Translations under genes and position numbers: made by a program
The notes under the pieces: model-generated
What the model was told of the DNA's origin: nothing
Seen by the model: the letters and a program-made list of their open reading frames with translations, nothing else
Databases searched by the model: none
Virus record (IMG/VR): IMGVR_UViG_3300028859_000009
Span: 62,001 to 126,000 of that record
Origin: a virus
Direction: 5' to 3' (one strand)
Length of the DNA stretch: 64,000 nucleotides
Part shown: in pieces, positions 1 to 64,000 of the stretch
Layout: each line of letters opens with the position of its first letter
Position numbering within the stretch: position 1 is the first letter of the stretch

Positions 1-115
1 GGGATGGACCCAGGTGTCTAAGGAATGAGGTAAATAAACGTATTAAGATATGTGTAATAAGTGTACATGAAAAGCACAGAAGTTATTACAATTGGTTCGA
101 ATCCCCTCCATCTCA
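1..115 (+). tRNA. degenerate tRNA-like element, anticodon not assigned
   Basis: Positions 1-7 pair with 108-114 to give a 7-bp acceptor stem, and a T-loop TTCGAAT lies at 96-102, but the T-stem has two mismatches (TT opposite CC). A perfect 8-bp stem (53-60 with 83-90) could be a long class II variable arm. No 5+7+5 anticodon arm can be drawn between 31 and 52, and at 115 nt it is too long for a normal tRNA. It may be a decayed Leu/Ser-type tRNA or one interrupted by an insertion. Confidence 0.4.
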
Positions 116-129
116 CAAAATAAATTAAT

Positions 130-204
130 GCTGGTTTCGTCTATCGGTTAGGACTACAGGTTTTCAACCTGCCAAGAAGAGTTCAACTCTCTTAATCAGT
201 ACCA
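130..204 (+). tRNA. tRNA-Glu (UUC)
   Basis: The acceptor stem pairs 130-136 with 194-200 and the anticodon stem-loop around 157-173 places TTC at the anticodon. The T-arm is AAGAG, TTCAACT, CTCTT. The discriminator A is followed by an encoded CCA (202-204). It decodes GAA, a frequent codon in this AT-rich genome. Confidence 0.85.
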
Positions 205-210
205 AAAAAT

Positions 211-285
211 GGATTATTAGGCTCCTTGGTGGAGAACTTGACCGTCACTCAAGTAAAATTAACGGACCGTAACCGTTATAGTCCG
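211..285 (+). tRNA. unusual tRNA-Asp-like (GUC)
   Basis: The acceptor stem (GGATTAT with ATAGTCC), a 4-bp D-stem with a GG-containing loop and the anticodon stem CTTGA/TCAAG can all be drawn, with GTC at the anticodon. Two normally invariant features are missing: position 33 is C instead of U, and the T-loop reads ACCGTAA instead of TTCRANY although its 5-bp stem (AACGG/CCGTT) is perfect. It may be a diverged, non-standard or decaying tRNA. Confidence 0.55.
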
Positions 286-293
286 CTTATTAT

Positions 294-368
294 TGGAATG
301 TAGCTCTTAACGGTTAGAGCGGCACTTTGTTAAAGTGAGGGTTATTGGTTCGAATCCAACTATTCCAG
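294..368 (+). tRNA. tRNA-Asn (GUU)
   Basis: The acceptor stem is TGGAATG with TATTCCA, the D-arm is canonical, the anticodon loop is TTGTTAA and the T-loop is TTCGAAT on a well-paired stem. This is the better formed of two adjacent Asn(GUU) genes. No CCA is encoded. Confidence 0.9.
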
Positions 369-379
369 CAAAAATATAT

Positions 380-451
380 GGGAATGTAGCTCAAAGGCAG
401 AGCAACTGGCTGTTAACCAGTAGGTTAGGATATCGTGATTCCTCACTCCCG
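380..451 (+). tRNA. second tRNA-Asn (GUU), divergent
   Basis: The anticodon arm (ACTGG, CTGTTAA, CCAGT) is perfect and gives GUU. The acceptor stem has one A-C mismatch and the T-arm is abnormal: its loop reads ATCGTGA and one stem pair is T-T. The 5' half resembles the neighbouring tRNA-Asn, so this is probably a duplicate that is diverging or decaying. Confidence 0.6.
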
Positions 452-459
452 CAAAAAAT

Positions 460-533
460 GACCGAGTGCCCGAATGGAATAAGGGGATAGTCTGCAAAAC
501 TATATTGTGTGGGTTCGAGTCCCACCTTGGCCT
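460..533 (+). tRNA. tRNA-Cys (GCA)
   Basis: The anticodon arm ATAGT, CTGCAAA, ACTAT gives GCA. The T-arm GTGGG, TTCGAGT, CCCAC is perfect. The acceptor stem GACCGAG/CTTGGCC has one A-C mismatch at the second pair. Confidence 0.8.
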
Positions 534-545
534 CAATAAACATAA

Positions 546-617
546 TGCCGAAGCTTAGTGGAAAAGAGATTTCTCTCATAAGGAAATCCAAATGATTTCG
601 AACATCATATTCGGTAC
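546..617 (+). tRNA. tRNA with CAU anticodon (Met or Ile2)
   Basis: The acceptor stem TGCCGAA pairs with TTCGGTA, the anticodon loop is CTCATAA and the T-arm is ATGAT, TTCGAAC, ATCAT. The first acceptor pair is T-A, so this is not a typical bacterial initiator. An elongator Met or an Ile tRNA needing lysidine are both possible. Confidence 0.8.
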
Positions 618-683
618 ATAGTTTATAATTGTGACTATTATCATACTAATAGTATGTTATGATTAATAAAAATAAACTTATAT

Positions 684-757
684 AGTCTTGTAGTTCAGTT
701 GGTTAGAGCAATTGCCTGATAAGCAATAAATCGTGAGTTCAAGTCTCACCGAGACTA
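684..757 (+). tRNA. tRNA-Ile (GAU)
   Basis: All arms are canonical: acceptor AGTCTTG/CGAGACT, D-loop with GTTGGTTAG, anticodon loop with GAT on stem TTGC/GCAA, and T-arm GTGAG, TTCAAGT, CTCAC. It decodes AUC and AUU. Confidence 0.9.
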
Positions 758-766
758 CTAAATAAT

Positions 767-839
767 GCTCCTATCATATAATTGGTAAGTATGCGCGCCT
801 TATAAGCACGTCATGTAGGTTCAATGCCTACTGGGAGTA
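767..839 (+). tRNA. tRNA-Ile (UAU)
   Basis: The acceptor stem GCTCCTA pairs with TGGGAGT and the T-arm GTAGG, TTCAATG, CCTAC is perfect. The anticodon loop reads CTTATAA, giving UAU, on a 5-bp stem with one C-A mismatch. A UAU anticodon reads AUA directly, whereas most bacteria use a lysidine-modified CAU tRNA. AUA is a very common codon in this window. Confidence 0.7.
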
Positions 840-844
840 CAAAT

Positions 845-927
845 GGATTGATTGAGCAGTTGGTTGGCTCGCCGCACTGTAAATGCGTTCTCTTCGGAGC
901 TTGTGGGTTCGAATCCCTCTCAGTCCA
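845..927 (+). tRNA. tRNA-Tyr (GUA)
   Basis: This is a class II tRNA with acceptor GGATTGA/TCAGTCC, anticodon stem GCA/TGC around CTGTAAA, a long variable arm (about 887-902) and the T-loop TTCGAAT. One T-stem pair is mismatched. It is the last tRNA of the array. Confidence 0.88.
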
Positions 928-982
928 CTAATTTTACAAATAATTTATTATACATTTTTTATATATAAAGATAAAAAGTAGT

Positions 983-1606
983 ATGAAGAAATTGTTACAA
1001 AAATTTGAATCATTACAAGAAGGTTTAGCAGTTATATTATCAAATTCATTATCTAGTATGGCTATGTTTTGGATAATAACATTATTAGTTATAATACCAT
1101 TATTTTTCAGTCAGCCTTCAGGACCAGTTGCATGGATGCAATATATAGTTTCCGTATTTTTTCAAGGTGTAGCGTTACCAGTTTTGGGTTATATTGCTAA
1201 AATAAGTGGAGAAAGGACTGATAGTATAATTAAAAAAATTGAAGAATTATCTGAAAAAATAGAAGGAATGACAGAAAATATTAAAACTGAAGTTGATGAT
1301 ATTGAAAAAGATGTTGACTATATCGAAAAAGATGTTGATGATATAAAAATTGATGTTGAAAAAACAGATAATAAAATAAAAAAGAATGTTGATGATATTC
1401 AGGAAAATGTTGATGATATTCAGGAAAATGTTGACAAAAATGATAAAAATATTCAAACTGATATTGATAATATACAAAAAAATGTTAATAACATAACAGA
1501 GAATGTAAAAGAGAATGATAATTTCGTAAAAACTCGCACTGATGATATACAAGAAAATGTTGATAAAATTCAAGAAAATGTTGATAATATATCAGGAAAA
1601 AGTTAA
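983..1606 (+). CDS. membrane-anchored heptad-repeat coiled-coil protein
   Basis: The 207-residue product has two hydrophobic segments (about residues 26-47 and 55-73), then an ISGERTDSIIKKIEE linker and a long helix built on a seven-residue repeat of the VDDIQEN type (about 85-200). This predicts two membrane helices and a parallel coiled coil. It is the first gene after the tRNA array. A TTTATATATAA box lies 15-20 bp upstream. Function is unknown; a holin- or spanin-like role or a membrane tether for other phage proteins would fit the architecture, but nothing in the sequence decides this. Confidence 0.75.
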   Translation: MKKLLQKFESLQEGLAVILSNSLSSMAMFWIITLLVIIPLFFSQPSGPVAWMQYIVSVFFQGVALPVLGYIAKISGERTDSIIKKIEELSEKIEGMTENIKTEVDDIEKDVDYIEKDVDDIKIDVEKTDNKIKKNVDDIQENVDDIQENVDKNDKNIQTDIDNIQKNVNNITENVKENDNFVKTRTDDIQENVDKIQENVDNISGKS

Positions 1607-1625
1607 AAAATATTTTAATTATTTA

Positions 1626-1656
1626 TTTGGTTAATTAATAAAAAAATAGTATCTTT
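1626..1656 (+). promoter_or_regulatory. Bacteroidota-type promoter
   Basis: TTTG at 1626-1629 and TATCTTTG at 1649-1656 are separated by exactly 19 bp, matching the Bacteroidota consensus TTTG-N19-20-TAnnTTTG. It lies just upstream of the ATG at 1676. Confidence 0.75.
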
Positions 1657-1675
1657 GTTTTTAATAAAATATAAA

Positions 1676-2155
1676 ATGAAATACGGAATTTACACATTAG
1701 TAATTGAAAATTATTTAGTTAAACATTTATCATTATTTAGTTTATATCCTTCTATGTTAGAATTTGGATGGGGAAATGGTTATATATTATTACCTACTAA
1801 TCATCCATTATATAAAAAACCATATGATGATATAAATGATATAAGAGTTCATGGTGGATTAACATACGGACAACTTTTTAATTCAGATTCATTTTTAAAA
1901 TGGATTGACGGATTATCAATTGATGGAGATGTAACATTAGATAATTATGAAAAATTCAATAATTATTGGATGATAGGTTTTGATACTAGTCATTATGGAG
2001 ATAATAAAGAAAATTGTAATAAGGAATATGTTATTCGTCAATCTGAATATTTAATTGATCAGTGTTTAGATGATAAAATAGAAGGAGTTAAAAAATATAA
2101 ATATAGATGTTCTATGAAAGAAAAATTAATAAATATTAACAATATTATTGAGTAA
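1676..2155 (+). CDS. conserved phage protein of unknown function
   Basis: The ATG at 1676 is preferred over a TTG at 1655, because the TTG falls inside the promoter -7 box. The 159-residue product contains the block GWGNGYILLP-NHPLY followed by VHGGLTYG and WMIGFDTSHYGD. I recall these blocks from a soluble protein found in many unrelated phages, but I know no function for it. There is no signal peptide or membrane segment. The next gene starts four bases after its stop, so the two are probably co-transcribed from the promoter at 1626-1656. Confidence 0.75.
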   Translation: MKYGIYTLVIENYLVKHLSLFSLYPSMLEFGWGNGYILLPTNHPLYKKPYDDINDIRVHGGLTYGQLFNSDSFLKWIDGLSIDGDVTLDNYEKFNNYWMIGFDTSHYGDNKENCNKEYVIRQSEYLIDQCLDDKIEGVKKYKYRCSMKEKLININNIIE

Positions 2156-2159
2156 AATA

Positions 2160-2780
2160 ATGGCTAGATATAATAATATAGGAATACATTCTGAATTTAT
2201 AAAAACTATACTAAAATGTGATCATTGTAATTTTGAATTAGATATTCCTAAACCACAAAATTATTCTGAATTTTCAATATTATCTAAATTTATATTTGGA
2301 ATTAAATTAACAATTGATTTTAAATGTACAGATTTGGTCGAATATCGTTGGCTCCCAGAAAATAAAAAAATAAAGTTAAAAAGAAAATTAAAATTAGCAT
2401 TTTTAAATAATAAAAAATTTATTTATTTAAAAAATCCAGATAAAACAAGAAAACCTTACAATAATAACTATGATAAAATGTTATTATTAAAATGTGAATA
2501 TGATTGTGAGCAAGAATTTAATGATTATGATGATAATAAATTTAATATAGAAATTTTTGGATCTTCATATATGACTAAAGGTATATTCTTTAAACACTGT
2601 ATTGGAGAATTAACTTGTGGTGGATTAGGATATGGGCAAGTTGACATTTATTTTATACCAGAATATATCAGGCTTATAAATATGTATAAAAATGAAAATG
2701 AAAAAGCAAGAGATTGTTTTAAAAATGAAATTCAAAAATTAATTGAAAAAAATGATAAATACGATAACATGCCTATGTAA
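2160..2780 (+). CDS. hypothetical protein with N-terminal CxxC
   Basis: The ATG at 2160 gives 206 residues; a TTG at 2148 would overlap the upstream gene. The N-terminal CDHC motif (near residue 20) and scattered cysteines (CEYDC, CIGELTCGG) could bind metal. I do not recognise the family. Its stop codon (2778-2780) lies inside the tRNA-like element at 2771-2850, so the gene ends within a potential RNA gene. Confidence 0.65.
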   Translation: MARYNNIGIHSEFIKTILKCDHCNFELDIPKPQNYSEFSILSKFIFGIKLTIDFKCTDLVEYRWLPENKKIKLKRKLKLAFLNNKKFIYLKNPDKTRKPYNNNYDKMLLLKCEYDCEQEFNDYDDNKFNIEIFGSSYMTKGIFFKHCIGELTCGGLGYGQVDIYFIPEYIRLINMYKNENEKARDCFKNEIQKLIEKNDKYDNMPM

Positions 2781-2850
2781 CCAGTCTTGACTACGAATCA
2801 AGTAACTGTAATTGAAGTTGTAAATGTGGGTTTGAATCCCATCGTAGGTT
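2771..2850 (+). tRNA. tRNA-like element, possible tRNA-Arg (ACG) without D-arm
   Basis: The acceptor stem GCCTATG/CGTAGGT (two wobble pairs), the T-arm GTGGG, TTTGAAT, CCCAT and a perfect stem-loop CTTGA, CTACGAA, TCAAG with ACG in the anticodon position are clear. Only eight bases separate the acceptor stem from that stem-loop, leaving no room for a D-arm, while 23 bases fill the variable region. It overlaps the end of the preceding gene. Confidence 0.5.
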
Positions 2851-2903
2851 CGATATATTATTCTATAAAAAGTTAATATATAAATAAAAATTTAAATAAA
2901 AAT

Positions 2904-3074
2904 ATGGATGATAAAAGATTAGTAGAAGCGATATTAGAATATAAAGATTATATTTGTGATAATACTCAAAGTGTTGAAATATCTTTTGTTGATAATATTG
3001 ATGATTGTGAATCAATAAATGAAATAGATATAGATGGTTATAAATTTAAAATAGGCATGAGCATTATTGAATAA
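2904..3074 (+). CDS. small acidic hypothetical protein (56 aa)
   Basis: This short frame opens with MDDKRLVEAILEYKD and ends MSIIE. It is rich in Asp and Glu. It has an ATG start after an A-rich leader and is followed immediately by a terminator. No family is recognised; reality is supported by its codon use and its position between a tRNA-like element and a terminator. Confidence 0.5.
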   Translation: MDDKRLVEAILEYKDYICDNTQSVEISFVDNIDDCESINEIDIDGYKFKIGMSIIE

Positions 3075-3075
3075 T

Positions 3076-3108
3076 AAAAAGTATATAAAATATTATATAC
3101 TTTTTTTA
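3076..3108 (+). terminator. intrinsic terminator
   Basis: The inverted repeat AAAAAGTATATA ... TATATACTTTTT with a T-run follows the stop of the 56-residue gene. Confidence 0.7.
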
Positions 3109-3149
3109 TATTATAGCCATATTGTTTTTATATATAAAATAAAAAAAAT

Positions 3150-3440
3150 ATGGATATAAATAAAATAAAAGAAATTTTTACTGCATGGAAAATTTCCTTT
3201 GATCCAACTTTAGAACAATCAGAACTTGCATCAGAAAGAATACAAATTTGTAACGAATGTGAGCATAAAGAAACAGTTGCGGTAGGAGAATTTGATATAT
3301 TTACAAGATGTAATCTATGTGGATGCGCTTTGAGAGCAAAGATATTCACAAATCACACATATAAAGACACTGGTGGCACGTGTCCAATAATGAAATGGGC
3401 AAAAATTGAAGAGCAATATTTAAAAAATAAAAAAATATAA
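3150..3440 (+). CDS. small zinc-ribbon protein
   Basis: The 96-residue product carries CNECEHKE, CNLCGCALRAK and a final CPIMKW, a pattern of about six cysteines in CxxC pairs expected to bind one or two zinc ions. Similar small CxxC ... CGCxLxxK ... CPxxKW proteins occur in T4-type phages; their role is unknown to me. A TTATATATAA box lies just upstream of the ATG. The downstream endonuclease gene starts at the base after its stop, so that gene may be translationally coupled to it. Confidence 0.7.
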   Translation: MDINKIKEIFTAWKISFDPTLEQSELASERIQICNECEHKETVAVGEFDIFTRCNLCGCALRAKIFTNHTYKDTGGTCPIMKWAKIEEQYLKNKKI

Positions 3441-4592
3441 TTGAAAAATAAATTAATCGTAAAAAATAAAAAATCTAAAATATATTATACATTAGAAGAA
3501 TTACAATTATTAGTTAATAAATATGAAACTCAACAAGATTTTAGAAATAACAACTTACGCGAATATAAATATTCTATTAAAAATAATTTACTTAAATTAT
3601 TATTTAAAAATCACCAAAATGAAGGTAAAATAAAAATAGGAAATAAAAGTAAATGGTCACTTGAAATATTACAAACAGAAGCAGATAAATATAAAAACAG
3701 AAAGGAGTTCAGAAAAAATAATTCACCAGCATATTATACGGCGTGTAGTAAAAAAATATTAAATAAGTTATTTGAAAATCATCAAAATAATGGATATTTA
3801 GATAAGCCTGAATGGAAAGAAAATATTTATGTTATATATGTATACGAATTACCAGAATTTAATAGAGCTTATGTTGGATTAACAAATAATATAAAAAGAA
3901 GAGATAACGAACACATTTTTTCTATTGATGAATCTTTAAATAAATTCTGCAAAGAAAATAATATTCCTCTACCAAAGTATAAAATATTAGAAGACGAATT
4001 AAAATCAACAGATGCTCAAGCACAAGAAAAATATTGGTTAGAATATTATATAAATAACAATTGGAATATGTTTAATATTGCAAAAACTGGCTCATTAGGA
4101 TGTGCTTCTATAAAATGGAATAAAAAATCATTGCAAAAATTAGCGAATTCATGTAAAACTAGAAAAGAATTTAGTAAAAATTATGGTGCATATTGGACTG
4201 CTCAACAAAAACGAATGTTAGATGAATTATTTGAAAATCATATAAATAAAGGTTTTATAGATGATTATTGGACATTTGATGTATTACAATCTGAGGCTAA
4301 TAAATATAAAACAAGACAAGATTTTAGAAATTATAATATATTAGCATATAAAGCTGCATGGTATAAAAAAATATTAGATAAATTATTTGAAAATCATTTA
4401 AATGAAGGATATTCTGAAAAACAAGTAAGAACTGGTTATTGGACTATTGAAAAATTACAAGAAGAAGCAAATAAATACCAAACAAGAAATGAATTTAAAA
4501 TAAATAACTCTAAAGCATACGATTCATCAAGAGAAAAAATGAATTTTTTATTTAAAGATCATAAAAATAATGGTTATAAAAACAAACAATGA
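3441..4592 (+). CDS. GIY-YIG homing endonuclease with flanking DNA-binding repeats
   Basis: The central domain (about residues 130-210) has the GIY-YIG signature in the form IYVIYVYE ... AYVGLTNNIKRR and a later catalytic-type Glu region (EKYWLEYY). It is flanked by five or six copies of a 40-residue module (WTxExLQxEANKYKTRxxFRxxNxxAY ... KLFENHxNxGY), two before and three after the catalytic domain, a NUMOD-like array that probably reads the target. The only in-frame start near the N-terminus is TTG at 3441, abutting the previous stop. A broken copy of the same module is found at 61.9 kb. A freestanding mobile endonuclease is the best reading. Confidence 0.85.
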   Translation: MKNKLIVKNKKSKIYYTLEELQLLVNKYETQQDFRNNNLREYKYSIKNNLLKLLFKNHQNEGKIKIGNKSKWSLEILQTEADKYKNRKEFRKNNSPAYYTACSKKILNKLFENHQNNGYLDKPEWKENIYVIYVYELPEFNRAYVGLTNNIKRRDNEHIFSIDESLNKFCKENNIPLPKYKILEDELKSTDAQAQEKYWLEYYINNNWNMFNIAKTGSLGCASIKWNKKSLQKLANSCKTRKEFSKNYGAYWTAQQKRMLDELFENHINKGFIDDYWTFDVLQSEANKYKTRQDFRNYNILAYKAAWYKKILDKLFENHLNEGYSEKQVRTGYWTIEKLQEEANKYQTRNEFKINNSKAYDSSREKMNFLFKDHKNNGYKNKQ

Positions 4593-4858
4593 CGAACAAG
4601 TTTAAAATAGGAGATATAGTTATTTGTAATGAATGTTGTAGTGATATTATTGAATATCCTTGGTATCATAAAAATTCAATGATAATTATAGCAATTGATA
4701 GATTTAGTTATTTTACAGATTATTGGGATTCTGGAAATCCAGTTTTTATAACAAATAAAACTATAAATCATATAACATATGAAGGTATATCGGAAGAATG
4801 TTTAGAATATTCTATTAAGCATATAAGAAAAGAAAAATTAAAAAAGCTTCAGATTTAA
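4589..4858 (+). CDS. small protein with shared C-terminal basic peptide
   Basis: This 89-residue protein overlaps the endonuclease gene by four bases (ATGA). It begins KFKIGDIVICNEC, a small beta-barrel-like GDxVxC motif shared with several other small proteins here (for example at 43.7 and 48.3 kb). It ends in IRKEKLKKLQI, one of the recurrent C-terminal basic peptides. It closes the plus-strand operon at a bidirectional terminator. No function is assigned. Confidence 0.65.
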   Translation: MTNKFKIGDIVICNECCSDIIEYPWYHKNSMIIIAIDRFSYFTDYWDSGNPVFITNKTINHITYEGISEECLEYSIKHIRKEKLKKLQI

Positions 4859-4873
4859 TCTGAAGCTTTTTTA
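4838..4873. terminator. bidirectional terminator
   Basis: AAAAAGCTTCAGAT and ATCTGAAGCTTTTTT form a near-perfect hairpin between convergent genes, with T-runs on both strands. Confidence 0.85.
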
Positions 4874-4875
4874 AT

Positions 4876-5925
4876 TTATTTTTTACCATGTATTGGACAA
4901 TTATCATCAACAAAATATTTTTTGGAAGGATATATTTCTATATTATTAATTTTTGGACATGTGCACATAGGAGTTTCCCAAAATTTATGATACATAATAT
5001 CTTCATCTTCCCCGTACAATGTCTGCATATTAAATTCAATATTTGTTAATTTTTTATAATATTTTTTATAACTTTTATTAGGTTTAAAAATATCTTCATA
5101 AATAATCAATTTATCTTTTACGCATTTTTTTAATTTAGATAAATTTTCTTTATTTTTAATTCTATTTTCATCGACTCTACATCTAAAATCTTTATATTTA
5201 ACCAAATAAATATCTTCTTTTTCATATTTATCAATTAGTTCATCTATTGTAGATTTTTTCAACTCTTTATAATCATCAATATTAAAATCATCATCATCAT
5301 CTTCGTCAATACATTTTTCTAAATTTTCAAATCTCTCTTTTTTATCAAGAGGACCTCCATGAAATGTTATTTCACTAAATATTGCATTATATAAATCAAA
5401 AACAGTAAATGATTTTTCCCCCAAATTCGTTATTGAATCTTCTTCTATTTGTCCATCTATTAATTTATTATAATCATATACAGTAAAATTATTATTAATT
5501 GAAATATTTAAATTTTTAATATTATTAAGAGATATAAAATCTATTGCATAAAATTTAGTATAATCGTTTGATACACCTTGAATAGTTGGAGTAGCGGTTA
5601 ATTCATTATCATATTTATTACAATTCCAATTAACTTCAAGATAATCCATGTCGATTTTATCTGTTATATTATTCTCAATTTCTTGAAGAAAAGGATCGAT
5701 ATAATATCCTCCTAGTGATGAGTAAAAAATATCATTAAAATCATTAACATTATATGATACAATATCGAATAATCTTTTAAATATTAAATTTTCGCCTAAT
5801 TCTACTGTATCAGATAGGAAAAGTATTATATCATTTGGATTTACAATATCAGCTTCATCTATTGATGATAAATATGAAATTGATTCTTCACTATAATATA
5901 TATTATTATTTGTTATGGTTATCAT
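4876..5925 (-). CDS. hypothetical protein of the virion block, C-terminal CxC/CPIHG motif
   Basis: The 349-residue product has an acidic central stretch (EDDDDDFNIDD, about residue 212) and a C-terminal cluster CTCP ... DDNCPIHG that could bind zinc. The phrase EITFHGGPLDKKERFENLE resembles segments I have seen in conserved tail-region phage proteins, but I cannot place it in a named family. It is the last gene of the minus-strand block running down from 15.5 kb, and spacing of ten bases from its neighbour supports one transcript. Confidence 0.6.
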   Translation of the reverse strand: MITITNNNIYYSEESISYLSSIDEADIVNPNDIILFLSDTVELGENLIFKRLFDIVSYNVNDFNDIFYSSLGGYYIDPFLQEIENNITDKIDMDYLEVNWNCNKYDNELTATPTIQGVSNDYTKFYAIDFISLNNIKNLNISINNNFTVYDYNKLIDGQIEEDSITNLGEKSFTVFDLYNAIFSEITFHGGPLDKKERFENLEKCIDEDDDDDFNIDDYKELKKSTIDELIDKYEKEDIYLVKYKDFRCRVDENRIKNKENLSKLKKCVKDKLIIYEDIFKPNKSYKKYYKKLTNIEFNMQTLYGEDEDIMYHKFWETPMCTCPKINNIEIYPSKKYFVDDNCPIHGKK

Positions 5926-5934
5926 ATGATTAAA

Positions 5935-6243
5935 TTAATTATCTGATTTTAATAATTCTTCATTTGTATTACTTTCAGGCTCTAAATCAATTTCTGATTC
6001 GACAGATATATTATTGAAGTCTATATCTGGACTTTCATCATAATTATTCAATTCATCAATATTAATTTCTGGACCAGTTACGTCTTCTGTTGATGTATGA
6101 GCTTGTTCTTTCATCTTATCTTGTTGAAGTCTAAGATATTCATCCATCATTTTCTTTTTTAAAATTTCTTGCTGTTTTTTCTTATTAGCGTTGTAAGATG
6201 CTAATCTAGCTTTATGAGTTTTATTATTTTTTGATTTTGGCAT
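5935..6243 (-). CDS. small charged protein of the virion block
   Basis: The 102-residue product is basic at the N-terminus (MPKSKNNKTHKARLASYNANKKK) and strongly acidic at the C-terminus, with a helical KQQEILKKKMMDEYLRLQQ segment between. Such bipolar small proteins are common near phage head and tail genes. No hydrophobic segment is present. Function is unknown. Confidence 0.6.
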   Translation of the reverse strand: MPKSKNNKTHKARLASYNANKKKQQEILKKKMMDEYLRLQQDKMKEQAHTSTEDVTGPEINIDELNNYDESPDIDFNNISVESEIDLEPESNTNEELLKSDN

Positions 6244-6268
6244 ATTATATTTTTTATTTTATTATTTA

Positions 6269-6631
6269 CTAATTAAATTTTTCTATGTTATTTATTTTAT
6301 CTTTTCTGAGATACTTTGAAAAATCAATCATTTTAATCAAACTAAGTTTTTCTAAATATGAAGTAAGTTCTGTATCACAGAAATAATAAAAATTATTAAA
6401 TTTAAATATAAGATAGTGATCATAATTCACATAGGATAAAAAATCTTCAAGATTATCTAATTCAATAATCTTGAGATTTTTTATCTCATTAACAATATTA
6501 GGATTTTTCAATAATGAAATCTTAACTTCACTTATATTAATATCAGTTTCGGTATTTTTATATATTAAGTCTCTAATTTCAGAAAAAATTTCTTTTTTAT
6601 TGCTGTGATTATGATTCTGTTCTTGTATCAT
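6269..6631 (-). CDS. hypothetical protein (120 aa)
   Basis: The product is a soluble alpha/beta-looking protein without recognised motif. It overlaps the end of the upstream 255-residue gene by 23 bases, indicating tight co-translation in the 15.5-4.9 kb operon. No family is assigned. Confidence 0.6.
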   Translation of the reverse strand: MIQEQNHNHSNKKEIFSEIRDLIYKNTETDINISEVKISLLKNPNIVNEIKNLKIIELDNLEDFLSYVNYDHYLIFKFNNFYYFCDTELTSYLEKLSLIKMIDFSKYLRKDKINNIEKFN

Positions 6632-7376
6632 CTGTTCTATCTATATTATTATATCCATCCATTGCATTTAATGCATCTACCCAATTATTAAACATATTAG
6701 TATATCTTTCTAATACAACGCCATACGCATTAAATAATCTAGTCATCAATCCTACCTCAGTTAATATATTTTTAAAATAAAAGAAATGATCAGTTGATCC
6801 TTTTTCTTCATGCTTCATCAATAGATGACTCACTAATACTAAGCTTTGAATTGAACAAACTGGAACAAATGATTCAGCGGCCTTAGGCAATGCTTTAATA
6901 TAATTTCTAGTTGGATCAATAAATTTAGTAAAAAGTTCCCAAAAATTGAAAAGTTCATTTCCATTATATGATAATTTTTTAGTTAAAATATTATCCATAT
7001 AATTCCATTCCTTCATAGAAAGTTCAAAATTAAAATTCAATGAACTATATTGAGTTTGATATGTTGAAAATAATTCTCTTCCATATCCAAATAATTTATC
7101 CCTATCATCTTTAGTCATATTTTTAACTTCATCTGAATCAGTTTGAAATCTATTCAAAAATACATCTAAATTTGTAAACAAATATTCATATTTTTGAAGT
7201 GATGTACTTTCAATATATTTCGATCCAGTTTCTTCTATAATTTTTTCTGCATCTTTAATTTTAGTATCATTTGAACTAATTTTTTTATCATCTCCATCTA
7301 CAAATAATTTTGTATACTCTTCGTTTAAATTGAATGTTTCGTCACTCTTAAAATTAAAAAATTTTTTTTCTTCCAT
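6609..7376 (-). CDS. hypothetical helical protein of the virion block
   Basis: The 255-residue product is predominantly helical, with conserved-looking aromatic segments (FNFELSMKEWNYMDNIL, LFNFWELFTKFIDPTRNYIKALPKAAESFVPVC). The mid-operon position suggests a structural or assembly role, but no motif proves it. Its 3' end overlaps the next gene. Confidence 0.6.
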   Translation of the reverse strand: MEEKKFFNFKSDETFNLNEEYTKLFVDGDDKKISSNDTKIKDAEKIIEETGSKYIESTSLQKYEYLFTNLDVFLNRFQTDSDEVKNMTKDDRDKLFGYGRELFSTYQTQYSSLNFNFELSMKEWNYMDNILTKKLSYNGNELFNFWELFTKFIDPTRNYIKALPKAAESFVPVCSIQSLVLVSHLLMKHEEKGSTDHFFYFKNILTEVGLMTRLFNAYGVVLERYTNMFNNWVDALNAMDGYNNIDRTDDTRTES

Positions 7377-7399
7377 TGTTATTTATTTATTTTTGTTAT

Positions 7400-7837
7400 T
7401 TATTTATTTGATTTTGCTTCTTTTTCTTTCTCTGCTTGCTGACTATTATATAAATCTCTACATTTATTTGCTCGTTCTACTGCTTCAACTCCATATCTAT
7501 TAATAATACCATATGATGTTATTAAATCTGCTTTACCTAATTTGATAGTTCCTTTTTCAAGATCAGCTTCAATTAATGCTAATTCTTGATCAATTAAAAT
7601 ATTTTTTATTTCATCATCAAATGCATCAAAGAAATTTTCATTAAAACTAACCAATAATTCAGCGTTTAATAGACTTACATATCTATCATTAATTTTAGCT
7701 ATTTTTACTAATGTTTTTTGTTTATCATCTGCTTGAAATACAAATTTTAAATTTATTGGAATGCACAATTTTTTTTCTAAGACTTTAAAATAGTCTATAA
7801 TATAATCTGCTAATTCGTGATATTGTTCTTTTGCCAT
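7400..7837 (-). CDS. hypothetical protein (145 aa)
   Basis: An ATG at 7837 (MAKEQYHELADYIIDYF) is preferred over a TTG 36 bases upstream. The product is soluble and ends in a basic-acidic tail QQAEKEKEAKSNK. It may be a small tail-assembly protein by position only. Confidence 0.55.
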   Translation of the reverse strand: MAKEQYHELADYIIDYFKVLEKKLCIPINLKFVFQADDKQKTLVKIAKINDRYVSLLNAELLVSFNENFFDAFDDEIKNILIDQELALIEADLEKGTIKLGKADLITSYGIINRYGVEAVERANKCRDLYNSQQAEKEKEAKSNK

Positions 7838-7879
7838 AATTTTTTGTTTTTTAAATATATTATAAATGTTCAATAAAGT

Positions 7880-8305
7880 TTATAAAAAAAATAATAAAGA
7901 TATAAATCCTAATAATATTAATAATATTATAGTTCCTACAAAAAATCTTGCAAAAAATTTAAGATTAAGATATTTAAATTTCAATACTATTCTTACATTC
8001 AAATCATCTATTTGTTGAATATTATCTGTATCTAGTTCTACATATTCTAAAATTCCTAATTCAAATAAAAAATTATTAATTTCAACAACATGATTTCGAA
8101 CCATATTATCAATATAATAATATCCATATTTGTCCATATTTTCTTTATCATCTAAAGGTAAATTTAATACTGTATATAATCTACCTATCCAATCATATTG
8201 TATTCCATAAGGATTAATATTTTTATTAATCCTTGAATCTGCTAAAAATTTTTTATTCTTCTTAAGAAGTTTAAAATATCTTATCAAATATAAAAATCTT
8301 TTCAT
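7880..8305 (-). CDS. protein with single C-terminal membrane helix
   Basis: The 141-residue product has a basic N-terminus and a strong C-terminal hydrophobic segment (about 117-141, FVGTIILLILLGFISLLFF), so it is probably tail-anchored with its body in the cytoplasm or virion interior. An ATATATAAATAA box lies about 20 bp upstream of the ATG. Function is unknown. Confidence 0.65.
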   Translation of the reverse strand: MKRFLYLIRYFKLLKKNKKFLADSRINKNINPYGIQYDWIGRLYTVLNLPLDDKENMDKYGYYYIDNMVRNHVVEINNFLFELGILEYVELDTDNIQQIDDLNVRIVLKFKYLNLKFFARFFVGTIILLILLGFISLLFFL

Positions 8306-8344
8306 ATCTTCTTTTTTTATTTATATATTTATTGATATTGGTTC

Positions 8345-8383
8345 AATTGAAATAAATACTATATCAAAATATTTATTTCAATT
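8345..8383. repeat. 14-bp inverted repeat between operon genes
   Basis: AATTGAAATAAATA (8345-8358) and its reverse complement (8370-8383) flank an 11-base loop. There is no T-run, so an RNA processing or stabilising hairpin downstream of the 995-residue gene is more likely than a terminator. Confidence 0.55.
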
Positions 8384-8439
8384 ACTTATAGGTTAGAATT
8401 AAATTAAAGTTTAATTATAAGATAAAAATATTATTAAAA

Positions 8440-11427
8440 TTATCTATGAAAACTTGGTGCTGGTGTTGGTTTATCTAATGAATTTTTAATTCCTTTTAAT
8501 AAACTTATCATTTCTGTTATACCAGTATAAAATTGAGGCTCAATTGTAGTTGTAACAACAATTGGCTCATTTGCTTTTTTATTAGCTTCTATTTTATCGT
8601 CTCCGAATAATGAAGTAAAAGCTTTACCAATAGTTTGAACTAAATTTGGAGTTGCTGATGAATTACCATAAATTGTTTTTATTGTATCTTGATTATCTTT
8701 CAATTTATCTAGAATTACTTGTAATTTTGCATCATCAACTGCACTCAATAAAACAACGCTAGCGGATACTTTTGATAAATTATCAAAAGTTGTGATATCT
8801 TTCAATGAATTAGAAAGATCGACAAAAGAATCTGCCAATTTATGTATTTGAATACTTTTGTCTGGCATATTATTTAATATTTTAACCAATTTATCAAAAC
8901 CTTGTATATAAAGATCTGATAAAGGATTTTGTGTTGCATTTGATAATAACATTAATGATGGAGATAACATACCTAAATTATTAGTAAAATTCATTAAATC
9001 ATTAATATTTACATTAAAATCATTAATATTTTTTGCCATTGAAACTAAAAAATTATTAAAATTAGTTAAATATGTAGCATCTGGAATATTAGTAAAATTT
9101 CCTTTTGATAATATATTAGACGCAGAAACAATAGCAGTTGAAGATTCTCTTACAAAATCTGTAATTGACATTTTACCTCCAACATCAAGTAATGAAGCAA
9201 GAATACGCATAATTCCAATGTCATTAACTTTAGAATATGCTGTTGCCATTGATATAAGAAAGCTACCAATTCCATCTGAATATTCTTTAGTAGGATGTCC
9301 AGCATTAGTCCAATTTGTAGAATCTAATATTGTTTTTGCTACAAGCATAGAATTTGCAGCATTTTTAACAAATACTTCAAAACTTTCAGGATTTATACTA
9401 AATATACTTGATCCTACCAAAGATACTACTGCATATGTTTCTGCAAATGATTTTAATAGTCCACCAACTCCATCAGCATAATCCTTAGATGGATAACTAC
9501 CTGCTGCTCCCCAATTAACTCCTGACAATTCTGCATTTGCTGTTTTCATAGCATTTGCCGCTGATATTACAAAGTCATTAAAACTTTGAGATTTATGTAG
9601 GGTTAAAAATGAAAATACTCTATTAATTCCTTGTAATCCTGTAATTGCAACATATGCAGCAGCAAACATTGTAAAAGCAGTACCTACTCCTAATGCCCAC
9701 TCTAATTTCGGATATCCACTTTCCCATTTTCCGTTTTGTAAAAGCCAAGATACTGCAACCATAGTATTAGCAATTTTAATTAAAGGATCTTCATCACCTG
9801 TAAATACTTTTGATATTGCACTAGCAATACCTCCAACTGATGCAATAACCATAGCTGAACTAAATGCTATTAATGATCCTCCAACACCTAATGCCCAATC
9901 TAACGGCGGATATTTAGTATAATTTCCTGCTTGTAACATATAAGAAACTATTACAATTGTACCTGCAACAGCTAAAATTGCAGCAAGACCAATCCAAAAA
10001 AATGGATCAGTTCCAGCAAATAATCCAACCACAGTAGCAATAAGTGCGAATCCACCCACTGCTAATCCAGCAGATAAGGTCCACATAAAATCTGGAGTAA
10101 TCATTTTAGTAGGTAATGATGAAAATATATTAGCTATAACAACAATTGCGATAGAAGTTAATATACTTCCACCTATACCAATAAGTAAATCTTCGATAGA
10201 CATTTTACCTAAAACATAAATTGCAGGAGTAAAAATCAATATAGACAATCCCATTGCTAATGTACTTAAAACTATATTTAATGGATCTTTAAGAGGTATA
10301 AATTTACTAAAAATTATACTAGATTGTGTAATTGCAAAAGCCATAGGTAAAATCATAAGGACTCCAGTAAGAACATCAGCGAATTTCATTTTACCTAAAA
10401 AATAAATTGCAGGAGTAAAAAACAATAATGATAATCCAATAACAGCACTACCAATTAATAAATCCAATGGATTACTGATTGGAATAAAACCTTTAAATAT
10501 TTCACTAGCCAAAACAATACCTCCAGCAATTAATGGTATCATAAATGGCAATGCCAACATTTCTTTATATGTTACATTTTTTAATCCTTTCAATGCAATT
10601 GAAATACCAAATGTTGCTACGCCCAAAGCCAATCCTATCATACCTACTGATAATACTTGAGCAAATGACATCTTCTCTACATTCTTTAAAATTTGTGAAG
10701 ATTTTACAATACCCCAAGCTATCATTGGTAAAATCAAAGGAAGTAATGGTATCATTTTTATTGATGATATACTAATCTTAGAAATTGATTTCATTATAAA
10801 ATAAGTTGCTAATCCCATTGCAGTACTAATAAGCATAATAGATATTGATTGCATTATTGAAAATTCAGGCATACTTTTTAATATATATCCAGATAACGCT
10901 AATCCAATCGCCATTAATGGCATAATAGCAGATATTAAAAGTACGTTAGTATATTTTAAATTTTTTATATCAGCAATCTTATTATAAGCAATAGACATAC
11001 CAACCATCGCTGCGGATAATGCAATAACAGAAAGAAAATCTACTTTCCCTATTATTTTAAATGCTAATCCTAATGCTAAAACACCTGCTGCAATTAAAAC
11101 AACAACTTTGATACCATCAACAATTTTGTTTTTGTTTTTAGGATCTTCTATATGTTCAAACATTCCAGATTCTTTTTGCTTCTTTATACCATCTATTTTT
11201 TGTAATATTTTTTGATTATCATCTCTAACATTTTTGAATCCTTGCTCAGTAATTTTCTGTAAATCTTTAACAACATGGCTCAAATTATCCATAGGAGTTT
11301 TTAAAAAATCATTGACTACATCTGACTTACCAGTTTTTTGCTGCTCTTTCAATAATTCTACTATTTCCTCTAATGCATGGGTGAATGTACCTAATGATTC
11401 TATATATTTTTCATCTATTTTAGACAT
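8440..11427 (-). CDS. 995-aa multi-hydrophobic protein, tape-measure or virion membrane protein candidate
   Basis: A short helical N-terminus (residues 1-90, EEIVELLKEQQKTGK) is followed by about a dozen hydrophobic segments (about 105-560). Some are clear internal repeats, such as two copies of LLIGSAVIGLSLLFFTPAIY-type segments with FLGKMKFADVL and VLGKMSIEDLL. The C-terminal half repeats a 60-70 residue unit with W ... YPSKDYADGVGGLLKSFA. The size, hydrophobic core and place in the virion-like block resemble tape-measure or pore-forming ejection proteins. I infer this from architecture only; there is no lysozyme or peptidase motif. Confidence 0.6.
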   Translation of the reverse strand: MSKIDEKYIESLGTFTHALEEIVELLKEQQKTGKSDVVNDFLKTPMDNLSHVVKDLQKITEQGFKNVRDDNQKILQKIDGIKKQKESGMFEHIEDPKNKNKIVDGIKVVVLIAAGVLALGLAFKIIGKVDFLSVIALSAAMVGMSIAYNKIADIKNLKYTNVLLISAIMPLMAIGLALSGYILKSMPEFSIMQSISIMLISTAMGLATYFIMKSISKISISSIKMIPLLPLILPMIAWGIVKSSQILKNVEKMSFAQVLSVGMIGLALGVATFGISIALKGLKNVTYKEMLALPFMIPLIAGGIVLASEIFKGFIPISNPLDLLIGSAVIGLSLLFFTPAIYFLGKMKFADVLTGVLMILPMAFAITQSSIIFSKFIPLKDPLNIVLSTLAMGLSILIFTPAIYVLGKMSIEDLLIGIGGSILTSIAIVVIANIFSSLPTKMITPDFMWTLSAGLAVGGFALIATVVGLFAGTDPFFWIGLAAILAVAGTIVIVSYMLQAGNYTKYPPLDWALGVGGSLIAFSSAMVIASVGGIASAISKVFTGDEDPLIKIANTMVAVSWLLQNGKWESGYPKLEWALGVGTAFTMFAAAYVAITGLQGINRVFSFLTLHKSQSFNDFVISAANAMKTANAELSGVNWGAAGSYPSKDYADGVGGLLKSFAETYAVVSLVGSSIFSINPESFEVFVKNAANSMLVAKTILDSTNWTNAGHPTKEYSDGIGSFLISMATAYSKVNDIGIMRILASLLDVGGKMSITDFVRESSTAIVSASNILSKGNFTNIPDATYLTNFNNFLVSMAKNINDFNVNINDLMNFTNNLGMLSPSLMLLSNATQNPLSDLYIQGFDKLVKILNNMPDKSIQIHKLADSFVDLSNSLKDITTFDNLSKVSASVVLLSAVDDAKLQVILDKLKDNQDTIKTIYGNSSATPNLVQTIGKAFTSLFGDDKIEANKKANEPIVVTTTIEPQFYTGITEMISLLKGIKNSLDKPTPAPSFHR

Positions 11428-11433
11428 TTATAA

Positions 11434-11859
11434 TTAAAATTTATTTTGAGTTCTTACAGTTTTCATATCAGGGTTATTTTTTTGTCTAACATTAGATTTT
11501 TTAAGAGTTTGATTTAATTTATCTATTTGTTGAACTGTCTTATCAAATTCTTGAACCTGAGTTTTATAATCTTGAACCTGAGTTTTAACTTCTTTTTGAT
11601 TTTCTGGCTCTAAATCTTGAATATTTTGTAATAATCCTTTTTCAATAACATCTTTCTTTGCTACAATATTTTGTTTTTGTTGTTCAGTGTTTTGTAATAT
11701 ATTATCTACATCATCTGTTGGTTTATGATTATTAGGCTGATTATTATTTTGAACTGACTTTATTTTTGCTTTATTAGATAATGAATTTATATAACCTTGT
11801 GAAGTATTAGGATTATTATTATCTTCTAAAAAAATTTCATAATTATTTATATGTTTCAT
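11434..11859 (-). CDS. small coiled-coil protein with capsid-targeting-like N-terminus
   Basis: The 141-residue product begins MKHINNYEIFLEDNNN, matching the recurrent N-terminal motif of this phage that resembles the T4 capsid targeting sequence (MKTYQEFIAEA type). The rest is Gln/Asn/Lys-rich coiled coil (KTQVQDYKTQVQEFDKTVQQIDKLNQTLKK). It overlaps the spacing of the two adjacent large genes and is likely an internal head or scaffold-like protein. Confidence 0.6.
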   Translation of the reverse strand: MKHINNYEIFLEDNNNPNTSQGYINSLSNKAKIKSVQNNNQPNNHKPTDDVDNILQNTEQQKQNIVAKKDVIEKGLLQNIQDLEPENQKEVKTQVQDYKTQVQEFDKTVQQIDKLNQTLKKSNVRQKNNPDMKTVRTQNKF

Positions 11860-11860
11860 A

Positions 11861-13009
11861 TTAAAATGTATTTTTATTTTTATTTTTATCTAATGTATTC
11901 TTTTTAGTTGAATTATATCCTCTATTCTTATTAAAATCATTTAAATTTTTTATTATATTTGTATTTTTTTGAGTACCTACATTTGATTTTTGTGTGATTG
12001 ATCCTGGTGCAACTGTTGTTCCTGATGTTGTTACTACTGTTGTTCCTGTTGCAACTGTTGTTACTGTTGTTCCTGATATTGGTACTACCTCTGTTATTGG
12101 TGCAACTGTTGTTCCTGATGTTGTTACTACTTCTGTTCTTGATGATTGATTAGTTGTTGTACTTGTTGATGTATTTGATTTATCCGATTTATTATATTTT
12201 TTTAATTTTGTTATATCAAATATAGGTTTATTATTTTCATCATATAAACTAATATTTTTATTTGTATCTGCATCAATCATACTTTTTATTTCACCATTCT
12301 CAATTTTAAATTCAACTGGCTGTTCTTTATACATATAAATATGTTCTTCGTCAATATCAGTCATAAGTTCAAATTCTTCTAATTTTAATTTCTTTTGATA
12401 TTCTTCTAAATTTGAACTATCTACATATTCTTTACTATTTATAATTTCTTTTAATTTTGAATTATAATCATTATCATCATTACTTTTAAAAAATGATATA
12501 ATACTAGGATTACCTTCTAATCCTTTTTTAACTAATTTAACTGGATATTTTTTATAAAAAAACATATCTCCTGCATCAGAATCTATAAATTTTTTTGTAC
12601 AATCTGCTGTTTTATCAGCGATAACTTCATTGATTGTTTGTTTATATTTAGAATATTTTGGATTTTTTTCTTTTTTATAAAGAGTTTTTAAAGTATTACC
12701 AGAAAAATTCAATTGATTTTCTGTTATTACCTTATTTATCCAAAAATCACTAATTTTTTTAATAATTTCTTCTCCTTTTAATTTATCAAAATTAGAAATT
12801 GAATTTTCAGGTTGTACATCATCTTCTTCTTTTTTTTCTTCACCTGAATCTTGTTCAGTTGTTATTTTTTTATCACCTGATACATCAGGATTGACTGAAT
12901 TGATTGATGTTGAATCATTAACTACATCATCTTTTTTTGTTGTAATAGGAGCTACCGCTGTTGATGTATCTTGTTCATTTAACATGAAATCTGAATATTT
13001 TTTTTTCAT
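11861..13009 (-). CDS. protein with capsid-targeting-like N-terminus and Thr/Val-rich linker
   Basis: The N-terminus MKKKYSDFMLNEQDTS ends in an L-N-E site like that cut by T4 prohead protease ([LI]-x-E). A folded middle (about 70-280) is followed by a low-complexity Thr/Ser/Val tract (about 285-350, repeats of TTSGTTVAP) and a basic tail. No family is recognised. The position next to two other proteins with similar N-termini supports a packaged internal protein. Confidence 0.6.
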   Translation of the reverse strand: MKKKYSDFMLNEQDTSTAVAPITTKKDDVVNDSTSINSVNPDVSGDKKITTEQDSGEEKKEEDDVQPENSISNFDKLKGEEIIKKISDFWINKVITENQLNFSGNTLKTLYKKEKNPKYSKYKQTINEVIADKTADCTKKFIDSDAGDMFFYKKYPVKLVKKGLEGNPSIISFFKSNDDNDYNSKLKEIINSKEYVDSSNLEEYQKKLKLEEFELMTDIDEEHIYMYKEQPVEFKIENGEIKSMIDADTNKNISLYDENNKPIFDITKLKKYNKSDKSNTSTSTTTNQSSRTEVVTTSGTTVAPITEVVPISGTTVTTVATGTTVVTTSGTTVAPGSITQKSNVGTQKNTNIIKNLNDFNKNRGYNSTKKNTLDKNKNKNTF

Positions 13010-13028
13010 TTTATATTTTATATTTTAT

Positions 13029-14987
13029 TTAAAATTTAGATGCAATTTTTTTCAAATTATCTAATACTACTTTATTATCCCAAAATTTAGGTGAACTTTC
13101 TTCATCTTTAAAAGCACAGAATTTCTTATCATTAGAATCAGTTATAAAATTTAATGCTTTCCACCAAAATTTAACTCTATCAAATTTACGGCAACTCTTA
13201 ATATTAATTTTATCTTTTTGATAATTGCTGGCTATTACACCATCAAAAGTATTACTAGGATTACTTAATTCCAAATCAGCTATAAATTTTTCACCTGATG
13301 GCTCACATAAAAACAATTTGTTTGTTTGGTTGTCAGAACTAATATAATTATTAAAAACCAAAAAACTATTACTTTGCCCATTAGTATTAGCACTTGTTCC
13401 TGATGGTAAACTTGCTCCTTTCTTTAACATAAAATATATATTAATTACATCATCTTTTTTTAAATTAACATTTGCAAAATTAGTGGATGAAAATAATTTT
13501 TCAAATTCTTTAAAATTTGAAGTGACAATATTATTTTCTATTTTCTTTATTGTTTGAGTAATCATAAACATATAGAATCCATTTGAAGGAGCAGAACTAA
13601 TCGGAGCTATTGTAGCATTATAATTAATTCCTTGATACTCAAATATACAATATTGCCAATTGCCTTCTAATCCTCCTATCTTAGTTTCAGATTGATTTAA
13701 TGAATCTCCTAAATTATCTCCAATTTTCAATGATTCAGAATCATTTTCAAACTTTTTTATTTCTTTATTTGCTTTTATTGTAGTTCCAGATAAATTTAAT
13801 CCTGAGCCATATGAACCTTCTCTAATATCAACACTCGGTATATCCATTAATAATGAAAAACTTGCATAAACTTTAGATAATTCTTTATCCCATCTCAATT
13901 TCAATTTTTCTGTTTCAACATTTTGTTCTTTTGTAACAAATAAATCTTTTGCTGTAAGTTGAATTACTTTTAAACTTTCAGAATTTACATTTGATGATAC
14001 TTCCTTCATTGCAGCATCATTTCTAGCAATTGTTTTTTCTATTTCTGCTAAATTTATAGAAGATATTGGCAAAGAAAAATCAGCTTCACGTTCTTTATAT
14101 TTATCTTGATCTCTTTTAGTTATAATACTTTTTACACTAACAAAACTTTTAATTATTGATTTCGGATTAGCCGCTGGACTAATCGTTGGTTTATTTGAAT
14201 CTATTCCTATTTTACCAGCACTAGAATCTGTTCTAAGTTTAGCTAATGCTTCATTTGTTACTGATGCTTCATCTGGTGCTTTTTCATTTTTAGTTTCTTT
14301 TTCTTTTAATTTTTTAACTATTTCATAATTAACATAAATTGCCTTTATCATATCAAGCTTCTTTTTTGATTCTTCATCACCTTCATCTGCACTTTTCTTA
14401 ATATCATCAAAAAATTGAATATTTTTTTTCAAAAACTCATATGTTTCAGTTTTCATTTTATCATATTCTTCCTTGTCAATAACTTCTTTTACATCGTTAA
14501 TACTTTTTATTATTGGTATATCATTATCTGTTTTTATTCCTGATTTTTTTATCAATTCTTCAACATCCTCTCCTTCTGAACCATTCATCATTTTATTAAA
14601 TAAATCTTCCCCTATATCTTTTTTAATAGATTCAAAAGAAACTTCATTTTCATTTTCATTTGATTCTTTATTTTCTTGATTTTCTTCTTCTGAAATCTTA
14701 CCTGATTGTAAATCTATTTTCTTTATAAAACAATATACAATAACACCACGTATTAATTCATTAATTAATTTTGCAATTAATCTATTAATAATGAAATTTT
14801 CTTTACTTTTTCTCCATAACCAACTTAAACCTTTGAATAATCCATTCATTAATTTTCCTAAATAAGTATCTTTCAAATCAGCATTATTAGCAAATCCATC
14901 TCTAGATCCAACTCCTCCTTGAGTTCCTCCAAATATTTCATTCATTTTTATAAAATCTTTACGACTTTGAATATTTTTAAATTTCAT
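13029..14987 (-). CDS. 652-aa virion-associated candidate protein
   Basis: The N-terminus MKFKNIQSRKDFIKMNE precedes IFGGTQGGVGSRDGF and again presents an M-N-E site. Residues about 45-90 are amphipathic/hydrophobic (LFKGLSWLWRKSKENF ... VIVYCFIKK), then come an acidic stretch and a long soluble region. It could be an internal or membrane-interacting virion protein. No enzymatic motif is seen. Confidence 0.6.
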   Translation of the reverse strand: MKFKNIQSRKDFIKMNEIFGGTQGGVGSRDGFANNADLKDTYLGKLMNGLFKGLSWLWRKSKENFIINRLIAKLINELIRGVIVYCFIKKIDLQSGKISEEENQENKESNENENEVSFESIKKDIGEDLFNKMMNGSEGEDVEELIKKSGIKTDNDIPIIKSINDVKEVIDKEEYDKMKTETYEFLKKNIQFFDDIKKSADEGDEESKKKLDMIKAIYVNYEIVKKLKEKETKNEKAPDEASVTNEALAKLRTDSSAGKIGIDSNKPTISPAANPKSIIKSFVSVKSIITKRDQDKYKEREADFSLPISSINLAEIEKTIARNDAAMKEVSSNVNSESLKVIQLTAKDLFVTKEQNVETEKLKLRWDKELSKVYASFSLLMDIPSVDIREGSYGSGLNLSGTTIKANKEIKKFENDSESLKIGDNLGDSLNQSETKIGGLEGNWQYCIFEYQGINYNATIAPISSAPSNGFYMFMITQTIKKIENNIVTSNFKEFEKLFSSTNFANVNLKKDDVINIYFMLKKGASLPSGTSANTNGQSNSFLVFNNYISSDNQTNKLFLCEPSGEKFIADLELSNPSNTFDGVIASNYQKDKINIKSCRKFDRVKFWWKALNFITDSNDKKFCAFKDEESSPKFWDNKVVLDNLKKIASKF

Positions 14988-15479
14988 TTATTTTATATTA
15001 ATTTTTTTAATTTTTAAACCATTATATGAATATTTTTTACCAAATATTACAAAATAATCATTTTCAAATTTAACAGGATAATCTTTAGACTTATCTATAC
15101 TTGAATCATAAATAACATCTTCATTGATACTTAACGAATAATATTTCAATTCTTTAATGAAAGATTCGTACAATTCTTTATTTGATTTCATAATCGTATA
15201 TTTTTTTTCATTTCTAACTTCTGATGAATCAACATTATCAATTTTTTGGACATCTGGCATTTTTTCTTGCTTTTTATTTTCAATTTTCTTATAAAGTGCC
15301 TTAGATGATATATCTTTAATTAAATCACCGTCAATATTTTTCTTAATTGATGAGTCAGTAGGAGAATCTGTAATTAGCTCAGTAGAATCATCATTAAATT
15401 TATATTTTTCAATAATATTTAATTCTTTATCATTATTGACTCCTTTCTTATTCTCTTTATTACTTAATTCTTCTGACAT
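14988..15479 (-). CDS. acidic hypothetical protein (163 aa)
   Basis: The first gene of the minus-strand block. The product is disordered and acidic for about 90 residues, then ends in a short folded unit (YPVKFENDYFVIFGKKYSYNGLKIKKINIK). A TTATATATAA box lies about 25 bp upstream of the ATG. Its stop abuts the next start. No function is assigned. Confidence 0.6.
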   Translation of the reverse strand: MSEELSNKENKKGVNNDKELNIIEKYKFNDDSTELITDSPTDSSIKKNIDGDLIKDISSKALYKKIENKKQEKMPDVQKIDNVDSSEVRNEKKYTIMKSNKELYESFIKELKYYSLSINEDVIYDSSIDKSKDYPVKFENDYFVIFGKKYSYNGLKIKKINIK

Positions 15480-15569
15480 AAAAATATTCTTTTTTCTTTA
15501 TATATAAAAATTATTTATTCCTTTAAATATATATTAAAATAATAAATTTAAAAATTTATATATAACATT

Positions 15570-16337
15570 ATGAAAATATTTAAATATAGTAGATATTCAT
15601 TTTTAAATGAAGTAAACCTAATAACAGAGGACTCTGAGTTCCAGCAATTTCAGTTTGGTATAGAACCAATGGGAACTGCTGGCGGAGGTGGTCAATTTGC
15701 TTTCGCTCAGGACCCAAGTGCATCATATTATAATTATCAGGACAGTCCCTATACTGATTTTTATGCAAGGCAATCTGGATTAGTATCTAACTTAGATAGA
15801 GTTATAAAAGGATTACGTGGTCAAAATGATTTAATTTATAAAGATAGTAATCCATTTTTGGAAGATATTGAATTATATGATAAAATTAAAATTTTAAGGA
15901 TATACGAGAACACTAGTTTAAAATTAGATGTGTTTATATCATTTGAATTTGACAAAAATGAATACTTTGGTGTATTTAGGAATTACAATGGAATAGTAAG
16001 ACCAACTCTTGAATCAGAAGTATATTTTGAGCCAGAATATTTATATAGAATTGATAGTGAATATAAACTAAAATTAAGTAATTATTTTTACAAAAAATTA
16101 GAAAAATGGTTTATTCCAGAAAAAGGTTTTTATAAAAATATGAAAAATGAAACTATATTAAAAAACAATATTGGTAAATTATACGAAATAAATGAAAATA
16201 AAGTAGTTGAAATTTTAGGATATAATATTAACAGTAATAATAAACCATATATTATAATAAAAGTAAATGAAGATACTTATCATATAGAAAATAATGATTA
16301 TTATTATTTTAAATGGAGATTTGAAAAAATGAAATAA
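15570..16337 (+). CDS. protein with capsid-targeting-like N-terminus
   Basis: The 255-residue product starts MKIFKYSRYSFLNEVN, with an L-N-E site, followed by a Gly/Ala/Tyr-rich low-complexity segment (GTAGGGGQFAFAQDPSASYY) and a folded C-terminal part that is Tyr/Lys-rich. A TTTATATATAA box sits just upstream of the ATG and a strong terminator follows the stop, so it is its own transcription unit. It may be an injected internal protein; function is unknown. Confidence 0.6.
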   Translation: MKIFKYSRYSFLNEVNLITEDSEFQQFQFGIEPMGTAGGGGQFAFAQDPSASYYNYQDSPYTDFYARQSGLVSNLDRVIKGLRGQNDLIYKDSNPFLEDIELYDKIKILRIYENTSLKLDVFISFEFDKNEYFGVFRNYNGIVRPTLESEVYFEPEYLYRIDSEYKLKLSNYFYKKLEKWFIPEKGFYKNMKNETILKNNIGKLYEINENKVVEILGYNINSNNKPYIIIKVNEDTYHIENNDYYYFKWRFEKMK

Positions 16338-16367
16338 AAAGAGATTAAACTTAATCTCTTTTTTTAT
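16336..16367. terminator. bidirectional terminator
   Basis: AAAAAGAGATTAA and TTAATCTCTTTTTTT form a hairpin between convergent genes. Confidence 0.85.
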
Positions 16368-16368
16368 A

Positions 16369-17034
16369 TTATACAATTAATAAGTTTTCTTTATAATTTG
16401 TATAAATATCTACTAACAAGTTTCTTAAATTATCTGAATAAGTATCATTTTCAAATGTCAATTTCTTTAATTTAATAATAATATCACATATCTCTTTTTT
16501 ACTATATTTTCTATATTCTGTTTTATAATTAAAATTAATTTTAAATAATTCCTTTATATCATCATCTGATTCTGTAATTATAGATTCTATCTCAGAATCT
16601 GGTTTAATTTCATTAAATAAACTTTTATTATAAAGTTCATTGGTAGGAACGCAATTAATATTTCCGACATCATCTGGATTTATTGTTTTAACTTTATTAA
16701 ATACTTCTTCTAATACTTTATCACTACGGCTAAAAAATTCATTAGGATCAACTCCAATAACTGGTTTAAATAAATCATAAAATAACCTTCTTTGAATTTT
16801 ATCTCCATTACTCAAATTACAAATTTTATCGTTTCTAGATAATACAGTCACAATATAAGTATCATCACTTTTTAATTGATAATCTTCTCCTATTATTTCT
16901 AAATTATTATCTTTTAAATACTTTTTAATAACATCTTCGAAAAAAGAACTTTTATTAATATTTTTTTCTGTTGCTAATGTATCAAATGCGTCATATAGCG
17001 TCTGATCAATTGAATATGTTTTTGTTGTTTTCAT
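16369..17034 (-). CDS. RHH-like N-terminal domain protein
   Basis: The first 45 residues (KTYSIDQTLYDAFDTLATEKNINKSSFFEDVIKKYLKDN) have the beta-helix-helix pattern of ribbon-helix-helix DNA-binding domains. The remaining 175 residues are unrecognised. It is divergent from the gp46-like gene and could regulate that promoter region, which is inference from position only. Confidence 0.55.
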   Translation of the reverse strand: MKTTKTYSIDQTLYDAFDTLATEKNINKSSFFEDVIKKYLKDNNLEIIGEDYQLKSDDTYIVTVLSRNDKICNLSNGDKIQRRLFYDLFKPVIGVDPNEFFSRSDKVLEEVFNKVKTINPDDVGNINCVPTNELYNKSLFNEIKPDSEIESIITESDDDIKELFKINFNYKTEYRKYSKKEICDIIIKLKKLTFENDTYSDNLRNLLVDIYTNYKENLLIV

Positions 17035-17134
17035 ATTTTATTTTTTATTTATATATTTAAAAACTTAAGTTCAAATTGTCAAAAATAACATTTTTATTTA
17101 AAAACTTTTTTATTATGTTCATATATAATTATAC

Positions 17135-18877
17135 ATGATAATTAAATCAATTTCACTTAAAAATTTCAAATCATTTGGAAACAATATTCAATCAATAGAA
17201 TTTAAAGAAAATTCTTCTGATTTAATATTATTATCTTCAGAAAATGGAGGTGGTAAAAGCAGTTTTCAGCAATCATTTGATTTTTCTCTCTTTGGTATAG
17301 TAAGAGGAAAAAATGGTAGTAAAGTAACTCAAAAAATACTTCCAAATAGAATTAACAAAAATTTAGAAACTGAAATACAATTCACTAATAATATGTCTGA
17401 TATTATTAGAATTCAGAGATGTTTAGAACCTAATCATGCAAAAGTATTTATTAATGATATAGATGAAACAAGAAAATTTAAAAATTTAAAAAAAGAAGAT
17501 AGAGATAAATTAATAGGATTTGATTATGATACTTATAAAAGTTTTATTTCAATGTCAGTATCTGATTTTGCAAATTTTATTGACTTAAATCCAGAAGATA
17601 AAAGAAATATTATAAATAGATTATTCAATTTGCAAAATTTAGATGAATATCTAAATTTAAATAACGGATTAATCAAACAAAATAAAGAAGAAGAATTAAA
17701 ATTAATATCTATAATAGAAACTAATGAGCAAACAATTAAAACATTAAATCAAAATATTATAAATATTAAGAGAAGTGGAATATTAGATAAAGAAAAAGAA
17801 AGAGAGAAATTAGAAATAGAAAAAAACTCAAAGAGAGAACCATATATAAATTATAAGAAAGAATTACTATCATATGATGATAAATTTAAAAAATTAGATC
17901 AAGAAAGACAAGACTTTGAAAATCAAAGAAATATAATATCAAATGATATTATAGAAATAAAAGTTGAAATAAAAAATATAGAAGAAAAATTAGAGATATA
18001 TGAATCAGGTATTTGTCCATTATGTAATACTGATTTAAGTGATGAAAATCACAAGCATGATTTGAGTGATATTAATTATAAATTAATAAAAGAAAAAGAA
18101 AATTTTAAAAAATTAAATTCTAAAAAAGATAGTTTAACTTTAAAATTAACTCAAATTTCAAATGATAGAGATTCATTATATAATCAAAAAAATATAATCA
18201 GTTCAAAATATAATAATTTAATATATGAGTTAAAAATAATAACAAAAAAAATATCAGATTTAATAGATACATCAGATCATATATCTATTGTAGAATTAGA
18301 AAAAAATATTGAAGAACTTAAAAATAATAATATCAAAAATAATAATAAAATAATAGAACTAAATAATAAAAATAAAATCTATGAAGAATTAAAATATATA
18401 TTTTCAACTAATGGAGTTAGAAAAAGCATTGTTCAGAATATAGTTAAACCAATAAATGTTTATTTAAAAGAAATTTTAGATGATATGAAATCTACATATA
18501 ACGTTAAAATAGATGAAAATTTTAACGTTAAAATATATGAGAGATTAACTACTGAAATACATCCTGAAAGTTTATCTATGGGGGAATCAAAAAAAATAAA
18601 TATTGGAATTGCTCTATCGTATCTAAAACTAATATTAAAATTTAGAAAATTAAATATTTTATTTTTAGATGAAGTATTTTCTAGCATGGGTCCTATTAAT
18701 GTAGAATACGCATTGAAAGTATTAAAAGATTTCACCAAGGAATTTAATATAAATATTATTATATTAGATCCTAAAGTATATTTCACAGAAAGTTCATCAA
18801 TGAGTAGTTATTTTGATAGAATTTTAAAAATAACTAAAAAAATGTCATTCTCAGTAATAAATGAAGAAAATATATAA
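17135..18877 (+). CDS. 46: recombination endonuclease ATPase subunit, T4 gp46 / Rad50-SbcC type
   Basis: This 580-residue protein has an N-terminal Walker A (ENGGGKSSF, about residues 36-44), long coiled coils, a zinc-hook CPLC near residue 293, an ABC signature LSMGESKKINIGIALS and Walker B LNILFLDEVFSSM near residue 510. This is the full SMC-like layout of T4 gp46 (560 residues), which with the gp47 nuclease resects DNA ends for recombination-dependent replication and host DNA degradation. No gp47 partner is visible in the window. An ATATATAA box lies upstream. The next gene overlaps by 17 bases. Confidence 0.93.
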   Translation: MIIKSISLKNFKSFGNNIQSIEFKENSSDLILLSSENGGGKSSFQQSFDFSLFGIVRGKNGSKVTQKILPNRINKNLETEIQFTNNMSDIIRIQRCLEPNHAKVFINDIDETRKFKNLKKEDRDKLIGFDYDTYKSFISMSVSDFANFIDLNPEDKRNIINRLFNLQNLDEYLNLNNGLIKQNKEEELKLISIIETNEQTIKTLNQNIINIKRSGILDKEKEREKLEIEKNSKREPYINYKKELLSYDDKFKKLDQERQDFENQRNIISNDIIEIKVEIKNIEEKLEIYESGICPLCNTDLSDENHKHDLSDINYKLIKEKENFKKLNSKKDSLTLKLTQISNDRDSLYNQKNIISSKYNNLIYELKIITKKISDLIDTSDHISIVELEKNIEELKNNNIKNNNKIIELNNKNKIYEELKYIFSTNGVRKSIVQNIVKPINVYLKEILDDMKSTYNVKIDENFNVKIYERLTTEIHPESLSMGESKKINIGIALSYLKLILKFRKLNILFLDEVFSSMGPINVEYALKVLKDFTKEFNINIIILDPKVYFTESSSMSSYFDRILKITKKMSFSVINEENI

Positions 18878-19244
18878 AGAAATAGAAAACGATATAAACT
18901 ATTTAGTAATTGAAAATGATAATGAAAATGATAATTTTTCAATTTATAGTAATATTATTAATGATTTTTGGTATAAAATTCCAAAAAAATATCAAAAATC
19001 AAAAGATATTAAATTTATAACCCATAATATATATAATACAAAAACATTATATATTCATAATAAAAAAGAACATAATATCTACAGAGCATCATATAGCATT
19101 AGAGATAGTTCAACTGGTTTTTATTATAACAGCTATTGTATATATGGTAAAAAATATGATAATATGAATGAATGGACAAAAAAAAGAACTATAATACTAA
19201 GAGCAAAAAAAATTCAAAAATTAAATAGAATTCAAACTATTTAA
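18861..19244 (+). CDS. hypothetical protein (127 aa), C-terminal basic peptide
   Basis: The gene overlaps the end of the gp46-like gene and runs convergently into the terminase-like gene with a 24-base overlap. The product is Tyr/Asn/Lys-rich and ends ILRAKKIQKLNRIQTI, a variant of the recurrent C-terminal tag. No family is recognised. Confidence 0.55.
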   Translation: MKKIYKEIENDINYLVIENDNENDNFSIYSNIINDFWYKIPKKYQKSKDIKFITHNIYNTKTLYIHNKKEHNIYRASYSIRDSSTGFYYNSYCIYGKKYDNMNEWTKKRTIILRAKKIQKLNRIQTI

Positions 19245-19892
19245 TTTTTTTATTTTCTTTTTCCTAATGTAAGATAAATTAGAATAATCTAGTAACTCAT
19301 AAGGTTTATAACTTAAATCTTTTAATATATTAGAATTTAATTTATAGCTTGAATCTATCATCAAAGTGTCATTTATATCATATGGAATTATATTAATATA
19401 ATAATCATTTTTATAATCTAAAGTCTTAATTATATTAATATTATATTCAAAAGTAAATATACATTTGCATTTGCATTTATTACTAACCATATTTATAAAC
19501 ATATTTAAATATTGAACGTTATTAATTCCATTAGTTATTTTAGAAAAACCATCGATTACAATTAATTCTGGATTATAAGATGTTAATATAGAAAAAAAAT
19601 TATCTGTAATAGAACAAAATGTTAATTTATTATTATTTATGAAATTAATATTGTTTGAACTATATTTAACAACAACATTATTTATATCATTTCTAATTTT
19701 TGACATAAAATCACGAAAATATTTTTTATAATCAATAATAAAAAATATTTTTTTATCGTTATTATTAATTACAAAATTTTCTATCATTTTATTTATTACA
19801 AAACTTTTACCTGTTTGTCTTGACCAAAAAAACATAGATTTATCATTTTTAATAAAATTAGATAATGCATATTCTTGATAATCTCTTAACAT
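19221..19892 (-). CDS. stand-alone terminase-like ATPase domain lacking catalytic Glu
   Basis: The N-terminus LRDYQ (residues 2-6), Walker A SRQTGKS (24-30) and Walker B ELIVIDG (109-115) follow the order and spacing of the ATPase domain of T4 large terminase gp17 (RDYQ, SRQLGKT, IYIDE). The product is only 223 residues, so the nuclease domain is absent, and the Walker B Asp114 is followed by Gly instead of the catalytic Glu. It ends with the basic tag YIRKKKIKKLNSLNSI. A regulatory or decoy paralogue of the terminase or helicase is possible; it is not the packaging motor itself. Confidence 0.6.
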   Translation of the reverse strand: MLRDYQEYALSNFIKNDKSMFFWSRQTGKSFVINKMIENFVINNNDKKIFFIIDYKKYFRDFMSKIRNDINNVVVKYSSNNINFINNNKLTFCSITDNFFSILTSYNPELIVIDGFSKITNGINNVQYLNMFINMVSNKCKCKCIFTFEYNINIIKTLDYKNDYYINIIPYDINDTLMIDSSYKLNSNILKDLSYKPYELLDYSNLSYIRKKKIKKLNSLNSI

Positions 19893-20101
19893 TAGAGCCT
19901 GAATTGTTTTTTATTTGTTGTATAAAACTGCTGAGGCATTTTTTTAGGATTTATTTTCTTTTTAGAAAAAATTGTAGAATTAATAAGAGTTGAACATATG
20001 ATCGCTAATGCAAATATAATTGTCAATTCAAATCCGAATGAGTTATAAATAAAAAATAATATTACATTAAAGAAAAGTAATATGATAAGGTATTTCCACA
20101 T
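19892..20101 (-). CDS. small two-helix membrane protein
   Basis: The 69-residue product has two hydrophobic segments (about 4-20 and 24-47) and a basic C-terminal tail. Its stop overlaps the start of the terminase-like gene, so they are co-translated. Function is unknown. Confidence 0.6.
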   Translation of the reverse strand: MWKYLIILLFFNVILFFIYNSFGFELTIIFALAIICSTLINSTIFSKKKINPKKMPQQFYTTNKKQFRL

Positions 20102-20142
20102 AAAAAGTCGTTTTCTTATTTTATAAAGAAAACGACTTTTTG
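20102..20142. terminator. strong bidirectional hairpin
   Basis: AAAAAGTCGTTTTCTT and AAGAAAACGACTTTTT form a 16-bp stem (one of the best in the window) between two minus-strand genes. Confidence 0.85.
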
Positions 20143-20162
20143 TTTATATTATTTAAAAATAA

Positions 20163-20657
20163 TTAATAAGAATATGATAAAGATTTTTTATTTTTAATAG
20201 AATTCTTAGTAGAAATAATACCAGCACAGGTGCTCCCTATTCCGTTTTTTAAAGATTCCGGAGTTGTGAGCGTTCTGCCGCATATTGCACAAATTCCTTT
20301 ATGATAAATTCCCATATCTTTATGAATTTGATTTAGCATCAATAAATTGAAGAAAAATGAAAATGCTTTATAAGATAATGCATCTTGTTTAATTTTAGAT
20401 TTTGGAGTTAATTTAAAAATCAATTTACCATAATTAAAAATAGATCCCATATAAGTATATGATCCTTCATTGTCACTTCCAGTAAGAACATAAACAAATA
20501 ATGGTGATTTTTCATCAGCATCTTTCATTTTTTTAATTTTGTAAGTAAACCAATTTCCAGTTATTTTACTTTCCAATGTGAAAATAGCATTACCGCCAAC
20601 TATGAATTTTTTAATGTCTTCGACATTTTCAAACTGATATAGAGTTTCTTTTTTCAT
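20163..20657 (-). CDS. DUF6011-like zinc protein
   Basis: The ATG at 20657 (MKKETLYQFENVED) is chosen; a longer frame reading begins inside the promoter region. The C-terminal part has CAICGRTLTTPESLKNGIGSTCAG, the four-cysteine motif of DUF6011-type proteins known from phages and plasmids. The N-terminal 90 residues are beta-rich. Upstream on this strand is a TATCTTFG-like box with the sequence TATCTTTG (20683-20690 on the plus strand as CAAAGATA), 19 bp from a T-rich -33 region. Confidence 0.65.
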   Translation of the reverse strand: MKKETLYQFENVEDIKKFIVGGNAIFTLESKITGNWFTYKIKKMKDADEKSPLFVYVLTGSDNEGSYTYMGSIFNYGKLIFKLTPKSKIKQDALSYKAFSFFFNLLMLNQIHKDMGIYHKGICAICGRTLTTPESLKNGIGSTCAGIISTKNSIKNKKSLSYSY

Positions 20658-20682
20658 ATCTTTGTTTTTAATTATAATACAA

Positions 20683-20713
20683 AGATACAACATTTTAGAG
20701 TAATAAAAAAATC
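20683..20713 (-). promoter_or_regulatory. candidate Bacteroidota-type promoter
   Basis: On the minus strand TATCTTTG is preceded, 19 bp upstream, by TTTT, a 3/4 match to the -33 TTTG. It overlaps the terminator hairpin of the gene upstream. Confidence 0.5.
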
Positions 20714-20738
20714 CTTGATACATATATTATCAAGGATT
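20709..20738 (-). terminator. intrinsic terminator
   Basis: On the minus strand AATCCTTGATA and TATCAAGGATT form a stem followed by a T-run, downstream of the 206-residue membrane protein gene. Confidence 0.75.
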
Positions 20739-20763
20739 ATAGATATTTAATATTTTTTAATAT

Positions 20764-21384
20764 TCAAATTAATGTTTTAACATGATTCATAACATCTAAA
20801 AATATTTTCTGTTCATCATCAGACATAGTATGTTCCTCAGTATATGTTACAAAAAAGAATCCTAATCTATCGACTTCATTATATATTTTTTTATAATAAA
20901 TTTTATGAACAGATCTTTCTTTAAATATATTATAAATATCTTTATTATGGTTAAGAGATTTAATATCATCAAGATATATATAATTGAAATCTTTATCACT
21001 TCTTAATATAGTTGTAGCTATTTTACTAGAAGTCACTGGCAATTCATCTAATACTCTATCATCAATAAGTTTACCAGAATTATTCATTGTAAATAAAAAA
21101 TCTAATGATATATAACCCTTTGTATAATCATATTTGAAAAAACTCATATAATTAAAATTTAAATCCGATGATATCCTTTGATAATAAGAAAATAGTGTAC
21201 CAGTTTCTTTTAACATATTCATATATTGTATATTTTCATGATATGTTAAAAAATCAATATTTCTTGATATAAATTCAAATAAAGTACTATAATTTTTTTT
21301 GTTGTTATTATAAATTTTTTTTGTCATTATAATAAATCCAATGATAACTAAAGTAATAAATATACATATAACGATTTCATTCAT
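20764..21384 (-). CDS. membrane-anchored GAF-like protein, second of a pair
   Basis: One N-terminal membrane helix (about residues 3-21) is followed by a roughly 170-residue cytoplasmic domain. Its order of segments (LFSYYQRISSDLNFNYMSFFKYD ... VHKIYYKKIYNEVDRLGFFFVTYTEE) parallels the GAF-like domain of the gene upstream. It lacks the HNGG motif of its partner. The gene follows that partner by 11 bases. GAF folds bind small ligands or mediate dimerisation; the pair may form a hetero-oligomer at the membrane. Confidence 0.55.
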   Translation of the reverse strand: MNEIVICIFITLVIIGFIIMTKKIYNNNKKNYSTLFEFISRNIDFLTYHENIQYMNMLKETGTLFSYYQRISSDLNFNYMSFFKYDYTKGYISLDFLFTMNNSGKLIDDRVLDELPVTSSKIATTILRSDKDFNYIYLDDIKSLNHNKDIYNIFKERSVHKIYYKKIYNEVDRLGFFFVTYTEEHTMSDDEQKIFLDVMNHVKTLI

Positions 21385-21395
21385 ACTCTTATGAA

Positions 21396-22103
21396 TTATT
21401 TTTTATTTATTAATACCGCTATTTTTATGGCTGTTTCAGCAAATTCTTCAAATTGTTCTTTAGTTAATTCTTTAGTATGATAATAATATTCCATTGTTAT
21501 AAGTCCAATTGGAGTATTATCATAATCTTCTAAAATTGTTGAGTAATAAGTTTTTATACCTAATGATGTTAAATAATCTTTTAAAAAATAATCTTTCAAA
21601 TCAGCTACAACTGGAATATAAATCTCTTCACGTGTAGCTAATATTCTATTCCAAAGAGGATTTATACTCAATGGCATATTTTGCATTTCTTTTATAATTG
21701 GTTTGGTTTCTAATGATACTGCCTCATAAGTATTACTACATTTCTTAAATTCTACGCCTGATAAATTTTTACCCCCATTGTGAAATTCATAAATAGATAT
21801 CCTTTCACTATCAAATATCTGTAATAAATGATACATCTGTATTTGTATTTTATTTGCATTTTCTGCAAAATTCATAAATTTTGTTGGTAAATCAGAATGA
21901 TCATCATTCGGTATTTTTTTCATCATATCATCCAACCTAGTATATAATGAATCAATTTTATCTTCTTGCTCTTTTATTCTTTTTGCCGAACTATTTATCA
22001 TCATATAAGAAATTAAAATTACAATCAAAAAAACCGTAATTATAAAACCGTAATCTTGAAATATATTAGCAATATTAATTGCGAGTAGTATATAATTTAA
22101 CAT
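21396..22103 (-). CDS. membrane-anchored GAF-like protein with HNGG motif
   Basis: The 235-residue product has a membrane helix (about 18-38), a short coiled coil (KRIKEQEDKIDSLYTRLDDMM) and a GAF-like domain containing RISIYEFHNGGKNLSGVEF and a C-terminal TPIGLITMEYY strand. This HNGG-bearing GAF-like type is, to my recollection, found in other large phages, of unknown function. A TTTATATATAA box lies upstream. It forms an operon with the following paralogue-like gene. Confidence 0.6.
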   Translation of the reverse strand: MLNYILLAINIANIFQDYGFIITVFLIVILISYMMINSSAKRIKEQEDKIDSLYTRLDDMMKKIPNDDHSDLPTKFMNFAENANKIQIQMYHLLQIFDSERISIYEFHNGGKNLSGVEFKKCSNTYEAVSLETKPIIKEMQNMPLSINPLWNRILATREEIYIPVVADLKDYFLKDYLTSLGIKTYYSTILEDYDNTPIGLITMEYYYHTKELTKEQFEEFAETAIKIAVLINKK

Positions 22104-22279
22104 ATTTAATTTATTTATTTTTAAATTTTATATAGTTTATATATAAATTTTATTTTTCAAAAAAATTTAAATATATTAAACATTGGACGGTAAAGATTAT
22201 TATCAAATTTAAAAAAAAGTAATATCAAAATTGATATTTTTTGATATTTATAAATTTATATATAAATAAAAAATATAAT

Positions 22280-22429
22280 ATGAAAACATTACATATAGAT
22301 GATAAAGTACATAATATTTTTAAAAAATATTGTAAAGATAATGGATATCAAATTAATAAATTAACAGAAATTATTATATCTGATTACATAAAAAACAACG
22401 CATCTAATGATACTAACGAAAGAAATTGA
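22280..22429 (+). CDS. small ribbon-helix-helix protein
   Basis: The ATG at 22280 gives 49 residues (MKTLHIDDKVHNIFKKYCKDNGYQ ...), a beta strand followed by two helices as in Arc/MetJ-type repressors. A TTTATATATAA box lies 25 bp upstream. Its 3' end overlaps the HNH endonuclease gene by 23 bases, an arrangement repeated at 32.4-32.6 kb. Confidence 0.65.
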   Translation: MKTLHIDDKVHNIFKKYCKDNGYQINKLTEIIISDYIKNNASNDTNERN

Positions 22430-23267
22430 AATAATAGTAAATTCGGCAAATATGAAGCATTTCAAATCATTAGGATACGAAAATCTTAAACCAGGAAATA
22501 AACTAACAATACCAGTAGAACATCTAAATAACGGTAGTCATTCAATGGTTACTGTTAAATGTGATGTCTGTGATACTGAAAAAGAATTAATGTATAGGTT
22601 CTATTTTAAAAATATCAAAAAACACAATACATATACATGCTCATCAAAATGTGGGCAAGAAAAAGTTAAAAAAACATACTTAGAAAAATATGGTGATGAA
22701 AATTATCGTAATCTTGAAAAACATAAAGAAACTTGTTTAGAAAAATATGAAGTGGAAAATCCATCTCAAGTTGAAAAATTCAAAGAGAAAAGAAAAGAAA
22801 CTATGATTGAGAGATATGGAACAGAATATTATTATCAAAGTGAAGATTTTAAAGAAAAATATGAACAGACAAGTCTAATAAATTATGGAACAATACATCC
22901 TATGTCTTCTGATAAAATGAAAGATATCATGAAAGAATATCATATTAAAAATGGATTTATTATAGAAACAGATGATTTTCAACTATATAGAAATAAAGTT
23001 TATAATTTAACAAAAAAATTAAAAAGTGAATTATTTTCTACATGGGACGGTAAAGATTATTATGATAATGAATATATTAAAGATAATTTTAATTTACCAG
23101 GTACGCATAAAGATTATCCTACTATTGATCATAAATATCCAATATCTGAGGGATTTAAAAATGGTATAAAAGAAGAAGAAATTGCAAAAATATCAAATTT
23201 ATGTTTTACTAAAAAATTTATAAATTCTCAAAAATACAATAAACTAATATATCATTTTTTTAAATAA
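22407..23267 (+). CDS. HNH-type homing endonuclease with zinc finger and KYG repeats
   Basis: The N-terminus carries CDVCDTE ... CSSKCGQ, a zinc-binding module, then three or four repeats of about 26 residues each with a K/RYG or NYG core (LEKYGDEN, LEKYEVEN, IERYGTEY, INYGTIH). The C-terminal domain has WDGKDYYDNEYI, YPTIDHKYPISEGF, and ISNLCFTKKFINSQK, which fits an HNH fold (DH, N, INSxK). It is a paralogue of the proteins at 24.3 and 31.5 kb. The tail overlaps the convergent gene at 23252 by 16 bases. Confidence 0.82.
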   Translation: MILTKEIEIIVNSANMKHFKSLGYENLKPGNKLTIPVEHLNNGSHSMVTVKCDVCDTEKELMYRFYFKNIKKHNTYTCSSKCGQEKVKKTYLEKYGDENYRNLEKHKETCLEKYEVENPSQVEKFKEKRKETMIERYGTEYYYQSEDFKEKYEQTSLINYGTIHPMSSDKMKDIMKEYHIKNGFIIETDDFQLYRNKVYNLTKKLKSELFSTWDGKDYYDNEYIKDNFNLPGTHKDYPTIDHKYPISEGFKNGIKEEEIAKISNLCFTKKFINSQKYNKLIYHFFK

Positions 23268-23893
23268 TTGCCAGTATCAGCACTATAAATATATTGATGA
23301 TTATAAATTGGTATAGAATTAAATGATTTTAATGCTATATAAACATCCATAATACACTCATTGGAGGCACCCCCAATCACAATAATTTTTTTATTTTTAA
23401 ATTTTTTAAATAATTCAACCAATTCTTCATTAACATAAAACCATTTATGATTATTACCTATGTATATTAAAAATTCATTCTTATCTTTTAATTTAAAAGC
23501 GTCTCCTTTTTTAAAATTGTTGTGTCTTGAATTGAATTCTTCAAGAGTTTTATTATCAAATATATGTGTTATCCATTCCTTAAATCCTCCTTTATATTTA
23601 GAATAAAATTTCTTAACTCCATATTTTTTTTCTATCAAATCAACTTCATTTTTAAATTTATAAGTAGGTTTAGATCCTTGATTTGAATCCCATATTTGAT
23701 AAACCCCTTTTCCTGATTCATCTGATGGAAAATCTAAACAATATTTATCTATTTTTTTAATAAATCCATTAGGATCAGTAGGAAAATATTTCTTGAAATT
23801 AGACTGTACATCAACAATTAATAATATTCCGTCATGATCAATTAAAGAGATGTTTTCATTAATCGTGAATTCTTTAAACTTAAATACCTCCAT
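23252..23893 (-). CDS. isochorismatase-fold protein with capsid-targeting-like N-terminus
   Basis: The N-terminus MEVFKFKEFTINENIS carries the recurrent motif with an I-N-E site. The body fits a cysteine hydrolase of the isochorismatase/nicotinamidase fold: GILLIVDVQSNF with Asp28, and VIGGASNECIMDVYIALKSF with a nucleophile-like Cys near 177. The metal-binding DxH motif of nicotinamidases is not evident, so substrate is unknown. A separate and much better PncA lies at 57.1 kb. Confidence 0.6.
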   Translation of the reverse strand: MEVFKFKEFTINENISLIDHDGILLIVDVQSNFKKYFPTDPNGFIKKIDKYCLDFPSDESGKGVYQIWDSNQGSKPTYKFKNEVDLIEKKYGVKKFYSKYKGGFKEWITHIFDNKTLEEFNSRHNNFKKGDAFKLKDKNEFLIYIGNNHKWFYVNEELVELFKKFKNKKIIVIGGASNECIMDVYIALKSFNSIPIYNHQYIYSADTGNYLKK

Positions 23894-24002
23894 AGCTTTA
23901 TATAAATTTTTTATTTTATTTTTTATATATAAATATATTAAAATAAAAAAGTCAACGAATTAGCACTTCCATAATAAACAATAACTTTATTTGTGTTAAT
24001 TT

Positions 24003-24296
24003 TTGTATATTATAAAATTACACATAGATAGTATCTTACTATGTGTAAAATCAAATGATTCAGACTTATATTGGAAATTCACAAAAGGCAAAAAATATAA
24101 AATGTATTATTCAAATTTTACTGGATGCAGATTGAAAGATGATAATAATAAATTTTGTTGTATTGATTACTGGAGAATTTTTAACTATCAAAATAAAAAT
24201 GTTCACATATTTGAATATGCAGATGGAATATTCACAACTGGCAAATCATTAGAAGAATATGAAATAAAAACAGCAGGAGAAAAATATAATTTATAA
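24003..24296 (+). CDS. small beta-barrel-like protein, uncertain start
   Basis: The frame opens at TTG 24003 with no good ATG; the next in-frame ATG is at codon 38. The text FTKGKKYKMYYSNFTGCRLKDDNNKFCCIDYWRIF matches the pattern xxGKxYxxxxxxxxxxxxDDxGxxxxF seen in the 82-residue protein at 48.3 kb. Function is unknown. A non-standard or missing start could mean the gene is decaying. Confidence 0.5.
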   Translation: MYIIKLHIDSILLCVKSNDSDLYWKFTKGKKYKMYYSNFTGCRLKDDNNKFCCIDYWRIFNYQNKNVHIFEYADGIFTTGKSLEEYEIKTAGEKYNL

Positions 24297-25349
24297 TCAT
24301 CTACAATTTGAACCCTTTGATGAATTGATTCCTCTCTTTGTTATACACAAATTTGACAATTTACTAATTTCTTCAGGTGAAATACTATTTTCAAATCCAT
24401 ATTTTACAGATTTTTTATGATCAATTGTTGGATAATTTCTATCATTTTTATTATTACCTTTTATATATTCATTATCATAAAAATCATAACCATTCCAAAA
24501 TTCATATAATTCTTTTTTATTTTTATTCGTATATGATTTAACTTTCAATTTATAATTCAAAAAATCACTCCTATCAGAATCTTGTAAATATAATCCTAAT
24601 GATTGCTTAGTTTTAATCATCTTATTTTTAACATCATCATTGCACATCGGATTTATATTACCATATCTTTCAGTATTTGTTGTCTCTATCTTGTTCCGTA
24701 TATCATCATTTTTAATAGGGTGATCAACACCATATTTATCTAACATTGGCTTAACTCTAAATTCATACAATGAAAAAACATTTTTTGCTCCATATTTTTC
24801 TAGATTTGTGTTTTCTATTTTAATTTGAGTGTCTTTATCTAAAAGTGATGTTGTAACACCATAATTTTTTAAAAATGTATTTTTAATTTTATTTTTAATT
24901 TCATCATTTTCAGATGCATAATCGCAGCCAAATCTAATATTGTTTGTTTCTTTCATCTTTTCTTTAAATTCTAAAACATTTAATGCATGTTCAGTACCAT
25001 ATCTTTCTATCATAGTATTTCTAATTTTATCTCTTATAACATCAGATTCTAATATATTATCAACTCCATATTTTTCTTTGACACTTATTTTTCTTTTTAT
25101 ATTGTTACATTTTTGACAATAATAGTCCTCAGTTCTATTTTTTGTATATCTATTATAAGCAATAAACAATATCTTTCTTTCTTCACCACAGCGATCACAC
25201 TTAGCATCAATTAAGACATTACTATTAATTGTCAAATCTTCAATTTTAACTTCTATAGTTTGTCCACCTTTAACATAATATCCTTTATCTATATAATGTT
25301 TCACATATCTATTATTCATTTTTAAAATCACACTTTCAGATAATATCAT
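24297..25349 (-). CDS. HNH-type homing endonuclease with seven to eight KYG repeats
   Basis: The ATG at 25349 (MILSESVILKMNNRYVKHY) is used instead of an upstream non-ATG start. A zinc module CDRCGEE ... CQKCNN is followed by about seven repeats (KYGVDN, RYGTEH, RFGCDY, NYGVTT, KYGAKN, KYGVDH, RYGNIN), then a C-terminal HNH domain with YPTIDHKKSVKYGFENSIS and LSNLCITKRGINSSK. It is the longest of the three HNH paralogues and, unlike the others, has no RHH gene upstream. A TATATATA box lies upstream. Confidence 0.82.
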   Translation of the reverse strand: MILSESVILKMNNRYVKHYIDKGYYVKGGQTIEVKIEDLTINSNVLIDAKCDRCGEERKILFIAYNRYTKNRTEDYYCQKCNNIKRKISVKEKYGVDNILESDVIRDKIRNTMIERYGTEHALNVLEFKEKMKETNNIRFGCDYASENDEIKNKIKNTFLKNYGVTTSLLDKDTQIKIENTNLEKYGAKNVFSLYEFRVKPMLDKYGVDHPIKNDDIRNKIETTNTERYGNINPMCNDDVKNKMIKTKQSLGLYLQDSDRSDFLNYKLKVKSYTNKNKKELYEFWNGYDFYDNEYIKGNNKNDRNYPTIDHKKSVKYGFENSISPEEISKLSNLCITKRGINSSKGSNCR

Positions 25350-25453
25350 ATTCTTTTTTATTTGTATATATAAAAAAAAGTTATTCAATAAAATTGTTTC
25401 AGAAAATAGACAATTTAAAATTTATATATAATAAAAAATAATAATTTGTAATT

Positions 25454-26206
25454 ATGGCAATGACAATCGATCAATTAATTGATATAGTTCAGGGGGATTT
25501 GACCGTTTCTGGATTATTTGATAAAATTATACCTGATATGGAAGTAATTCGTTTAGTCAGAGAAGAAGCTTTAGATTGGTTTTATAAAAATTATCAATTC
25601 TCTAAAATTAAAATGTTTTATTACCTTAAAAGAGATTTCATTGACACAGATGAATATCATAGAACAAAAACAATAGTTTTACCGCCAGAAGTAGAAGATA
25701 TAGTTAGAATAGTAAAAATAGACAATCCAAATTTATTTCGCTTGGGAATACAAGCTCCTCAGCTTTCTATAAATCTTGGAGTTACCAATCAGCCTTTTTT
25801 AACGTCTTTTGTTACCACAGCAGGAGAATTAGGAGTGTATCGTTCTGTTATTAGTAATTTTGCTGATCAAATAAATAAAATGACTACAAATACAATAAGA
25901 TTTAATTATAATCATATAAATAAGCATCTTAATTTATTAACAATGATTGATACTGATATGATGTTAGAAATATATTCACGAATTGAAGAAGAAGAACTTT
26001 TTGATAATGTATATTTCAAACAATATCTTATTGGATTATGTCAAATAAGACAAGGTCAAGCTGTGGGGAGATTTAATTTTAATTTACCAGGAAATTTTCA
26101 GTACAATTCAGCCGATATGATTTCTCAAGGTAAAGAAAAAATGGATGCAGTAATAGAAAAAGTAAGATCAGAAACAAATACTGGTTGGTTTATAATGGAT
26201 AGGTAA
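25454..26206 (+). CDS. candidate neck/head-completion structural protein
   Basis: The 250-residue protein is of normal composition, with MTIDQLIDIVQGDLTVSG at the start and INLPGNF-like segment NFNLPGNFQYNSADMISQGKEKM followed by a C-terminal WFIMD. The helical C-terminal part with a LPGxxxxxxxxMxxxGK pattern reminds me of neck or head-tail joining proteins of T4-type phages, but the match is by impression. It has its own TTTATATATAA box and a terminator, as expected for a late gene. Confidence 0.45.
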   Translation: MAMTIDQLIDIVQGDLTVSGLFDKIIPDMEVIRLVREEALDWFYKNYQFSKIKMFYYLKRDFIDTDEYHRTKTIVLPPEVEDIVRIVKIDNPNLFRLGIQAPQLSINLGVTNQPFLTSFVTTAGELGVYRSVISNFADQINKMTTNTIRFNYNHINKHLNLLTMIDTDMMLEIYSRIEEEELFDNVYFKQYLIGLCQIRQGQAVGRFNFNLPGNFQYNSADMISQGKEKMDAVIEKVRSETNTGWFIMDR

Positions 26207-26215
26207 CAAAGACTC

Positions 26216-26247
26216 AAAAATCACTAATTTTTTAGTGATTTTTATTT
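26216..26247. terminator. bidirectional terminator
   Basis: AAAAATCACTAA and TTAGTGATTTTT form a hairpin between convergent genes. Confidence 0.85.
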
Positions 26248-27546
26248 TTGGTCGTAGTGATATTCTGTAATTGAATTATCACGTTTAATTACTGTTATTA
26301 GTTCATTATCAGTTTCCTCAAATAAAGTTAAAAAGTCGTCAGCTTCAGCAACTAGTTCTGGTTCTTCTACTTCTTCATCAATTTCTTCAGATTCTGTTGA
26401 CTCTTGAATTTCATCTACTACTTGTTCATTTAATTCTTCATTTTTCCATTCCTCACGAATTTCTGAATATATTTCATCCATATCATTAAGATATTGCTGA
26501 GTTGAACTAACGATTGGTTCTACAATAGGTTCTACAATAGGTTCTACAATAGGTTCTACAACAGGCTCTACAATAGGTTCTACAACAGGCTCTACAATTA
26601 CTGGTTCAGTACTTTTATTAATATTAATACCAAATGATTCAGGATTATTAATTACAGATTTAATTGTTTCTGATATTATGGCTTCATAATTTTTTTTATC
26701 ATCATCTTCTTCGTTATGTTCATCATCAGTTTCTTCGTCATCTTCTTCTTTTTTAGTTGTTAATTGATTAATTCCTATTAATAATGTAATAGCCAATGGA
26801 TCAAATACACATATAATCAGTAATGCAACAATATTAACTAAATTATCAATGGGTATACCTGTTAATTTTGCTACAAATTTATATGGTCCAATTTCATTTG
26901 TTTCGTCTGATGATTTCAAATTTATAATTTTTTGATCATAATAAGTTATTGAATCATTATATGCACTTGCTTGTTTCATTTTTGTTGTGATATCAGCATT
27001 AAGCATATTAATTTGATTATCTGAACCTGTTATATGAGTTTCAGCACTTTTTGCAACATTATTATTTTTTTTAGTATAAAGATCATCCAATCTTTTTTCT
27101 TGCTGTGTTCTCAATCCAGATAATGTATTTATTCTAGTATTTGAACTTTCTATAGATTTATTAATCATATCTAATTGTATTTTAAATAATGATTTTTTAC
27201 TTTCTATAATTTTTACTTGAGATTCTCTACTTTCTAATTTAGTAGATGATTGTTGATATGATCCTACAAGGAATCCATAAATTCCAACTGATGTTAAAAA
27301 CATAATGAATACTACTGCAAAAACATAAAATGCTCTTAAAACAGGTTTTATTTTTTTCCAATAACGATAAACATAAGATACTGTAACTAATTTAGAAAAC
27401 TCTAATGCTGCTGCTAATATTGTTATACCTGCTCCTGCAGATGCAAATAATTTTGTGAGTCCAAAAATCGAAAAATATGCTGCAGTACCAGCCAATGATA
27501 GTGCAGCAATTGATAATAGTATCACAAATAATAAATTTTTATTCAT
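26242..27546 (-). CDS. conserved phage membrane protein with coiled coil and EPIV repeats
   Basis: Three membrane segments lie in the first 115 residues (including FGLTKLFASAGAGITILAAA and FYVFAVVFIMFLTSVGIYGF), then a coiled coil (about 125-220), then a further hydrophobic segment with FDPLAITLLIGIN (about 235-260). The tail is acidic with about eight VEP[IV] repeats. The helix-coiled coil-FDPLAI layout is, as I recall, common in large marine T4-type phages. Role is unknown; an envelope-modifying or superinfection function is possible. Confidence 0.7.
   Translation of the reverse strand: MNKNLLFVILLSIAALSLAGTAAYFSIFGLTKLFASAGAGITILAAALEFSKLVTVSYVYRYWKKIKPVLRAFYVFAVVFIMFLTSVGIYGFLVGSYQQSSTKLESRESQVKIIESKKSLFKIQLDMINKSIESSNTRINTLSGLRTQQEKRLDDLYTKKNNNVAKSAETHITGSDNQINMLNADITTKMKQASAYNDSITYYDQKIINLKSSDETNEIGPYKFVAKLTGIPIDNLVNIVALLIICVFDPLAITLLIGINQLTTKKEEDDEETDDEHNEEDDDKKNYEAIISETIKSVINNPESFGININKSTEPVIVEPVVEPIVEPVVEPIVEPIVEPIVEPIVSSTQQYLNDMDEIYSEIREEWKNEELNEQVVDEIQESTESEEIDEEVEEPELVAEADDFLTLFEETDNELITVIKRDNSITEYHYDQK
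26514..26597 (-). repeat. 12-bp tandem repeat encoding VEP[IV]
   Basis: The 12-base unit GGTTCTACAATA and near-identical variants recur about seven times on the plus strand, encoding the Val-Glu-Pro-Ile/Val repeat of the membrane protein tail. Slippage would change the repeat number. Confidence 0.85.
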
Positions 27547-27551
27547 ATGGT

Positions 27552-27977
27552 TTAATCTTTTCTTCCTGTTACATATCTTTCTTTTCTTGTTTTGTTTATA
27601 TTTGAAAAAGTGATATATTTATCATCTATCTTAATATCAAAGCTATAAAGATTTGTATCATTACTTAATAATTGTTTTATTTTTTCTATTTTGATATTAG
27701 ACCTTGCTTCAAAATCAGTAATAACAAATTTCAATCCATCATTTTCATCTAATTTATTTTTAAATTCTGGTAATCTTAAAAATTCCATTATTCTTTCTAC
27801 TAATTTGCCAAATTTATCTGATCCTTTTCTATATTCACCAAAATATTGTTTGAAATTTTTTATTCGTGGTTCTTCACCATAATTTGTTCCAGCAAAAGGA
27901 ATTTTACCTTCTGGGCCTGCAACAGATGGAAAATAAAAATTATGATCTGTTGATTTAGTATTAAAGCTTGTTATCAT
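27552..27977 (-). CDS. hypothetical protein (141 aa)
   Basis: The product starts MITSFNTKSTDHNFYFPSVAGPEGKIPFAG and is soluble. It overlaps the upstream gene by one base and precedes the membrane protein by five bases, so the three form a transcript. No family is recognised. Confidence 0.6.
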   Translation of the reverse strand: MITSFNTKSTDHNFYFPSVAGPEGKIPFAGTNYGEEPRIKNFKQYFGEYRKGSDKFGKLVERIMEFLRLPEFKNKLDENDGLKFVITDFEARSNIKIEKIKQLLSNDTNLYSFDIKIDDKYITFSNINKTRKERYVTGRKD

Positions 27978-28309
27978 TATATGTTGAATTTTTTTGAATT
28001 TTTTAATATTTTCATATTGTTGATAAGTTTACTAAAATTAGTTACACTTGCGTACATAACATAATTAATTATTTGAAATCTTGCATCAGAATCATTTAAA
28101 ATGTTACACAGTTCATTATATTCTACAAAATTATCATTTGTAATTGACATACTAATTTTAAAAGATAGACAAAATCTGACATTTGTGTCAATTTTAAAAT
28201 TTATAATTCCTAATTTATCATCCCACAATTCTAAAAACAAAGATTTCACTTTATTTACAAATATATCGTAATCTTCTTGATTATTTTCATTAAATTTCTG
28301 TATTATCAT
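27977..28309 (-). CDS. cassette protein with N- and C-terminal signature peptides
   Basis: The 110-residue product begins MIIQKFNENN (F-N-E site) and ends KNSKKFNI, carrying both terminal signatures that recur in the 42-47 kb cassettes. The middle is unrecognised. It sits between a hypothetical gene and the amidoligase-like gene in one operon. Confidence 0.6.
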   Translation of the reverse strand: MIIQKFNENNQEDYDIFVNKVKSLFLELWDDKLGIINFKIDTNVRFCLSFKISMSITNDNFVEYNELCNILNDSDARFQIINYVMYASVTNFSKLINNMKILKNSKKFNI

Positions 28310-28316
28310 AAATAAA

Positions 28317-29732
28317 TTACCATTTTTTTCCTTTAGTGAAAGGTATTTTCATATCTTTCAAATCTTCTGGACCTTTTTTAACATCTTCACCAGTTGGTGT
28401 AGTATGAAAATAATTATTTGTATCTGTTGCAATTTTAACTGAATCATCTATAACAGCATTAGGTCCAAGTTTACACATTCTTATAACAGAGTTGCCTTTA
28501 ACTCTACAATTGACCATACATTGATATAAATAGCAATCACTAACTTCTGAATCTAAATCAATTGTTGCACTTTCTATTTTAGAATTTATTACATCAGTAT
28601 CTGAAATATCTCCTCCGTGAATAGTACCATTAACCAATTCTGATGAAATAAAATTACAACTATTATATCTACCACTATTCATAGTGCATTCTATGAAATC
28701 TAAATCATAAAGATCAAATATTGTTTTAAATGTTGCATCAACCAATTCAATTCTATTAACTTCTGTGTCTAAATTTATAATACAATCTTTAAGATTATAA
28801 ATATTTCTAACCATATCAAATATTTTAGTATAAATTGTATCATAATATGCTTTTATTATACTGTAATCATTTAATTTATCTACTTGAACATCAATTGTTG
28901 GAAATTCTGCAATAAAATCATTATAATTTGAAAATGTTTTAAAAATGTTAATATTTTCAAATAAGTATTTTTGTAATTTTTTTAAATCATCTTCATCTAA
29001 TTTAGCATCACAACAATTCCAAGTAATCGCAATAAAATAATCCATTAATGATAATATTTCTGCGGATTTCTTATTATAATTATCTCCACCAATATATCTC
29101 CATTCTAATCGTTGTCCAGATGCTTCAATATTTTCAGCAGGTAAAAAATTTATACCGTAATATTTTGTGTTCCCGATTTGCACATTATTCTGTAGTATAT
29201 CAACAGCATTAGTTGAAAAATCAAATCCTTTAAATGGAATTAATGTTTTAACACTTTTTGCATAAATATTATTCTTTCTTTCAGGAAAAAAATTATAAAT
29301 TCTATCTTCATCTACTCCTAAAATTAATTTCAATTTATTTAAATTATCTAATACTTTACCATTACCAATATCTTCAAAAGATATATTAATGTGTATAGAA
29401 CATTTTTCATCCGTTCTTGCGTATTTATCCAAAACTTTAAGAATTTTCAATAAAATAATCTTTGAATTTACATAAGGTATTGGTCCTGTGATGTATTCAC
29501 ATAATTCAGGACCTCCGGATAAATCTGGCTCAAGCTTAAAATTATTTTCATCTGGTACAAAATCAGAGTGATATTTACGAAACCCACGACTTTGAATTGG
29601 TGCTAACTCATTATTTAATAACTCAAGTAACTTAAAATATGATTTATCAGTATAGAATTCAAATTCGAACCCTATTACCGCATTCTTTAATTTATTAAAA
29701 TCTGTAATATATTCATTAGAGTATATTTTCAT
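28317..29732 (-). CDS. amidoligase-like enzyme with C-terminal beta-helix
   Basis: The first 260 residues fit the putative amidoligase (glutamate-cysteine ligase-like) superfamily: GFEFEFYTDKS near residue 21, ELCEYITGP, CSIHINIS and RLEWRYIGG. These supply the Glu, His and Arg residues used by that fold to bind ATP, metal and substrate. From about 355 to 440 comes a solenoid of short repeats (CNFISSELVNGTIHGG, SDTDVINSKIESATID ...) typical of a left- or right-handed beta-helix. In related phages such enzymes are thought to modify peptides or proteins; the substrate is unknown. It begins a four-gene minus-strand operon with a TTTATATATA box upstream. Confidence 0.65.
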   Translation of the reverse strand: MKIYSNEYITDFNKLKNAVIGFEFEFYTDKSYFKLLELLNNELAPIQSRGFRKYHSDFVPDENNFKLEPDLSGGPELCEYITGPIPYVNSKIILLKILKVLDKYARTDEKCSIHINISFEDIGNGKVLDNLNKLKLILGVDEDRIYNFFPERKNNIYAKSVKTLIPFKGFDFSTNAVDILQNNVQIGNTKYYGINFLPAENIEASGQRLEWRYIGGDNYNKKSAEILSLMDYFIAITWNCCDAKLDEDDLKKLQKYLFENINIFKTFSNYNDFIAEFPTIDVQVDKLNDYSIIKAYYDTIYTKIFDMVRNIYNLKDCIINLDTEVNRIELVDATFKTIFDLYDLDFIECTMNSGRYNSCNFISSELVNGTIHGGDISDTDVINSKIESATIDLDSEVSDCYLYQCMVNCRVKGNSVIRMCKLGPNAVIDDSVKIATDTNNYFHTTPTGEDVKKGPEDLKDMKIPFTKGKKW

Positions 29733-29784
29733 TAATAATTTTATATTTTATTGTATATATAAAAAAAATATTGTTATTTTTTAA

Positions 29785-29921
29785 ATCCTTGCGAAATATA
29801 TGAGATTGTATCTGGTTATAAATCATTCAGAGATATTAAAGTAGAGTCAAATGAATATTGGAGCAATAATATAGAAAATTTCATCAAAAATTTAATTTCT
29901 CATAATAGAAAAGAAAAATAA
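29785..29921 (+). pseudogene. gene fragment without start
   Basis: An open frame (CEIYEIVSGYKSFRDI ... NLISHNRKEK) without any start codon occupies most of the gap between two divergent genes. It has coding-like composition. It ends in HNRKEK, reminiscent of the recurrent C-terminal tag. It looks like the 3' remnant of a lost gene, perhaps removed when the adjacent restriction-modification genes arrived. Confidence 0.45.
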
Positions 29922-29958
29922 TTAATATAAATAGATCAATATAATATAAACTTTTAAT

Positions 29959-29995
29959 TTTTTAATGATATAATATATTTAAATATCATTAAAAA
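29959..29995 (+). promoter_or_regulatory. 13-bp inverted repeat covering the start of the restriction gene
   Basis: TTTTTAATGATAT (29959-29971) is perfectly complementary to ATATCATTAAAAA (29983-29995), which includes the A of the ATG at 29995. As DNA it could be an operator; as RNA a hairpin hiding the start codon. Either would delay synthesis of the nuclease until methylation is established. Confidence 0.6.
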
Positions 29996-30597
29996 TGAAA
30001 AATGAAAAAAAATTTATAGATTGTCTAGAGCTCCACATAAATAATAGATTAGAGCAATCAAAAATAAAAATCACAGATTTAGTTCTTGAAGAACTAATAA
30101 CATTCGCATTAGAAGATTCAGACAATACATACACTTACAATTCAGGTAGTCACACAGCAGGTAGAGACATAGAAGCATTAGAAGATAATGCATCAGTAAA
30201 ATCAGCTAAAGTAACTAAGGATATATTGGAAATGTCATCATTCAGATTAAGTAGATATAAAAATAACTTACCTAATATGATTGAATTCATTGATAATGAA
30301 GGTAAGAATTTTGAATACTATTATGTATTAGCTAGAAATGAAAATAAAGAAAAAATATCATATAGTTTTTACATTCTTCCGTCTAATATATTTGAATCAA
30401 AAAGTATGACATGGGAAGAATATAAATCTGGATGGCGCACAACTGATGATTCTCATGTAAAATTAAGAATAGTTAAAAATATGTCATCACAATTATGGAT
30501 AACACTAAAATTAAAAAACATAGAAAAATATATTAAATTTAAAATTGATAAAGAAATATCAACATTAGGAGAAAAAAGATATAAAGCTAATCTGTAA
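29995..30597 (+). CDS. probable type II restriction endonuclease
   Basis: The 200-residue protein has GSHTAGRDIE followed by ASVKSAKV, which fits a PD-(D/E)xK active site with Asp58 and Ser67-Val-Lys69 (SVK in place of ExK occurs in some restriction enzymes). Later segments such as FRLSRY, YYYVLARNENK ... SYSFYILPSNIF and MSSQLWITLKL are in the style of small type II enzymes. It lies convergent to a DPPY-type DNA methyltransferase with only a terminator between, the usual layout of a restriction-modification pair. Function is inferred from motif and neighbour; specificity is unknown. Confidence 0.65.
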   Translation: MKNEKKFIDCLELHINNRLEQSKIKITDLVLEELITFALEDSDNTYTYNSGSHTAGRDIEALEDNASVKSAKVTKDILEMSSFRLSRYKNNLPNMIEFIDNEGKNFEYYYVLARNENKEKISYSFYILPSNIFESKSMTWEEYKSGWRTTDDSHVKLRIVKNMSSQLWITLKLKNIEKYIKFKIDKEISTLGEKRYKANL

Positions 30598-30611
30598 AGA
30601 TTAGCTTTTTT
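30581..30611. terminator. terminator between restriction and methyltransferase genes
   Basis: AAAGCTAATC and GATTAGCTTTTTT form a hairpin overlapping the stop of the nuclease gene. Confidence 0.8.
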
Positions 30612-30625
30612 ATTAATATCATATT

Positions 30626-31510
30626 TTAATCTACAAGAAATTTCCAATTTTCAACAGCAGAATTAGACATGCTGATATATATAGGATTGTTATCAAAACC
30701 AACAAAATTCATTCCTAATTTTCTACAAACCACACCTTCACTACCAGATCCAGCAAATGGTATCACAACTAAACCACCGTCAGAAGGCTTAGATGATAAT
30801 AGTAATCTCTCAGTTAACTTTAATGGTTTTTGTGTTGGATGCTTAACTACGTCTTTCTTTTTTTCAGATGAAAGATTTTTCATTTCAGATGGTAGGCAAA
30901 ATTTACCGTCAAGTAAAAAGTATCTTTCCTTTGATCCTGCTCCACCTGCTAATGATGATATGTTAGTAAACACATCTCTAGGTAATGCTCCACCTGGATG
31001 AGCCTCATATACCGTATCTTTATATCCACCATATCTAGCTGTGTCACTTTTTGTTCTTTTTTTACCTGCTGAATTTTTTAAAAATGTTTCACTATAAGGT
31101 TCTCTAACATCATCAACATTAAAAATAGCGTCATTTTTATATGCCCATATAATAGATTCATGACTTCTTTGCCAACCACTTTTATATGTAGGTACAGTTT
31201 TATTAGTATAGTGCCAAATTAACCATCTCTTATTTAAATTTAAATTTACTGATAAATGAGCCAATATTTCAGAAAACCCATAGATAAAAATGCTACCAGT
31301 TGGCTTTAATATTCTTATAGATTCATTCATCCATAATTTAGACCACTCTATATAATCTTCAAGTTTCATATTATCTTTATTATTACCAAAATCTTTACCT
31401 ATATTATAAGGTGGATCTATTAACACGATATCAACTGATTCATCATCAATTTTATGCATACCATCTAAAACATCCATAAGATAATATTTATTCAATTCTA
31501 ATTTATTCAT
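30626..31510 (-). CDS. DNA adenine/cytosine methyltransferase, DPPY type (beta class)
   Basis: The catalytic motif IDPPYN is at residues 31-36, followed by KHPTQKPLKLTERLL and the AdoMet-binding VIPFAGSGSEGVVCRKLG near residue 250. Motif IV before motif I marks the beta class, and DPPY favours N6-adenine methylation. At 294 residues it is a normal length. Convergent with the probable restriction enzyme at 29995-30597, it is likely the protecting partner. A homing endonuclease gene lies directly upstream. Confidence 0.88.
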   Translation of the reverse strand: MNKLELNKYYLMDVLDGMHKIDDESVDIVLIDPPYNIGKDFGNNKDNMKLEDYIEWSKLWMNESIRILKPTGSIFIYGFSEILAHLSVNLNLNKRWLIWHYTNKTVPTYKSGWQRSHESIIWAYKNDAIFNVDDVREPYSETFLKNSAGKKRTKSDTARYGGYKDTVYEAHPGGALPRDVFTNISSLAGGAGSKERYFLLDGKFCLPSEMKNLSSEKKKDVVKHPTQKPLKLTERLLLSSKPSDGGLVVIPFAGSGSEGVVCRKLGMNFVGFDNNPIYISMSNSAVENWKFLVD

Positions 31511-31541
31511 TATTTATTTGTCTATTATTTTTATATTCTAT

Positions 31542-32429
31542 TTAGATAGAATTATTGTTTTTGTTTATAATATATTCATACTCACACATTCTATTTTTAG
31601 ATGAATTTATAGTTCTTTTTGTAATACATAAATTATCAAAATGTGCAATATCATCTATTGAAATATTATTCATAAATTCATAAAATATAGATGTTTTATG
31701 ATCTATTGTTGGATATAACGAATGTCCAGGGTTAAGATTTAAATTTTCTTTAATATATTCATTATCATAATAATCATAACCATTCCAATCATAAAAAATA
31801 ACACTCTTTAATGTTCTTGTTATTTTTCTGACTTTAAACTGATATATCTCAAAATCACTTTTATAAAAATCTGGAACCTTTCTACCATTTAATACTAGTG
31901 ATTCTTCATATTTTGTAGACTGGCTATAGTGATCAACACCATATTTTTCTCTACACGTATTTTTCATTTTTTCCTTCACTATATAACTTTTTGCTGCATT
32001 ATCAAATCCAAAATTATTTATATTAGACTCAACAATTTTTAATCTTATATCTTTAGACTGAGATGGATAATCAACACCATATTTTTTATTGTTTGTAGAT
32101 ATAATTTTATTCTTTATTTCATCAATTTGAAACACATTATCACGACCATATCTTTCATTATTAGTTTTTATATTTTTAAATTGAGCACAAGTTGGTGAAC
32201 AACAATAAACATTGTTGTTATTATATGATAACAAATATTGCCTATATGGTTTAAATGATTGTTTATGACAAATATCACACTCAACAAGAATATTAGTATG
32301 TGAGCCAACAGGTAAATTAAAAACATCAATAACATATTCTTCTCCTTTTTTTATATCATTGACACATTTTTTAAAGAATTTATAATTAACAGAATTTATT
32401 TTTATTTTAACATTTTTTGAAATTATCAT
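31542..32429 (-). CDS. HNH-type homing endonuclease with zinc finger and KYG repeats
   Basis: The 295-residue paralogue has a zinc module CDICHKQ ... CSPTCAQ, about four KYG-type repeats (RYGRDN, KYGVDY, NFGFDN, KYGVDH) and the C-terminal WNGYDYYDNEYI, YPTIDHKTSIFYEF and FDNLCITKRTINSSK. It overlaps an upstream RHH gene by 23 bases, as does the copy at 22.4 kb. It sits between a methyltransferase and a SLOG gene and could have mobilised either. Confidence 0.82.
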   Translation of the reverse strand: MIISKNVKIKINSVNYKFFKKCVNDIKKGEEYVIDVFNLPVGSHTNILVECDICHKQSFKPYRQYLLSYNNNNVYCCSPTCAQFKNIKTNNERYGRDNVFQIDEIKNKIISTNNKKYGVDYPSQSKDIRLKIVESNINNFGFDNAAKSYIVKEKMKNTCREKYGVDHYSQSTKYEESLVLNGRKVPDFYKSDFEIYQFKVRKITRTLKSVIFYDWNGYDYYDNEYIKENLNLNPGHSLYPTIDHKTSIFYEFMNNISIDDIAHFDNLCITKRTINSSKNRMCEYEYIINKNNNSI

Positions 32430-32589
32430 ATTCTATAATATCATTTTTTATTAATCCACATTCTTTCATATCTTTATGAATAAGATATTCTACATATTTT
32501 GACTTATTCTCAAAATTTTCTTCTAAAAATAGAATAATTTCAGGCTCAAAGGAAAAAACCACTTTACTTTTTGTTATTTTCTTTTTCAT
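32407..32589 (-). CDS. small ribbon-helix-helix-like protein
   Basis: The 60-residue product (KVVFSFEPEIILFLEENFENKSKYVEYLIHKDMK) has a beta strand then two helices, like RHH repressors. It overlaps the HNH endonuclease gene and is divergent from another RHH gene at 32681. A TTTATATATA box lies upstream. It may control expression of the endonuclease. Confidence 0.6.
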   Translation of the reverse strand: MKKKITKSKVVFSFEPEIILFLEENFENKSKYVEYLIHKDMKECGLIKNDIIEYDNFKKC

Positions 32590-32680
32590 TTATCTTTCTT
32601 TTTATTTGTATATATAAATTAAAAAATATCATTTTTTGCCATTTTTTAAACTTTGATACTACAATATAATATATAACAAT

Positions 32681-32848
32681 ATGAGAAAAATAGGAAGACC
32701 AAAAGTCAAAAACAGAAAAGAAAACATATCGTTATCAATCAACACACAAATAGATGATATACTAACTGAATATCTTAAAGATAAAGATATGACGAAATCA
32801 CAATATGTTGAACATTTAATAAAAAAAGATAGGGAGGATAAAAAATGA
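32681..32848 (+). CDS. 55-aa ribbon-helix-helix protein
   Basis: The product starts MRKIGRPKVKNRKENISLSIN and continues with two helices (QIDDILTEYLKDKD and TKSQYVEHLIKKD), a good RHH repressor pattern with a basic N-terminal arm. It overlaps the SLOG gene by four bases (ATGA). Upstream lies an AT-rich divergent promoter region shared with the minus-strand RHH gene. Confidence 0.7.
   Translation: MRKIGRPKVKNRKENISLSINTQIDDILTEYLKDKDMTKSQYVEHLIKKDREDKK
32831..32847 (+). promoter_or_regulatory. strong Shine-Dalgarno sequence
   Basis: AGGGAGG lies eight bases before the ATG at 32845. It is conspicuous because almost no other gene in the window has a purine-rich ribosome-binding site, as expected for Bacteroidota-type translation. 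Confidence 0.6.
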
Positions 32849-33381
32849 TTCATATATGCTTCAGTGGGGGTGCCACAGGATCAGATCTTTTGTGGAGTTT
32901 TGAATCTATAAAAAAAGGATATAAAGTCATAGATTTTTCTTTTGAAGGCCACAACACAAAATCAGAGAATAAATATATTCTATCTAGCAATCAGCTAAAA
33001 GAAGGCTATGAGCACATTAAAATAGCAAATAACACATTAAATAGAAATGTAACTAACGTATCATCTTATGTAAAAAATCTAATATCTAGAGATTGGTTTC
33101 AAGTAAAAAAATCTGATACAATTTTTGCCATTGGTATTTTACAGACAGAAAATACAGTTCTCGGTGGTACAGGCTGGGCTGTACAATTAGCCATAGATAA
33201 TCACAAACCAATATATTTATTTGAGCAAAATATAAATCAATGGCATTATTTTGATTATGAATCAAACGCATTTGAAATTTATGAAGGAATTCCAAAATTA
33301 ACTGAAAAGTTTGCAGGAATTGGTACAAGAAATATAAATCAAAATGGAATAGATGCTATTATAAGTTTATTTAAAGATTAA
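32845..33381 (+). CDS. SLOG-family (YpsA/DprA-like) nucleotide-binding protein
   Basis: The Rossmann-like fold of SLOG proteins is shown by CFSGGATGSD (residues 5-14) and VLGGTGWAVQLAIDNHKPIYLFEQ with W ... FAGIGTRNINQNGIDAI near the end. SLOG domains bind nucleotide-derived ligands; phage members are of unknown role. It is translated from the strong Shine-Dalgarno site and coupled to the RHH gene. The 3' end overlaps a convergent gene by 11 bases. Confidence 0.72.
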   Translation: MIHICFSGGATGSDLLWSFESIKKGYKVIDFSFEGHNTKSENKYILSSNQLKEGYEHIKIANNTLNRNVTNVSSYVKNLISRDWFQVKKSDTIFAIGILQTENTVLGGTGWAVQLAIDNHKPIYLFEQNINQWHYFDYESNAFEIYEGIPKLTEKFAGIGTRNINQNGIDAIISLFKD

Positions 33382-33709
33382 ATTTATCAGATAAATTTTT
33401 AATTTTCTGTTCTTTAATTTCATCAGGTGTAGCTAATATTAAATCTGCATCAGAAAACGGCATAGTATAATCAAAGTTACTAGTATAATATTTTTTTATA
33501 TAATCTAATATTTCAATAGGAATATTTTCATATTTTACATTATAATATTTAAAATTATCATGTTTATCATAATCTATGGATTCAATTTGTCCGATATTAT
33601 TCTCAAAAAAGTTTTTCAAATCTTTTGAATATGTCAATTCATGACATCTTACATAATCACCTACGTTAAATCCAGAATTTAAATCTTCATAATGTTTTAA
33701 AAATTTCAT
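33371..33709 (-). CDS. cassette protein with N- and C-terminal signature peptides
   Basis: The ATG at 33709 gives MKFLKHYEDLNSGFNVGDYVRCHE and an end of KIKNLSDKFNL. The body GDYVRC ... FFENNIGQIESID ... VKYENIP is homologous in pattern to the proteins at 43.7 and 44.4 kb. It is thus a dispersed member of that small family. A TTATATATAA box lies upstream, overlapping the terminator at 33738-33768. Confidence 0.65.
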   Translation of the reverse strand: MKFLKHYEDLNSGFNVGDYVRCHELTYSKDLKNFFENNIGQIESIDYDKHDNFKYYNVKYENIPIEILDYIKKYYTSNFDYTMPFSDADLILATPDEIKEQKIKNLSDKFNL

Positions 33710-33737
33710 ATTAAAAATTATTTTATAACTTATATAT

Positions 33738-33768
33738 AAAAAAATCCACAATAAATTGTGGATTTTTT
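33738..33768. terminator. terminator
   Basis: AAAAAATCCACA and TGTGGATTTTTT form a hairpin after the gene ending at 33771 on the minus strand. Confidence 0.8.
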
Positions 33769-33770
33769 AT

Positions 33771-34019
33771 TTACCAAGCATCATTCCTTTCTGGTAAATC
33801 ATAGATATCATCTAAATAAGGTAAAGGATAATCTTTATGCTTATTATCTTGTATTTCAGATTCACTAACAACACTAAAATTATAAAAACCATTATGAATA
33901 CTTTCTTCTAACAAATAAGATAATTCTTCATTTGTAAGATCATATATATCATGTTGCTTACTTAAAATTGCTTTTATTGCAAATTCTCTTGTTACTAAAT
34001 GTGTTGATTTTATACTCAT
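33771..34019 (-). CDS. hypothetical protein (82 aa)
   Basis: A small soluble product (MSIKSTHLVTREFAIKAILSKQHDIYDLTNEELSYLLEE) that is largely helical. It is the last gene of the operon with the orphan methyltransferase. No function is assigned. Confidence 0.55.
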   Translation of the reverse strand: MSIKSTHLVTREFAIKAILSKQHDIYDLTNEELSYLLEESIHNGFYNFSVVSESEIQDNKHKDYPLPYLDDIYDLPERNDAW

Positions 34020-34022
34020 AAT

Positions 34023-34247
34023 TTAATTTATTTCTCTATATTTAATATTGACTGTTGGATTTTCATTTATTCCTAATCTTCTTAATTTTCTAACTATTGA
34101 TCCCTTTTTATAAATAGTTAGTATACAATCTTCTGCATCTATTTCTGAAGTTTTAATTTTACCTGTATATTTATTAAAATCATCTGAACTTTCAAAAACA
34201 AATTCTACATTTTTCTTTTCTTTTTCTACTACGACTTTCTCTTTCAT
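34023..34247 (-). CDS. hypothetical protein (74 aa)
   Basis: A small charged protein whose start codon overlaps the stop of the methyltransferase gene. The body (VEFVFESSDDFNKYTGKIKTS) is beta-rich. It may be an accessory to the methyltransferase; evidence is positional only. Confidence 0.55.
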   Translation of the reverse strand: MKEKVVVEKEKKNVEFVFESSDDFNKYTGKIKTSEIDAEDCILTIYKKGSIVRKLRRLGINENPTVNIKYREIN

Positions 34248-34993
34248 TACATTTCATTTTTTTTTCTGATTTTATTCAAATCTATATTCTTATCCGCAAT
34301 ATTTACGTACTCACTTGATATATCAAAGCCTATATACTGTCTACCTAATCTTTTTGCTACAATAGCAGTTGTACCTATTCCCATAAAAGGATCTAATACT
34401 ACATCTCCTTCTTTAGTAGTTGCTTTTATACATTGTTCAACCAATTCTTCTGGAAAAGGTGCTGGATGAGGAATATTCATTTTTGGTGATATTCTCCAAA
34501 TACTTTTTTGCTCAATCAAATCTCTTTTATTAAATATTGGAGCCTTTTTATTATCCTTTGTTAACCAATATATCAATTCATATACTGGCTGAAAAAAATA
34601 TAATGAATTATTCACATCAGCTTTTCTATCCCAAATTATTGTTTGATAAATATTTATATTTGATTTACTAACCCATTCATATGGAGAATATTCAGTTTTA
34701 TTATATCTTCTATTTTTATGATTATAAAAAAATGATCCGCCAGGCTTTAATACTCTTTTAATTTCATTCAATATTTCAATTTGCCATTTCTGATATTCAT
34801 CTTCAGGCATATTATCTTCAAAATTGTCATATGTAATATATCCATCCCAATCTCCACCTTTTTGCTTTTTTCCTTTCATAAGCCCTAATTTGTTATATGG
34901 TGGTGATGTTACACCAACATCAATACTATTATCATCTAATTTTCTTAATCCTTCTAATACATCCATTTGATATATTTTATTATATTCTAGCAT
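34247..34993 (-). CDS. orphan N4-cytosine-type DNA methyltransferase
   Basis: The catalytic motif TSPPYN (residues 29-34) and the AdoMet-binding VLDPFMGIGTTAIVAKRLG near residue 200 define a beta-class amino-methyltransferase, and SPPY favours N4-cytosine. At 248 residues it is normal. No nuclease is adjacent, so it probably protects phage DNA from a host restriction system or regulates packaging or expression. Confidence 0.88.
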   Translation of the reverse strand: MLEYNKIYQMDVLEGLRKLDDNSIDVGVTSPPYNKLGLMKGKKQKGGDWDGYITYDNFEDNMPEDEYQKWQIEILNEIKRVLKPGGSFFYNHKNRRYNKTEYSPYEWVSKSNINIYQTIIWDRKADVNNSLYFFQPVYELIYWLTKDNKKAPIFNKRDLIEQKSIWRISPKMNIPHPAPFPEELVEQCIKATTKEGDVVLDPFMGIGTTAIVAKRLGRQYIGFDISSEYVNIADKNIDLNKIRKKNEM

Positions 34994-35088
34994 ATTCTAG
35001 CATTCATTTTTATTATTTTTGGTTATCTAAATATATTTAGATAAAAATAATTCATTTGTTTAATATTTAATGATAATTTTTAAAAATA

Positions 35089-35118
35089 AAAAATGAGTGA
35101 AATTAATTCACTCATTTT
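35089..35118. terminator. palindromic terminator
   Basis: AAAAATGAGTGAA and TTCACTCATTTTT form a perfect hairpin just downstream of the polymerase-locus operon. Confidence 0.85.
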
Positions 35119-35140
35119 TAATGTTAACTTATTAAATCCC

Positions 35141-36124
35141 TCATTTAGTCCATGTGAACTTCTCAGTTCCAACATCATATATTCTATATAATTTATTGAC
35201 ATAACAAATATCATGTTCACCCCAATATTCACCATTATATCCACAGGATAATAAGACATCTTTCCGATATCCAAATCTATTCTTTCTTACATTATCAACT
35301 ATATAAAAATATGATGGATCACTTTTATGTTCAAATACTAATCCTAATTTTTTATAAATGTTCTCAGAACTACTCCACATCATATCAGCATATGAAGTTA
35401 TTGTAGAAGGATCATATGTATTAACAAAAAATTTAAATAATTTTGATGCACCTCCAATAACAGAAGTACCCATTTTATTACAAAATCTTAATAATTCATA
35501 GTCATCAGAACCTCCGTGTTGACCCATATTCTTTCTTAGTTTACCAAAAGTCATAACTGAAACTATTTCATCATTAAATTTTAAACCTAATTTAATAAAA
35601 GATCCTACGTTACCTTGAAGATGATTTTCATTTATAAATTTACTAACAAAAGAATTATCTTTTTTATCAAAAATTACAATTTTACATTTCCTTGCATATA
35701 TTGTTTCTGATAATCCAAACATATTTTTTAATCTGGATTTTATATTAGTTTTTCTAATTTCCCATAAATCTTCAAATATTTGTATTAAATGAATTCCTGA
35801 TTTTTCATATTCCAAATAAGAATTTAATTGATATTTTTTATCTACATTTAACTCACAATAACTATATAAATCAATAAATTTTAAAGCTAAATTTAATTCA
35901 GGTATATAAAAATCAGATTTATAATCGTTTATACTATAATTCTCAATTAATTTATATTTACAATTATTAATTACATGATTTCTAAATTCTTCAAAATTTT
36001 CTTTTGTATTCAAATTTTCAAAATTCGTAGGATTTAAATACGTTTGAATCCAACTATCTGATTTAGTTGGCTCTATTCTATATAGTGAATTATCTGTTAA
36101 TATTTCTTTACTTAGTTTTAACAT
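35141..36124 (-). CDS. Hef-like homing endonuclease relative with altered active site
   Basis: The 327-residue product aligns by eye along its whole length with the C-terminal 350 residues of the protein at 40381-42084: DFYIPELNLALKFID versus DIYLPDLKLAFEYNG, then GIHLIQIFEDLW, HLQGNVGSFIKLGL, MTFGKLR, ELLRFCNKMGTSVIGGASKLFKFF and FGYRKD. The Glu of AFEYNG, expected to be part of the Vsr/PD-(D/E)xK site, is Lys here. Nuclease activity may be lost. The N-terminal zinc and KYG repeats are also absent. It is the last gene after the split polymerase. Confidence 0.72.
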   Translation of the reverse strand: MLKLSKEILTDNSLYRIEPTKSDSWIQTYLNPTNFENLNTKENFEEFRNHVINNCKYKLIENYSINDYKSDFYIPELNLALKFIDLYSYCELNVDKKYQLNSYLEYEKSGIHLIQIFEDLWEIRKTNIKSRLKNMFGLSETIYARKCKIVIFDKKDNSFVSKFINENHLQGNVGSFIKLGLKFNDEIVSVMTFGKLRKNMGQHGGSDDYELLRFCNKMGTSVIGGASKLFKFFVNTYDPSTITSYADMMWSSSENIYKKLGLVFEHKSDPSYFYIVDNVRKNRFGYRKDVLLSCGYNGEYWGEHDICYVNKLYRIYDVGTEKFTWTK

Positions 36125-36191
36125 TTACTTATTTATTTTTAATAGTTATATTGATTATACAAATATACAACATTTTTTTCATATGAAAAAA

Positions 36192-37163
36192 TCAAAATGT
36201 AAATATTGAATTTAATACTGACAATCTTTTATTAATTGTAGGCAATCCAATTGGTTCGAGGAATCTGTTAATTATACTCAACATTGTTACGTCAAATTGT
36301 TCGTCGTAATCAATTTTAACTCCTTCTTTTTCACATATTTCATATGGATATAATCCCCTTTGATATGCGAATATTGGATTTTTAATATGATTACAATAAA
36401 AATATTTTATACGCCCTCCTCTTATATTATCATATTTAGTTTTATATTCTGAATTCTTATTTAATAAATAATTATGTAATGCTGCGGCTTTAACTGCAAA
36501 GTGAGCACCTTTAACACACACTACATCTGTAACATCATCAATAACTTTAATAGGATAATTACTACAACTTGATGTCATACTAATATCTTCAATATTCGCC
36601 ATCATAAACTGTTTTTTCAAATCTTTAACAATAAGTAAAATCTTTCTAATATCCAAATTATTAGGATTAGCAAATATATATCGTAAGAACTCATAAATAT
36701 TCTCTCTCACAAATGGAGGAGTTGATGATTTAACAATTTCGACACCTTTTGGATAAAAATAACTCATACTTTCATAAAACAGTCCATCTTCCCAAGCAAC
36801 GTTATTAATATAATGTTTCTTTTGAATATGTAAAGCTGATCTATTAATTGTTTCAAGTTCAAAATTATGAATATTTTTAACTCCGTATTTAGCAGCATAT
36901 TCATCTAACCAACCATTATATAATTTCTCAATAAATACTCTATCAATATGTAAAATAAAATCTAATTCATCTCCAGTATAACCAACAGATTTTATCATAG
37001 GAGCGAACGAAATATAAAGTGAGTTATGTACTAATATATTATTAGCAATAAATGTATGAGTTTCATCATCAACTTCGATATCATAAACATATTCATCTTC
37101 AAATTCACCTATCATTTCACATGATTCTATATCATCAAAATAGTATTCTATATTATTTATCAT
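36192..37163 (-). CDS. 43: split intein C-fragment plus C-terminal part of DNA polymerase B
   Basis: Residues 1-47 form an intein C-fragment with block F (YVYDIEVDDETHTFIANNILVHN) ending in the His46-Asn47 splice dyad. Ser48 starts the C-extein SLYISFAPM, which completes polymerase motif C when joined to YGDTD of the upstream piece. The remainder is the thumb region, with the KKHYINNVAWEDG (KKxY-like) motif and KGVEIVKSSTPPF. The intein block F and the extein are both intact, so trans-splicing should restore a normal YGDTDSLYISF site. It is separated from the N-piece by a homing endonuclease and two other genes. Confidence 0.92.
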   Translation of the reverse strand: MINNIEYYFDDIESCEMIGEFEDEYVYDIEVDDETHTFIANNILVHNSLYISFAPMIKSVGYTGDELDFILHIDRVFIEKLYNGWLDEYAAKYGVKNIHNFELETINRSALHIQKKHYINNVAWEDGLFYESMSYFYPKGVEIVKSSTPPFVRENIYEFLRYIFANPNNLDIRKILLIVKDLKKQFMMANIEDISMTSSCSNYPIKVIDDVTDVVCVKGAHFAVKAAALHNYLLNKNSEYKTKYDNIRGGRIKYFYCNHIKNPIFAYQRGLYPYEICEKEGVKIDYDEQFDVTMLSIINRFLEPIGLPTINKRLSVLNSIFTF

Positions 37164-37168
37164 TTTAA

Positions 37169-37435
37169 TTATTTTATTATTTCAAATTTTATTATTTCAA
37201 ATTCATTTATATTAATATCATCTGTTGATGGTCTATCATAGAACATACTAAATTGAGCATGTACTGAATCACTATAAGCCAATTTAGCTTCTTCTTCAGT
37301 TTCTACAAACCATATAGGAGAATATTTATTAGTTGTAAATAAATATTCAGTACCAAATTCACTATCATCACTATAAATAACATTAAATCTTATAATTTTA
37401 TTAGTTTCTTTGTGTATAAATGTCCAAACTTCCAT
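37169..37435 (-). CDS. small conserved phage protein (cargo in split locus)
   Basis: The 88-residue product (MEVWTFIHKETNKIIRFNV ... YLFTTNKYSPIWFVETEEEAKLA) resembles a small protein I recall from other large phages. It overlaps the upstream gene by 35 bases and ends five bases before the intein C-fragment. It has no link to polymerase or intein motifs and so is cargo within the interrupted gene. Confidence 0.6.
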   Translation of the reverse strand: MEVWTFIHKETNKIIRFNVIYSDDSEFGTEYLFTTNKYSPIWFVETEEEAKLAYSDSVHAQFSMFYDRPSTDDININEFEIIKFEIIK

Positions 37436-38057
37436 ATAATTCTTTTATTTTTTCTATTAATTCATCATCAAATTTTAGATTTTCATATTTCAATTTTTCT
37501 AAAATTTCAAAAATATAATTATTAGATAATTTTTTAGAAATCACTCCTGATAAATTATTTGATGTAAATGAATATAAATCATCATCCAGCAATAAATTAT
37601 ACCAAATATTATAAGCATCTAAAGATGAAAACTTATTTGAAGTTATAAAACCGAAATCTAAAATCACCAATTTATATAATTTATATCCTAATGTGTATCC
37701 TTTTAAATTTACTGGCATTCCTTTTTCAAAATCTATTAAATTTAATCTTGTTTCATCAACAGAAAAATCGAATTCCAAGTCTAATGATATTTTATTTTCT
37801 ATCTTTAAATTTAATTTTTTTAAAATCTCAATAAACCAAAAATCTGGTTTAATATAAATTCCATATGAATGCTTTTTATAATAAAAATTACTTACATCAT
37901 ATTTAGATATTTCATTTTTAATATCAATATAATCGTCAGATATTATAACTCCTTCTTTTGACTTTTTTTTAATATATGTATCATCATTTTTTATAATATC
38001 ATTCAATTTAGACTTATTAAATTTTTCATAAGTTTTTATAAAAATTGATTTTTTCAT
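37401..38057 (-). CDS. hypothetical protein (218 aa), cargo in split locus
   Basis: The product begins MKKSIFIKTYEKFNKSKL, a weaker version of the recurrent N-terminal motif, and is otherwise unrecognised. It overlaps the homing endonuclease gene by four bases (ATGA). It may have been carried in with the endonuclease or inserted afterwards. Confidence 0.55.
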   Translation of the reverse strand: MKKSIFIKTYEKFNKSKLNDIIKNDDTYIKKKSKEGVIISDDYIDIKNEISKYDVSNFYYKKHSYGIYIKPDFWFIEILKKLNLKIENKISLDLEFDFSVDETRLNLIDFEKGMPVNLKGYTLGYKLYKLVILDFGFITSNKFSSLDAYNIWYNLLLDDDLYSFTSNNLSGVISKKLSNNYIFEILEKLKYENLKFDDELIEKIKELYGSLDIYTQRN

Positions 38058-39217
38058 TTTTCAAACTCCTTAATTTTTTCAATTATTTCTTCAATAATTT
38101 TAAATATACCTTTTTCTTTTAAATCTTTTTCCCATATTATAATAACATCTCTGACTTTTGTTTTTAAAAATTTTATTTTATCGTAATCTTTTTTCCAAAT
38201 ATCTTTAGCTAAATAAGGTTTATTATGATTTTTTAAAAATGATATAGGAATATCATTTTCAAAAAATATTTTAGGATTAGCGTGCCATTTATCACCATTA
38301 AATTCTATAACCAAATTCAACTCTTTAATAAATAAATCTGTCATATATGTTATATTATTTACAGTATCAACAAAATAATATTCCTTATTATTAGTTGCAT
38401 AAAATAATGTATACTCATTTAACTTATCTAACTTATTTTTTAATTCATCAAATATTTTTTGAGAAATATCTGAATATCCAAATTCAAATGATCTTTTATT
38501 TACAAAATTTTCAAATTTTTCTATCCCATTCATTTCACCATATTGTGAAATAAAATATTCTAAAGAACAAGTATATCTTTGTCTATCGATATAATTATTC
38601 CAAATTTCTAAACCTTTTTCTTCGCCGTTTCTTTCAATGATATTTTTTAATGTAATTGACCTTGAACGATTATATTCATCGAATTTTTTCTCATCCCAAC
38701 CATATTTTTCTTTCTTATATTCAAATGTGTTTGTTATTGCTTGTTTTTCACAATAGTTTTTCCATTTTTCCTTACCATTTTTTTCACCATGTTTGCTGAT
38801 AAGTGTTTTTTCTGTTATTGAATAATTTTGTTTTTTCCATTGCTCAGAAATATCATTAGGTATATCAAACGCAAAGCATGTTATATCACATATTCTATTA
38901 AAAACTCTACCTTTATTTAAATTGTTATATTCTGGATATTTTTCTATTAAACAATCTTCACAAACTGATAGAGTATAATCTTTTTCTAATAATGTTTTTT
39001 TAGTTAAGTATGACTTTTTATTAGGATAAATATTATAATTTTTATCTATACTAAATATCGAATCATAATAATAAATAGGACCATCACAATATAAGCATTT
39101 TCTATGATTTGGCAATTCTTTAATCAAAACATAGTTATAAAGTTCCTTAGTTTTATTTTTATTAAACCAAGTAATCCAAGTTTTATTATATTCATAATTA
39201 TTTTTTCTTTTTGTCAT
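38054..39217 (-). CDS. Vsr-like homing endonuclease of a fractured-gene split intein
   Basis: The 387-residue product has an N-terminal zinc module (CLYC ... CEDC), three repeats of the form GEKNGKEKWKNYCEKQ, and a C-terminal nuclease domain with TDLFIKELNLVIEFNGDKWH and W-KDYDKIKFLKTKVRDVIIIWEKDL. This fits the Vsr/PD-(D/E)xK-type endonucleases reported for fractured genes with split inteins (Dassa and colleagues, 2009). The gene lies 39 bases after the intein N-fragment and presumably invades intein-free polymerase genes. Confidence 0.85.
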   Translation of the reverse strand: MTKRKNNYEYNKTWITWFNKNKTKELYNYVLIKELPNHRKCLYCDGPIYYYDSIFSIDKNYNIYPNKKSYLTKKTLLEKDYTLSVCEDCLIEKYPEYNNLNKGRVFNRICDITCFAFDIPNDISEQWKKQNYSITEKTLISKHGEKNGKEKWKNYCEKQAITNTFEYKKEKYGWDEKKFDEYNRSRSITLKNIIERNGEEKGLEIWNNYIDRQRYTCSLEYFISQYGEMNGIEKFENFVNKRSFEFGYSDISQKIFDELKNKLDKLNEYTLFYATNNKEYYFVDTVNNITYMTDLFIKELNLVIEFNGDKWHANPKIFFENDIPISFLKNHNKPYLAKDIWKKDYDKIKFLKTKVRDVIIIWEKDLKEKGIFKIIEEIIEKIKEFEK

Positions 39218-39256
39218 ATGGCAATACTTTTATCTCTATATATAAATATTAAAATA

Positions 39257-40147
39257 TCATATTTTTCTAACTGAAAGTATTTTATCTGTTTTCAATATTT
39301 CTGATGGTTTAACTTCTATTTTTTTATTATCTCTAAAAACTATCATAGAATGATCATTAGTTACTATAATTTCCTCACCAGATTTAGTTTTTAATTTCCA
39401 TTTAGGTTTAGAAACTTTATGCCTAATAATTCTCTTAACTGGCGCATAATAAAGTTTTTTATCTTCATTCCAATTTAAAATAAGTTCTTTGCAATTAACT
39501 GACACATGTCCATTTAATGTTACACCAGCAGATCCATATTGAATATTTTTATTATATAAATCTTCTATTGTAAAATATCCATCATTAGTATTTATAATGG
39601 TCTTACAAAAAACGGAATCAGTATCACCATAAATTGTTATTGGAACATCTTTTGGTATAGGTTTTACATTTGAACAATCACAAACAAATCTACTATATAA
39701 TACATTATATCCATTTAATTCTTTTTTATCTTCAACTAAATCACCACGATAATAATTTAATTTTTCTAACATATTATCTACTGATGTATATGTATAATGT
39801 ATATTTTCACCATTTCTATCTAATAAATAAAATTTACCTTCTTTTTCTGCAATATATTCAAGTCCGAGTAATTGATGTGTTTTTGTGTCTAAATGCCATT
39901 CTTTATAAAAATATGTTTCAATCTTTTTAAGCATATAATTTATAACATCACGTCCTTGAGCAGTTATTGCATTTGCAATATGAGAATTTGATAATACAAA
40001 TTTTGGATGTGCAAATGCACCATAAGTTCCATTAATTACAAGTTTTAATGCAAGTTGCATAGCTTTTGCTCTATCGTATTCAGCCTTAGTTTCATCAATT
40101 TTTCTTTTTACTTCTGAAATTTTATCTCTCTTTTCTTGTGCTGTCAT
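39257..40147 (-). CDS. 43: DNA polymerase B middle fragment plus split intein N-fragment
   Basis: Residues 1-177 carry polymerase motif B (LALKLVINGTYGAFAHPKF) and the first part of motif C (IYGDTD, ending at Asp177). The intein N-fragment starts at Ser178: SVFCKTIINTNDGYFTIEDL, a class of Ser1 inteins known at this motif C insertion point, followed by block B (VTNDHSMIV). The fragment has 119 intein residues. Upstream polymerase parts (exonuclease and motif A) are missing from this gene and from the window, so the ATG at 40147 starts within the fingers domain. Confidence 0.92.
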   Translation of the reverse strand: MTAQEKRDKISEVKRKIDETKAEYDRAKAMQLALKLVINGTYGAFAHPKFVLSNSHIANAITAQGRDVINYMLKKIETYFYKEWHLDTKTHQLLGLEYIAEKEGKFYLLDRNGENIHYTYTSVDNMLEKLNYYRGDLVEDKKELNGYNVLYSRFVCDCSNVKPIPKDVPITIYGDTDSVFCKTIINTNDGYFTIEDLYNKNIQYGSAGVTLNGHVSVNCKELILNWNEDKKLYYAPVKRIIRHKVSKPKWKLKTKSGEEIIVTNDHSMIVFRDNKKIEVKPSEILKTDKILSVRKI

Positions 40148-40207
40148 TTTATATATTGTTTCTTATTATATGAATTATTTATGATTTGGTTTAAATAAAA
40201 AATATCT

Positions 40208-40261
40208 AGTTTATTAAATATAATATATTCTAATTATATAGTTTATTAAATATAATATATT
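40208..40261. repeat. 32-bp-period direct repeat
   Basis: Two identical 22-bp copies of AGTTTATTAAATATAATATA plus TT (40208-40229 and 40240-40261) lie in the AT-rich gap between the polymerase fragment and the Hef-like gene. It may be a scar of insertion or a regulatory repeat. Confidence 0.65.
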
Positions 40262-40341
40262 TTAATATATAATAATTATAATATAATTAGTTTAAAAAAT
40301 AAACTTTATTATTTTTTAAATATACAATATTAAAGATAATA

Positions 40342-40360
40342 ATGATACTAATGGTATCAT
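40342..40360. promoter_or_regulatory. 7-bp inverted repeat, possible operator
   Basis: ATGATAC and GTATCAT flank TAATG in the divergent promoter region upstream of the Hef-like endonuclease gene. Confidence 0.35.
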
Positions 40361-40380
40361 CATAAAATACAAATTATAAC

Positions 40381-42084
40381 ATGATAAAAGAAAAAGAGTT
40401 AAATATACAAATGACAAGTAGAAATATAACATATTATAAAAATTTAGGATATAATGTTATAAATGGTAATACTTGTAATATAAAAATTGAAGATGTAAAT
40501 AAAAATTCAAAACTTAAAATTACAGCGATTTGTGAGAAATGTGATTCTGAAAATTATATTTCAATCGAAAAATATTATAAAAATTTCAATAATCATAATT
40601 ATTATGGTTGTAAAAAATGTTCCAAGGAAAAATTCAAACTAACAAGTAATATATTATTTGGAGTTGATAATCCTATGAAAAATAAAGAAATAAAAGAAAA
40701 AGCAGAAAAAACTAATTTAAAAAAATACGGGTATAAAACTTCATTATTAAATAATGAAGTAAAAGAAAAAATAAAAAAAACAAATTTAGAAAAATATGGT
40801 ACGGAAATTCCTTTAGAAAATAAAGAAATTAGAGATAAAATTAAAAATACTAATTTAGAAAGATATGGAGTAGAATATCCTGCTCAAAATAAAAATATAG
40901 AAAATAAAATTAAAAATACCAATTTAAAAAAATATGGTTTTGAACATCCAGCTCAAAATGAAAAAATAAAACAAAAAATAAAAGACACAAATTTAGAAAA
41001 ATATGGTAACATTTCACCTTTTAAAAGTGATATAATAAAATCTAAATTCGCTGAAAAATATAAAGATAAATATAAAGAAATAAATATTATTGAAGTTGAA
41101 GATAATCATTTAATTATTAAATGTGATAAATGTGATCATTCATATAAAATTTCAAAAACTATGTTTAATCATAAAATGTTAGAACATATTATTTTATGTC
41201 CTAAATGTAATCCGTCATCTAATTCATTCATGGAATCTAAAATTATAGAATTCATATCAGAAAATTATAGTAAATCTATAATATTAAATAGTAAATCTAT
41301 AATATCTCCATTAGAATTAGATATTTATTTACCAGATTTAAAATTAGCATTTGAATATAATGGTATATATTGGCATAATGAAGTAAATAAAGATAATAAT
41401 TATCATTTAAATAAAACTGAAGAATGTGAAAAATTAGGAATACAATTAATTCATATATGGGAAGACGAATGGCTATATAAGAGAGAGATAATAAAATCTA
41501 TAATATTAAATAAATTAGGAAAAATAAAAAATAAAATATATGCTATAGACTGTGAAATAAAAAAAATTGATAATAATAATTTAGCTAGAGAATTTCTTAA
41601 TAATAATAATATTCAAGGATTTATAGGTTCAAAAATTAAAATTGGATTATTTTATGAAAAAAAATTAGTAAGTCTTATGACATTTGATAATAGACATATT
41701 ATAAATGAAGGAGAATATAATTTATTAAGGTTTTGTAATATATTAAATACTGATATTATAGAAGGAGAATATCAATTATTTAATTATTTTATTAAAAATT
41801 ATAATTCTAATAAAATAACAGTGTACTCAGATAGATCTATTAGTCAAGGTAAATTATATGAAAAATTAGGATTTAAATATGAAGGAAAAACTGATCCTAA
41901 TTATTTTTATGTCATAAATAGAAATAGATATAATAAATTTAACTTCAGAAAAAATAAATTAGTTATGGATGGATTTGATATTAATAAAACAGAGCATGAA
42001 ATAATGTTAGAAAGAAAGATATATAGAATATATGATTCTGGTAATCTAAAATTTGTATATTACAATAATATTGATATTAAATAA
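40381..42084 (+). CDS. Hef-like homing endonuclease with zinc modules and KYG repeats
   Basis: The 567-residue product combines two CxxC modules (CEKCDSE ... CKKCSKE, later CDKCDHS ... CPKCNPS), about six KYG repeats (FGVDNP, KYGYKT, KYGTEI, RYGVEY, KYGFEH, KYGNIS) and a C-terminal nuclease region with LELDIYLPDLKLAFEYNGIYWH and IWEDEW. The latter fits Vsr-like/PD-(D/E)xK Hef enzymes that replace mob genes in T4-type phages. The KYG array is shared with the three HNH paralogues. It is divergent from the split polymerase and probably acts as its mobile neighbour. Confidence 0.85.
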   Translation: MIKEKELNIQMTSRNITYYKNLGYNVINGNTCNIKIEDVNKNSKLKITAICEKCDSENYISIEKYYKNFNNHNYYGCKKCSKEKFKLTSNILFGVDNPMKNKEIKEKAEKTNLKKYGYKTSLLNNEVKEKIKKTNLEKYGTEIPLENKEIRDKIKNTNLERYGVEYPAQNKNIENKIKNTNLKKYGFEHPAQNEKIKQKIKDTNLEKYGNISPFKSDIIKSKFAEKYKDKYKEINIIEVEDNHLIIKCDKCDHSYKISKTMFNHKMLEHIILCPKCNPSSNSFMESKIIEFISENYSKSIILNSKSIISPLELDIYLPDLKLAFEYNGIYWHNEVNKDNNYHLNKTEECEKLGIQLIHIWEDEWLYKREIIKSIILNKLGKIKNKIYAIDCEIKKIDNNNLAREFLNNNNIQGFIGSKIKIGLFYEKKLVSLMTFDNRHIINEGEYNLLRFCNILNTDIIEGEYQLFNYFIKNYNSNKITVYSDRSISQGKLYEKLGFKYEGKTDPNYFYVINRNRYNKFNFRKNKLVMDGFDINKTEHEIMLERKIYRIYDSGNLKFVYYNNIDIK

Positions 42085-42100
42085 ACTTTTTATATTTTTG
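42071..42100 (+). promoter_or_regulatory. Bacteroidota-type promoter
   Basis: TTG at 42071-42073 and TATTTTTG at 42093-42100 are separated by 19 bp. Confidence 0.6.
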
Positions 42101-42158
42101 TATTATATATAATATAAAACTATTTAGTTAAAAAACTATAAATATGTTTACATTATTA

Positions 42159-42188
42159 TTGATAATTAAAAAACTTTTTATATCTTTG
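42159..42188 (+). promoter_or_regulatory. Bacteroidota-type promoter
   Basis: TTG at 42159-42161 and TATCTTTG at 42181-42188 are separated by 19 bp, 39 bases before the small gene at 42227. Confidence 0.72.
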
Positions 42189-42226
42189 TACTATAATAAT
42201 TATAAACAAAAAAAAAAATAAAGATT

Positions 42227-42433
42227 ATGAAACTGACAGCAGAAGAATACGAATTATTATTGAAGAAATTGGAATTTAGGTTTAAAAATTCAGGTAATGA
42301 ATTAGTAGAAAAATTAAAAAACAATGATGAATTATCTAATGATGATATCACATTATTGTTAAAAAAATTGGAATATAATTTCAAAAAAGGTAAGAATGAA
42401 ATTTTAGAAAAATTGGCTAAACAATTAGCTTAA
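42227..42433 (+). CDS. 68-aa helical protein with internal repeat
   Basis: The product contains two copies of a helix LLLKKLEFRFKNSGNELVEKL / LLKKLEYNFKKGKNEILEKL, so it is a small tandem duplication. It has its own promoter pair and is followed by a strong terminator, giving a mono-cistronic early-type unit. Such highly expressed small proteins are often host-takeover factors; this is inference. Confidence 0.65.
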   Translation: MKLTAEEYELLLKKLEFRFKNSGNELVEKLKNNDELSNDDITLLLKKLEYNFKKGKNEILEKLAKQLA

Positions 42434-42465
42434 ATTATTCTTAGTTATTTTACATTACACTCTTC

Positions 42466-42500
42466 AAAAAGAGATGATATATTTTATATCATCTCTTTTT
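42466..42500. terminator. bidirectional terminator
   Basis: AAAAAGAGATGATATA and TATATCATCTCTTTTT form a 16-bp stem between convergent genes. Confidence 0.9.
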
Positions 42501-43165
42501 TATATATTAAATTTATTTGTACTATTTGATAATTCTACTAATCTTGAAATTTTTTCATCATCTAAAGTTAATGTTTTAAGATAGTCATTAAATTTTTCAA
42601 TAAATTCTTCATTTATATCATACCATCTTTTATCTAATTTATCTAAATAATCATTTCTATTATAATTATTCTCGTTATATTGTTCATCATCTCCATAGTA
42701 GCAATCAAATTTAATACTATCTAAATCAAAATCTTTCATTATTGAATACACAGTTTTTCCTAATTTTTCTGGTATATGTTGTTCGATTTTTAAATATTTA
42801 AATAACATAATTAATTTCATATGAATATTTGCATTATTATATTTTCTACCAAATCCTCTTGAATTTGAAGAGCTAGCAAATCCGTTTTCAAAATATTGAA
42901 TATGACCTCCATTACATACTTGTCTATTATAATTACATAGAAGAATACAAAAATAAGGTAGTATACCATATTTTTCTTTCACAATATCTAAAAATTTTTC
43001 ATAATCAATATTTGATGTAGATTCTATATAAGAAACGTCAGTTATAGCGTCAAATACATTTCCTTCTGAAAAATCTTTATTTTTTAATAATAATGTTTTT
43101 AATTCTCCTTCATTTTTAAATAAAATAGGAAAATTAGTTCCTTCATACATTTTCAAGTGTTTCAT
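42500..43165 (-). CDS. DUF4375-like protein with signature termini
   Basis: The N-terminus is MKHLKMYEGTNFP and the end is NSTNKFNI, both recurrent signatures. The body contains YNRQVCNGGHIQYFENGFASS, the NGGxxQ[YF]xxN motif typical of DUF4375 (DMP19-like) proteins. Function of that family is unknown. It is the last of five tandem cassettes on the minus strand. Confidence 0.62.
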   Translation of the reverse strand: MKHLKMYEGTNFPILFKNEGELKTLLLKNKDFSEGNVFDAITDVSYIESTSNIDYEKFLDIVKEKYGILPYFCILLCNYNRQVCNGGHIQYFENGFASSSNSRGFGRKYNNANIHMKLIMLFKYLKIEQHIPEKLGKTVYSIMKDFDLDSIKFDCYYGDDEQYNENNYNRNDYLDKLDKRWYDINEEFIEKFNDYLKTLTLDDEKISRLVELSNSTNKFNI

Positions 43166-43166
43166 A

Positions 43167-43676
43167 TTATAAATTAAATTTTGTTACTGAATCATCAAAT
43201 TCTTTTTTCTTCAAATAATCTTTATATTGTTCTGGATATTTAGATATTATTCTATTGATATCGTACGTATTTAAAAAACCTAATGTTTCATGTCCTTGTT
43301 TATTTTTACAATATAGTGATGCTCCAGCTTCTAATAATATTCTCATTGATGCTAGGTCACTATTTATAGCAGCTCTCATTATTGGAGTATCACCGTTATC
43401 ATTTTTAGCTTCAATATCAGCACCAACCTCTATAAGTTTATAAATTAAATCAAATGAACATATGGTAGCAGCATATGTCAAAGGAGTCTGTCCATTTTTA
43501 GCTTTAATATTTGGATATGCTCCCTCATCTAATAAATTTATCATTTTTATTGATGATTCTTTGCTTCTATTATCAATAATATTTTCATCAATAATTTTGA
43601 TCAATTCGTTAGTAGCTTCAATCTTTATAATAAAGTCATCTGAATAATCTTCAAATTTTTTAAAATTAGTTATCAT
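43167..43676 (-). CDS. ankyrin-repeat protein with signature termini
   Basis: The N-terminus MITNFKKFEDYSDD and the end DDSVTKFNL are the cassette signatures. Residues about 60-150 form ankyrin repeats: GAYPNIKAKNGQTPLTYAA, EVGADIEAKNDNGDTPIMRAA and EAGASLYCKNKQGHETLGF. Ankyrin repeats bind proteins, so it may target a host protein. If the N-terminus is a packaging signal, it would be injected with DNA. Confidence 0.78.
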   Translation of the reverse strand: MITNFKKFEDYSDDFIIKIEATNELIKIIDENIIDNRSKESSIKMINLLDEGAYPNIKAKNGQTPLTYAATICSFDLIYKLIEVGADIEAKNDNGDTPIMRAAINSDLASMRILLEAGASLYCKNKQGHETLGFLNTYDINRIISKYPEQYKDYLKKKEFDDSVTKFNL

Positions 43677-43990
43677 AAATTAAATTTATTTGATTGTATT
43701 ATATATTCTAATTCATCTTTATTTTTTGATATATATTTTATTTCATCTAATGACATATTTCTTTCATTGTGTGAGAAATATTTTTCTAAATTTTTTGGTA
43801 TTTCTTCATAATGTATCACATATGGCTGCATGAATTCTGTGTCATATCTAATATATTCACCTATATTATTTGATGTAAAAGTAATAATTTCAGAATCCGA
43901 ATATGACTCTGATTCATTACACACTACCAAATCTCCAATTTCTGGCTCATCTTTACAAATTTCTTCAAATAATTTAAAATTAGTTATCAT
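43673..43990 (-). CDS. cassette protein, GDxVxC family, copy A
   Basis: MITNFKLFEEICKDEPEIGDLVVCNES at the start and ELEYIIQSNKFNL at the end. The sequence is a clear paralogue of the gene at 44350-44664. It overlaps the ankyrin gene with an ATGA junction. The GDLVVC ... FTSNNIGEYIRYD core suggests a small beta-barrel; function is unknown. Confidence 0.65.
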   Translation of the reverse strand: MITNFKLFEEICKDEPEIGDLVVCNESESYSDSEIITFTSNNIGEYIRYDTEFMQPYVIHYEEIPKNLEKYFSHNERNMSLDEIKYISKNKDELEYIIQSNKFNL

Positions 43991-44014
43991 AAATTAAATT
44001 TTTTTATATTATTA

Positions 44015-44353
44015 TTAAAATTCAATTTCATCATAATAATCTTGAATTTCTTCTGGTGTGCATACTAATTTACCCATAAATATATTATTATCATAGCTTT
44101 CTGATGTTGGGTACGGATACCATGTATAAGAATTTTCATACTCTGGATGTTTTACTATTGTAATTGTTTCTAAATCTGTGAAATTATCTCTAGCTGTAAA
44201 AACTTTATTCTTACGAAGTCTAATCCAATCTTTAATTATAATCTCTGGCATTCCAATTTTTTTCAGAGATATATAAAAATCTGGCATTTTTACAGGCATA
44301 TTCCAAAGTAATTTTTTATCAGAATCTTCAAATTTTTTAAAATTAGTTATCAT
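44015..44353 (-). CDS. cassette protein (112 aa)
   Basis: It starts MITNFKKFEDSDKK and ends YYDEIEF, so only the N-terminal signature is present. The body has NKVFTARDNFTDLETITIVKHPEYENSYTWYPYP. It overlaps the next cassette by four bases. No family is recognised. Confidence 0.6.
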   Translation of the reverse strand: MITNFKKFEDSDKKLLWNMPVKMPDFYISLKKIGMPEIIIKDWIRLRKNKVFTARDNFTDLETITIVKHPEYENSYTWYPYPTSESYDNNIFMGKLVCTPEEIQDYYDEIEF

Positions 44354-44664
44354 AAATTAAATTTATTTGATTGTATTATATATTCTAATTCATCTTTATT
44401 TTTAGACCAATATTTTATTTCATCAATTGACATATTTCTTTCATCATCACCTGAAAAATAACTTTTCATATTTTTTGGTGTATAATCATATTTTATTATA
44501 TAAGGATAAGCCTCTCCGTCATCATATCTAATAAATTTACCGATATTAGTTGATGTAAATATAGTATTAATATCAGCATAGTCTACTTCTTCACATATAA
44601 CAAAATCTCCAATTTCTATTGATTTTTCGTTTATTGATTCAAATTTTTTAAAATTAGTTATCAT
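44350..44664 (-). CDS. cassette protein, GDxVxC family, copy B
   Basis: It starts MITNFKKFESINEKSIEIGDFVICEE and ends ELEYIIQSNKFNL. It matches copy A at 43673-43990 over nearly its whole length, with the last 50 bases almost identical, evidence of recent duplication or recombination. An ATATATAA box lies upstream; this is the first gene of the cassette operon. Confidence 0.65.
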   Translation of the reverse strand: MITNFKKFESINEKSIEIGDFVICEEVDYADINTIFTSTNIGKFIRYDDGEAYPYIIKYDYTPKNMKSYFSGDDERNMSIDEIKYWSKNKDELEYIIQSNKFNL

Positions 44665-44715
44665 ATTATTATATATAAAATATTTTTTAGAAAATAAATA
44701 TTAATATATATAATT

Positions 44716-45441
44716 ATGGAAAATTCTAATTTAACAAAGCAAGCAAAATCTGATATATTTTCTGAATTATATCCAATTATAAATTTTTATATAAATAAAG
44801 GTGCAACTCCGCAGTCATTAAAAAAATATTATAGAAATTCTAAAATGTTTAATGATATTTTAGATGATATAAAAAATAAAGGTTCTAATCTTATAACAGA
44901 TGATATTGAATATAAAAATTTAGTAAAAACTGTATTAAATGATATTTTAGATGATTTAATAGCAAAGCAAAAAGATGATGAATATAAAAACAAACAAATG
45001 AAGCACTTAAAGGAATTTAATTCATATGAATATAAAAATGAATCATTTGGATTGATTACATTATTCGCAATTGGTTTCTTTTTATATAAATTTTTAAAAA
45101 GTATACTTACTAATTATATGAGAAATAGAAATACAAAATTATTATTAACAATACTAAGTAAACTAAATAAATTAAAAGAAAAAGATAAAATACAAGTTAT
45201 TGATCTTTCTAATGTATATTATATAAGATTAAATTTTGATAATGATGAAGGTGGTATTAAAATGTCTAATTTTGATATTGAAGAAAGTGGCATCAAAATA
45301 TCAAAATTTAATGTTAATGAATGTGATATTAGAGTATTAAAAAATGAAAAAACTTTAGAAATATCAGAAGGTACAAATAAAATAAAAATAAATTTGACTA
45401 ATAATGAATATAATGAATTCTTAAAATTAATACAAAAATAA
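44716..45441 (+). CDS. membrane protein with internal signature motif, possible fusion
   Basis: The 241-residue frame has at residue 95 an internal ATG (44998) opening MKHLKEFNSYEYKNES, a copy of the N-terminal signature, followed by one membrane helix (LITLFAIGFFLYKFLKSIL). The frame may be a fusion of a 94-residue protein with a signature-bearing membrane protein, or have an alternative internal start. The plus-strand gene has an ATATATAA box and is the first of six. Confidence 0.6.
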   Translation: MENSNLTKQAKSDIFSELYPIINFYINKGATPQSLKKYYRNSKMFNDILDDIKNKGSNLITDDIEYKNLVKTVLNDILDDLIAKQKDDEYKNKQMKHLKEFNSYEYKNESFGLITLFAIGFFLYKFLKSILTNYMRNRNTKLLLTILSKLNKLKEKDKIQVIDLSNVYYIRLNFDNDEGGIKMSNFDIEESGIKISKFNVNECDIRVLKNEKTLEISEGTNKIKINLTNNEYNEFLKLIQK

Positions 45442-45455
45442 ATAAACAATATAAA

Positions 45456-45992
45456 ATGATAAATGAAATAAACAATATTAAAAAATTCACAGAATGGTTT
45501 CCGTTATATGAATTTCAAATACCTAATGTAAAATTAGATGAGTTCTTCTATAACATAAAATTATCAACTTCTAAATACACTAAAATTCTTGTTGATTATT
45601 TTAAAACATATGAACAATATATTGATTTAATGGATAAAAAGAAGCATCAATATAAGATTAATGATATGTCAGGCGATATTTTAGGTACTGAAAAAGTAGT
45701 TTTCAAATGTAGCATTTTTGATAAAGAAGATATTGAAAATATCAGAGAAAATTTAGTAACTTTTGCATTATCAGAATTTTATTCAGATATTCCTGATTCA
45801 TTAAATGTTTTTGGTATAATGATGAAACCTTTATCGTTTATTGATAAAGAAAAAGTTAAATATTCATTTCAGCAAACTATAACTTTTGATACAACAATAA
45901 ATGTTATATCAACATTAGGTAATATGGTATATGATAATGAATTTAATGGATATTATATTTGGACTGATAAAAAAGATAAATTAACTGAATGA
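45456..45992 (+). CDS. hypothetical protein (178 aa)
   Basis: The product begins MINEINNIKKFTEWFPLYE, partly like the signature motif, and is otherwise soluble and unrecognised. Its end overlaps the next gene by four bases. Confidence 0.55.
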   Translation: MINEINNIKKFTEWFPLYEFQIPNVKLDEFFYNIKLSTSKYTKILVDYFKTYEQYIDLMDKKKHQYKINDMSGDILGTEKVVFKCSIFDKEDIENIRENLVTFALSEFYSDIPDSLNVFGIMMKPLSFIDKEKVKYSFQQTITFDTTINVISTLGNMVYDNEFNGYYIWTDKKDKLTE

Positions 45993-46528
45993 TAATTAAA
46001 AGATTTTTTCAATTAAATGAAAATAATAGCGTTGATAATGATATAAAAAAGGTATTATCAAATAAAGATGATTTATATGCAAAAATTCTAAATTATATGA
46101 AATCACATTTAGATTATTATGATTTTGAAATTGAACTTGATCATCTTGGTGATGTTTGGAATCCTAATTTTTTAAGTGGTGGAGAATTAAATATTGAAAT
46201 TTTCGATAAAAATGAATCTAATGGTGATAATTATGAATTTAATGGTGAGGAATACCAAGCATTACTAGACGAAACAAATTTAACTAAGTCAGAAGTAACA
46301 AATATAATTAATGATTACAATGATTTATTATCATCTTTGACTGATTACTTAAAACAAATCAAAGTATTAAAAACAAATGAATATGCTGATTTTGCATATT
46401 TTGAAGATGATAATACACTTAATATATTGTATCTTGATGAAAAAGAAAGGGGAGATTATTATATTTTATCAAATAACGAATATAATGATTTCTTATTATA
46501 TATAGAATCAAAAAAATTTAATATTTAA
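45989..46528 (+). CDS. cassette protein with signature termini
   Basis: Begins MIIKRFFQLNENNSVDN (L-N-E site) and ends YIESKKFNI. The middle is acidic (ELDHLGDVWNPNFLSGGELNIEIFDKNE) and near its end has YYILSNNEYNDFLLYIE, resembling the end of the preceding membrane protein (LTNNEYNEFLKLIQK). No function is assigned. Confidence 0.6.
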   Translation: MIIKRFFQLNENNSVDNDIKKVLSNKDDLYAKILNYMKSHLDYYDFEIELDHLGDVWNPNFLSGGELNIEIFDKNESNGDNYEFNGEEYQALLDETNLTKSEVTNIINDYNDLLSSLTDYLKQIKVLKTNEYADFAYFEDDNTLNILYLDEKERGDYYILSNNEYNDFLLYIESKKFNI

Positions 46529-46530
46529 TT

Positions 46531-46785
46531 ATGATTGAAAAAGATATGCAAATCAAAGAGTTATACGATTTAAAACATATAAATGATAAAATAGAAACTG
46601 GATTTGATTATGAAGAAGAATTAATGACAAAATCATTATCAAATTTAATGTTTCAAAATGAAACTACTAGCTCATTTTTAGATAAGTTAAAAAAACTATT
46701 AATATATACTATAGAATCTAACTTAATTATACGAAATTTCTTTAATCCGACAATTTCAAAATATTACAATAAACATAATAATTAA
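46531..46785 (+). CDS. small hypothetical protein (84 aa)
   Basis: The product is helical and charged at its N-terminus with a more hydrophobic segment (LLIYTIESNLIIRNFF). It starts three bases after the preceding stop and so is part of the same operon. No family is recognised. Confidence 0.5.
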   Translation: MIEKDMQIKELYDLKHINDKIETGFDYEEELMTKSLSNLMFQNETTSSFLDKLKKLLIYTIESNLIIRNFFNPTISKYYNKHNN

Positions 46786-46790
46786 ATAAT

Positions 46791-47066
46791 ATGAAAATTA
46801 AAAAATTTGAAAAATACGAGCATAACATTGAACCAATAATATATGATCCAGAATATAAATTGATGAAAATTGATGAAAATGGAGACTCAAATGAAATTGA
46901 TATCAATGTAAATCCATTTGATTTAGATGAGATTGTTAGTTGTTATTTAGATATGAAAGGATATGATAATAATTTGTGGATAAAAAAAATAACAGAAGAA
47001 ATAGTAGACTTAAATATGATACCTGAAATAAAAATTCATCTATCTGCTAAAAAATTCAATATATAA
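46791..47066 (+). CDS. cassette protein with signature termini (91 aa)
   Basis: It begins MKIKKFEKYEHN and ends LSAKKFNI, so both signatures are present around a short acidic body. It is the last of the plus-strand cassette genes before the HAD-like gene. Function is unknown. Confidence 0.6.
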   Translation: MKIKKFEKYEHNIEPIIYDPEYKLMKIDENGDSNEIDINVNPFDLDEIVSCYLDMKGYDNNLWIKKITEEIVDLNMIPEIKIHLSAKKFNI

Positions 47067-47067
47067 T

Positions 47068-47098
47068 TTTTTTATTCAAAATAAAATTTGTATATTTG
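47068..47098 (+). promoter_or_regulatory. candidate Bacteroidota-type promoter
   Basis: TTTT at 47068-47071 and TATATTTG at 47091-47098 are 19 bp apart, 35 bases before the ATG at 47133. Confidence 0.5.
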
Positions 47099-47132
47099 TA
47101 TTCAAAATAATAACTCATTTAAAAAGTATATA

Positions 47133-47990
47133 ATGAATACAGAAGTAGAAAATTCAAAACATCAAAAATATTCTAAGATTAACGAAAAAATATTCAAATA
47201 TTATTCATTTGATATTGATGATAATTTGTTATACACCAATACAAAAATTATAATGGAGCATTTAGTGAATAATAAATGGATTGATGAAGAAGTAGATACA
47301 GCTATATTTTCTAAAATTAGAGGTACTGAAGGCTGGAGGTATAAACCAGGTGATGAATCATTTTCGAACTTTAGAGATTATGGGCATCTTAAAGATGAAA
47401 CTTTCATTATTGATTTCAAATATGCTGTTATAAATAAGAAATTTGGACCATCTTGGACAAAGTTTCTTGAATGTTTAATAAATGGTAATATATTTTCTAT
47501 TATAACATCAAGAGGTCACTCACCAAAAAACATAAGAAAAGCTTTATATTGGCTTATATATGAATATGGATTAGACAATTTTAAAGATTTACAAATAAAA
47601 AATATAAACAAAAATATTAATTTTAAAGATCAAATGATAAAAAATCTTTTAAAATATCATAAAATTTTTAAAACTGAATCTCACCAAGTAATTGATTATT
47701 ATATTGAATTGTGTCCAATTTATACTATATCATCTAATTATTTTATAGAAAAATATGGTATAATGACAGCAGAAGAATCAAAGAAAAATGCTCTACAAGA
47801 TTTTAATGAAATAGTTAATAAATATGCAACTAAATTAGGTATAAATGTTAAATATGGATTTTCTGATGATGATCCTAAATTTGTTAAGGCTGCAATGGAT
47901 CAATTTTTAGAATTAAAATTATCAACTAAAAATGTAACATATTCTGTATTTGATACAGGTGGAGATAAAAAAATAAAAAAGGTATTGTAA
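47133..47990 (+). CDS. HAD-like phosphatase family protein
   Basis: The ATG at 47133 gives 285 residues; an earlier TTG reading starts inside the promoter. HAD motifs are FDIDDNLLYTNT (motif I, DxD), SIITSRGHSPKNI (motif II) and YGFSDDDPKFV (motif IV). HAD enzymes usually remove phosphate from small molecules or nucleic acid ends, so a role comparable to polynucleotide phosphatase or metabolite phosphatase is possible. A terminator follows. Confidence 0.7.
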   Translation: MNTEVENSKHQKYSKINEKIFKYYSFDIDDNLLYTNTKIIMEHLVNNKWIDEEVDTAIFSKIRGTEGWRYKPGDESFSNFRDYGHLKDETFIIDFKYAVINKKFGPSWTKFLECLINGNIFSIITSRGHSPKNIRKALYWLIYEYGLDNFKDLQIKNINKNINFKDQMIKNLLKYHKIFKTESHQVIDYYIELCPIYTISSNYFIEKYGIMTAEESKKNALQDFNEIVNKYATKLGINVKYGFSDDDPKFVKAAMDQFLELKLSTKNVTYSVFDTGGDKKIKKVL

Positions 47991-48004
47991 TAATTAATAT
48001 TCAC

Positions 48005-48037
48005 AAAAAAACCAACATTATTAATGTTGGTTTTTTT
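48005..48037. terminator. bidirectional terminator
   Basis: AAAAAAACCAACATTA pairs with TAATGTTGGTTTTTTT between convergent genes. Confidence 0.88.
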
Positions 48038-48054
48038 ATAAACTAATATTAAAA

Positions 48055-48195
48055 TTAGTTTTTACTATAATGTTCTCCCATTGTGATCAATTGAAAGCAC
48101 TCAGTAGGCGTGATACCATTTTTTTCTGCATATTCTGCAATATTTGATCCAGTTGAAACATACTCATTGTAGAAAGAAATTAATTGTTTGTTCAT
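48055..48195 (-). CDS. 46-aa small helical protein
   Basis: The product MNKQLISFYNEYVSTGSNI continues AEYAEKNGITPTECFQLITMG, a helix-turn-helix-like pattern. It has its own strong promoter (48236-48265, minus strand) and a terminator. Short DNA- or protein-binding phage factors look like this. The function is unknown. Confidence 0.6.
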   Translation of the reverse strand: MNKQLISFYNEYVSTGSNIAEYAEKNGITPTECFQLITMGEHYSKN

Positions 48196-48235
48196 TTGTT
48201 TAATTTTTAAATTTGTTTATAATTTTGATTGAATA

Positions 48236-48265
48236 CAAAGATATAAAAAAATCTGAACTACACAA
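48236..48265 (-). promoter_or_regulatory. Bacteroidota-type promoter
   Basis: On the minus strand TTG (48263-48265) and TATCTTTG (48236-48243) are 19 bp apart, upstream of the 46-residue gene. It is embedded within the terminator hairpin of the preceding operon. Confidence 0.72.
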
Positions 48266-48282
48266 GTAATTCAGATTTTTTT
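48245..48282 (-). terminator. terminator of the IF-3/PepF operon
   Basis: AAAAAAATCTGAA and TTCAGATTTTTTT form a 13-bp stem just downstream of the 82-residue gene, overlapping a promoter for the next gene. Confidence 0.8.
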
Positions 48283-48284
48283 TG

Positions 48285-48533
48285 TTAAATGTTATGTTCT
48301 ATCTCTAATAATTTATTTTTTCTATATTCTATAATTCCAATAAACCAATTTTTATATGATAGTCCATTAACATCTTGATATATTGTGAAAGAAATCTGTC
48401 TACCATTATCATCTTTTATAATTATACGTTCACTATATGAACTATCTACAATAGAATATATTTTTCCTACTGTTACTGATGAAATACCATAATCATTATC
48501 ATGACAATATAATTTATCTCCAATTTTTATCAT
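48285..48533 (-). CDS. small beta-barrel-like protein (82 aa)
   Basis: The product (IKIGDKLYCHDNDYG ... VTVGKIYSIVDSS ... IIIKDDNGRQISF) has a KOW/SH3-like repeat pattern and ends YRKNKLLEIEHNI, a variant of the C-terminal tag. It overlaps pepF by four bases and closes the operon. Function is unknown. Confidence 0.62.
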   Translation of the reverse strand: MIKIGDKLYCHDNDYGISSVTVGKIYSIVDSSYSERIIIKDDNGRQISFTIYQDVNGLSYKNWFIGIIEYRKNKLLEIEHNI

Positions 48534-50329
48534 TTCAATAAAGATTTTAGTTCTTCCAAATATTCCGAGAATTGTTTAAATGCATCCTTATAACATTCTC
48601 CATCGGTCAAATCTATACCAGCCTTTTTCAACAAATCTACAGGATAATCACTACTACCAGATTTCAATAGTTCCATATATTTTTCTAATTGTTCTTTATC
48701 TCCATTCAAAATTCTTGTTGAAAGAATAACTGCAGAAATAAAACTTGTTGAATATTGGAATACATAAAAATCATAATAGAAATGTGGAATACGTGACCAT
48801 TCATTTGCATACAATTTATCAATTTTAATAATATTTTTATCTTCACCATGATACTTTTTAAGTAATTCATAATATTTATCATTCATCAATGATGCTGTTA
48901 AAACTTCATCATTTTCTACTGATTCATACATAAATTTTTCAAATTCAGCAAACATAGTTTGTCTGAATACAGTTGTTCTAAAATGTTCAATATAATTATT
49001 CAACAAGAAAATTTTCAATTGTTTATCATCTGTTGTAGTCAACATATGATTAAGTAACAAAAGTTCATTTGTTGTTGATGCAATTTCAGCAATAAATGTT
49101 GAATAACTTGATTTATTATAAGGTTGATTAGCATTACTTAATATAGAATGTCCAGCATGTCCTGCTTCATGAAGAAGAGTTGAAACATCATCATATTTAT
49201 CTTTATAATTCAATAAAATATAAGGATGAACATCGTACACAGATCCATTCATATATGCACCAGTATCTTTAAATTGATTTGGATATACATCTATCCAACT
49301 TTCACTGATTGCTCTTTTCATAATATTAGTATATTCATTTCCAAGAATTGAGGTTGATTCTATAAGTAATTTTTTAGCGTTATCATATGAATATTTGTAA
49401 TCTACATCATTCACAATGGGGTTATATAAATCATAATAATTCAATTCATCATAATTTAATATATCTTTTCTAAAATTAAGATAATCAAACATTTTATCAA
49501 GATTATTGGATACATTTTCAATTAAACCATCATAAATAGATATAGGAATATTTTCTGATGATAAAGAATTATCTAAAGATGATTTATAATTTCTAATTTT
49601 ACTTTCTGTTGCAGAACTCTTAATGAATTTGAACATCAATTTAGATAATGTGTTCTTATATTCATCAAATGTTTTATAAAAAGTATCATAAACTAATTTA
49701 CGATCATCTCTATTGCTAGATTCAATTAATACTCTATAATTTCTATCATCAACTAATACTTCTTCTCCATTTGATAGTGTAATAGTTGAATATTTCAATT
49801 CAGTATTTTTAAAAATTGTATATACATCATTTGATGTTGAAAAAACATCAGAAATATTAGTTAAAAGTTCTTCTTCTATTTTAGATAAAATATGACTTTT
49901 ATTTTTTAATGTATCTTTAATATCAAAATGATAGACTTCTAAATCTTCACAAGATAATATATTTGAAATTATATCATCATTAAAATGAATAATTTCGTCT
50001 GTAATAAATTCGCATTTTGAACTAAATTTAACAGCAGCATCTTTTACTTTCTGAACCAATTTATCAGCATCTTCATTATTTTGTTCTTGATCTAAATACA
50101 TATTAGCATAACAAAAAAGCTTTGTTATCATTTTACTTGTCTTAGTTGACAAATCCAAACATTTCTTCAATTCTTTAGTATCTGTTAATTTACCATTAAA
50201 TAATACAATTTTTTTAGTATAATCTAAAATTTTATCACAATCTATATCAAATTCATCTTTATCTTTATAAATTTGTGTTAAATCCCATTTAAATTCATCC
50301 GAAATTTCATTTCTTAATTTTGTTTCCAT
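48530..50329 (-). CDS. pepF: oligoendopeptidase F (M3 family zinc peptidase)
   Basis: The 599-residue protein has the full M3B layout: an N-terminal helical region beginning EISDEFKWDLTQIYKDKDEF and the zinc motif LLHEAGHAGHS near residue 386 (HExxH), with downstream EIASTTNE supplying the third ligand. Length matches bacterial PepF (about 600). These cytoplasmic enzymes cut 7-17 residue peptides. It belongs to an operon with IF-3 and a hypothetical gene behind one strong promoter. A full-length intact PepF in a phage is unusual; it may recycle host peptides or remove signal or defence peptides. Confidence 0.93.
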   Translation of the reverse strand: METKLRNEISDEFKWDLTQIYKDKDEFDIDCDKILDYTKKIVLFNGKLTDTKELKKCLDLSTKTSKMITKLFCYANMYLDQEQNNEDADKLVQKVKDAAVKFSSKCEFITDEIIHFNDDIISNILSCEDLEVYHFDIKDTLKNKSHILSKIEEELLTNISDVFSTSNDVYTIFKNTELKYSTITLSNGEEVLVDDRNYRVLIESSNRDDRKLVYDTFYKTFDEYKNTLSKLMFKFIKSSATESKIRNYKSSLDNSLSSENIPISIYDGLIENVSNNLDKMFDYLNFRKDILNYDELNYYDLYNPIVNDVDYKYSYDNAKKLLIESTSILGNEYTNIMKRAISESWIDVYPNQFKDTGAYMNGSVYDVHPYILLNYKDKYDDVSTLLHEAGHAGHSILSNANQPYNKSSYSTFIAEIASTTNELLLLNHMLTTTDDKQLKIFLLNNYIEHFRTTVFRQTMFAEFEKFMYESVENDEVLTASLMNDKYYELLKKYHGEDKNIIKIDKLYANEWSRIPHFYYDFYVFQYSTSFISAVILSTRILNGDKEQLEKYMELLKSGSSDYPVDLLKKAGIDLTDGECYKDAFKQFSEYLEELKSLLK

Positions 50330-50332
50330 TTT

Positions 50333-51052
50333 TTATTTTATAATTGTTTGTATTTTAGCTGTTTGTATTTGATTTTGTAACCATTTATTTACTATATTCC
50401 GATATTTTATATTTTCTTTGAGTAATTCGATATCTTTTTTTGCTTCTTCGATTGCATCAGAATATTTGTTTTTATTAGTATTATATAAAAGCATAAGATC
50501 ATCATATAAGTCTATTTGTTGATGATCAGTATTATCTTTTTCAAATTTTAATGATTGATTAAGACATGATTCTATAGTATCATTATAAGTATACCATTTT
50601 TTTGATTTTATCCAATTTTTTGTATTATCATCTAATTGATTTGGTATTAATTCAATTTCTTGCATATTCGTTAAATCTATTAATTTTTTATTATTATCTT
50701 TTAACCATTTAGCATATTTTTCCATACTATTGACATTTTTTAAAACATCAGATATTTTAAGTCCAATTCCTAAATCATCAATTCCTAAATAGATTCTCAT
50801 AAATGTTAATGCTCCAGGATGTTCTGTTTCATTATCTTTCATAACGTTATAACAACCAGCAGGAACAACCCATTCATCAGATGGTAAACTTGAATAATGT
50901 GTAATAAAAATTTCTGCTTTACCTTCTTCAATTAATTCCTCAACTAAATTGGCATATTCTATTGATGTATGTCTAATAATTGATAATGATAAACCCTGTT
51001 CACTTTTTTTGGTTATTTTAATAATTGAATTGAGCATTTCTATCTTTTCCAT
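50333..51052 (-). CDS. hypothetical protein between infC and pepF
   Basis: The 239-residue protein has a helical N-terminus (SIIKITKKSEQGLSLSIIRHTSIEYANLVEELIEEGKAEIF), which looks like a winged-helix arrangement, and a coiled-coil C-terminus (DAIEEAKKDIELLKENI). No family is recognised. Close spacing (seven and three bases) places it in one operon with IF-3 and PepF. Confidence 0.6.
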   Translation of the reverse strand: MEKIEMLNSIIKITKKSEQGLSLSIIRHTSIEYANLVEELIEEGKAEIFITHYSSLPSDEWVVPAGCYNVMKDNETEHPGALTFMRIYLGIDDLGIGLKISDVLKNVNSMEKYAKWLKDNNKKLIDLTNMQEIELIPNQLDDNTKNWIKSKKWYTYNDTIESCLNQSLKFEKDNTDHQQIDLYDDLMLLYNTNKNKYSDAIEEAKKDIELLKENIKYRNIVNKWLQNQIQTAKIQTIIK

Positions 51053-51059
51053 AAATAAT

Positions 51060-51596
51060 TTATTTGTTTTTATTTGGTTTTATTGGTTTTATTATCATTT
51101 GCATTCTTTTACCTTCTAATTTTGGCATAGATTCTGCTGCTCCAACTCCATCTAATGCATCGACAAACTTCAATAGTTTGACTTTACCTTGATCTTGATA
51201 TATAATTTCTCTTCCTTTAAAAAATACTGATAATAATACTTTATCTCCACCCAATAAAAAAGTTTTAGCATTTTTTAATTTAAAATTAAAATCATGTTCA
51301 TCAATATTTGGAGTCATTCTAATTTCTTTAATATCAATTTGATTTTGTTTTTGAACTTTTTTTTGCTCTTTATCTTTTTTCTTTTTATCATAAAGAAATT
51401 TATCATAATCTACAATCTTGCATATAGAAATATTATTATTAGATGAAATTTCAACTAAGTCTAATTCCATTTCATCCGCAAGTCTAATGGCTTTTCTAGT
51501 GTCTAATACGCAATTTTCGACATTATCTCCTACTAATCTAACACTTTGACTAGTAATAAACCTATTTATTTTGTTTTGAGCTTCTTGTTTCTTCAT
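51060..51596 (-). CDS. infC: translation initiation factor IF-3
   Basis: The 178-residue protein has both IF-3 domains: the N-terminal VRLVGDNVENCVLDTRKAIRLADEMELDLVEISSN, the linker KIVDYDKFLYDKKKKDKEQKK, and the C-terminal IKEIRMTPNIDEHDFNFKLKNAKTFLLGGDKVLLSVFFKGRE ... PKLEGKRMQMIIKP. IF-3 binds the 30S subunit, prevents premature 50S joining and checks initiator tRNA and start codon. A phage copy could bias initiation toward phage mRNAs, which mostly lack Shine-Dalgarno sites. It is first in its operon, with a good promoter upstream. Confidence 0.95.
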   Translation of the reverse strand: MKKQEAQNKINRFITSQSVRLVGDNVENCVLDTRKAIRLADEMELDLVEISSNNNISICKIVDYDKFLYDKKKKDKEQKKVQKQNQIDIKEIRMTPNIDEHDFNFKLKNAKTFLLGGDKVLLSVFFKGREIIYQDQGKVKLLKFVDALDGVGAAESMPKLEGKRMQMIIKPIKPNKNK

Positions 51597-51616
51597 TTAT
51601 AATTTATTTATAGGTA

Positions 51617-51648
51617 CAAATATAATACAATTATTTGTATAAACCAAA
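51617..51648 (-). promoter_or_regulatory. Bacteroidota-type promoter of the IF-3 operon
   Basis: On the minus strand TTTG (51645-51648) and TATATTTG (51617-51624) are separated by 20 bp, about 20 bases before the infC ATG. Confidence 0.72.
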
Positions 51649-51738
51649 TTTCATTAATAATTTTTTATATATAACAACAATGAAAATAACTAAAATTCAA
51701 AATAATCAACCAATACAAGGAATTGGAATAATATTTTT

Positions 51739-52485
51739 ATGTTGATAAATAATTTTAATGATTTCAATAATTTTAATAATATTAAAATTATTGAAAATAA
51801 TAATATATTTCCATCAATAAGACATTTATCGTCTTATGAATCTGCAATTTCTATACTAGAAAATAAAAATTTTATGAGTAGACAGGAGTTATTAAATAAT
51901 AACATTAATATAAATAAAAAAAATAAAAAATTAGAATTTGATAATAAATGGTGGATAGAAAGAAAAAATATTGAATTAGAAAAATTCAAAACTGAAAATT
52001 TAATATTTTGTACTCCAGATTGGTATAATACATATGATCACGAAACTGGACATGGACCAGTTATGTTTTATTTTAAACCATCTATATTTGAAGATTATAA
52101 AGTCACATTTACTTTATTAGATAATATAAGTAGTGAAATAAAAAAAATATACGATAAAAATGAATTATCTGATATATATTATAACATATTAAATAAAAAC
52201 AAAAAATCTAAGCTATTATTAGAAGCAAAAACAATACTAACAAATTTAGATATTACAAATATTGGTTCAATGTATAATACTAGTATGGGTAAAATATTTA
52301 TAGAAGAAGGTAAATTTTATTATAAATATTCAGAAGTTCAAATACACTCAAATAAAATTCCAATAGAATATATAAGTAAAATAAAATTAACTAATAATTA
52401 TTTAGATTATTCAGAAGAAGATAATAATATAAAAGAAAAATTCATTTCAATTTGCAAAAAATTAAAAATTAAAATTATAATATGA
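51739..52485 (+). CDS. possible ADP-ribosyltransferase-like protein
   Basis: The N-terminus MLINNFNDFNNFNNI resembles the signature motif. The body has RHLSSYESAISILENKNFMSRQEL, an H-x-T-like start followed by an IL...L.S pattern; FCTPDWYN ... GPVMFYFKP; and a late EVQIHSNKIPIEYISKI. This order is similar to DarT-type ADP-ribosyltransferase folds, with a late Glu. It is a weak, by-eye similarity. The gene overlaps the metalloprotease gene by four bases. An ATATATAA box lies upstream. Confidence 0.4.
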   Translation: MLINNFNDFNNFNNIKIIENNNIFPSIRHLSSYESAISILENKNFMSRQELLNNNININKKNKKLEFDNKWWIERKNIELEKFKTENLIFCTPDWYNTYDHETGHGPVMFYFKPSIFEDYKVTFTLLDNISSEIKKIYDKNELSDIYYNILNKNKKSKLLLEAKTILTNLDITNIGSMYNTSMGKIFIEEGKFYYKYSEVQIHSNKIPIEYISKIKLTNNYLDYSEEDNNIKEKFISICKKLKIKIII

Positions 52486-53324
52486 TAACAACATTTAAAA
52501 TATTTGAAAGACTTGGTATTGATAATACTATACTCAAAATGTCAGAAAAAATATATTCTGGTTTTTTAGAAAATTATAACAAAGAGAAAGAATTCACAAA
52601 TTCATCAGATACTTTTTATACTGATATAACAGATTTAAAAAAAGAATTTAATTTTAAATTTAACCCAGATAAAATAGGATGTCAAATAAATTACAATAAT
52701 GCAGAAAGTAGAGGTGGATTTACAATAGAGATTGGAGTTATAAATAGATTATCAAATGATGAAATTAAGAAACCATATGAAATTAAAAGTGAAATTCTAC
52801 ACGAAGTTCAACATCTGGTTAATGCATTCAGATATTCAAAAACAAAAACATCAAAAACAAAAACAATAGAAAAAAAATCTTTTATAAATAAGTATGAATT
52901 TATGAATATTTTTGATCATGATTTAATGGGGTCATTTAGTAATACAGATAGTAATACATATGGTATGAAAAGATCAGTAATAAATTTTATGAAATGTGAC
53001 TTATTCACAGAGCAATATAAAAAAATAATAGCATATTTTTATTTAGCAGATAAAAATGAAATGATGTCTAAATTACATGAATTTTTACCAGAAATTAAAA
53101 ATATTAAAAATGTTAAAGATATAGATAACTCATATAAGATTTCATTTTATAAAGATATGTCAAATTTCAAAATAGACATTAATAGTTGTACAATAGAAGA
53201 AAAATACAAACTATCTAAAATATTCAATCCAAAAGATGCTAAACGAGTAGAGAGTTATTTTAATAATAAAAGTAAAACATTAATAAAAAAAATTCATAAA
53301 CTAGCAGATTTTAGAACAGAATAA
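52482..53324 (+). CDS. HExxH zincin with signature N-terminus
   Basis: The 280-residue protein begins MITTFKIFERLGI and contains SEILHEVQHLVNAFRYS (HExxH, near residues 108-112), the zinc-binding helix of metallopeptidases. The rest is unrecognised; the third zinc ligand is not obvious. It may be an injected protease. It is translationally coupled to the ART-like gene. Confidence 0.6.
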   Translation: MITTFKIFERLGIDNTILKMSEKIYSGFLENYNKEKEFTNSSDTFYTDITDLKKEFNFKFNPDKIGCQINYNNAESRGGFTIEIGVINRLSNDEIKKPYEIKSEILHEVQHLVNAFRYSKTKTSKTKTIEKKSFINKYEFMNIFDHDLMGSFSNTDSNTYGMKRSVINFMKCDLFTEQYKKIIAYFYLADKNEMMSKLHEFLPEIKNIKNVKDIDNSYKISFYKDMSNFKIDINSCTIEEKYKLSKIFNPKDAKRVESYFNNKSKTLIKKIHKLADFRTE

Positions 53325-53439
53325 TATAATAATATAATAATTATTAAAAAAACTAATAAATTTACATATATTGAAAAAATAATTAGTATTTTTGTAAAAT
53401 AATATAAGATGCAATTTTTAATATAATCAGATGTAAAAT

Positions 53440-53688
53440 ATGCTTAAAATCGGTGAAAAATATCTTAGTAAAGATGTGGTTAGTGTACTATTCAGTTTAC
53501 AAAATAAAAACGAATATCATAAAATAATTGATATTGAAAATGATATAATATACATAGATATTAACAGTAATACTATAATGATGTCAACAAATAATACTAT
53601 ATTCAGTAACTATTCATATTTCTTTGATTATTATTACACTAAGCAAGAAGAACGCAAATTAAAACTTCTACGATTAATTAAATTTTAA
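53440..53688 (+). CDS. small protein with C-terminal basic tag
   Basis: The 82-residue product (KIGEKYLSKDVVSVLFSL ... NEYHKIIDIENDIIYIDI) ends in EERKLKLLRLIKF, a variant of the recurrent C-terminal peptide. It has a candidate -7 box TATTTTTG at 53388-53395, though without a well-spaced -33. Function is unknown. Confidence 0.55.
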   Translation: MLKIGEKYLSKDVVSVLFSLQNKNEYHKIIDIENDIIYIDINSNTIMMSTNNTIFSNYSYFFDYYYTKQEERKLKLLRLIKF

Positions 53689-53698
53689 TATATTTACA

Positions 53699-54376
53699 TT
53701 AAAAATATTTATGAAATATATTAAAATTTAATTTATTCTTCTCTATAACATTAATCATATAATAAAGTTGGTTGTTTTCTTTTGTATTAAATAATACATC
53801 ATTATCTTCTGTATATTCTATTAATTTCCAAGCATCTAAAATCAATTCTTCTCTTACTTCTTCGTATAGATGATAATTAGAAAAATTATCTTTTGGCCCT
53901 AAAAAACGAAGTTCACTTCTTCTAAAATTTTGAATATCTCCATGTCCACAACAAGGCCTCATTATATCCAATACATCAGAATCATAAACAATATTATGAT
54001 TAATATCATTAGTTAAATTTTTACTAATTAATGATGAAATATATTTACATTTATTTTCATCATAATTAGAATTTTTTATAAGATAATTTAAACATATATT
54101 TGAGCTATCATTTTCCCACAAATCTATACCACTTCCTTGTCTACCACTATCATGAAATGATACTGCATATCTAATTGAGTTGAAATCCACATCTATACTC
54201 AATTCTTTTGTATAGAATCTCGACATAAATTCAGAAAAAATAATAGATCTTGATATATGACGTCTACCATGAATTCCATAATCATCAAATGTATTTTCGT
54301 GATTTTTATAAATGTTTAATATTGATTTAGAGAATTCATCTAAAAAATCATTCCATTTTTGTATATCTGTATTCAT
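53699..54376 (-). CDS. HD-domain phosphohydrolase
   Basis: The 225-residue product has HGRRH (36-40), FHDSG (HD at 75-76) and YDSDVLDIM (Asp near 130), the H...HD...D metal ligands of HD hydrolases. These act on nucleotides or cyclic nucleotides. It overlaps the primase gene by one base, which links it to replication or nucleotide metabolism. Confidence 0.75.
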   Translation of the reverse strand: MNTDIQKWNDFLDEFSKSILNIYKNHENTFDDYGIHGRRHISRSIIFSEFMSRFYTKELSIDVDFNSIRYAVSFHDSGRQGSGIDLWENDSSNICLNYLIKNSNYDENKCKYISSLISKNLTNDINHNIVYDSDVLDIMRPCCGHGDIQNFRRSELRFLGPKDNFSNYHLYEEVREELILDAWKLIEYTEDNDVLFNTKENNQLYYMINVIEKNKLNFNIFHKYF

Positions 54377-55593
54377 TATTTTTTATATTTATTTTTATCA
54401 TATGGTTTTTTACCAAAATATTCTGGTTTAGGATATAATGTTTCATCCAAATATAATTTATCAAAAATATCATTTGAAAAATACTTTTGTAAATTTATTT
54501 TTTTAAATTTATTCATATCCTTTATTTCTTGTACTAATTTATTTAAATCTTTAATTTTAATAAAATATTTTTTTGCTACAAATTTATCTTTTTTATTTTT
54601 TAATAAATCTTCTATCAATTTTTGCCACAAAAAAACCTTATATCCTTTATCTAAGAGAGTTTGAGATTTTCTGATACCAACGTTATCTTGATCTAAAAAG
54701 AATTGAATATCCAAGTCAGAATCAAATAAAAAAGATAAGTCAGTATCAATTGAGTTTAATCCAATAGCTCCAATCGAATTGGTTCTAGAATTTCCATAAT
54801 TCATAAATAATGAATCAAGCATACCTTCAAATATTGTCACTGGTTGATTCCAGTCAACATTTAATATATTAAAAAAATTTGAAAGCTTATTATAAGATAG
54901 CATTTCTAATTCATCCAAAACTTCATCTGGATGTAAAATTGAGTAAATTTTTTCGAAATTAAAAATTTTAAAAAATCTTTTATCCCCAGGTTTCATATTA
55001 CGAATTTGCATTCCTAATAATTTCTTACCTGATTTATTCAACATTACAATGCATTTCTCAGTCCATTTATCTGTTAATTTATAATCACACTCATATATAT
55101 TTTCGAAATTTTCTATCAATCTTTCAAATTTCAAATATTGATAAGCAGCAGAGTTTAATTGAATTGGTTTAAATTTTGAAATTTGATGTTCTGAATGCTC
55201 ATTTATATAATTAGAAAACTCATCTATATCAATTAATTTATTTAAATGTTCAGGTATATAAACATCCTTCTTACTATCAAATTTCATATTAGAATCAGCA
55301 AAATCATATAATGCTTGTTTTTCTTCTAACCCAATTTCAACATTAAATTCTTTAAATAATTTTGTAACACTAGATCTACAATCTTCATTAAAACAAACCA
55401 TATATGTAGGATTATCCTTATATATATTTGCTCTTTTTGCATTAGGATCTTTACGAGAATCACCACAAATTGGACATGCAAAATTTAATCTATCATTATA
55501 ATCTTTAATTATAAATTTACGGGGATCAGAATGCGCATTTTTAAGCACTTCTATCATCTTACTTTTTATATATTCAATATCTATTTTTGCCAT
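54376..55593 (-). CDS. DNA primase, DnaG type
   Basis: The 405-residue protein has an N-terminal zinc-binding domain with Cys40, Cys43, Cys67 and Cys72 (CPICGDSRKDP ... CFNEDC), a linker, and a Toprim domain with VTIFEGMLDSLFM and FFLDQDNVGI. This is the layout of T4 gp61-like primases, which make RNA primers with the replicative helicase. The helicase is not in this window. Coupled to the HD hydrolase. Confidence 0.88.
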   Translation of the reverse strand: MAKIDIEYIKSKMIEVLKNAHSDPRKFIIKDYNDRLNFACPICGDSRKDPNAKRANIYKDNPTYMVCFNEDCRSSVTKLFKEFNVEIGLEEKQALYDFADSNMKFDSKKDVYIPEHLNKLIDIDEFSNYINEHSEHQISKFKPIQLNSAAYQYLKFERLIENFENIYECDYKLTDKWTEKCIVMLNKSGKKLLGMQIRNMKPGDKRFFKIFNFEKIYSILHPDEVLDELEMLSYNKLSNFFNILNVDWNQPVTIFEGMLDSLFMNYGNSRTNSIGAIGLNSIDTDLSFLFDSDLDIQFFLDQDNVGIRKSQTLLDKGYKVFLWQKLIEDLLKNKKDKFVAKKYFIKIKDLNKLVQEIKDMNKFKKINLQKYFSNDIFDKLYLDETLYPKPEYFGKKPYDKNKYKK

Positions 55594-55641
55594 AACTCAT
55601 GATAGAAAAAATGATTAATAAAGTTTAATCTATAAACATAA

Positions 55642-55669
55642 AAAATCAGGCTCATAACAACCTGATTTT
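55642..55669. terminator. terminator
   Basis: AAAATCAGG and CCTGATTTT form a stem with an 11-base loop downstream of the gene at 55767-56150. Confidence 0.65.
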
Positions 55670-55766
55670 CAATTACTATTATAAAAAGATGCAAGATCAT
55701 GATATATATACTATATATAATATATAATTTACTTCATAATTGAATGATAATCAACAATATACTATA

Positions 55767-56150
55767 TTAAAAAGATTCTAATATTTCTATTAAATCCTTT
55801 AATTTTATATATTCAATACCGTAATCGTCATAATTCCCGTAATATTCCCATTCATGTTTAGTTGTTGATTCTAATGATTCTTCTATTTTTTTAAATTGAA
55901 GATATGTTATTTCTGGTTTTAATATTTCTAAAACCATATCAAGTGCTTTGAATTTTGGTTTATCTTCTCCATCATATTCTTCTGACTCATCATCATTCCA
56001 ACAATTACCGCCTGATGATCCGCCTTCTGACCAACGCATATACACAATTAATTCTTTAATACCATCACAGCCATATGGTTCATTGAAAACTCCCTGATCT
56101 GATGGGCATTTATTATTTATTTTATTTATTTGTTCATTAGTTAATTTCAT
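55767..56150 (-). CDS. hypothetical protein (127 aa)
   Basis: The ATG at 56150 (MKLTNEQINKINNKCPSDQ) is chosen over a TTG six bases upstream. The centre reads ELIVYMRWSEGGSSGGNCWNDDESEEYDGEDKPKF. The protein is acidic with a Gly/Ser-rich patch. No family is recognised. Confidence 0.6.
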   Translation of the reverse strand: MKLTNEQINKINNKCPSDQGVFNEPYGCDGIKELIVYMRWSEGGSSGGNCWNDDESEEYDGEDKPKFKALDMVLEILKPEITYLQFKKIEESLESTTKHEWEYYGNYDDYGIEYIKLKDLIEILESF

Positions 56151-56222
56151 ATTCAATATTTAAAAATTATAATTGCAAATGTAATAAATTATTTTCAAAT
56201 AAAAAATATTATTTCAAATTAT

Positions 56223-56253
56223 TTTGTTATTATCAAAATTAGTTGTATATTTG
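56223..56253 (+). promoter_or_regulatory. Bacteroidota-type promoter
   Basis: TTTG at 56223-56226 and TATATTTG at 56246-56253 are separated by 19 bp. It drives the plus-strand gene run that starts at 56282. Confidence 0.78.
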
Positions 56254-56281
56254 CAAACTATAAATTTTAAAAAATAAAAAT

Positions 56282-56620
56282 ATGGAAAATTATTTAGGTA
56301 AAATATTAGATGCGTCAATAGTATCATCAGGTAGAAAAGTAAAAAACGGTACATATATTACTTTTGAAACACATGTTAATATCACAATTGGTCAATATGT
56401 AGATATTGTATTTGATAATAAAATACATCATTTTGAAGTAAAAGATATTTCAATTAAAGATGTAAAATTAGTAGTAGATGCTTGTGAGATAGGATATTAC
56501 GCAACAAAATTTGATAACGATAAAAACTTTGATTTGAGAAAATTGATTGATGTTGATATTGTACTTATTACTGATAATGATAAAATTAAAAAAATTAAAG
56601 AAGAATCTTGTTGGTGCTAA
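56282..56620 (+). CDS. hypothetical protein (112 aa)
   Basis: The product (MENYLGKILDASIVSSGRKVKNGTYITFETHVNITIGQYVDIVFDNKIHHF) is beta-rich and starts the NAD-related operon. No family is recognised. Its expression should be early, given the host-type promoter. Confidence 0.6.
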   Translation: MENYLGKILDASIVSSGRKVKNGTYITFETHVNITIGQYVDIVFDNKIHHFEVKDISIKDVKLVVDACEIGYYATKFDNDKNFDLRKLIDVDIVLITDNDKIKKIKEESCWC

Positions 56621-56630
56621 ATTAAATATT

Positions 56631-56798
56631 ATGATAAAAAATATATTGTTAAATAAAAAAGATTTTGAAAAACTAACTAAAGGTGAAGTGATCGAAAAAG
56701 ATGGTATTAAAATAGCTATTCAAGATATTGGATATCAAACTATGATTAATATCTTAGATGAGAATTATTATTTAAATGATCGAAAAAAATATTTTTAA
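56631..56798 (+). CDS. small hypothetical protein (55 aa)
   Basis: The ATG at 56631 (MIKNILLNKKDFEKLTKGEVIE) is preferred because it begins after the upstream stop. The next ATG immediately follows its stop. The small beta-rich product has no recognised family. Confidence 0.5.
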   Translation: MIKNILLNKKDFEKLTKGEVIEKDGIKIAIQDIGYQTMINILDENYYLNDRKKYF

Positions 56799-57149
56799 AT
56801 GAAATTAGAAAAATATCTTGAATATCGTAAAATTTTTGAAAATAATTATAAAGAACAAATAAAAGTTGGAAAACATGATTTAGAATTTGTAAATTTATAT
56901 GATTTGAAAAATGATATTTCAAGATTTAAAAAATTTATATTTATTTATAGTTATGATAATAATTCTTTATTTACTAATACAGTATCTTCAATAGATACTA
57001 GAAAAAGATTTATAATTAAAAATAACAAACCAGCAATAAAAATCAAAATAGATGTTACAAATGTGCATTTAATTGATGAATGGTCTGAGAGATTTGAAAA
57101 AGTATTAGAATTTTATAATAAAAATATTAATAATAAAAAATATGAATAA
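56799..57149 (+). CDS. hypothetical protein (116 aa)
   Basis: It begins MKLEKYLEYRKIFENNYKEQ, a longer variant of the signature motif with an F-E site, and ends in NKNINNKKYE. It overlaps pncA by eight bases. No function is assigned. Confidence 0.55.
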   Translation: MKLEKYLEYRKIFENNYKEQIKVGKHDLEFVNLYDLKNDISRFKKFIFIYSYDNNSLFTNTVSSIDTRKRFIIKNNKPAIKIKIDVTNVHLIDEWSERFEKVLEFYNKNINNKKYE

Positions 57150-57813
57150 AAAAATAACAATATTTAAAAATTTAACAGCAAGTCATAATGTAGATCCTCA
57201 AAATGGATTTACTCCATTATGTCCAGATGAATTACCTGTTGAAGATGGAGATAAAATCGTGATTGAATTGAATAAACAAAATAATTTAACTAAATATAAA
57301 ACAGTATCAAAAGATATGCATCCTGTTAATTCAATTTGGATTGCAAATGATGAACATCCTCAATTTTCACCAATAGAAGGAGAAAATGTTGATATTTCTT
57401 GGAAATCTCATTGTATATCTGGAACTTTTGGTTCTGAACTTATATCAGGACTTCCTAAAATGAGTGATTATGACTTCTTTGTAGCAAAAGGATTTGAACC
57501 AGATTTACATCCTTATTCAAGTTGCTATCATGACTTAAATAAAAAAATATCTACAGGACTTATTGAATGGTATATATCTAAACATATTGATACAGTTATA
57601 ATTGGAGGGTTAGCATTAAATTTTGAAGATGATCCTCTTTGTGTTGGCACAACAATTATTGATTTAGTTAATGCTGGATTTGATGTTATTTTAAATATGG
57701 GCGCGACCAGAGGATTAGGATCAATAGAAGGTAGAAAAAAATTTATTAATATGCTAATTGACGAATATCATGTAGTAGTTGTAAATTCTGCTGATGAAAT
57801 TAAAGTTATTTAA
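57142..57813 (+). CDS. pncA: nicotinamidase (PncA family)
   Basis: All key residues of the family are present: Asp18 (VDPQNGF), Lys116 (FFVAKGFEP) and Cys167 (DPLCVGTT) as catalytic triad, and Asp58-x-His60 plus His90 (WKSHCISGT) as metal ligands. It is 223 residues, a normal length. It converts nicotinamide to nicotinate, the substrate for PncB at 60136-61338 in the same run. The product can restore NAD after NAD-consuming host defences release nicotinamide. Confidence 0.88.
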   Translation: MNKKITIFKNLTASHNVDPQNGFTPLCPDELPVEDGDKIVIELNKQNNLTKYKTVSKDMHPVNSIWIANDEHPQFSPIEGENVDISWKSHCISGTFGSELISGLPKMSDYDFFVAKGFEPDLHPYSSCYHDLNKKISTGLIEWYISKHIDTVIIGGLALNFEDDPLCVGTTIIDLVNAGFDVILNMGATRGLGSIEGRKKFINMLIDEYHVVVVNSADEIKVI

Positions 57814-57822
57814 TTTAATATT

Positions 57823-58161
57823 ATGTTTTATACTGGTGATATTATAATATTTAGAAATACTGATAAAAAATATAATTTTTTTAATATTAATATTAAAAAT
57901 AAACAGAATTCTGTTTATTTTCTTTATTCTTTTGATAATAATTTTAATGTATTTGATAGTTATAAACTAAATGATGGAGATATATTTAAAATTATATGTG
58001 ATAATTATACATTTCGTCAGTATCTAATACCAATATATCCATTTGATATTCCAAAAACATATAATTATGAAGTATATAATCGAACCTATAATATGTTTAC
58101 TAAATTGAGTATATCTGAATATAGAAACCTAAAACTTAAAAAACTAAACAATTTACAATGA
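57823..58161 (+). CDS. small protein with C-terminal tag, repeat 1
   Basis: The 112-residue product is Asn/Tyr/Phe-rich and ends ISEYRNLKLKKLNNLQ. Its last 50 bases are nearly identical to those of the next gene, so it is one of three tandem copies that share a C-terminal tag. Function is unknown. Confidence 0.6.
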   Translation: MFYTGDIIIFRNTDKKYNFFNINIKNKQNSVYFLYSFDNNFNVFDSYKLNDGDIFKIICDNYTFRQYLIPIYPFDIPKTYNYEVYNRTYNMFTKLSISEYRNLKLKKLNNLQ

Positions 58162-58394
58162 TAGCAAAGATAGCAAAAGCTGGAGATAAAGTTGTTTATA
58201 CTGGTGAACTTTATCATCATGTAGATGACTTATTAACTAAAAATTCAATTTATATTGTAAAAGATATATCCTTAGTACGTAAAAAATTCGGATACATATT
58301 ATTTGGTTTTGATATTTCATTTAATTTTGATGAATTTGAAAAATTATCTGAATATAGAAAACTAAAACTTAAAAAACTAAACAATTTACAATGA
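58158..58394 (+). CDS. small protein with C-terminal tag, repeat 2
   Basis: It begins MIAKIAKAGDKVVYTGELYHH, a GDKVxY start shared with the next gene, and ends LSEYRKLKLKKLNNLQ. It overlaps both neighbours by four bases. A small beta-barrel is likely. Confidence 0.62.
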   Translation: MIAKIAKAGDKVVYTGELYHHVDDLLTKNSIYIVKDISLVRKKFGYILFGFDISFNFDEFEKLSEYRKLKLKKLNNLQ

Positions 58395-58621
58395 TAGCTA
58401 AAGCAGGTGATAAAGTCATATATATCGGTGAATATTATAATAAATATAATATTTTATTATTAAATGGTTCAACTTATACTATAAGACATATAACTCAAAT
58501 ATTAGATCATTATCTATATGAATTAGATGAATTTAATAGAATAAATTGTTTTATATCTAATAAATTTGAAACAATATCTGAATATAGAAAAAGAAAACTT
58601 GAAAAAATAAATAATTTATAA
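58391..58621 (+). CDS. small protein with C-terminal tag, repeat 3
   Basis: It begins MIAKAGDKVIYIGEYYNKY and ends ISEYRKRKLEKINNL, and is a clear paralogue of the preceding gene, so the two arose by tandem duplication. Overlap with the next gene is one base. Confidence 0.62.
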   Translation: MIAKAGDKVIYIGEYYNKYNILLLNGSTYTIRHITQILDHYLYELDEFNRINCFISNKFETISEYRKRKLEKINNL

Positions 58622-58953
58622 TGATAGCATATAAATTAATGAAACAAAGAAAAAATGGTACTCTTGGTAGTTTATTTATAAATGCTAAAAAAGTATATTC
58701 TTTAAATAAATGGATGAATGCTGAGTTTATACCAACAAATGGATTTGCTGAAAGATTTGGCTGGCATTGTTGTTTCACTCCAAATGCACCACATTTGAAA
58801 GAAAATTTATCAAGTGGTGAAGTAAGAGTATGGGTCGAAGTTGAAGTTGAAGGAATAAAAACATATGATAGACCAGAATCTCAGGGAGGTTCTTGGATTC
58901 TTGCTGATAAAATGAAAATTAATAGTATCATTGATAAAAATGAATATAGATAA
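58621..58953 (+). CDS. conserved phage protein (AYKLMKQRKNGTLG family)
   Basis: The 110-residue product opens MIAYKLMKQRKNGTLGSLF and contains GFAERFGWHCCFTPNAPHLKE, VRVWVEVEVEG and YDRPESQGGSWILADKMKI. I recall this domain in many phages and plasmids; no function is known to me. It is soluble and of normal length. Confidence 0.7.
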   Translation: MIAYKLMKQRKNGTLGSLFINAKKVYSLNKWMNAEFIPTNGFAERFGWHCCFTPNAPHLKENLSSGEVRVWVEVEVEGIKTYDRPESQGGSWILADKMKINSIIDKNEYR

Positions 58954-59197
58954 ATCTTTAGGATATTGGAATTTAGGAAATTGTAGTTATTTAGATGAAC
59001 TTGCATATCATCTTTTTCTTAAAGATTATGATAATTGGTTTCATTCTGTAGGTTTTGAAGAACCAATAACACAATACGTATTTTGTATGCAACATTCATA
59101 TGAAAAACACACAGGACATATCGCACAATATTACAATAAAGCAGTATTAGTAATAAGAAAAGAAAAACTTGAAGAAATAAATGGAATCAAAAAATAA
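58940..59197 (+). CDS. hypothetical protein with C-terminal tag (85 aa)
   Basis: The ATG at 58940 is chosen over a TTG at 58931. The product (MNIDKSLGYWNLGNCSYLDELAYHLF) ends VIRKEKLEEINGIKK, a tag variant. It overlaps the next gene by 17 bases. Confidence 0.58.
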   Translation: MNIDKSLGYWNLGNCSYLDELAYHLFLKDYDNWFHSVGFEEPITQYVFCMQHSYEKHTGHIAQYYNKAVLVIRKEKLEEINGIKK

Positions 59198-59507
59198 ATA
59201 TTATAAGAATTCTTTAACTGGACATATTATTTGCGAACAAACATTTATATCAGATATTATTACTAATATTCCAACTAAATATTATGATTTACATATGCGT
59301 GAAATTGGTGAGAATTTTGATTTACGTGGATATGTAGAAATCAAACAGAAAAAATTTGATTTATATAGAAGTAGTAGATGGAATGCAGGTGAAATAAATA
59401 GTTGGTTTATAAAACCTAAAATAGAAAAAACTTTAATTGAAATAAGAAAAGAAAAATTAGAAGAACTAAATAAAATAAAAAATAAAAAATATGATTGGAA
59501 TGTATAA
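59181..59507 (+). CDS. hypothetical protein with C-terminal tag (108 aa)
   Basis: The product ends EIRKEKLEELNKIKNKKYDWNV, again carrying the basic tag. It overlaps its neighbours at both ends. The middle is beta-rich (GENFDLRGYVEIKQKKFDLY). No family is recognised. Confidence 0.58.
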   Translation: MESKNKYYKNSLTGHIICEQTFISDIITNIPTKYYDLHMREIGENFDLRGYVEIKQKKFDLYRSSRWNAGEINSWFIKPKIEKTLIEIRKEKLEELNKIKNKKYDWNV

Positions 59508-60129
59508 AGAAATGAATGAAGAAATATATAAAAGATTGAGATATTATGAAAGTCAAGAACAAACAGATGATATAAAAAGTCGAATGGATGAACTATGCTT
59601 ACTAATTTTTTATATTAAAGAAAAAATGTTAGCACAAATGGATAGAAAACCTATGCCACAAGAAATTGAAAGAAAATTTCTTGTTAAAAGTGAATATAAA
59701 TCATTTGCAGTAAATGAATATAAAATTATTCAAGGATATATTTCATCTAATCCTGCAGTTAGAATTCGCATTAAAAATGATAAAGCATATATAACTATCA
59801 AAGGAAAAACTAATGAAACTGGTGTGTCTCGCTATGAATTTGAAAAGGAAATATTAGTTGATGAAGCAAAAGAATTAATGTTATTATGTGAAGATGGTAA
59901 AATAGATAAAACTCGTTATAATATTCAAGTTGGAAATCATATATTTGAAGTTGATGAATTTCATGGTGAAAATGAAGGATTAACTATTGCTGAAGTTGAA
60001 CTTAGTAGTGAAGATGAATCATATGATATTCCAGAATGGTTAGGTGAAGAAGTTACTGGAAATAAAGAATATTATAATTCATATATTAGTAAAAATCCTT
60101 ATAATAAACAAAATATTAATTTAAATTAA
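59491..60129 (+). CDS. CYTH-family triphosphate tunnel metalloenzyme
   Basis: The catalytic signature EIERKFLVK is at residues 58-66. Later charged strands RIRIKNDKAYITIKGK, EFEKEI and FEVDEFHGENEGLTIAEVEL build the tunnel of CYTH/TTM enzymes, which hydrolyse inorganic triphosphate or related substrates. A 50-residue helical extension precedes the domain. It lies between nicotinamidase and PncB genes and may clean up or supply phosphates for that pathway, which is inference. Confidence 0.82.
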   Translation: MIGMYKEMNEEIYKRLRYYESQEQTDDIKSRMDELCLLIFYIKEKMLAQMDRKPMPQEIERKFLVKSEYKSFAVNEYKIIQGYISSNPAVRIRIKNDKAYITIKGKTNETGVSRYEFEKEILVDEAKELMLLCEDGKIDKTRYNIQVGNHIFEVDEFHGENEGLTIAEVELSSEDESYDIPEWLGEEVTGNKEYYNSYISKNPYNKQNINLN

Positions 60130-60135
60130 AAAACA

Positions 60136-61338
60136 ATGAAACAAATTATCAAAAGTATCTTAGATACTGACTTATACACATTTAGCTTGTGTTATTTATA
60201 TCTTCAAAAATTTCCTCGTGCTATTGGAAAATATAGTTTTATTGATAGAAATTCAACCTGTTATCCAAAAGGATTTGCAGAAAAAGTTAAAAATCAACTT
60301 AAAAAAATGGAAGATGTAAAATTAACTGATGATGAATTCAACTTTATGTTAGATAAGTTTTATTATTTCCCAAAATGGTTTTTTACATTTTTGAAAGGAT
60401 ATAGATTTGATTCATCTGAAGTTTCTATAAGTCAAGATGTAGAAGGTCATTTATCAATTGAAATTGAAGGATCAATTTTTAAAACTATATTTTGGGAGCA
60501 ACCAATATTAGCAATTGTATCTGAACTTGCTCATAAAATGAATGGAGATTTTGATAAATATGATGAAAAAAAAGAATATCAAAAATCATATGACAAATGT
60601 AAAAAAATGATTGATGCTAAAATTTTAGTCTCTGAGTTCGGAACTAGGCGCCGTCTTTCTTTTGCTCATCAGCATCTTGTTATTAAATCATTCATTGATT
60701 GTATGAAAGATAATTGTACTGATTTAGGAGGTATAATAGGCACATCAAATGTATATTTCGGTATGAAATATGGATTAAAAATAAATGGTACAATGTCACA
60801 CCAATATATTAGCTTAATTGCATCAATATATGGACCAGTAGAAGCAAATAATACTGCAATGAATATGTGGGAAGATGTATATCAAGGTTCGTTAGGAACA
60901 TTCTTGTATGATACATTAACTAGAGAAGTATTCATGAAAAACTTTTCATTAAAAAATGCTATTTTATTTCAAGGAGTAAGAGTAGATAGTGGAGATGAAA
61001 TTGAAGCATTAGAAGATTTTATTCTAAAATATAAATCTCTTGGTATTGATCCATCAACAAAAACTATAATTTTTAGTAACGCATTAACTGTAGATAAAGC
61101 AATTGAAATTCATAAAATTGTTGATGGACGTATGAAAGATAGTTATGGTATAGGTACACACTTATCATGTAGTGTGGATAATGTAAAGCCATCTAATATG
61201 GTCATAAAACTTACAGCAGCTAAAATTACAGAATCAAGGGAATGGAATAATTGTGTAAAATTTAGTGACGATAAAGGTAAATATACTGGTGATAAAGAAA
61301 CAATTGAAATTTATAGAAATTTGTTAAATATCAAATAA
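60136..61338 (+). CDS. pncB: nicotinate phosphoribosyltransferase (PncB)
   Basis: The 400-residue product matches PncB in length and motifs: DTDLYTFSLCYLY near the start, FGTRRRLSFAHQ, GTSNVYFGMKYGLKINGTMSHQYI, GVRVDSGDEIEALE and IIFSNALTVDKAIEI. It makes nicotinate mononucleotide from nicotinate and PRPP. Together with the phage PncA, it provides the first two steps of the Preiss-Handler NAD salvage; the adenylyl transfer and amidation would need host NadD and NadE or genes elsewhere. Confidence 0.93.
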   Translation: MKQIIKSILDTDLYTFSLCYLYLQKFPRAIGKYSFIDRNSTCYPKGFAEKVKNQLKKMEDVKLTDDEFNFMLDKFYYFPKWFFTFLKGYRFDSSEVSISQDVEGHLSIEIEGSIFKTIFWEQPILAIVSELAHKMNGDFDKYDEKKEYQKSYDKCKKMIDAKILVSEFGTRRRLSFAHQHLVIKSFIDCMKDNCTDLGGIIGTSNVYFGMKYGLKINGTMSHQYISLIASIYGPVEANNTAMNMWEDVYQGSLGTFLYDTLTREVFMKNFSLKNAILFQGVRVDSGDEIEALEDFILKYKSLGIDPSTKTIIFSNALTVDKAIEIHKIVDGRMKDSYGIGTHLSCSVDNVKPSNMVIKLTAAKITESREWNNCVKFSDDKGKYTGDKETIEIYRNLLNIK

Positions 61339-61360
61339 TTTATTTATATTTTTAATAACT

Positions 61361-61391
61361 TCTGATATATCAATTATTTTGTTTATCTTTA
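61361..61391 (+). promoter_or_regulatory. weak Bacteroidota-type promoter
   Basis: TCTG at 61361-61364 and TATCTTTA at 61384-61391 are 19 bp apart, 47 bases before the lipoprotein ATG. Each box has one mismatch. Confidence 0.4.
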
Positions 61392-61438
61392 CAAAAAATT
61401 CTAAAAACCTCACTTGTATAGGTTAAAGTCATTCTATT

Positions 61439-61891
61439 ATGAAGAAAATTATATTATTTTTAATTGTGTGTCTTTTTTTATTTAGTTGTAGTAAAACTGA
61501 TGATCCAGTAGTCTTTAATTATAATTTTTTGATTGGAACGTGGACTGAATATAAATCAATGCAAGTTTATTATATTGATACTAATAAACCATACAAGTGG
61601 GATTCGGGAATTTATATTGACACAATAGCTTTTAGTCCATTATATCAAGAATTTAGTTATTATAAATACAAAGGAAATTGGTACACAAATTCAGAAATTC
61701 TTAATATATCACCATTAGGTAATAATTTTACAGAAGTAGAGTATCATAGTGTAATAACTCAAGATGATAAGAATATCATAATTGAATATCAAGAAACTGA
61801 TTATAATAGAAAATTTTATCATTACTTTAAGAAAATATCAAAAGAATGGAAATTAGAATATATGTTAAATGATATAAGTAAAAATAAATAA
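61439..61891 (+). CDS. Bacteroidota-style lipoprotein
   Basis: The N-terminus MKKIILFLIVCLFLFSC is a signal peptide with a lipobox; Cys17 would be lipidated and the mature protein starts CSKTDDPV. The acidic residues after +1 resemble the surface-export signal of Bacteroidota lipoproteins. The remaining 130 residues (FLIGTWTEYKSMQVY ... KWDSGIYIDTIAF) look like a lipocalin-type small beta-barrel (G-x-W motif). A surface lipoprotein from a phage fits superinfection exclusion, but this is inferred. Confidence 0.75.
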   Translation: MKKIILFLIVCLFLFSCSKTDDPVVFNYNFLIGTWTEYKSMQVYYIDTNKPYKWDSGIYIDTIAFSPLYQEFSYYKYKGNWYTNSEILNISPLGNNFTEVEYHSVITQDDKNIIIEYQETDYNRKFYHYFKKISKEWKLEYMLNDISKNK

Positions 61892-61983
61892 TGAGTATTA
61901 AAAAATGGACGATTGAAAAACTTCAAAATGAAGTTGATAAATATAAGACAAGAGCAGAATTTTACATCTTAACAGACGGATGA
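61891..61983 (+). pseudogene. remnant of a NUMOD-like homing-endonuclease module
   Basis: The frame MSIKKWTIEKLQNEVDKYK is followed by TRAEF and then stops after 30 residues. It matches the repeated module WTIEKLQEEANKYQTRNEF of the GIY-YIG endonuclease at 3441-4592. It is the beginning of a decayed or partly deleted endonuclease gene. Confidence 0.65.
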
Positions 61984-62113
61984 ACTAATATCGGATTTAT
62001 ATAATATTCGTTCATTTGACGATATTGCAAAAGAAGAATCTAAAATAATTAATAATATTATAAGAAAAGAAAAAATAGAAAAAATAGAAAAATTAAATAA
62101 ACTATTAGAATAA
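61972..62113 (+). pseudogene. gene remnant with C-terminal tag
   Basis: The frame TDELISDLYNIRSFDDIAKEES ends in NIIRKEKIEKIEKLNKLLE and lacks a start codon. It is the 3' end of a tag-bearing gene interrupted by, or joined to, the endonuclease fragment at 61891-61983. Confidence 0.5.
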
Positions 62114-62130
62114 TATAGTATAAATATATT

Positions 62131-62820
62131 ATGGACTATAAAGATTTAGTATATATTGACATTGAAACTGCAGGGTTTTATCCAGATTTATCATCTCTAA
62201 AAGAGAATGATATTAGAGGATATGATCTTTTTATGCGTAAAATAGAAAGAAAAAGTTCACAATTTTTAGATTGGAAAGAAGATCCAAATGATGTTTATAT
62301 CAATAAATCTTCATTGATTCCAGAATTTGGTAGAATAGTTTGTGTTTCTATGGCTAGAATTTCTAAAAATGATGAAATTAAAATGATGTCGATATGTAAT
62401 GAAGATGAAGAAATTATAGTTAAAAAAACACAGCAATCACTTATGAATATATCTAACAATTCATTATTAGGATTAAGTGGTTTTTATATTAAAGGATTTG
62501 ATATTCCATGGCTAAATAGAAAAATGCTAGCATATGGATATATAATTCCTAAAATACTTAAAACATTTAGTATTAAACCTTGGGAAATGAATGTAGTTGA
62601 TTTAGCTGAAGTTTGGAAAAGTTCAGGAACATTAGAACCTGTTTCTTTTGATGAAATGCTATATTCATTAAATATTGATAGTCCAAAAGATTTGATGGCT
62701 GGTAAAGATGTACATAAATATTTTTGGGAAAATAAAGAATTAAATAAAATAAAAAGTTACTGTGAAAAAGATGTAATGGGATGTATTAAAGCAGCAAAAA
62801 AAATTATACACTTAATATAA
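62131..62820 (+). CDS. stand-alone DEDDy 3'-5' exonuclease, PolB-like
   Basis: The 229-residue product has Exo I VYIDIETAG (Asp10, Glu12), Exo II GFYIKGFDIPWLNRK and Exo III YCEKDV, the DEDDy pattern of the predicted PolB-like exonuclease family. It resembles the proofreading domain of family B polymerases but is free-standing. Since the polymerase fragment in this window lacks an exonuclease region, it could contribute proofreading or DNA end trimming. Confidence 0.78.
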   Translation: MDYKDLVYIDIETAGFYPDLSSLKENDIRGYDLFMRKIERKSSQFLDWKEDPNDVYINKSSLIPEFGRIVCVSMARISKNDEIKMMSICNEDEEIIVKKTQQSLMNISNNSLLGLSGFYIKGFDIPWLNRKMLAYGYIIPKILKTFSIKPWEMNVVDLAEVWKSSGTLEPVSFDEMLYSLNIDSPKDLMAGKDVHKYFWENKELNKIKSYCEKDVMGCIKAAKKIIHLI

Positions 62821-62825
62821 AATAT

Positions 62826-63185
62826 ATGGAATTCAACAAAATTTATAGACTATTAGATGACGACTATTATGATAATGGTCGTAATATATTAAAATATAGG
62901 GAATTGAGAGATTATGAAAAAACAGAATATGAATTAGATAATGATTTTAATTCTATTTGGTTTAGAGTTTGGAATGATAAAAAAATCACATGGTTTTCTG
63001 TTAAAAATGATTTGAATGGGCCGAATATATCAGAACTTTTTTCATATTCTACTGCATCATATATAACAAAATGTTCGTCATTTAATAAAAAATTGAAAAT
63101 TGAAACTGAATTTGAGCAAGTATGTCAGATATTTTTATGTATTCTACATCACATCATCATATATAACAAAATGTTCGCCATTTAA
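62826..63185 (+). CDS. hypothetical protein truncated by an internal duplication
   Basis: The 119-residue product reads normally to about residue 98, then changes to CQIFLCILHHIIIYNKMFAI. A near-repeat of the preceding DNA lies immediately downstream (63155-63209), in whose frame an ending RKEKIKTLNNI is still visible. The original protein probably ended with the recurrent basic tag, before a 100-bp duplication shifted its end. Confidence 0.5.
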   Translation: MEFNKIYRLLDDDYYDNGRNILKYRELRDYEKTEYELDNDFNSIWFRVWNDKKITWFSVKNDLNGPNISELFSYSTASYITKCSSFNKKLKIETEFEQVCQIFLCILHHIIIYNKMFAI

Positions 63186-63209
63186 TTGAAAATTGAAATT
63201 GAATTTGAG
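63055..63209 (+). repeat. imperfect direct duplication
   Basis: The block from CATCATATATAACAAAATG at 63055 to about 63116 recurs, with a few changes and a deletion, at 63155-63209. The intervening 40 bp include a partial copy of the flank. Confidence 0.8.
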
Positions 63210-63250
63210 AAAAATAATAGAAAAGAAAAAATAAAAACCTTAAATAATAT

Positions 63251-63439
63251 ATGAAAACAAAAACAGATTTACTAATAGAAACACTTACTAATGATAGTGG
63301 AAGAAGAGTATTTACCATTACAGAAACGAAAGAATTAATTAAAATTGCACAATTAGAAATTACTAATGATGATAAATTAAACGAAGAGATTTTGAAATTT
63401 AAACAATCATATGTAGATGGTATTAGTTGGAAATTATAA
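63251..63439 (+). CDS. small hypothetical protein (62 aa)
   Basis: The product (MKTKTDLLIETLTNDSGRRVFTITETKELIKIAQLEITN) is soluble. It lies 18 bases before the last gene. No family is recognised. Confidence 0.5.
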   Translation: MKTKTDLLIETLTNDSGRRVFTITETKELIKIAQLEITNDDKLNEEILKFKQSYVDGISWKL

Positions 63440-63456
63440 AAAAATATAAAAATAAA

Positions 63457-64000
63457 ATGACAAAAATTATAACAAGTCCTGAAAAAATTGATGATAAAAA
63501 AGGAAATAATGTATACGTTTTTTTAGGTGGACCTATTCAAGGTGCACCTAATTGGCAACCAAATATATGCAATGATTTATCTGGATATAAAAATTTAGTA
63601 GTTACAAATCCAAGAAGAAAATCATTAGATAAATCAAAATTCAATTTTGATGAACAAGTAAAATGGGAAACAGAATATTTAAATGAAGCTGATATACTTA
63701 TTTTTTGGATTCCAAAAGAAGAGGAAAAAATAGAAGGTAGAATGTATGGACAAACTACTAGATTTGAAATTGGTGAATGGATTTCAAAATGTAATAAAAA
63801 AATTATAATTGGAATTGATGAAGAATTTCCAATGAAAAAATACATTAAAAATAGACTTGAAAAAGATTATAATGTTAAAGTACTTAATACTTATAAAGAA
63901 GTATTAAATGAAGTTAAAAATAAAATAGATTTTTTATCAAATTCTAAACCAGATACTTTTTTTACGTCTGATGAACATTTCGGAAGTAAAAGAACACTTG
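63457..64000 (+). CDS. nucleoside deoxyribosyltransferase-like domain fused to metallophosphoesterase (partial)
   Basis: The first domain has VYVFLGGPIQGAPNWQ and GQTTRFEIGEWISKC, as in nucleoside 2-deoxyribosyltransferase-like proteins (GGPI ... E). From about residue 168, DTFFTSDEHFGSKRTL is the opening of a calcineurin-like phosphoesterase (DxH). The frame is open at the window end, so the second domain is truncated. Nucleotide or nucleoside metabolism is likely, fitting the NAD genes nearby. Confidence 0.72.
   Translation, partial: MTKIITSPEKIDDKKGNNVYVFLGGPIQGAPNWQPNICNDLSGYKNLVVTNPRRKSLDKSKFNFDEQVKWETEYLNEADILIFWIPKEEEKIEGRMYGQTTRFEIGEWISKCNKKIIIGIDEEFPMKKYIKNRLEKDYNVKVLNTYKEVLNEVKNKIDFLSNSKPDTFFTSDEHFGSKRTL

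Follow-up and report, generated by a model that had tools for sequence, protein, structure and literature searches.

The internal proteins of phage T4 (IPI, IPII, IPIII and Alt) are among the closest known parallels to the locus reported here. They carry a short N-terminal stretch with two aromatic residues three positions apart and an I-x-E site (PMC9026906; PMC3012670). Within this tag, residues 4 and 7 (the aromatics) govern targeting, and residues 8 and 10 govern processing; the T4 protease cuts after L/I-x-E, and an Asp at position 10 stops cutting but not targeting (PMC9026906). Alt is processed at both ends (PMC9026906). A second parallel is provided by the ejection and inner-body proteins of SPN3US and phiKZ, in which many proteins are packaged in the head and a prohead protease cuts after x-x-E, as would be the case here; their propeptides, however, usually exceed 100 residues, and a shared short tag comparable to this one has not been described for them (PMC5694885; PMC13282480). 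Finally, the Rak2-like phages (CBB, GAP32) and Tenacibaculum phage PTm1 have a homologous protease-scaffold protein. Searches of openly accessible journal articles turned up no account of huge phages with dozens of such tags.

The stretch of DNA analysed here (the window, 64,000 nucleotides) corresponds to positions 62001-126000 of a viral contig of 140,730 bases (IMGVR_UViG_3300028859_000009). The best INPHARED match of one window protein is in LR756501, an uncultured 735-kb phage, presumably identical with the 735-kb genome that Al-Shayeb et al. reported as the largest of any phage at that time (PMC7162821). Blast matches in LR756501 exist for many ORFs of the record, several of them above 50% identity. 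Closer relatives are found in IMG/VR: (i) G001, a 330-kb contig with 92% identity at the neck protein; and (ii) G004 and G005, contigs of 155 and 345 kb, respectively. All counts given below depend on mechanically called ORFs and arbitrary score thresholds, and the relatives are not independent of each other. The neck gene of the record lies at 25.4 kb of the window. When the ORFs of the record were compared by blast, the portal, prohead protease and capsid proteins of LR756501 found no match; Pfam S77 (PF03420) and Gp23 (PF07068) gave no match on the record either, but these are weak tests whose controls were equally silent and, in consequence, the absence of protease and capsid on the record rests on the blast comparison with LR756501. 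As to other contents, the window has seven tRNA genes clustered at 130-928 and a DNA polymerase that, judged by eye, is apparently split into two frames, 39257-40147 and 36192-37163 (region 36192-40147), with intein-like ends at the break and a homing-endonuclease-like gene between them; the C-terminal part matches phrog_262.

The first-pass annotation of the window had described a single, recurrent T4-like N-terminus on many unrelated proteins. Its recurrence is borne out: the eleven starts that it quoted, most of them on the minus strand, all open reading frames where they had been placed (MKFLKHYE begins at an internal ATG of gene 33371-33709), and 12 of the 93 window ORFs match the motif, against a mean of 2.3 and a maximum of 6 in 200 shuffles of the same residues. 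Instead of a single N-terminus, two classes can be distinguished: (i) class A, xFxxF[ILM]NE, in which [ILVM]-x-E comes after a pair of aromatics spaced three apart (e.g., MKKKYSDFMLNE in the window, MKKYIEFINE in LR756501); and (ii) class B (MITNFKKFE, MKHLKMYE, MKYIKKFE), with E directly behind the second aromatic. The tagged proteins are the following, PWM being the matrix described further below:

11434..11859, minus strand: class A protein MKHINNYEIFLE, PWM 8.8 bits; tag kept in the G001 orthologue, MKHINNYEFFLE
11861..13009, minus strand: class A protein MKKKYSDFMLNE, PWM 10.7 bits; G001 orthologue MKKTYSDFILNE; C-terminal third of the body rich in Thr/Ser
13029..14987, minus strand: class A protein of 652 aa, MKFKNIQSRKDFIKMNE, PWM 6.3 bits; G001 orthologue MELKNIQNRKDFIKMNE
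15570..16337, plus strand: class A protein MKIFKYSRYSFLNE, PWM only 3.7; relatives L076 and L081 retain the [FL]NE site
23252..23893, minus strand: class A protein MEVFKFKEFTINE; Glu13 of the tag invariant in six orthologues, in which the remainder of the tag drifts
27977..28309, minus strand: tagged at both ends, MIIQKFNE ... KKFNI, PWM 7.6; C-terminal tag
33371..33709, minus strand: class B, both ends, MKFLKHYE ... DKFNL
37401..38057, minus strand: possible tag MKKSIFIKTYEKF, PWM 10.0, without clear Glu site
42500..43165, minus strand: class B, both ends, MKHLKMYE ... NKFNI, which the PWM fails to detect; body weakly similar to DMP19
43167..43676, minus strand: class B, both ends, MITNFKKFE ... 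TKFNL, PWM 9.1; body of ankyrin repeats (Ank_2, E 2.6e-11)
43673..43990, minus strand: class B, both ends, MITNFKLFE ... NKFNL; paralogue of 44350..44664
44015..44353, minus strand: class B, N-terminal tag only, MITNFKKFE, PWM 9.8; G001 orthologue tagged at both ends
44350..44664, minus strand: class B, both ends, MITNFKKFE ... NKFNL, PWM 8.3; first gene of its array
45989..46528, plus strand: both ends, MIIKRFFQLNE ... KKFNI, PWM 7.0
46791..47066, plus strand: both ends, MKIKKFEKYE ... KKFNI
51739..52485, plus strand: tag MLINNFNDFNNF with aromatics F6 and F9, without clear Glu site, PWM 10.9
52482..53324, plus strand: class B, N-terminal tag only, MITTFKIFE; HE[IV]QH in the body

These bodies are unrelated only in part, given the paralogues 43673-43990 and 44350-44664 and a weak relative at 33371. 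The ankyrin protein proposed at the outset is confirmed by its Ank_2 match, and so is the HExxH motif of 52482..53324, which is conserved, together with the tag FKIFE, in an orthologue at 39% identity. On the other hand, neither the isochorismatase fold nor the possible ADP-ribosyltransferase could be confirmed by any family or structure library searched; the body encoded at 23252..23893 has conserved DVQ and GGA..EC and is isochorismatase-like by eye only, and the structure models of the 51739 and 52482 proteins (pLDDT 43 and 40) are too poor for a fold search. In the 23252-23893, 51739 and 52482 families, orthologues hold the key tag positions while other letters drift: F6 and F9, for instance, are invariant in three orthologues of the 51739 protein whose starts otherwise differ. 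The gene at 13029..14987 adjoins one for a 995-aa protein, whose LR756501 relative has a similar neighbourhood. Untagged proteins of the same window include a PepF-type oligoendopeptidase (TIGR00181) at 48530-50329 and a nicotinamidase-like protein at 57142-57813, which matches NF008623 below the curated cut-off.

A loose class A regular expression does not separate tags from background in the AT-rich G001 (27 matches versus 26.7 after shuffling) and, hence, the tag counts rest on a PWM. It was built by expectation-maximisation with LR756501 as the sole source, from residues 2-23 of the 1005 ORFs called mechanically in that genome. With the first-pass annotation's pattern as seed, the PWM converges on K-K-[FY]-x-x-[FY]-[IL]-[NK]-E in about 27% of the LR756501 ORFs; random, unseeded starts reach the same motif (IKKFxEFxNE / KKFxEFINE) in about 25%. 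In LR756501, 219 of the 1005 ORFs match, versus 28 shuffled and 20 of 887 internal sequences. Among sequences unseen in training, the whole record has 32 matches in 231 ORFs (about 8-10 shuffled; 6/194 internal), G001 has 73/566 versus 20.6 shuffled, and G005 has 47/303 versus 11.8. Bacteroidota control genes remain at background (15/985, versus 184/713 in LR756501 under the same length limit). The T4 capsid-targeting string MKTYQEFIAEA, quoted when the pattern was first noticed, scores 16.2 bits. Columns 2 and 5 of the PWM are F/Y, matching the aromatic spacing of T4 positions 4 and 7, and the residues that govern targeting and processing of the T4 tag are the conserved columns of the motif. 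In 84 of the top 148 LR756501 tags, the expected place is occupied by Glu, with I, L or V two positions before in 66 of these 84. Since codons within the LR756501 tags match genome usage for most residues, the constraint on the tag acts at the protein level.

A link with head assembly comes from the relatives. In LR756501, the genes for portal, a protease-scaffold fusion and the capsid protein lie side by side, and their families were identified. The scaffold part consists of consecutive 14-residue repeats (e.g., KSIDYSEYIAENLD), eleven of which score at or above threshold in the PWM learned from N-termini; their motif, YSEYIAEN, is spaced 14 residues. About 40 non-redundant relatives have 9-16 scaffold sites each, mostly 14 residues apart; the aromatic pair, the hydrophobic residue and E were built into the pattern used for these sites and, therefore, only their number and spacing are informative. 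Furthermore, the capsid proteins of the relatives have a conserved [MLIV]NE/N at the border of the leader and the gp23-like core, and the start of the protease carries a similar [LI][NSQ]E site in most of them. The gp21-type prohead protease and its scaffold are present in LR756501 and in relatives such as G004, and found no match on this record or in G001, both of which are fragments. Elsewhere in LR756501 (L006:11314-11850, minus strand), there is a second, short copy of the prohead-protease domain (178 aa, phrog_207), which ends in DPYGEENWSE.

As regards the proposed [LI]-x-E cut, class A carries such a site and most class B tags do not. The class B consensus in G001 is MKY[IL]KKFE, the third-last residue being Lys or Thr in the majority, and only a minority of class B tags, such as MITNFKLFE, fit L/I-x-E; the hydrophobic residue and the aromatic pair are present. 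Class B has, in addition, a C-terminal counterpart. Eight window proteins tagged at the N-terminus also end in KFN[LI], and in G001 an ending of the K[FY]N[LI] type is found on 77 of the 84 class B proteins. Altogether, 104 ORFs of G001 end in K[FYLM][NG][LIMVF], where 2.2 would be expected, and all but one of these have the narrower K[FY]N[LIMV]; the 103 proteins form 60 body clusters, of which 50 are singletons and two are large paralogue families, with 23 and 13 members. The ending differs by lineage, being KYNL in G004 and KLGL[LM] in G005. Given that no scaffold or capsid protein among those checked ends in KFN[LI], the C-terminal tag is not copied from them. Class B genes stand in arrays with ATGA overlaps, and the last genes of the arrays, often located before terminator-like hairpins, retain KFN[LI]; the idea that the ending is a mere leader of the next gene was rejected, as terminal genes retain it. 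The codons of KFN[LI] are biased (AAC makes up half, versus 14% genome-wide, and ATA is far above ATT) and, for this reason, part of its conservation may lie at the DNA level or come from shared descent.

Tagged genes also have a common upstream context. The element TTTAATATATAG is enriched about 15-20 bases before the start codon of tagged LR756501 genes, whereas a T4-like TATAAATA shows no enrichment upstream of tagged genes. A model of TTTAATATATAG trained on LR756501 was tested on genes with an upstream gap in the other genomes. The element was found on 16/23 tagged genes versus 39/202 in G001 (operon-first genes, mostly class B), on 14/19 versus 35/133 in G005, and on 10/16 versus 27/98 in this record; in the smaller sample of G004 it was not significantly associated with tagged genes. 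It also occurs at the portal, neck and terminase genes, a tail fibre gene and several large putative structural genes; none of the sheath, protease and capsid genes scored for it has it, and it is missing from 16 of 17 metabolism, replication and translation genes, the exception being a PhoH-like gene. These gene classes suggest that the element is a late promoter. Its occurrences in the window are:

15555..15565, plus strand: promoter-like element TTTATATATAA, upstream of 15570..16337
23923..23933, minus strand: promoter-like element TTTATATATAA, upstream of 23252-23893
25422..25432, plus strand: promoter-like element TTTATATATAA, preceding neck gene 25454-26206 (structural comparison inside the window)
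33729..33740, minus strand: promoter-like element TTTATATATAAG, upstream of 33371-33709
44669..44680, minus strand: promoter-like element TTTTATATATAA, upstream of the 42500-44664 array

The tagged genes are scattered across the whole LR756501 genome and turn over fast; in some orthologous pairs, only one member has the tag. Several are located in structural neighbourhoods, e.g., near the neck gene (452-456 kb) and on the downstream side of the large genes at 53-61 kb. The bodies of the tagged proteins include a glutamyl-tRNA synthetase (GltX) domain from residue 27, a dephospho-CoA kinase (CoaE) from residue 14, both beginning behind the tag, a DeoC-type aldolase, a methyltransferase, radical SAM proteins and PPK2. 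Beyond these genomes, three more huge phages (634-642 kb) have the repeat scaffold and 8, 7 and 9 tags per 50-kb stretch, versus 4, 3 and 0 in one shuffle each. Lak-A1, PTm1 and CBB have related proteases and, in the sampled stretches, little or no excess of tags; all these samples are small. Unlike the phages described here, Rak2-like phages and PTm1 show no clear tag excess in sampled 50-kb stretches. The scaffold repeat is missing in the scaffold read of Lak-A1 and of PTm1, whose own repeat differs. In the first 50 kb of CBB the tag is at background and the two virion proteins read there are untagged and, hence, the published virion proteome of this phage (PMC5259590) serves only as a negative comparison.

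In general terms, the system resembles the T4 internal proteins in that (i) the bodies are diverse and only the tag is conserved; (ii) a gp21-type protease is present, here in relatives; and (iii) the tagged genes have an upstream element in common with structural genes. It differs in that (i) T4 has a handful of such proteins while LR756501 has about 190 above chance; (ii) the scaffold carries the tag as its own tandem repeat; (iii) there is a second tag class without cleavage site and with a C-terminal partner motif; and (iv) the upstream element is TTTAATATATAG, not TATAAATA. The tag would then be a T4-like packaging tag in a new, much expanded form. Capsid targeting, as claimed in the first-pass annotation, is well supported by sequence for class A, since the motif coincides with the T4 tag, the scaffold repeat and the propeptide boundary of the relatives, a protease of the gp21 kind is encoded in those relatives and the upstream element is shared with structural genes. 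For class B it is plausible; these proteins are probably targeted without cleavage, as the aromatic pair is kept and the cleavage spacing is mostly missing, and the processing of T4 Alt at its two ends is a loose parallel to their two-end tags.

It is considered fairly likely that the N-terminal stretch is a capsid-targeting tag that copies one scaffold unit. The tag would imitate one unit of the repeat-built scaffold (YSEYIAEN, every 14 residues); tagged proteins would be made late in infection, together with virion proteins; the two aromatics of the tag would dock on the scaffold core, and the tagged proteins would be trapped in the prohead, where the class A tag would be cut along with the core. 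The sequences show the motif, its likeness to the scaffold repeat and propeptide site of relatives, the upstream element and the constraint on the tag, whereas late expression, docking, packaging, cleavage, injection and any action on the host are inferred; injected effectors would be a plausible role for the tagged proteins. Given that the tag copies the scaffold repeat and resembles the T4 loading signal, the variety of proteins that this huge phage and its relatives pack and inject is probably far greater than known.

Where tagged proteins are encoded near structural genes, they may be components of the head and not effectors. The broader version of this idea, namely that the tag targets the prohead core and that the tagged proteins are mainly structural or inner-body parts of a very large head, with few injected effectors, is unlikely: it agrees with the structural neighbourhoods of several tagged LR756501 genes and with the position of window 11434-14987 beside the 995-aa head-cluster-like gene, but not with bodies such as tRNA synthetase, CoaE, aldolase, methyltransferase, radical SAM and ankyrin, nor with genome-wide genes of fast turnover. 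Tagged proteins are very numerous for the contents of a virion, which counts against capsid targeting and would fit a tag that directs proteins, via a different coiled-coil partner, to some other phage-made structure such as an assembly site or a replication compartment. Huge phages build compartments in the cell; nevertheless, it is the head scaffold and the T4 packaging tag that the motif matches, and such a destination is judged very improbable.

For class B and its KFN[LI] ending, a relic of gene-cassette shuffling has to be considered, in which the conserved ends would serve recombination or translational coupling instead of targeting. The ATGA overlaps of the arrays, the paralogue families of 23 and 13 members and the biased codons, which suggest constraint on the DNA or a recent shared origin, all point that way. 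However, the last genes before terminator-like hairpins keep the ending, 50 of the 60 body clusters are singletons, and the KYNL and KLGL[LM] of related genomes are similar as protein and different as DNA; class A, with its unbiased codons, would moreover be left unexplained. A relic of this kind is unlikely. Still less probable, to the point of being hardly credible, is that the N-terminus is an expression feature unrelated to heads, either an AT-rich start for late messages or a stability signal: although the position of the tag coincides exactly with the beginning of late-type genes and Lys, Asn and Ile codons abound in it, its codons follow genome usage, untagged structural genes with the same upstream element have no such N-terminus, and the motif recurs within the scaffold protein, far from start codons.

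If capsid targeting is true, the handful of internal proteins of T4 would become a genome-wide principle, which would help to explain the many small, lineage-specific genes of huge phages. It would also provide (i) a means of predicting from sequence which uncharacterised genes of uncultured phages do their work during injection, the stage at which one expects anti-defence proteins; and (ii) a simple suggested mechanism for capsid-targeting sequences, i.e., imitation of one scaffold repeat. A packaged tRNA synthetase or CoA kinase, if found, would raise the question of what is gained by delivering metabolic enzymes with the DNA. As a tentative extension, about which doubt somewhat prevails, the largest phages could have a general protein-loading system, with a portable copy of the scaffold repeat on a fifth to a quarter of their genes, more than 100 enzymes or effectors per virion, fast gene turnover and a lineage-specific C-terminal address (KFN[LI], KYNL, KLGL, perhaps DPYGEExW).

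Other recurrent termini were observed in these genomes. When 103 tagged LR756501 proteins were aligned, the consensus was confined to the tag, besides traces of DPYGEExW. This motif is found on about 92 of the 1005 LR756501 proteins (L006-L020, e.g., record 475399-476339 and 554555-555792), often right behind the N-terminal tag or at the extreme C-terminus, and on 48/219 tagged versus 44/786 untagged proteins. At least six clustered proteins with differing bodies in L003 (record 54968-59383) share another recurrent N-terminus, MKIR[NST]GFVSNSSSSSF[VI]. Finally, many small ORFs (window 57823-58621; record 6930-8821 and 22783-30213) have a C-terminus like RKxKLxKLN, which is distinct from the KFN[LI] ending.

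Follow-up and report, generated by a model that had tools for sequence, protein, structure and literature searches.

The 64,000-nt stretch of viral DNA analysed here, termed the window, carries convergent nuclease and methyltransferase genes that very probably constitute a restriction-modification pair, as judged from sequence and structural modelling. We put the probability that they form a working type II system at about 80%. The two genes are adjacent and their pairing is conserved between genomes, the arrangement by which such systems are recognised. According to a survey, complete restriction-modification systems are nearly absent from phages (PMC4176335), so that a phage-borne pair with traceable relatives is useful. 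The window pair itself would be a further example of a known system type; the novelty lies in a solo form of the nuclease, carried by phages that are devoid of the predicted site in the DNA read.

Two convergent genes form the window pair

The nuclease gene (29995..30597, + strand) encodes a 200-aa protein assigned to the PD-(D/E)XK type on the basis of its reading frame, homologues, structure model and fold, with D58 and S67-V68-K69 as putative catalytic residues. The gene of a 294-aa adenine methyltransferase lies on the opposite strand (30626..31510, − strand) and was identified by profile, PDB homologues and alignment. Both reading frames, described beforehand as a nuclease-like frame converging on a DPPY methyltransferase, were found in that arrangement. 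At the convergence point, a terminator-like inverted repeat with 11-bp arms and a 4-nt loop (30583..30608, assigned to neither strand) carries the nuclease stop codon at its loop. A similar repeat occupies the same place between the convergent genes of a related viral contig, L002 (3884-3925).

The methyltransferase matched PF01555 (E 1e-37), which denotes an N6_N4 enzyme, and its solved homologues include RsrI and MboIIA. The order of its motifs, DPPY (residues 32-35), target-recognition region and FAGSGS (residues 252-257), places it in the beta class within PF01555.

Several other features were observed in the surroundings. Upstream of the nuclease gene, a short open stretch that lacks its own start codon (29765-29920, + strand; CEIYEIVSGYKSFRDIKVESNEYWSNNIENFIKNLISHNRKEK) is perhaps a gene remnant. 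Matches to homing-endonuclease families (DUF7487, phrog_3339) occur at 24297-25388, 31542-32429, 35141-36124 and 40381-42084, one of them directly adjoining the methyltransferase gene. At 34247-34993 (− strand), the window encodes another DNA methyltransferase of the beta class, which seems to have no partner nuclease.

The nuclease resembles restriction enzymes in fold

Profile searches at curated cut-offs in Pfam, NCBIfam, PADLOC and PHROGs returned no convincing family match for the nuclease. Membership in the ThaI family was not seen in the Pfam scan, and the TaqI family (PF09573) had no match in the nuclease or anywhere in the whole record. Sequence searches of phage records, plasmid records and PDB sequences yielded nothing convincing, and initial scans of viral and genome sequences gave either no match or L002 only. 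Relatives of the nuclease were reached solely through the neighbourhoods of methyltransferase genes and afterwards by a motif scan.

In the resulting homologue alignment, D58 (codon GAC, 30166-30168) was nearly invariant and K69 was conserved. The S67-V68-K69 motif, encoded by TCAGTAAAA (30193-30201), was SVK or SIK among the solo homologues described below and QIK in the Bdellovibrionales one. The near-invariance of D58 and these motif variants support the original prediction, both of a type II restriction-modification pair and of the catalytic residues that it named.

An AlphaFold2 model, built on 17 homologues mostly from one clade, reached a pLDDT of 83 and a pTM of 0.81. The closest solved fold was that of ThaI (PDB 3ndh; Z 7.9 over 170 residues, rmsd 4.5, 11% identity), followed among others by EcoRV (Z 6.5), HinP1I, NhoI, Sau3AI, BglI and MvaI. 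A Foldseek search with the model retrieved NhoI (E 9e-4). These Z scores are middling, and values of such size can reflect a common arrangement, as the structure-search tool itself notes; the conserved aspartate and lysine weigh as much in the assignment. Structural neighbours that are mostly PD-(D/E)XK restriction enzymes, conserved D58 and K69, and a serine or glutamine in the middle position of the motif together point to membership in the PD-(D/E)XK group. Placement in an unrelated family by profile search, the outcome against which the original prediction had been set, did not occur: the protein has no sequence family and falls among restriction enzymes by fold. The nuclease is a member of an undescribed restriction-enzyme family.

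Related pairs in viruses and bacteria

L002, a 43-kb viral contig, encodes the same convergent pair, with a methyltransferase 84% and a nuclease 38% identical to those of the window. Bacterial relatives of the methyltransferase fall into two classes according to their partner. The first class, with homologues of the window nuclease, comprises two Bdellovibrionota loci (L017 and L016), L019 (a MAG titled Rickettsia) and L004 (a Spiroplasma citri plasmid). Frameshifts or truncations appear to have broken the nuclease loci of L016, L019 and L004, some of which lack the N-terminal part. On the Spiroplasma plasmid (genetic code 4), the nuclease-like remnant (L004 3964-4413, + strand) adjoins an unannotated methyltransferase. 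In the second class (L009-L013, L020), a convergent gene beside the methyltransferase encodes a nuclease of another type. TaqI type was established by profile for L010 and L011, whose nucleases matched PF09573 (E 2e-31 and 3e-34), and those of L009, L012, L013 and L020 were likened to them by visual comparison.

The window and L002 proteins group as a separate branch of the methyltransferase tree; the sequences closest by path are TaqI-paired, while the deep forks are open. In comparison with the TaqI-paired relatives, conservation of the target-recognition region (54-63%) equals that of the remaining protein. The pairing of related methyltransferases with two unrelated nucleases suggests, without proving, a shared target.

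Phages carrying the nuclease alone

The motif scan revealed nuclease homologues of approx. 30% identity on 28 further viral contigs that lack an adjacent methyltransferase gene; one of these solo homologues is encoded at L049 3923-4522. A search of the long solo contigs, whose records may be fragments, found no N6_N4, C5 or D12 methyltransferase. TCGA was absent from the 28 contigs (0 of 357 expected in the stretches of DNA read), as was AGCT (0 of 1223), and CCGG (4 of 297) and CGCG (16 of 275) were rare. The individual stretches (L036-L063 and L065-L083, from viral records G001-G005 and others) displayed the same picture, with AGCT and TCGA absent, CCGG and CGCG nearly so, and other palindromic tetranucleotides present. 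The hosts of the solo phages may be actinobacterial, as their portal protein shares 46% identity with its counterpart in Streptomyces phages.

Among 25 portal-related records tested for the nuclease, several of them short, the sole match was a known carrier. Seven such records without a detected nuclease were read at length; they contained 167 TCGA sites of 289 expected in the stretches read, and all seven were devoid of CGCG. In G019, a related phage, the homologous locus has no nuclease gene between the genes that flank it in G001. Of the missing tetranucleotides, TCGA is the one whose absence follows the nuclease gene.

The sets of erased tetranucleotides differ between related phages. In G019 (L167-L171), GGCC is missing (0 of 132 expected) along with AGCT and CGCG, and TCGA is kept. 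The ThaI, NgoPII and TaqI Pfam families were considered as a cause of the other missing tetranucleotides and rejected, as they gave no matches. A distant nuclease homologue (26% identity) was found on a 7.9-kb contig directly after a clamp-loader-like gene (L191 676-1254, + strand). No methyltransferase was seen on this contig and TCGA occurs at 4 of 15 expected sites, a count that speaks against TCGA as target.

As the survey cited above notes, carriage of a nuclease but not of its methyltransferase may be lethal where its sites exist (PMC4176335). The solo clade, which consists of environmental phages, may use the nuclease without a methyltransferase and protect itself by erasing every TCGA, so that absence of the site replaces methylation as the mark of self; we put this at somewhat less than even odds. 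If it is true, the window pair represents the same weapon in a form protected by methylation. In this respect the solo relatives are of greater importance than the pair, as a phage clade with the nuclease alone and zero predicted sites in the DNA read.

TCGA is the favoured target

From these comparisons, TCGA is our best guess for the target of the window pair and probably the right one. At the six loci with TaqI-type partners (L009-L013, L020), 26 TCGA sites were seen vs 122 expected, and AGCT, CCGG, CGCG and GCGC were mostly near expectation; GATC was also low in some. With a methyltransferase present, TCGA is expected to be tolerated, and the counts of the window phage are consistent with this: the window has 49 of 55 expected sites, and another 60 kb of the same record have 44 of 53. 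The L002 contig contains 23 of 44. At L017, where a homologue of the window nuclease is encoded, TCGA is undepleted (11 of 11), and this counts against a TCGA target.

The pair could be real and recognise another sequence, with AGCT as the next candidate, in which case the solo phages would have lost TCGA to TaqI-like systems of their hosts or as a trait of one clade. We consider this unlikely, though it is the strongest of the alternatives. All 28 solo contigs are equally without AGCT, and host restriction sites are often avoided by phages (PMC6286503); host restriction alone could cause the TCGA erasure. Furthermore, all five long solo contigs belong to a single clade by their portal proteins (89-100% identity), so that the association between gene and site may be a single event. 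Against this stand the seven portal relatives without a detected nuclease, six of which also lack or nearly lack AGCT while all seven keep TCGA, and the close methyltransferase relatives that adjoin TaqI-type nucleases. On balance, TCGA is retained as the predicted target.

A hairpin at the nuclease start codon

The perfect 13-bp inverted repeat noted earlier at the nuclease start is real (29959..29995, + strand). Its arms (29959-29971 and 29983-29995) enclose an 11-nt loop and consist almost purely of A and T, with one G or C per arm; the repeat ends on the A of the ATG. The window contains 14 perfect inverted repeats of at least 13 bp vs 0-2 (mean 0.6) in 10 Markov-shuffled versions. Several of the others begin with A, end with T and lie at gene ends like terminators. 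The repeat at the nuclease start begins with T and contains almost no G+C, and a terminator function is unlikely for these reasons.

Among the 81 predicted gene starts of the window, the nuclease start ranked second by the degree to which the 15 nt preceding the ATG are paired, and seventh by folding energy; the methyltransferase start ranked 49th in the same comparison. A longer fold of 121 nt was only mildly unusual (z = −1.6). The excess of repeats over the shuffled versions and the ranking of the start indicate a hairpin that is above chance, yet weak.

The nuclease start of L002 has no such repeat and is weakly structured (−2.9 vs −9.6 kcal/mol for the window). A conserved control element was not supported, as the hairpin is missing from this related pair. 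The two L017 genes share a strand, and the methyltransferase frame is overlapped at its end by the nuclease frame. With L002 lacking the repeat and L017 arranged in this way, the proposal that the hairpin delays nuclease expression found no support as a feature of the system. In the window phage itself, the hairpin may lower nuclease translation.

Proposed role of the pair

In the proposed mechanism, the methyltransferase would mark TCGA in the DNA of the phage itself, and the nuclease would cut unmarked TCGA in the host chromosome, thereby feeding phage replication, and/or in competing phages. There is precedent in chloroviruses, which have adjacent restriction and modification genes and package nucleases believed to act in the degradation of host DNA (PMC7019647). 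From our analysis, use against host DNA or rivals appears somewhat better founded than use as an addiction module.

Alternatively, the pair could be decaying, with the methyltransferase kept against host restriction and the nuclease being lost. The lower identity to L002 of the nuclease than of the methyltransferase could mean relaxed selection, and phages carry solitary methyltransferases far more commonly than complete systems (PMC4176335). Decay is nevertheless improbable, given that the nuclease frame is open, that D58, K69 and other conserved positions are kept and that the model is confident. Equally improbable is an addiction module by which the phage would be maintained in the cell and in which the hairpin at the start codon would hold back the nuclease until DNA methylation: plasmid type II pairs do mediate post-segregational killing (PMC11324026) and few gene starts in the window are as structured as that of the nuclease, but the related L002 pair has no hairpin, and addiction, though possible for the window pair, is favoured by no observation made here. 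The window pair also brings an apparently undescribed restriction-enzyme family with a testable target.

Comparison with known systems

TaqI-type systems (PF09573, TCGA) share with the window a convergent nuclease gene and methyltransferases 51-56% identical to that of the window, whereas the nuclease of the window does not match the TaqI profile. The methyltransferases differ in class as well, classical M.TaqI belonging to the gamma class (PMC4081073) and that of the window to the beta class. ThaI (PDB 3ndh) is the best structural match of the nuclease model but differs in sequence, and a match to its Pfam family was not seen for the window nuclease. In the Prochlorococcus phage Syn33, one of the cyanophages with such pairs, an annotated restriction endonuclease adjoins dam, a methyltransferase related to that of the window. 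The Syn33 genes are arranged in tandem and overlap, the methyltransferase is only approx. 28% identical, and the likeness of the nucleases is one of annotation. Chlorovirus restriction-modification systems are likewise virus-borne, with adjacent nuclease and methyltransferase genes; they belong to algal viruses with virion-packaged nucleases and resemble the window pair in gene arrangement.

What the first reader, a model, noticed from the sequence alone, without database searches (positions are those of the whole stretch)
36192..40147. Naturally split intein in a DNA polymerase, with Vsr-like endonuclease and two cargo genes between the halves
The upstream piece ends YGDTD and then SVFCKTII (intein Ser1) through block B; the downstream piece starts with intein block F ending in HN followed by SLYISF. 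Trans-splicing would restore YGDTDSLYISF exactly. Between the halves lie a Vsr-like homing endonuclease (38054-39217) and two unrelated genes (37401-38057 and 37169-37435). Dassa and colleagues (2009) reported fractured genes with split inteins and Vsr-like endonucleases; the extra cargo genes are the unusual part here.
Basis: partly seen in the sequence, partly recalled or inferred. Interest (0 to 1): 0.85.

Follow-up and report, generated by a model that had tools for sequence, protein, structure and literature searches.

The report
Phage DNA polymerase with split intein
A huge-phage replicative DNA polymerase is made from three separate genes, two of which must be stitched together at the catalytic site by a naturally split intein that travels with a homing endonuclease and here carries two extra genes; this is a variant of an arrangement already known from a few phages.

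Summary
The finding is real. Window 36192-40147 (minus strand) encodes PolB palm + intein N-half (39257-40147), a Vsr/EDxHD-like endonuclease (38054-39217), two extra ORFs, then intein C-half + rest of PolB (36192-37163). Close relatives lacking the element read straight through YGDTD|SLYISF, so the splice product is known. Intein catalytic residues are intact and under purifying selection. The arrangement is not new: Aeromonas phage Aes123, Tenacibaculum phage PTm1, Campylobacter phage CP21 and Lak phages have it, and the Aes and CP21 inteins splice in vitro. Two relatives show an identity plateau covering exactly IntN-endonuclease-IntC, the mark of homing. Across about 30 alleles the same site is empty, holds a contiguous mini-intein, or holds a split intein with no endonuclease or with one of three endonuclease types. 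The two extra genes are absent from all close split relatives, so they are a private insertion; Lak phages carry a different extra gene in the same slot. Trans-splicing and homing of this particular copy are inferred, not shown.

The parts
39617..40147 (-). PolM: middle part of family-B DNA polymerase (second finger helix, motif B KLVINGTYG, palm up to YGDTD of motif C), N-extein
   Evidence: PF00136 E 1.9e-12; 89% identical to the uninterrupted PolM-PolC of L009
39257..39616 (-). IntN: N-terminal intein half, 119 aa, Ser1, block B VTNDH (TxxH), then stop
   Evidence: PF14890 E 9e-11; phmmer to PDB 9hth 'DNA-directed DNA polymerase' intein-size chain E 1.8e-9; alignment A2
38054..39217 (-). 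Vsr-like (EDxHD-type) homing endonuclease, 387 aa, GEKxG-type repeats in front of the nuclease domain
   Evidence: phrog_22677 E 5e-48; Vsr by profile, Foldseek and VIA-align, Z 10.6 for Vsr and 9.8 for I-Bth0305I
37401..38057 (-). Extra gene 1 (218 aa), ATG overlapping the endonuclease stop; N-terminus FIKTYEKFN like several other small proteins of this phage
   Evidence: Coding statistics normal; absent from all related slots; weak relative in a 425-aa protein of the 735-kb phage, E 4e-7
37169..37435 (-). Extra gene 2 (88 aa), overlaps the end of extra gene 1 by 35 bases
   Evidence: Coding statistics normal; no relative found
37023..37163 (-). IntC: C-terminal intein half, 47 aa, own ATG, block F VYDIEVDDETHTFIANNI, block G VHN
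   Evidence: PF14890 model 115-155 E 9e-5; 91-94% identical in L003-L008
36192..37022 (-). PolC: rest of palm (from Ser of motif C) and thumb, C-extein
   Evidence: phrog_262 E 1.6e-30; 94% identical to L009
35141..36124 (-). Second homing-endonuclease gene directly downstream of PolC (phrog_3339 type)
   Evidence: phrog_3339 E 5e-76; 94% identical at the same place in empty-site L011/L012, replaced by another ORF in L009/L010
40381..42084 (+). Third homing-endonuclease gene, divergent, upstream of PolM, i.e. at the older fracture between PolN and PolM
   Evidence: phrog_3339 E 3e-120; a 44% identical endonuclease also follows PolN directly at record 2886-4487

Best explanation
A fractured, mobile split-intein element sits in catalytic motif C of the phage's family-B replicative DNA polymerase. 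PolM-IntN and IntC-PolC are made separately. The intein halves associate and, as a Ser1/Ser+1 (cysteine-independent) class 1 intein, splice themselves out and join ...YGDTD to SLYISF..., giving a 453-aa palm-thumb chain. That chain then pairs without a covalent bond with PolN (exonuclease, motif A, first finger helix), which is encoded about 99 kb away on the other strand, to form the active enzyme. The Vsr-like endonuclease in the gap presumably cuts intein-free polymerase alleles, so that repair copies IntN-endonuclease-IntC as a unit. The 218-aa and 88-aa genes are later passengers inserted between the endonuclease stop and the IntC start; if homing still works they would travel with it. 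Shown here: anatomy, exact junction, conservation, homing tract in relatives, slot turnover. Inferred: splicing, cutting, PolN pairing and passenger behaviour of this copy.
For: Complementary intein halves with all catalytic motifs. Exact empty sites in 94%-identical relatives. Purifying selection on both halves: dN/dS 0.16-0.22 for IntN and 0.06-0.10 for IntC between this copy and relatives. L003 vs L005: identity jumps from 0.74 to 0.98 at the IntN start, stays high (0.89-1.00) across the endonuclease and IntC, and drops at the PolC start, a homing tract. Same order with the same endonuclease family in L003-L006, L008, PTm1, Aes123, AS-gz, CP21 and Lak. Aes and CP21 homologues trans-splice in vitro (PMC11923092; PMC12707363). 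Split 43A/43B of phage 25 co-purify with polymerase activity (PMC2988022), the precedent for PolN pairing. PolN fits RB69 gp43 residues 185-492 and is the only such gene in the record. Related slots run endonuclease straight into IntC with no cargo.
Against: No splicing, cutting or polymerase assay of this copy. IntN is only 30% identical to the tested CP21 intein. PolN pairing across two distant loci is inferred from conservation in G005, G006 and the 735-kb phage. In the nearest empty relative (L009) no clear co-conversion tract is seen next to the insertion, so transfer into this phage is old or its tract was short. The origin and role of the cargo are unknown.
Confidence: 0.9

Rival explanations
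1. The halves assemble without splicing: PolM-IntN and IntC-PolC pair as subunits and the intein only acts as a dimerisation domain.
For: Split polymerases without inteins work as subunits in T4-like phages, and PolN must do so here.
Against: The junction lies between D and S of motif C, inside the catalytic hairpin. The splicing residues Ser1, TxxH, HN and Ser+1 stay intact across divergent alleles, and homologues splice in vitro.
Confidence: 0.04
2. The locus is a decaying polymerase copy, and an intact polymerase elsewhere does the work.
For: The record is 140.7 kb and probably a fragment of a larger genome, so an unseen gene cannot be ruled out.
Against: dN/dS of exteins and intein is well below 1. 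No other PolB in the record. The 735-kb relative has only the same dispersed PolN and PolM-PolC, plus two weak hits.
Confidence: 0.03
3. The two extra genes are functional parts of the mobile element (for example helpers of homing), not passengers.
For: Both look like real genes and are tightly packed, with a stop-start overlap to the endonuclease. Lak phages retain an 80-aa ORF in the slot even where the endonuclease is gone.
Against: Absent from every other slot of this intein that was surveyed. Extra gene 1 resembles a protein encoded elsewhere in the 735-kb phage. No nuclease or recombination domain was found.
Confidence: 0.15
4. The arrangement is an assembly artefact or is repaired at RNA level by an intron.
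For: Virus record from an assembly, not an isolate.
Against: Similar layouts in many independent assemblies and isolates. No Rfam intron in the window. IntN has its own stop and IntC its own ATG.
Confidence: 0.01

Closest known systems
Aeromonas phage Aes123 (JN377899) gp43A / gp43B1-IntN / VSR endonuclease / IntC-gp43B2 (PolB1 intein, 'Aes intein')
   Same: Three-piece PolB, same motif-C site, Ser1/Ser+1 split intein, same Vsr-like endonuclease family in the same gap
   Different: All three pieces adjacent on one strand and no cargo; here PolN is about 99 kb away on the opposite strand and two extra genes fill the gap
Tenacibaculum phages PTm1/PTm5 split DNA polymerase
   Same: PolN, PolM-IntN, VSR endonuclease, IntC-PolC; IntN 54% and IntC 73% identical
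   Different: Pieces close together on one strand, no cargo between endonuclease and IntC
Campylobacter phage CP21 PolB1 split intein
   Same: Same order and same endonuclease family; Ser1/Ser+1; shown to trans-splice (PMC12707363)
   Different: IntN only 30% identical; no cargo
Prevotella Lak phages (MK250015-29)
   Same: Same split intein, same endonuclease family, and an extra gene between endonuclease and IntC
   Different: The extra ORFs are unrelated to those here; Lak-A2 lacks the endonuclease precisely while keeping the split
Pseudomonas phage MIJ3 / Cassandra split PolB intein
   Same: Split intein in PolB with an endonuclease gene between the halves (PMC6892783; Cassandra)
   Different: Endonuclease of another family (described as HNH; phrog_3339-like in Cassandra)
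Fractured genes with split inteins and Vsr-like endonucleases (Dassa et al. 2009)
   Same: General arrangement: two gene halves, split intein, free-standing Vsr-like endonuclease (paper not held; from general knowledge, cited)
   Different: Extra genes in the gap and the third, distant polymerase piece

Membership tests
Naturally split class 1 intein | Two complementary Hint-fold halves on separate genes, split at the usual endonuclease position | tested here: met
   PF14890 model 11-93 and 115-155 on the two ORFs; contiguous versions exist in L076, L079, L084, L085, L093
Naturally split class 1 intein | Residue 1 Ser/Cys/Thr, block B TxxH, block G ending in N, +1 Ser/Cys/Thr | tested here: met
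   S1, VTNDH, VHN, then S in window and relatives
Naturally split class 1 intein | Protein trans-splicing | not testable with these tools
   Only homologues were assayed
Phage PolB1 split intein (Aes123/CP21 allele) | Inserted in PolB motif C at D-T-D|S with Ser1 and Ser+1 | tested here: met
   Junction fixed by the empty site in L009
Phage PolB1 split intein (Aes123/CP21 allele) | Sequence homology to the Aes/CP21 intein | tested here: met
   PDB 9hth E 1.8e-9; CP21 IntN aligned at 30% identity; Aes123 IntN 44% identity over query residues 56-114
Vsr-like / EDxHD homing endonuclease | Vsr-type nuclease fold | tested here: met
   Vsr chains 1cw0 Z 10.6 and 1vsr Z 9.9, I-Bth0305I 3r3p Z 9.8 at rank 4 of 461 chains; independent profile hit to Vsr, E 0.04-0.06
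Vsr-like / EDxHD homing endonuclease | Conserved acidic and His active-site residues | tested here: inconclusive
   D294, E305, H312 and D344 invariant in seven relatives; not mapped residue by residue onto I-Bth0305I
Vsr-like / EDxHD homing endonuclease | Cuts the element-free allele and drives copying of the element | tested here: inconclusive
   Homing tract seen in L003/L005; cutting not assayed
Split T4-like gp43 (43A/43B) | PolB broken in the fingers between motifs A and B, parts pairing as subunits | tested here: inconclusive
   Break position met: PolN aligns to RB69 185-492 and ends shortly after; pairing not testable here, precedent

The most novel reading that the evidence does not exclude
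The polymerase intein site of huge phages is a standing cargo slot. At one fixed position the intein repeatedly turns from contiguous to split and back, exchanges endonucleases of three kinds, and takes up unrelated passenger genes that spread by homing into an essential gene. Meanwhile the polymerase itself is built from polypeptides encoded at two loci about 100 kb apart.
Probability: 0.4. Interest if true: 0.65.

Novelty: new variant of a known kind. Interest (0 to 1): 0.47.

Why it matters
An essential replication enzyme depends on protein trans-splicing at its catalytic aspartates plus assembly of a distant third subunit. The relatives give, at one site, a series of states (empty, contiguous mini-intein, split without endonuclease, split with one of three endonuclease types, split with cargo) in which the order of steps in gene fracture, and whether passengers hitchhike, can be tested directly. 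The alleles are also a source of new cysteine-independent split inteins for protein engineering.

Tried and rejected
Group I/II intron as the joiner: no Rfam match in the window. Second intact polymerase: none in the record. Relatives of the cargo: pattern scans of viral contigs found none, phage records gave only weak hits for the 218-aa protein and none for the 88-aa one, no convincing domain in Pfam, PHROGs or PADLOC. AlphaFold of the 218-aa protein was useless (pLDDT 33). Cargo insertion by microhomology: AAAATGA occurs at both ends, but in 23% GC DNA with ATGA stop-start overlaps this is weak and I do not claim it. Direction of contiguous-split changes: the tree needs 5 changes, at least 4 forced by strong branches, but is unrooted, so direction is left open.
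Full report
What is there. On the minus strand from 40147 to 36192 the window carries, in order: the middle of a family-B DNA polymerase followed without a break by an intein N-half (39257-40147, 296 aa); a 387-aa Vsr-like endonuclease (38054-39217); two further ORFs of 218 aa (37401-38057) and 88 aa (37169-37435); and an intein C-half followed by the rest of the polymerase (36192-37163, 323 aa). Pfam Intein_splicing matches the two halves complementarily (model 11-93 and 115-155 of 155) and PF00136 matches the first ORF. PHROGs calls both ORFs DNA polymerase.

The junction is exact. Relatives L009-L014 and L017 from viral contigs have PolM and PolC as one ORF with ...ITIYGDTDSLYISF... and the two query parts abut to the base. 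L009 is 89% (PolM) and 94% (PolC) identical to the window.

The intein looks functional. Ser1, block B VTNDH, block F and the final HN are kept across divergent alleles. dN/dS between this copy and its relatives is 0.16-0.22 for IntN and 0.06-0.10 for IntC, in the same low range as the polymerase parts. The best PDB hit of IntN is 9hth, a 173-residue chain named DNA-directed DNA polymerase (E 1.8e-9). I take this to be the Aes intein structure because of its length and name, which I did not verify further. The Aes intein (PMC11923092) and the CP21 intein (PMC12707363) have been shown to trans-splice.

The endonuclease is Vsr-like. A profile of 11 relatives has Vsr chains as its three best PDB hits (E 0.04-0.06). 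The AlphaFold model (mean pLDDT 77) hits Vsr first in Foldseek. VIA-align puts Vsr (Z 10.6 and 9.9) and the EDxHD homing endonuclease I-Bth0305I (Z 9.8, 98 residues, 2.6 A) among the top four.

The polymerase is in three pieces. PF00136 and phrog_262 find one more piece in the 140,730-base record, at 1339-2823 on the plus strand: 494 aa with exonuclease motifs and motif A, ending in the fingers. It aligns to RB69 gp43 residues 185-492. It lies about 99 kb from PolM, on the other strand. In relatives G005 and G006 the same two parts are about 87 kb apart on opposite strands, and in the 735-kb phage LR756501 they are about 116 kb apart if that genome is circular. In PTm1, LR756500 and Lak the parts are close together on one strand. 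The two-locus layout is therefore a conserved feature of this clade, not an assembly accident. Homing-endonuclease genes flank both sides of this older break: one directly follows PolN and one faces PolM.

Mobility. Between L003 and L005, polymerase DNA upstream of the intein is 74-91% identical. Identity rises to 0.95-1.00 at the IntN start, stays high (0.89-1.00) through the endonuclease and IntC, and falls to about 0.86 where PolC begins. Synonymous differences tell the same story (0.04 in the intein against 0.37-0.47 in the exteins). This is the footprint of recent transfer of IntN-endonuclease-IntC as a unit. For the window itself intein pS (0.30-0.54) tends to be below extein pS (0.51-0.66) against the same relatives, consistent with older transfer.

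Slot survey. A scan with the IntN alignment gave 33 loci, which I classified by what lies between the halves. Contiguous mini-inteins without endonuclease: L076, L079, L084, L085, L093. Split, no endonuclease, gap of roughly 80-260 bases with a stop and a new ATG: L073, L074, L077. Split with the Vsr-like enzyme: many. Split with a phrog_681/559-type endonuclease: L007/L065, L066, L069. Split with a phrog_3339-type endonuclease: L029/L087 and phage Cassandra. A tree of the intein needs five changes between contiguous and split, at least four of them on strongly supported branches, so interconversion is repeated. Lak-A1 and Lak-A2 are 96-99% identical around the slot, but Lak-A2 lacks precisely the endonuclease and has a clearly different IntN.

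Cargo. In the closest split relatives (L003-L006, L008) the endonuclease stop overlaps the IntC start, with no room for cargo. The two extra genes occur in none of the other loci held and once each in this record. Their codon statistics are normal. The 218-aa protein is distantly related (34% over 118 aa) to part of a 425-aa protein elsewhere in the 735-kb phage, so it is probably a resident phage accessory gene that landed in the slot. Lak phages carry a different ORF of 80-101 aa in the same place, and L033/L070 has about 370 bases there with no long ORF. Extra genes in this slot are thus uncommon but recur.

What is known. The arrangement without cargo is in GenBank for Aes123 and related phages as gp43A, gp43B1 with N-intein, VSR endonuclease, gp43B2 with C-intein, and for PTm1 as 'intein-containing split DNA polymerase precursor' plus 'VSR endonuclease'. 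MIJ3 was published with a split PolB intein, similar to a mini-intein in PolB of Salicola phage SCTP-2 (PMC6892783). Subunit-type splitting of gp43 is known (PMC2988022), and endonuclease interchange around essential phage genes has been discussed as HEG-islands (PMC10448857). The window adds the cargo and the distant third piece.

Limits. No wet-lab test. The record is probably a fragment. Cargo searches used short peptide patterns, tblastn and HMM libraries and could miss remote relatives. The tree is unrooted.

Noticed in passing
42500-53324, 37401-38057, 27977-28309, 33371-33709; L026 4489-4815: Many small, otherwise unrelated ORFs share an N-terminal tag (MITNFKxFE, IKTYEKFN and similar) and ten of 133 end in [KN][FY]N[LIV] against 0.06 expected from shuffles. 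Could be a targeting peptide, a duplicated family, or shared junction DNA.
   Followed up: partly
L054 5707-8760 and 13288-14244 (contig of L036): The same contig also has a ribonucleotide reductase gene fractured by a split intein with an HNH endonuclease between the halves, and a RecA-like ORF that runs into an intein-like N-half by eye.
   Followed up: partly
L097 versus L098 (Lak-A2 versus Lak-A1): Near-identical Lak phages differ by precise absence of the endonuclease, and their IntN sequences differ strongly while the flanks are 96-99% identical.
   Followed up: partly
51060-51596: Phage gene for translation initiation factor IF-3, both domains.
   Followed up: no
57142-57813 and 60136-61338: Isochorismatase/nicotinamidase-like and nicotinate phosphoribosyltransferase genes, a possible NAD salvage pair.
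   Followed up: no
48530-50329: Oligopeptidase F-like M3 metallopeptidase in a phage.
   Followed up: no
22407-23267, 24297-25388, 31542-32429: Further endonuclease-like ORFs related to the repeat part of the 40381-42084 enzyme; the region is rich in homing-endonuclease genes.
   Followed up: no
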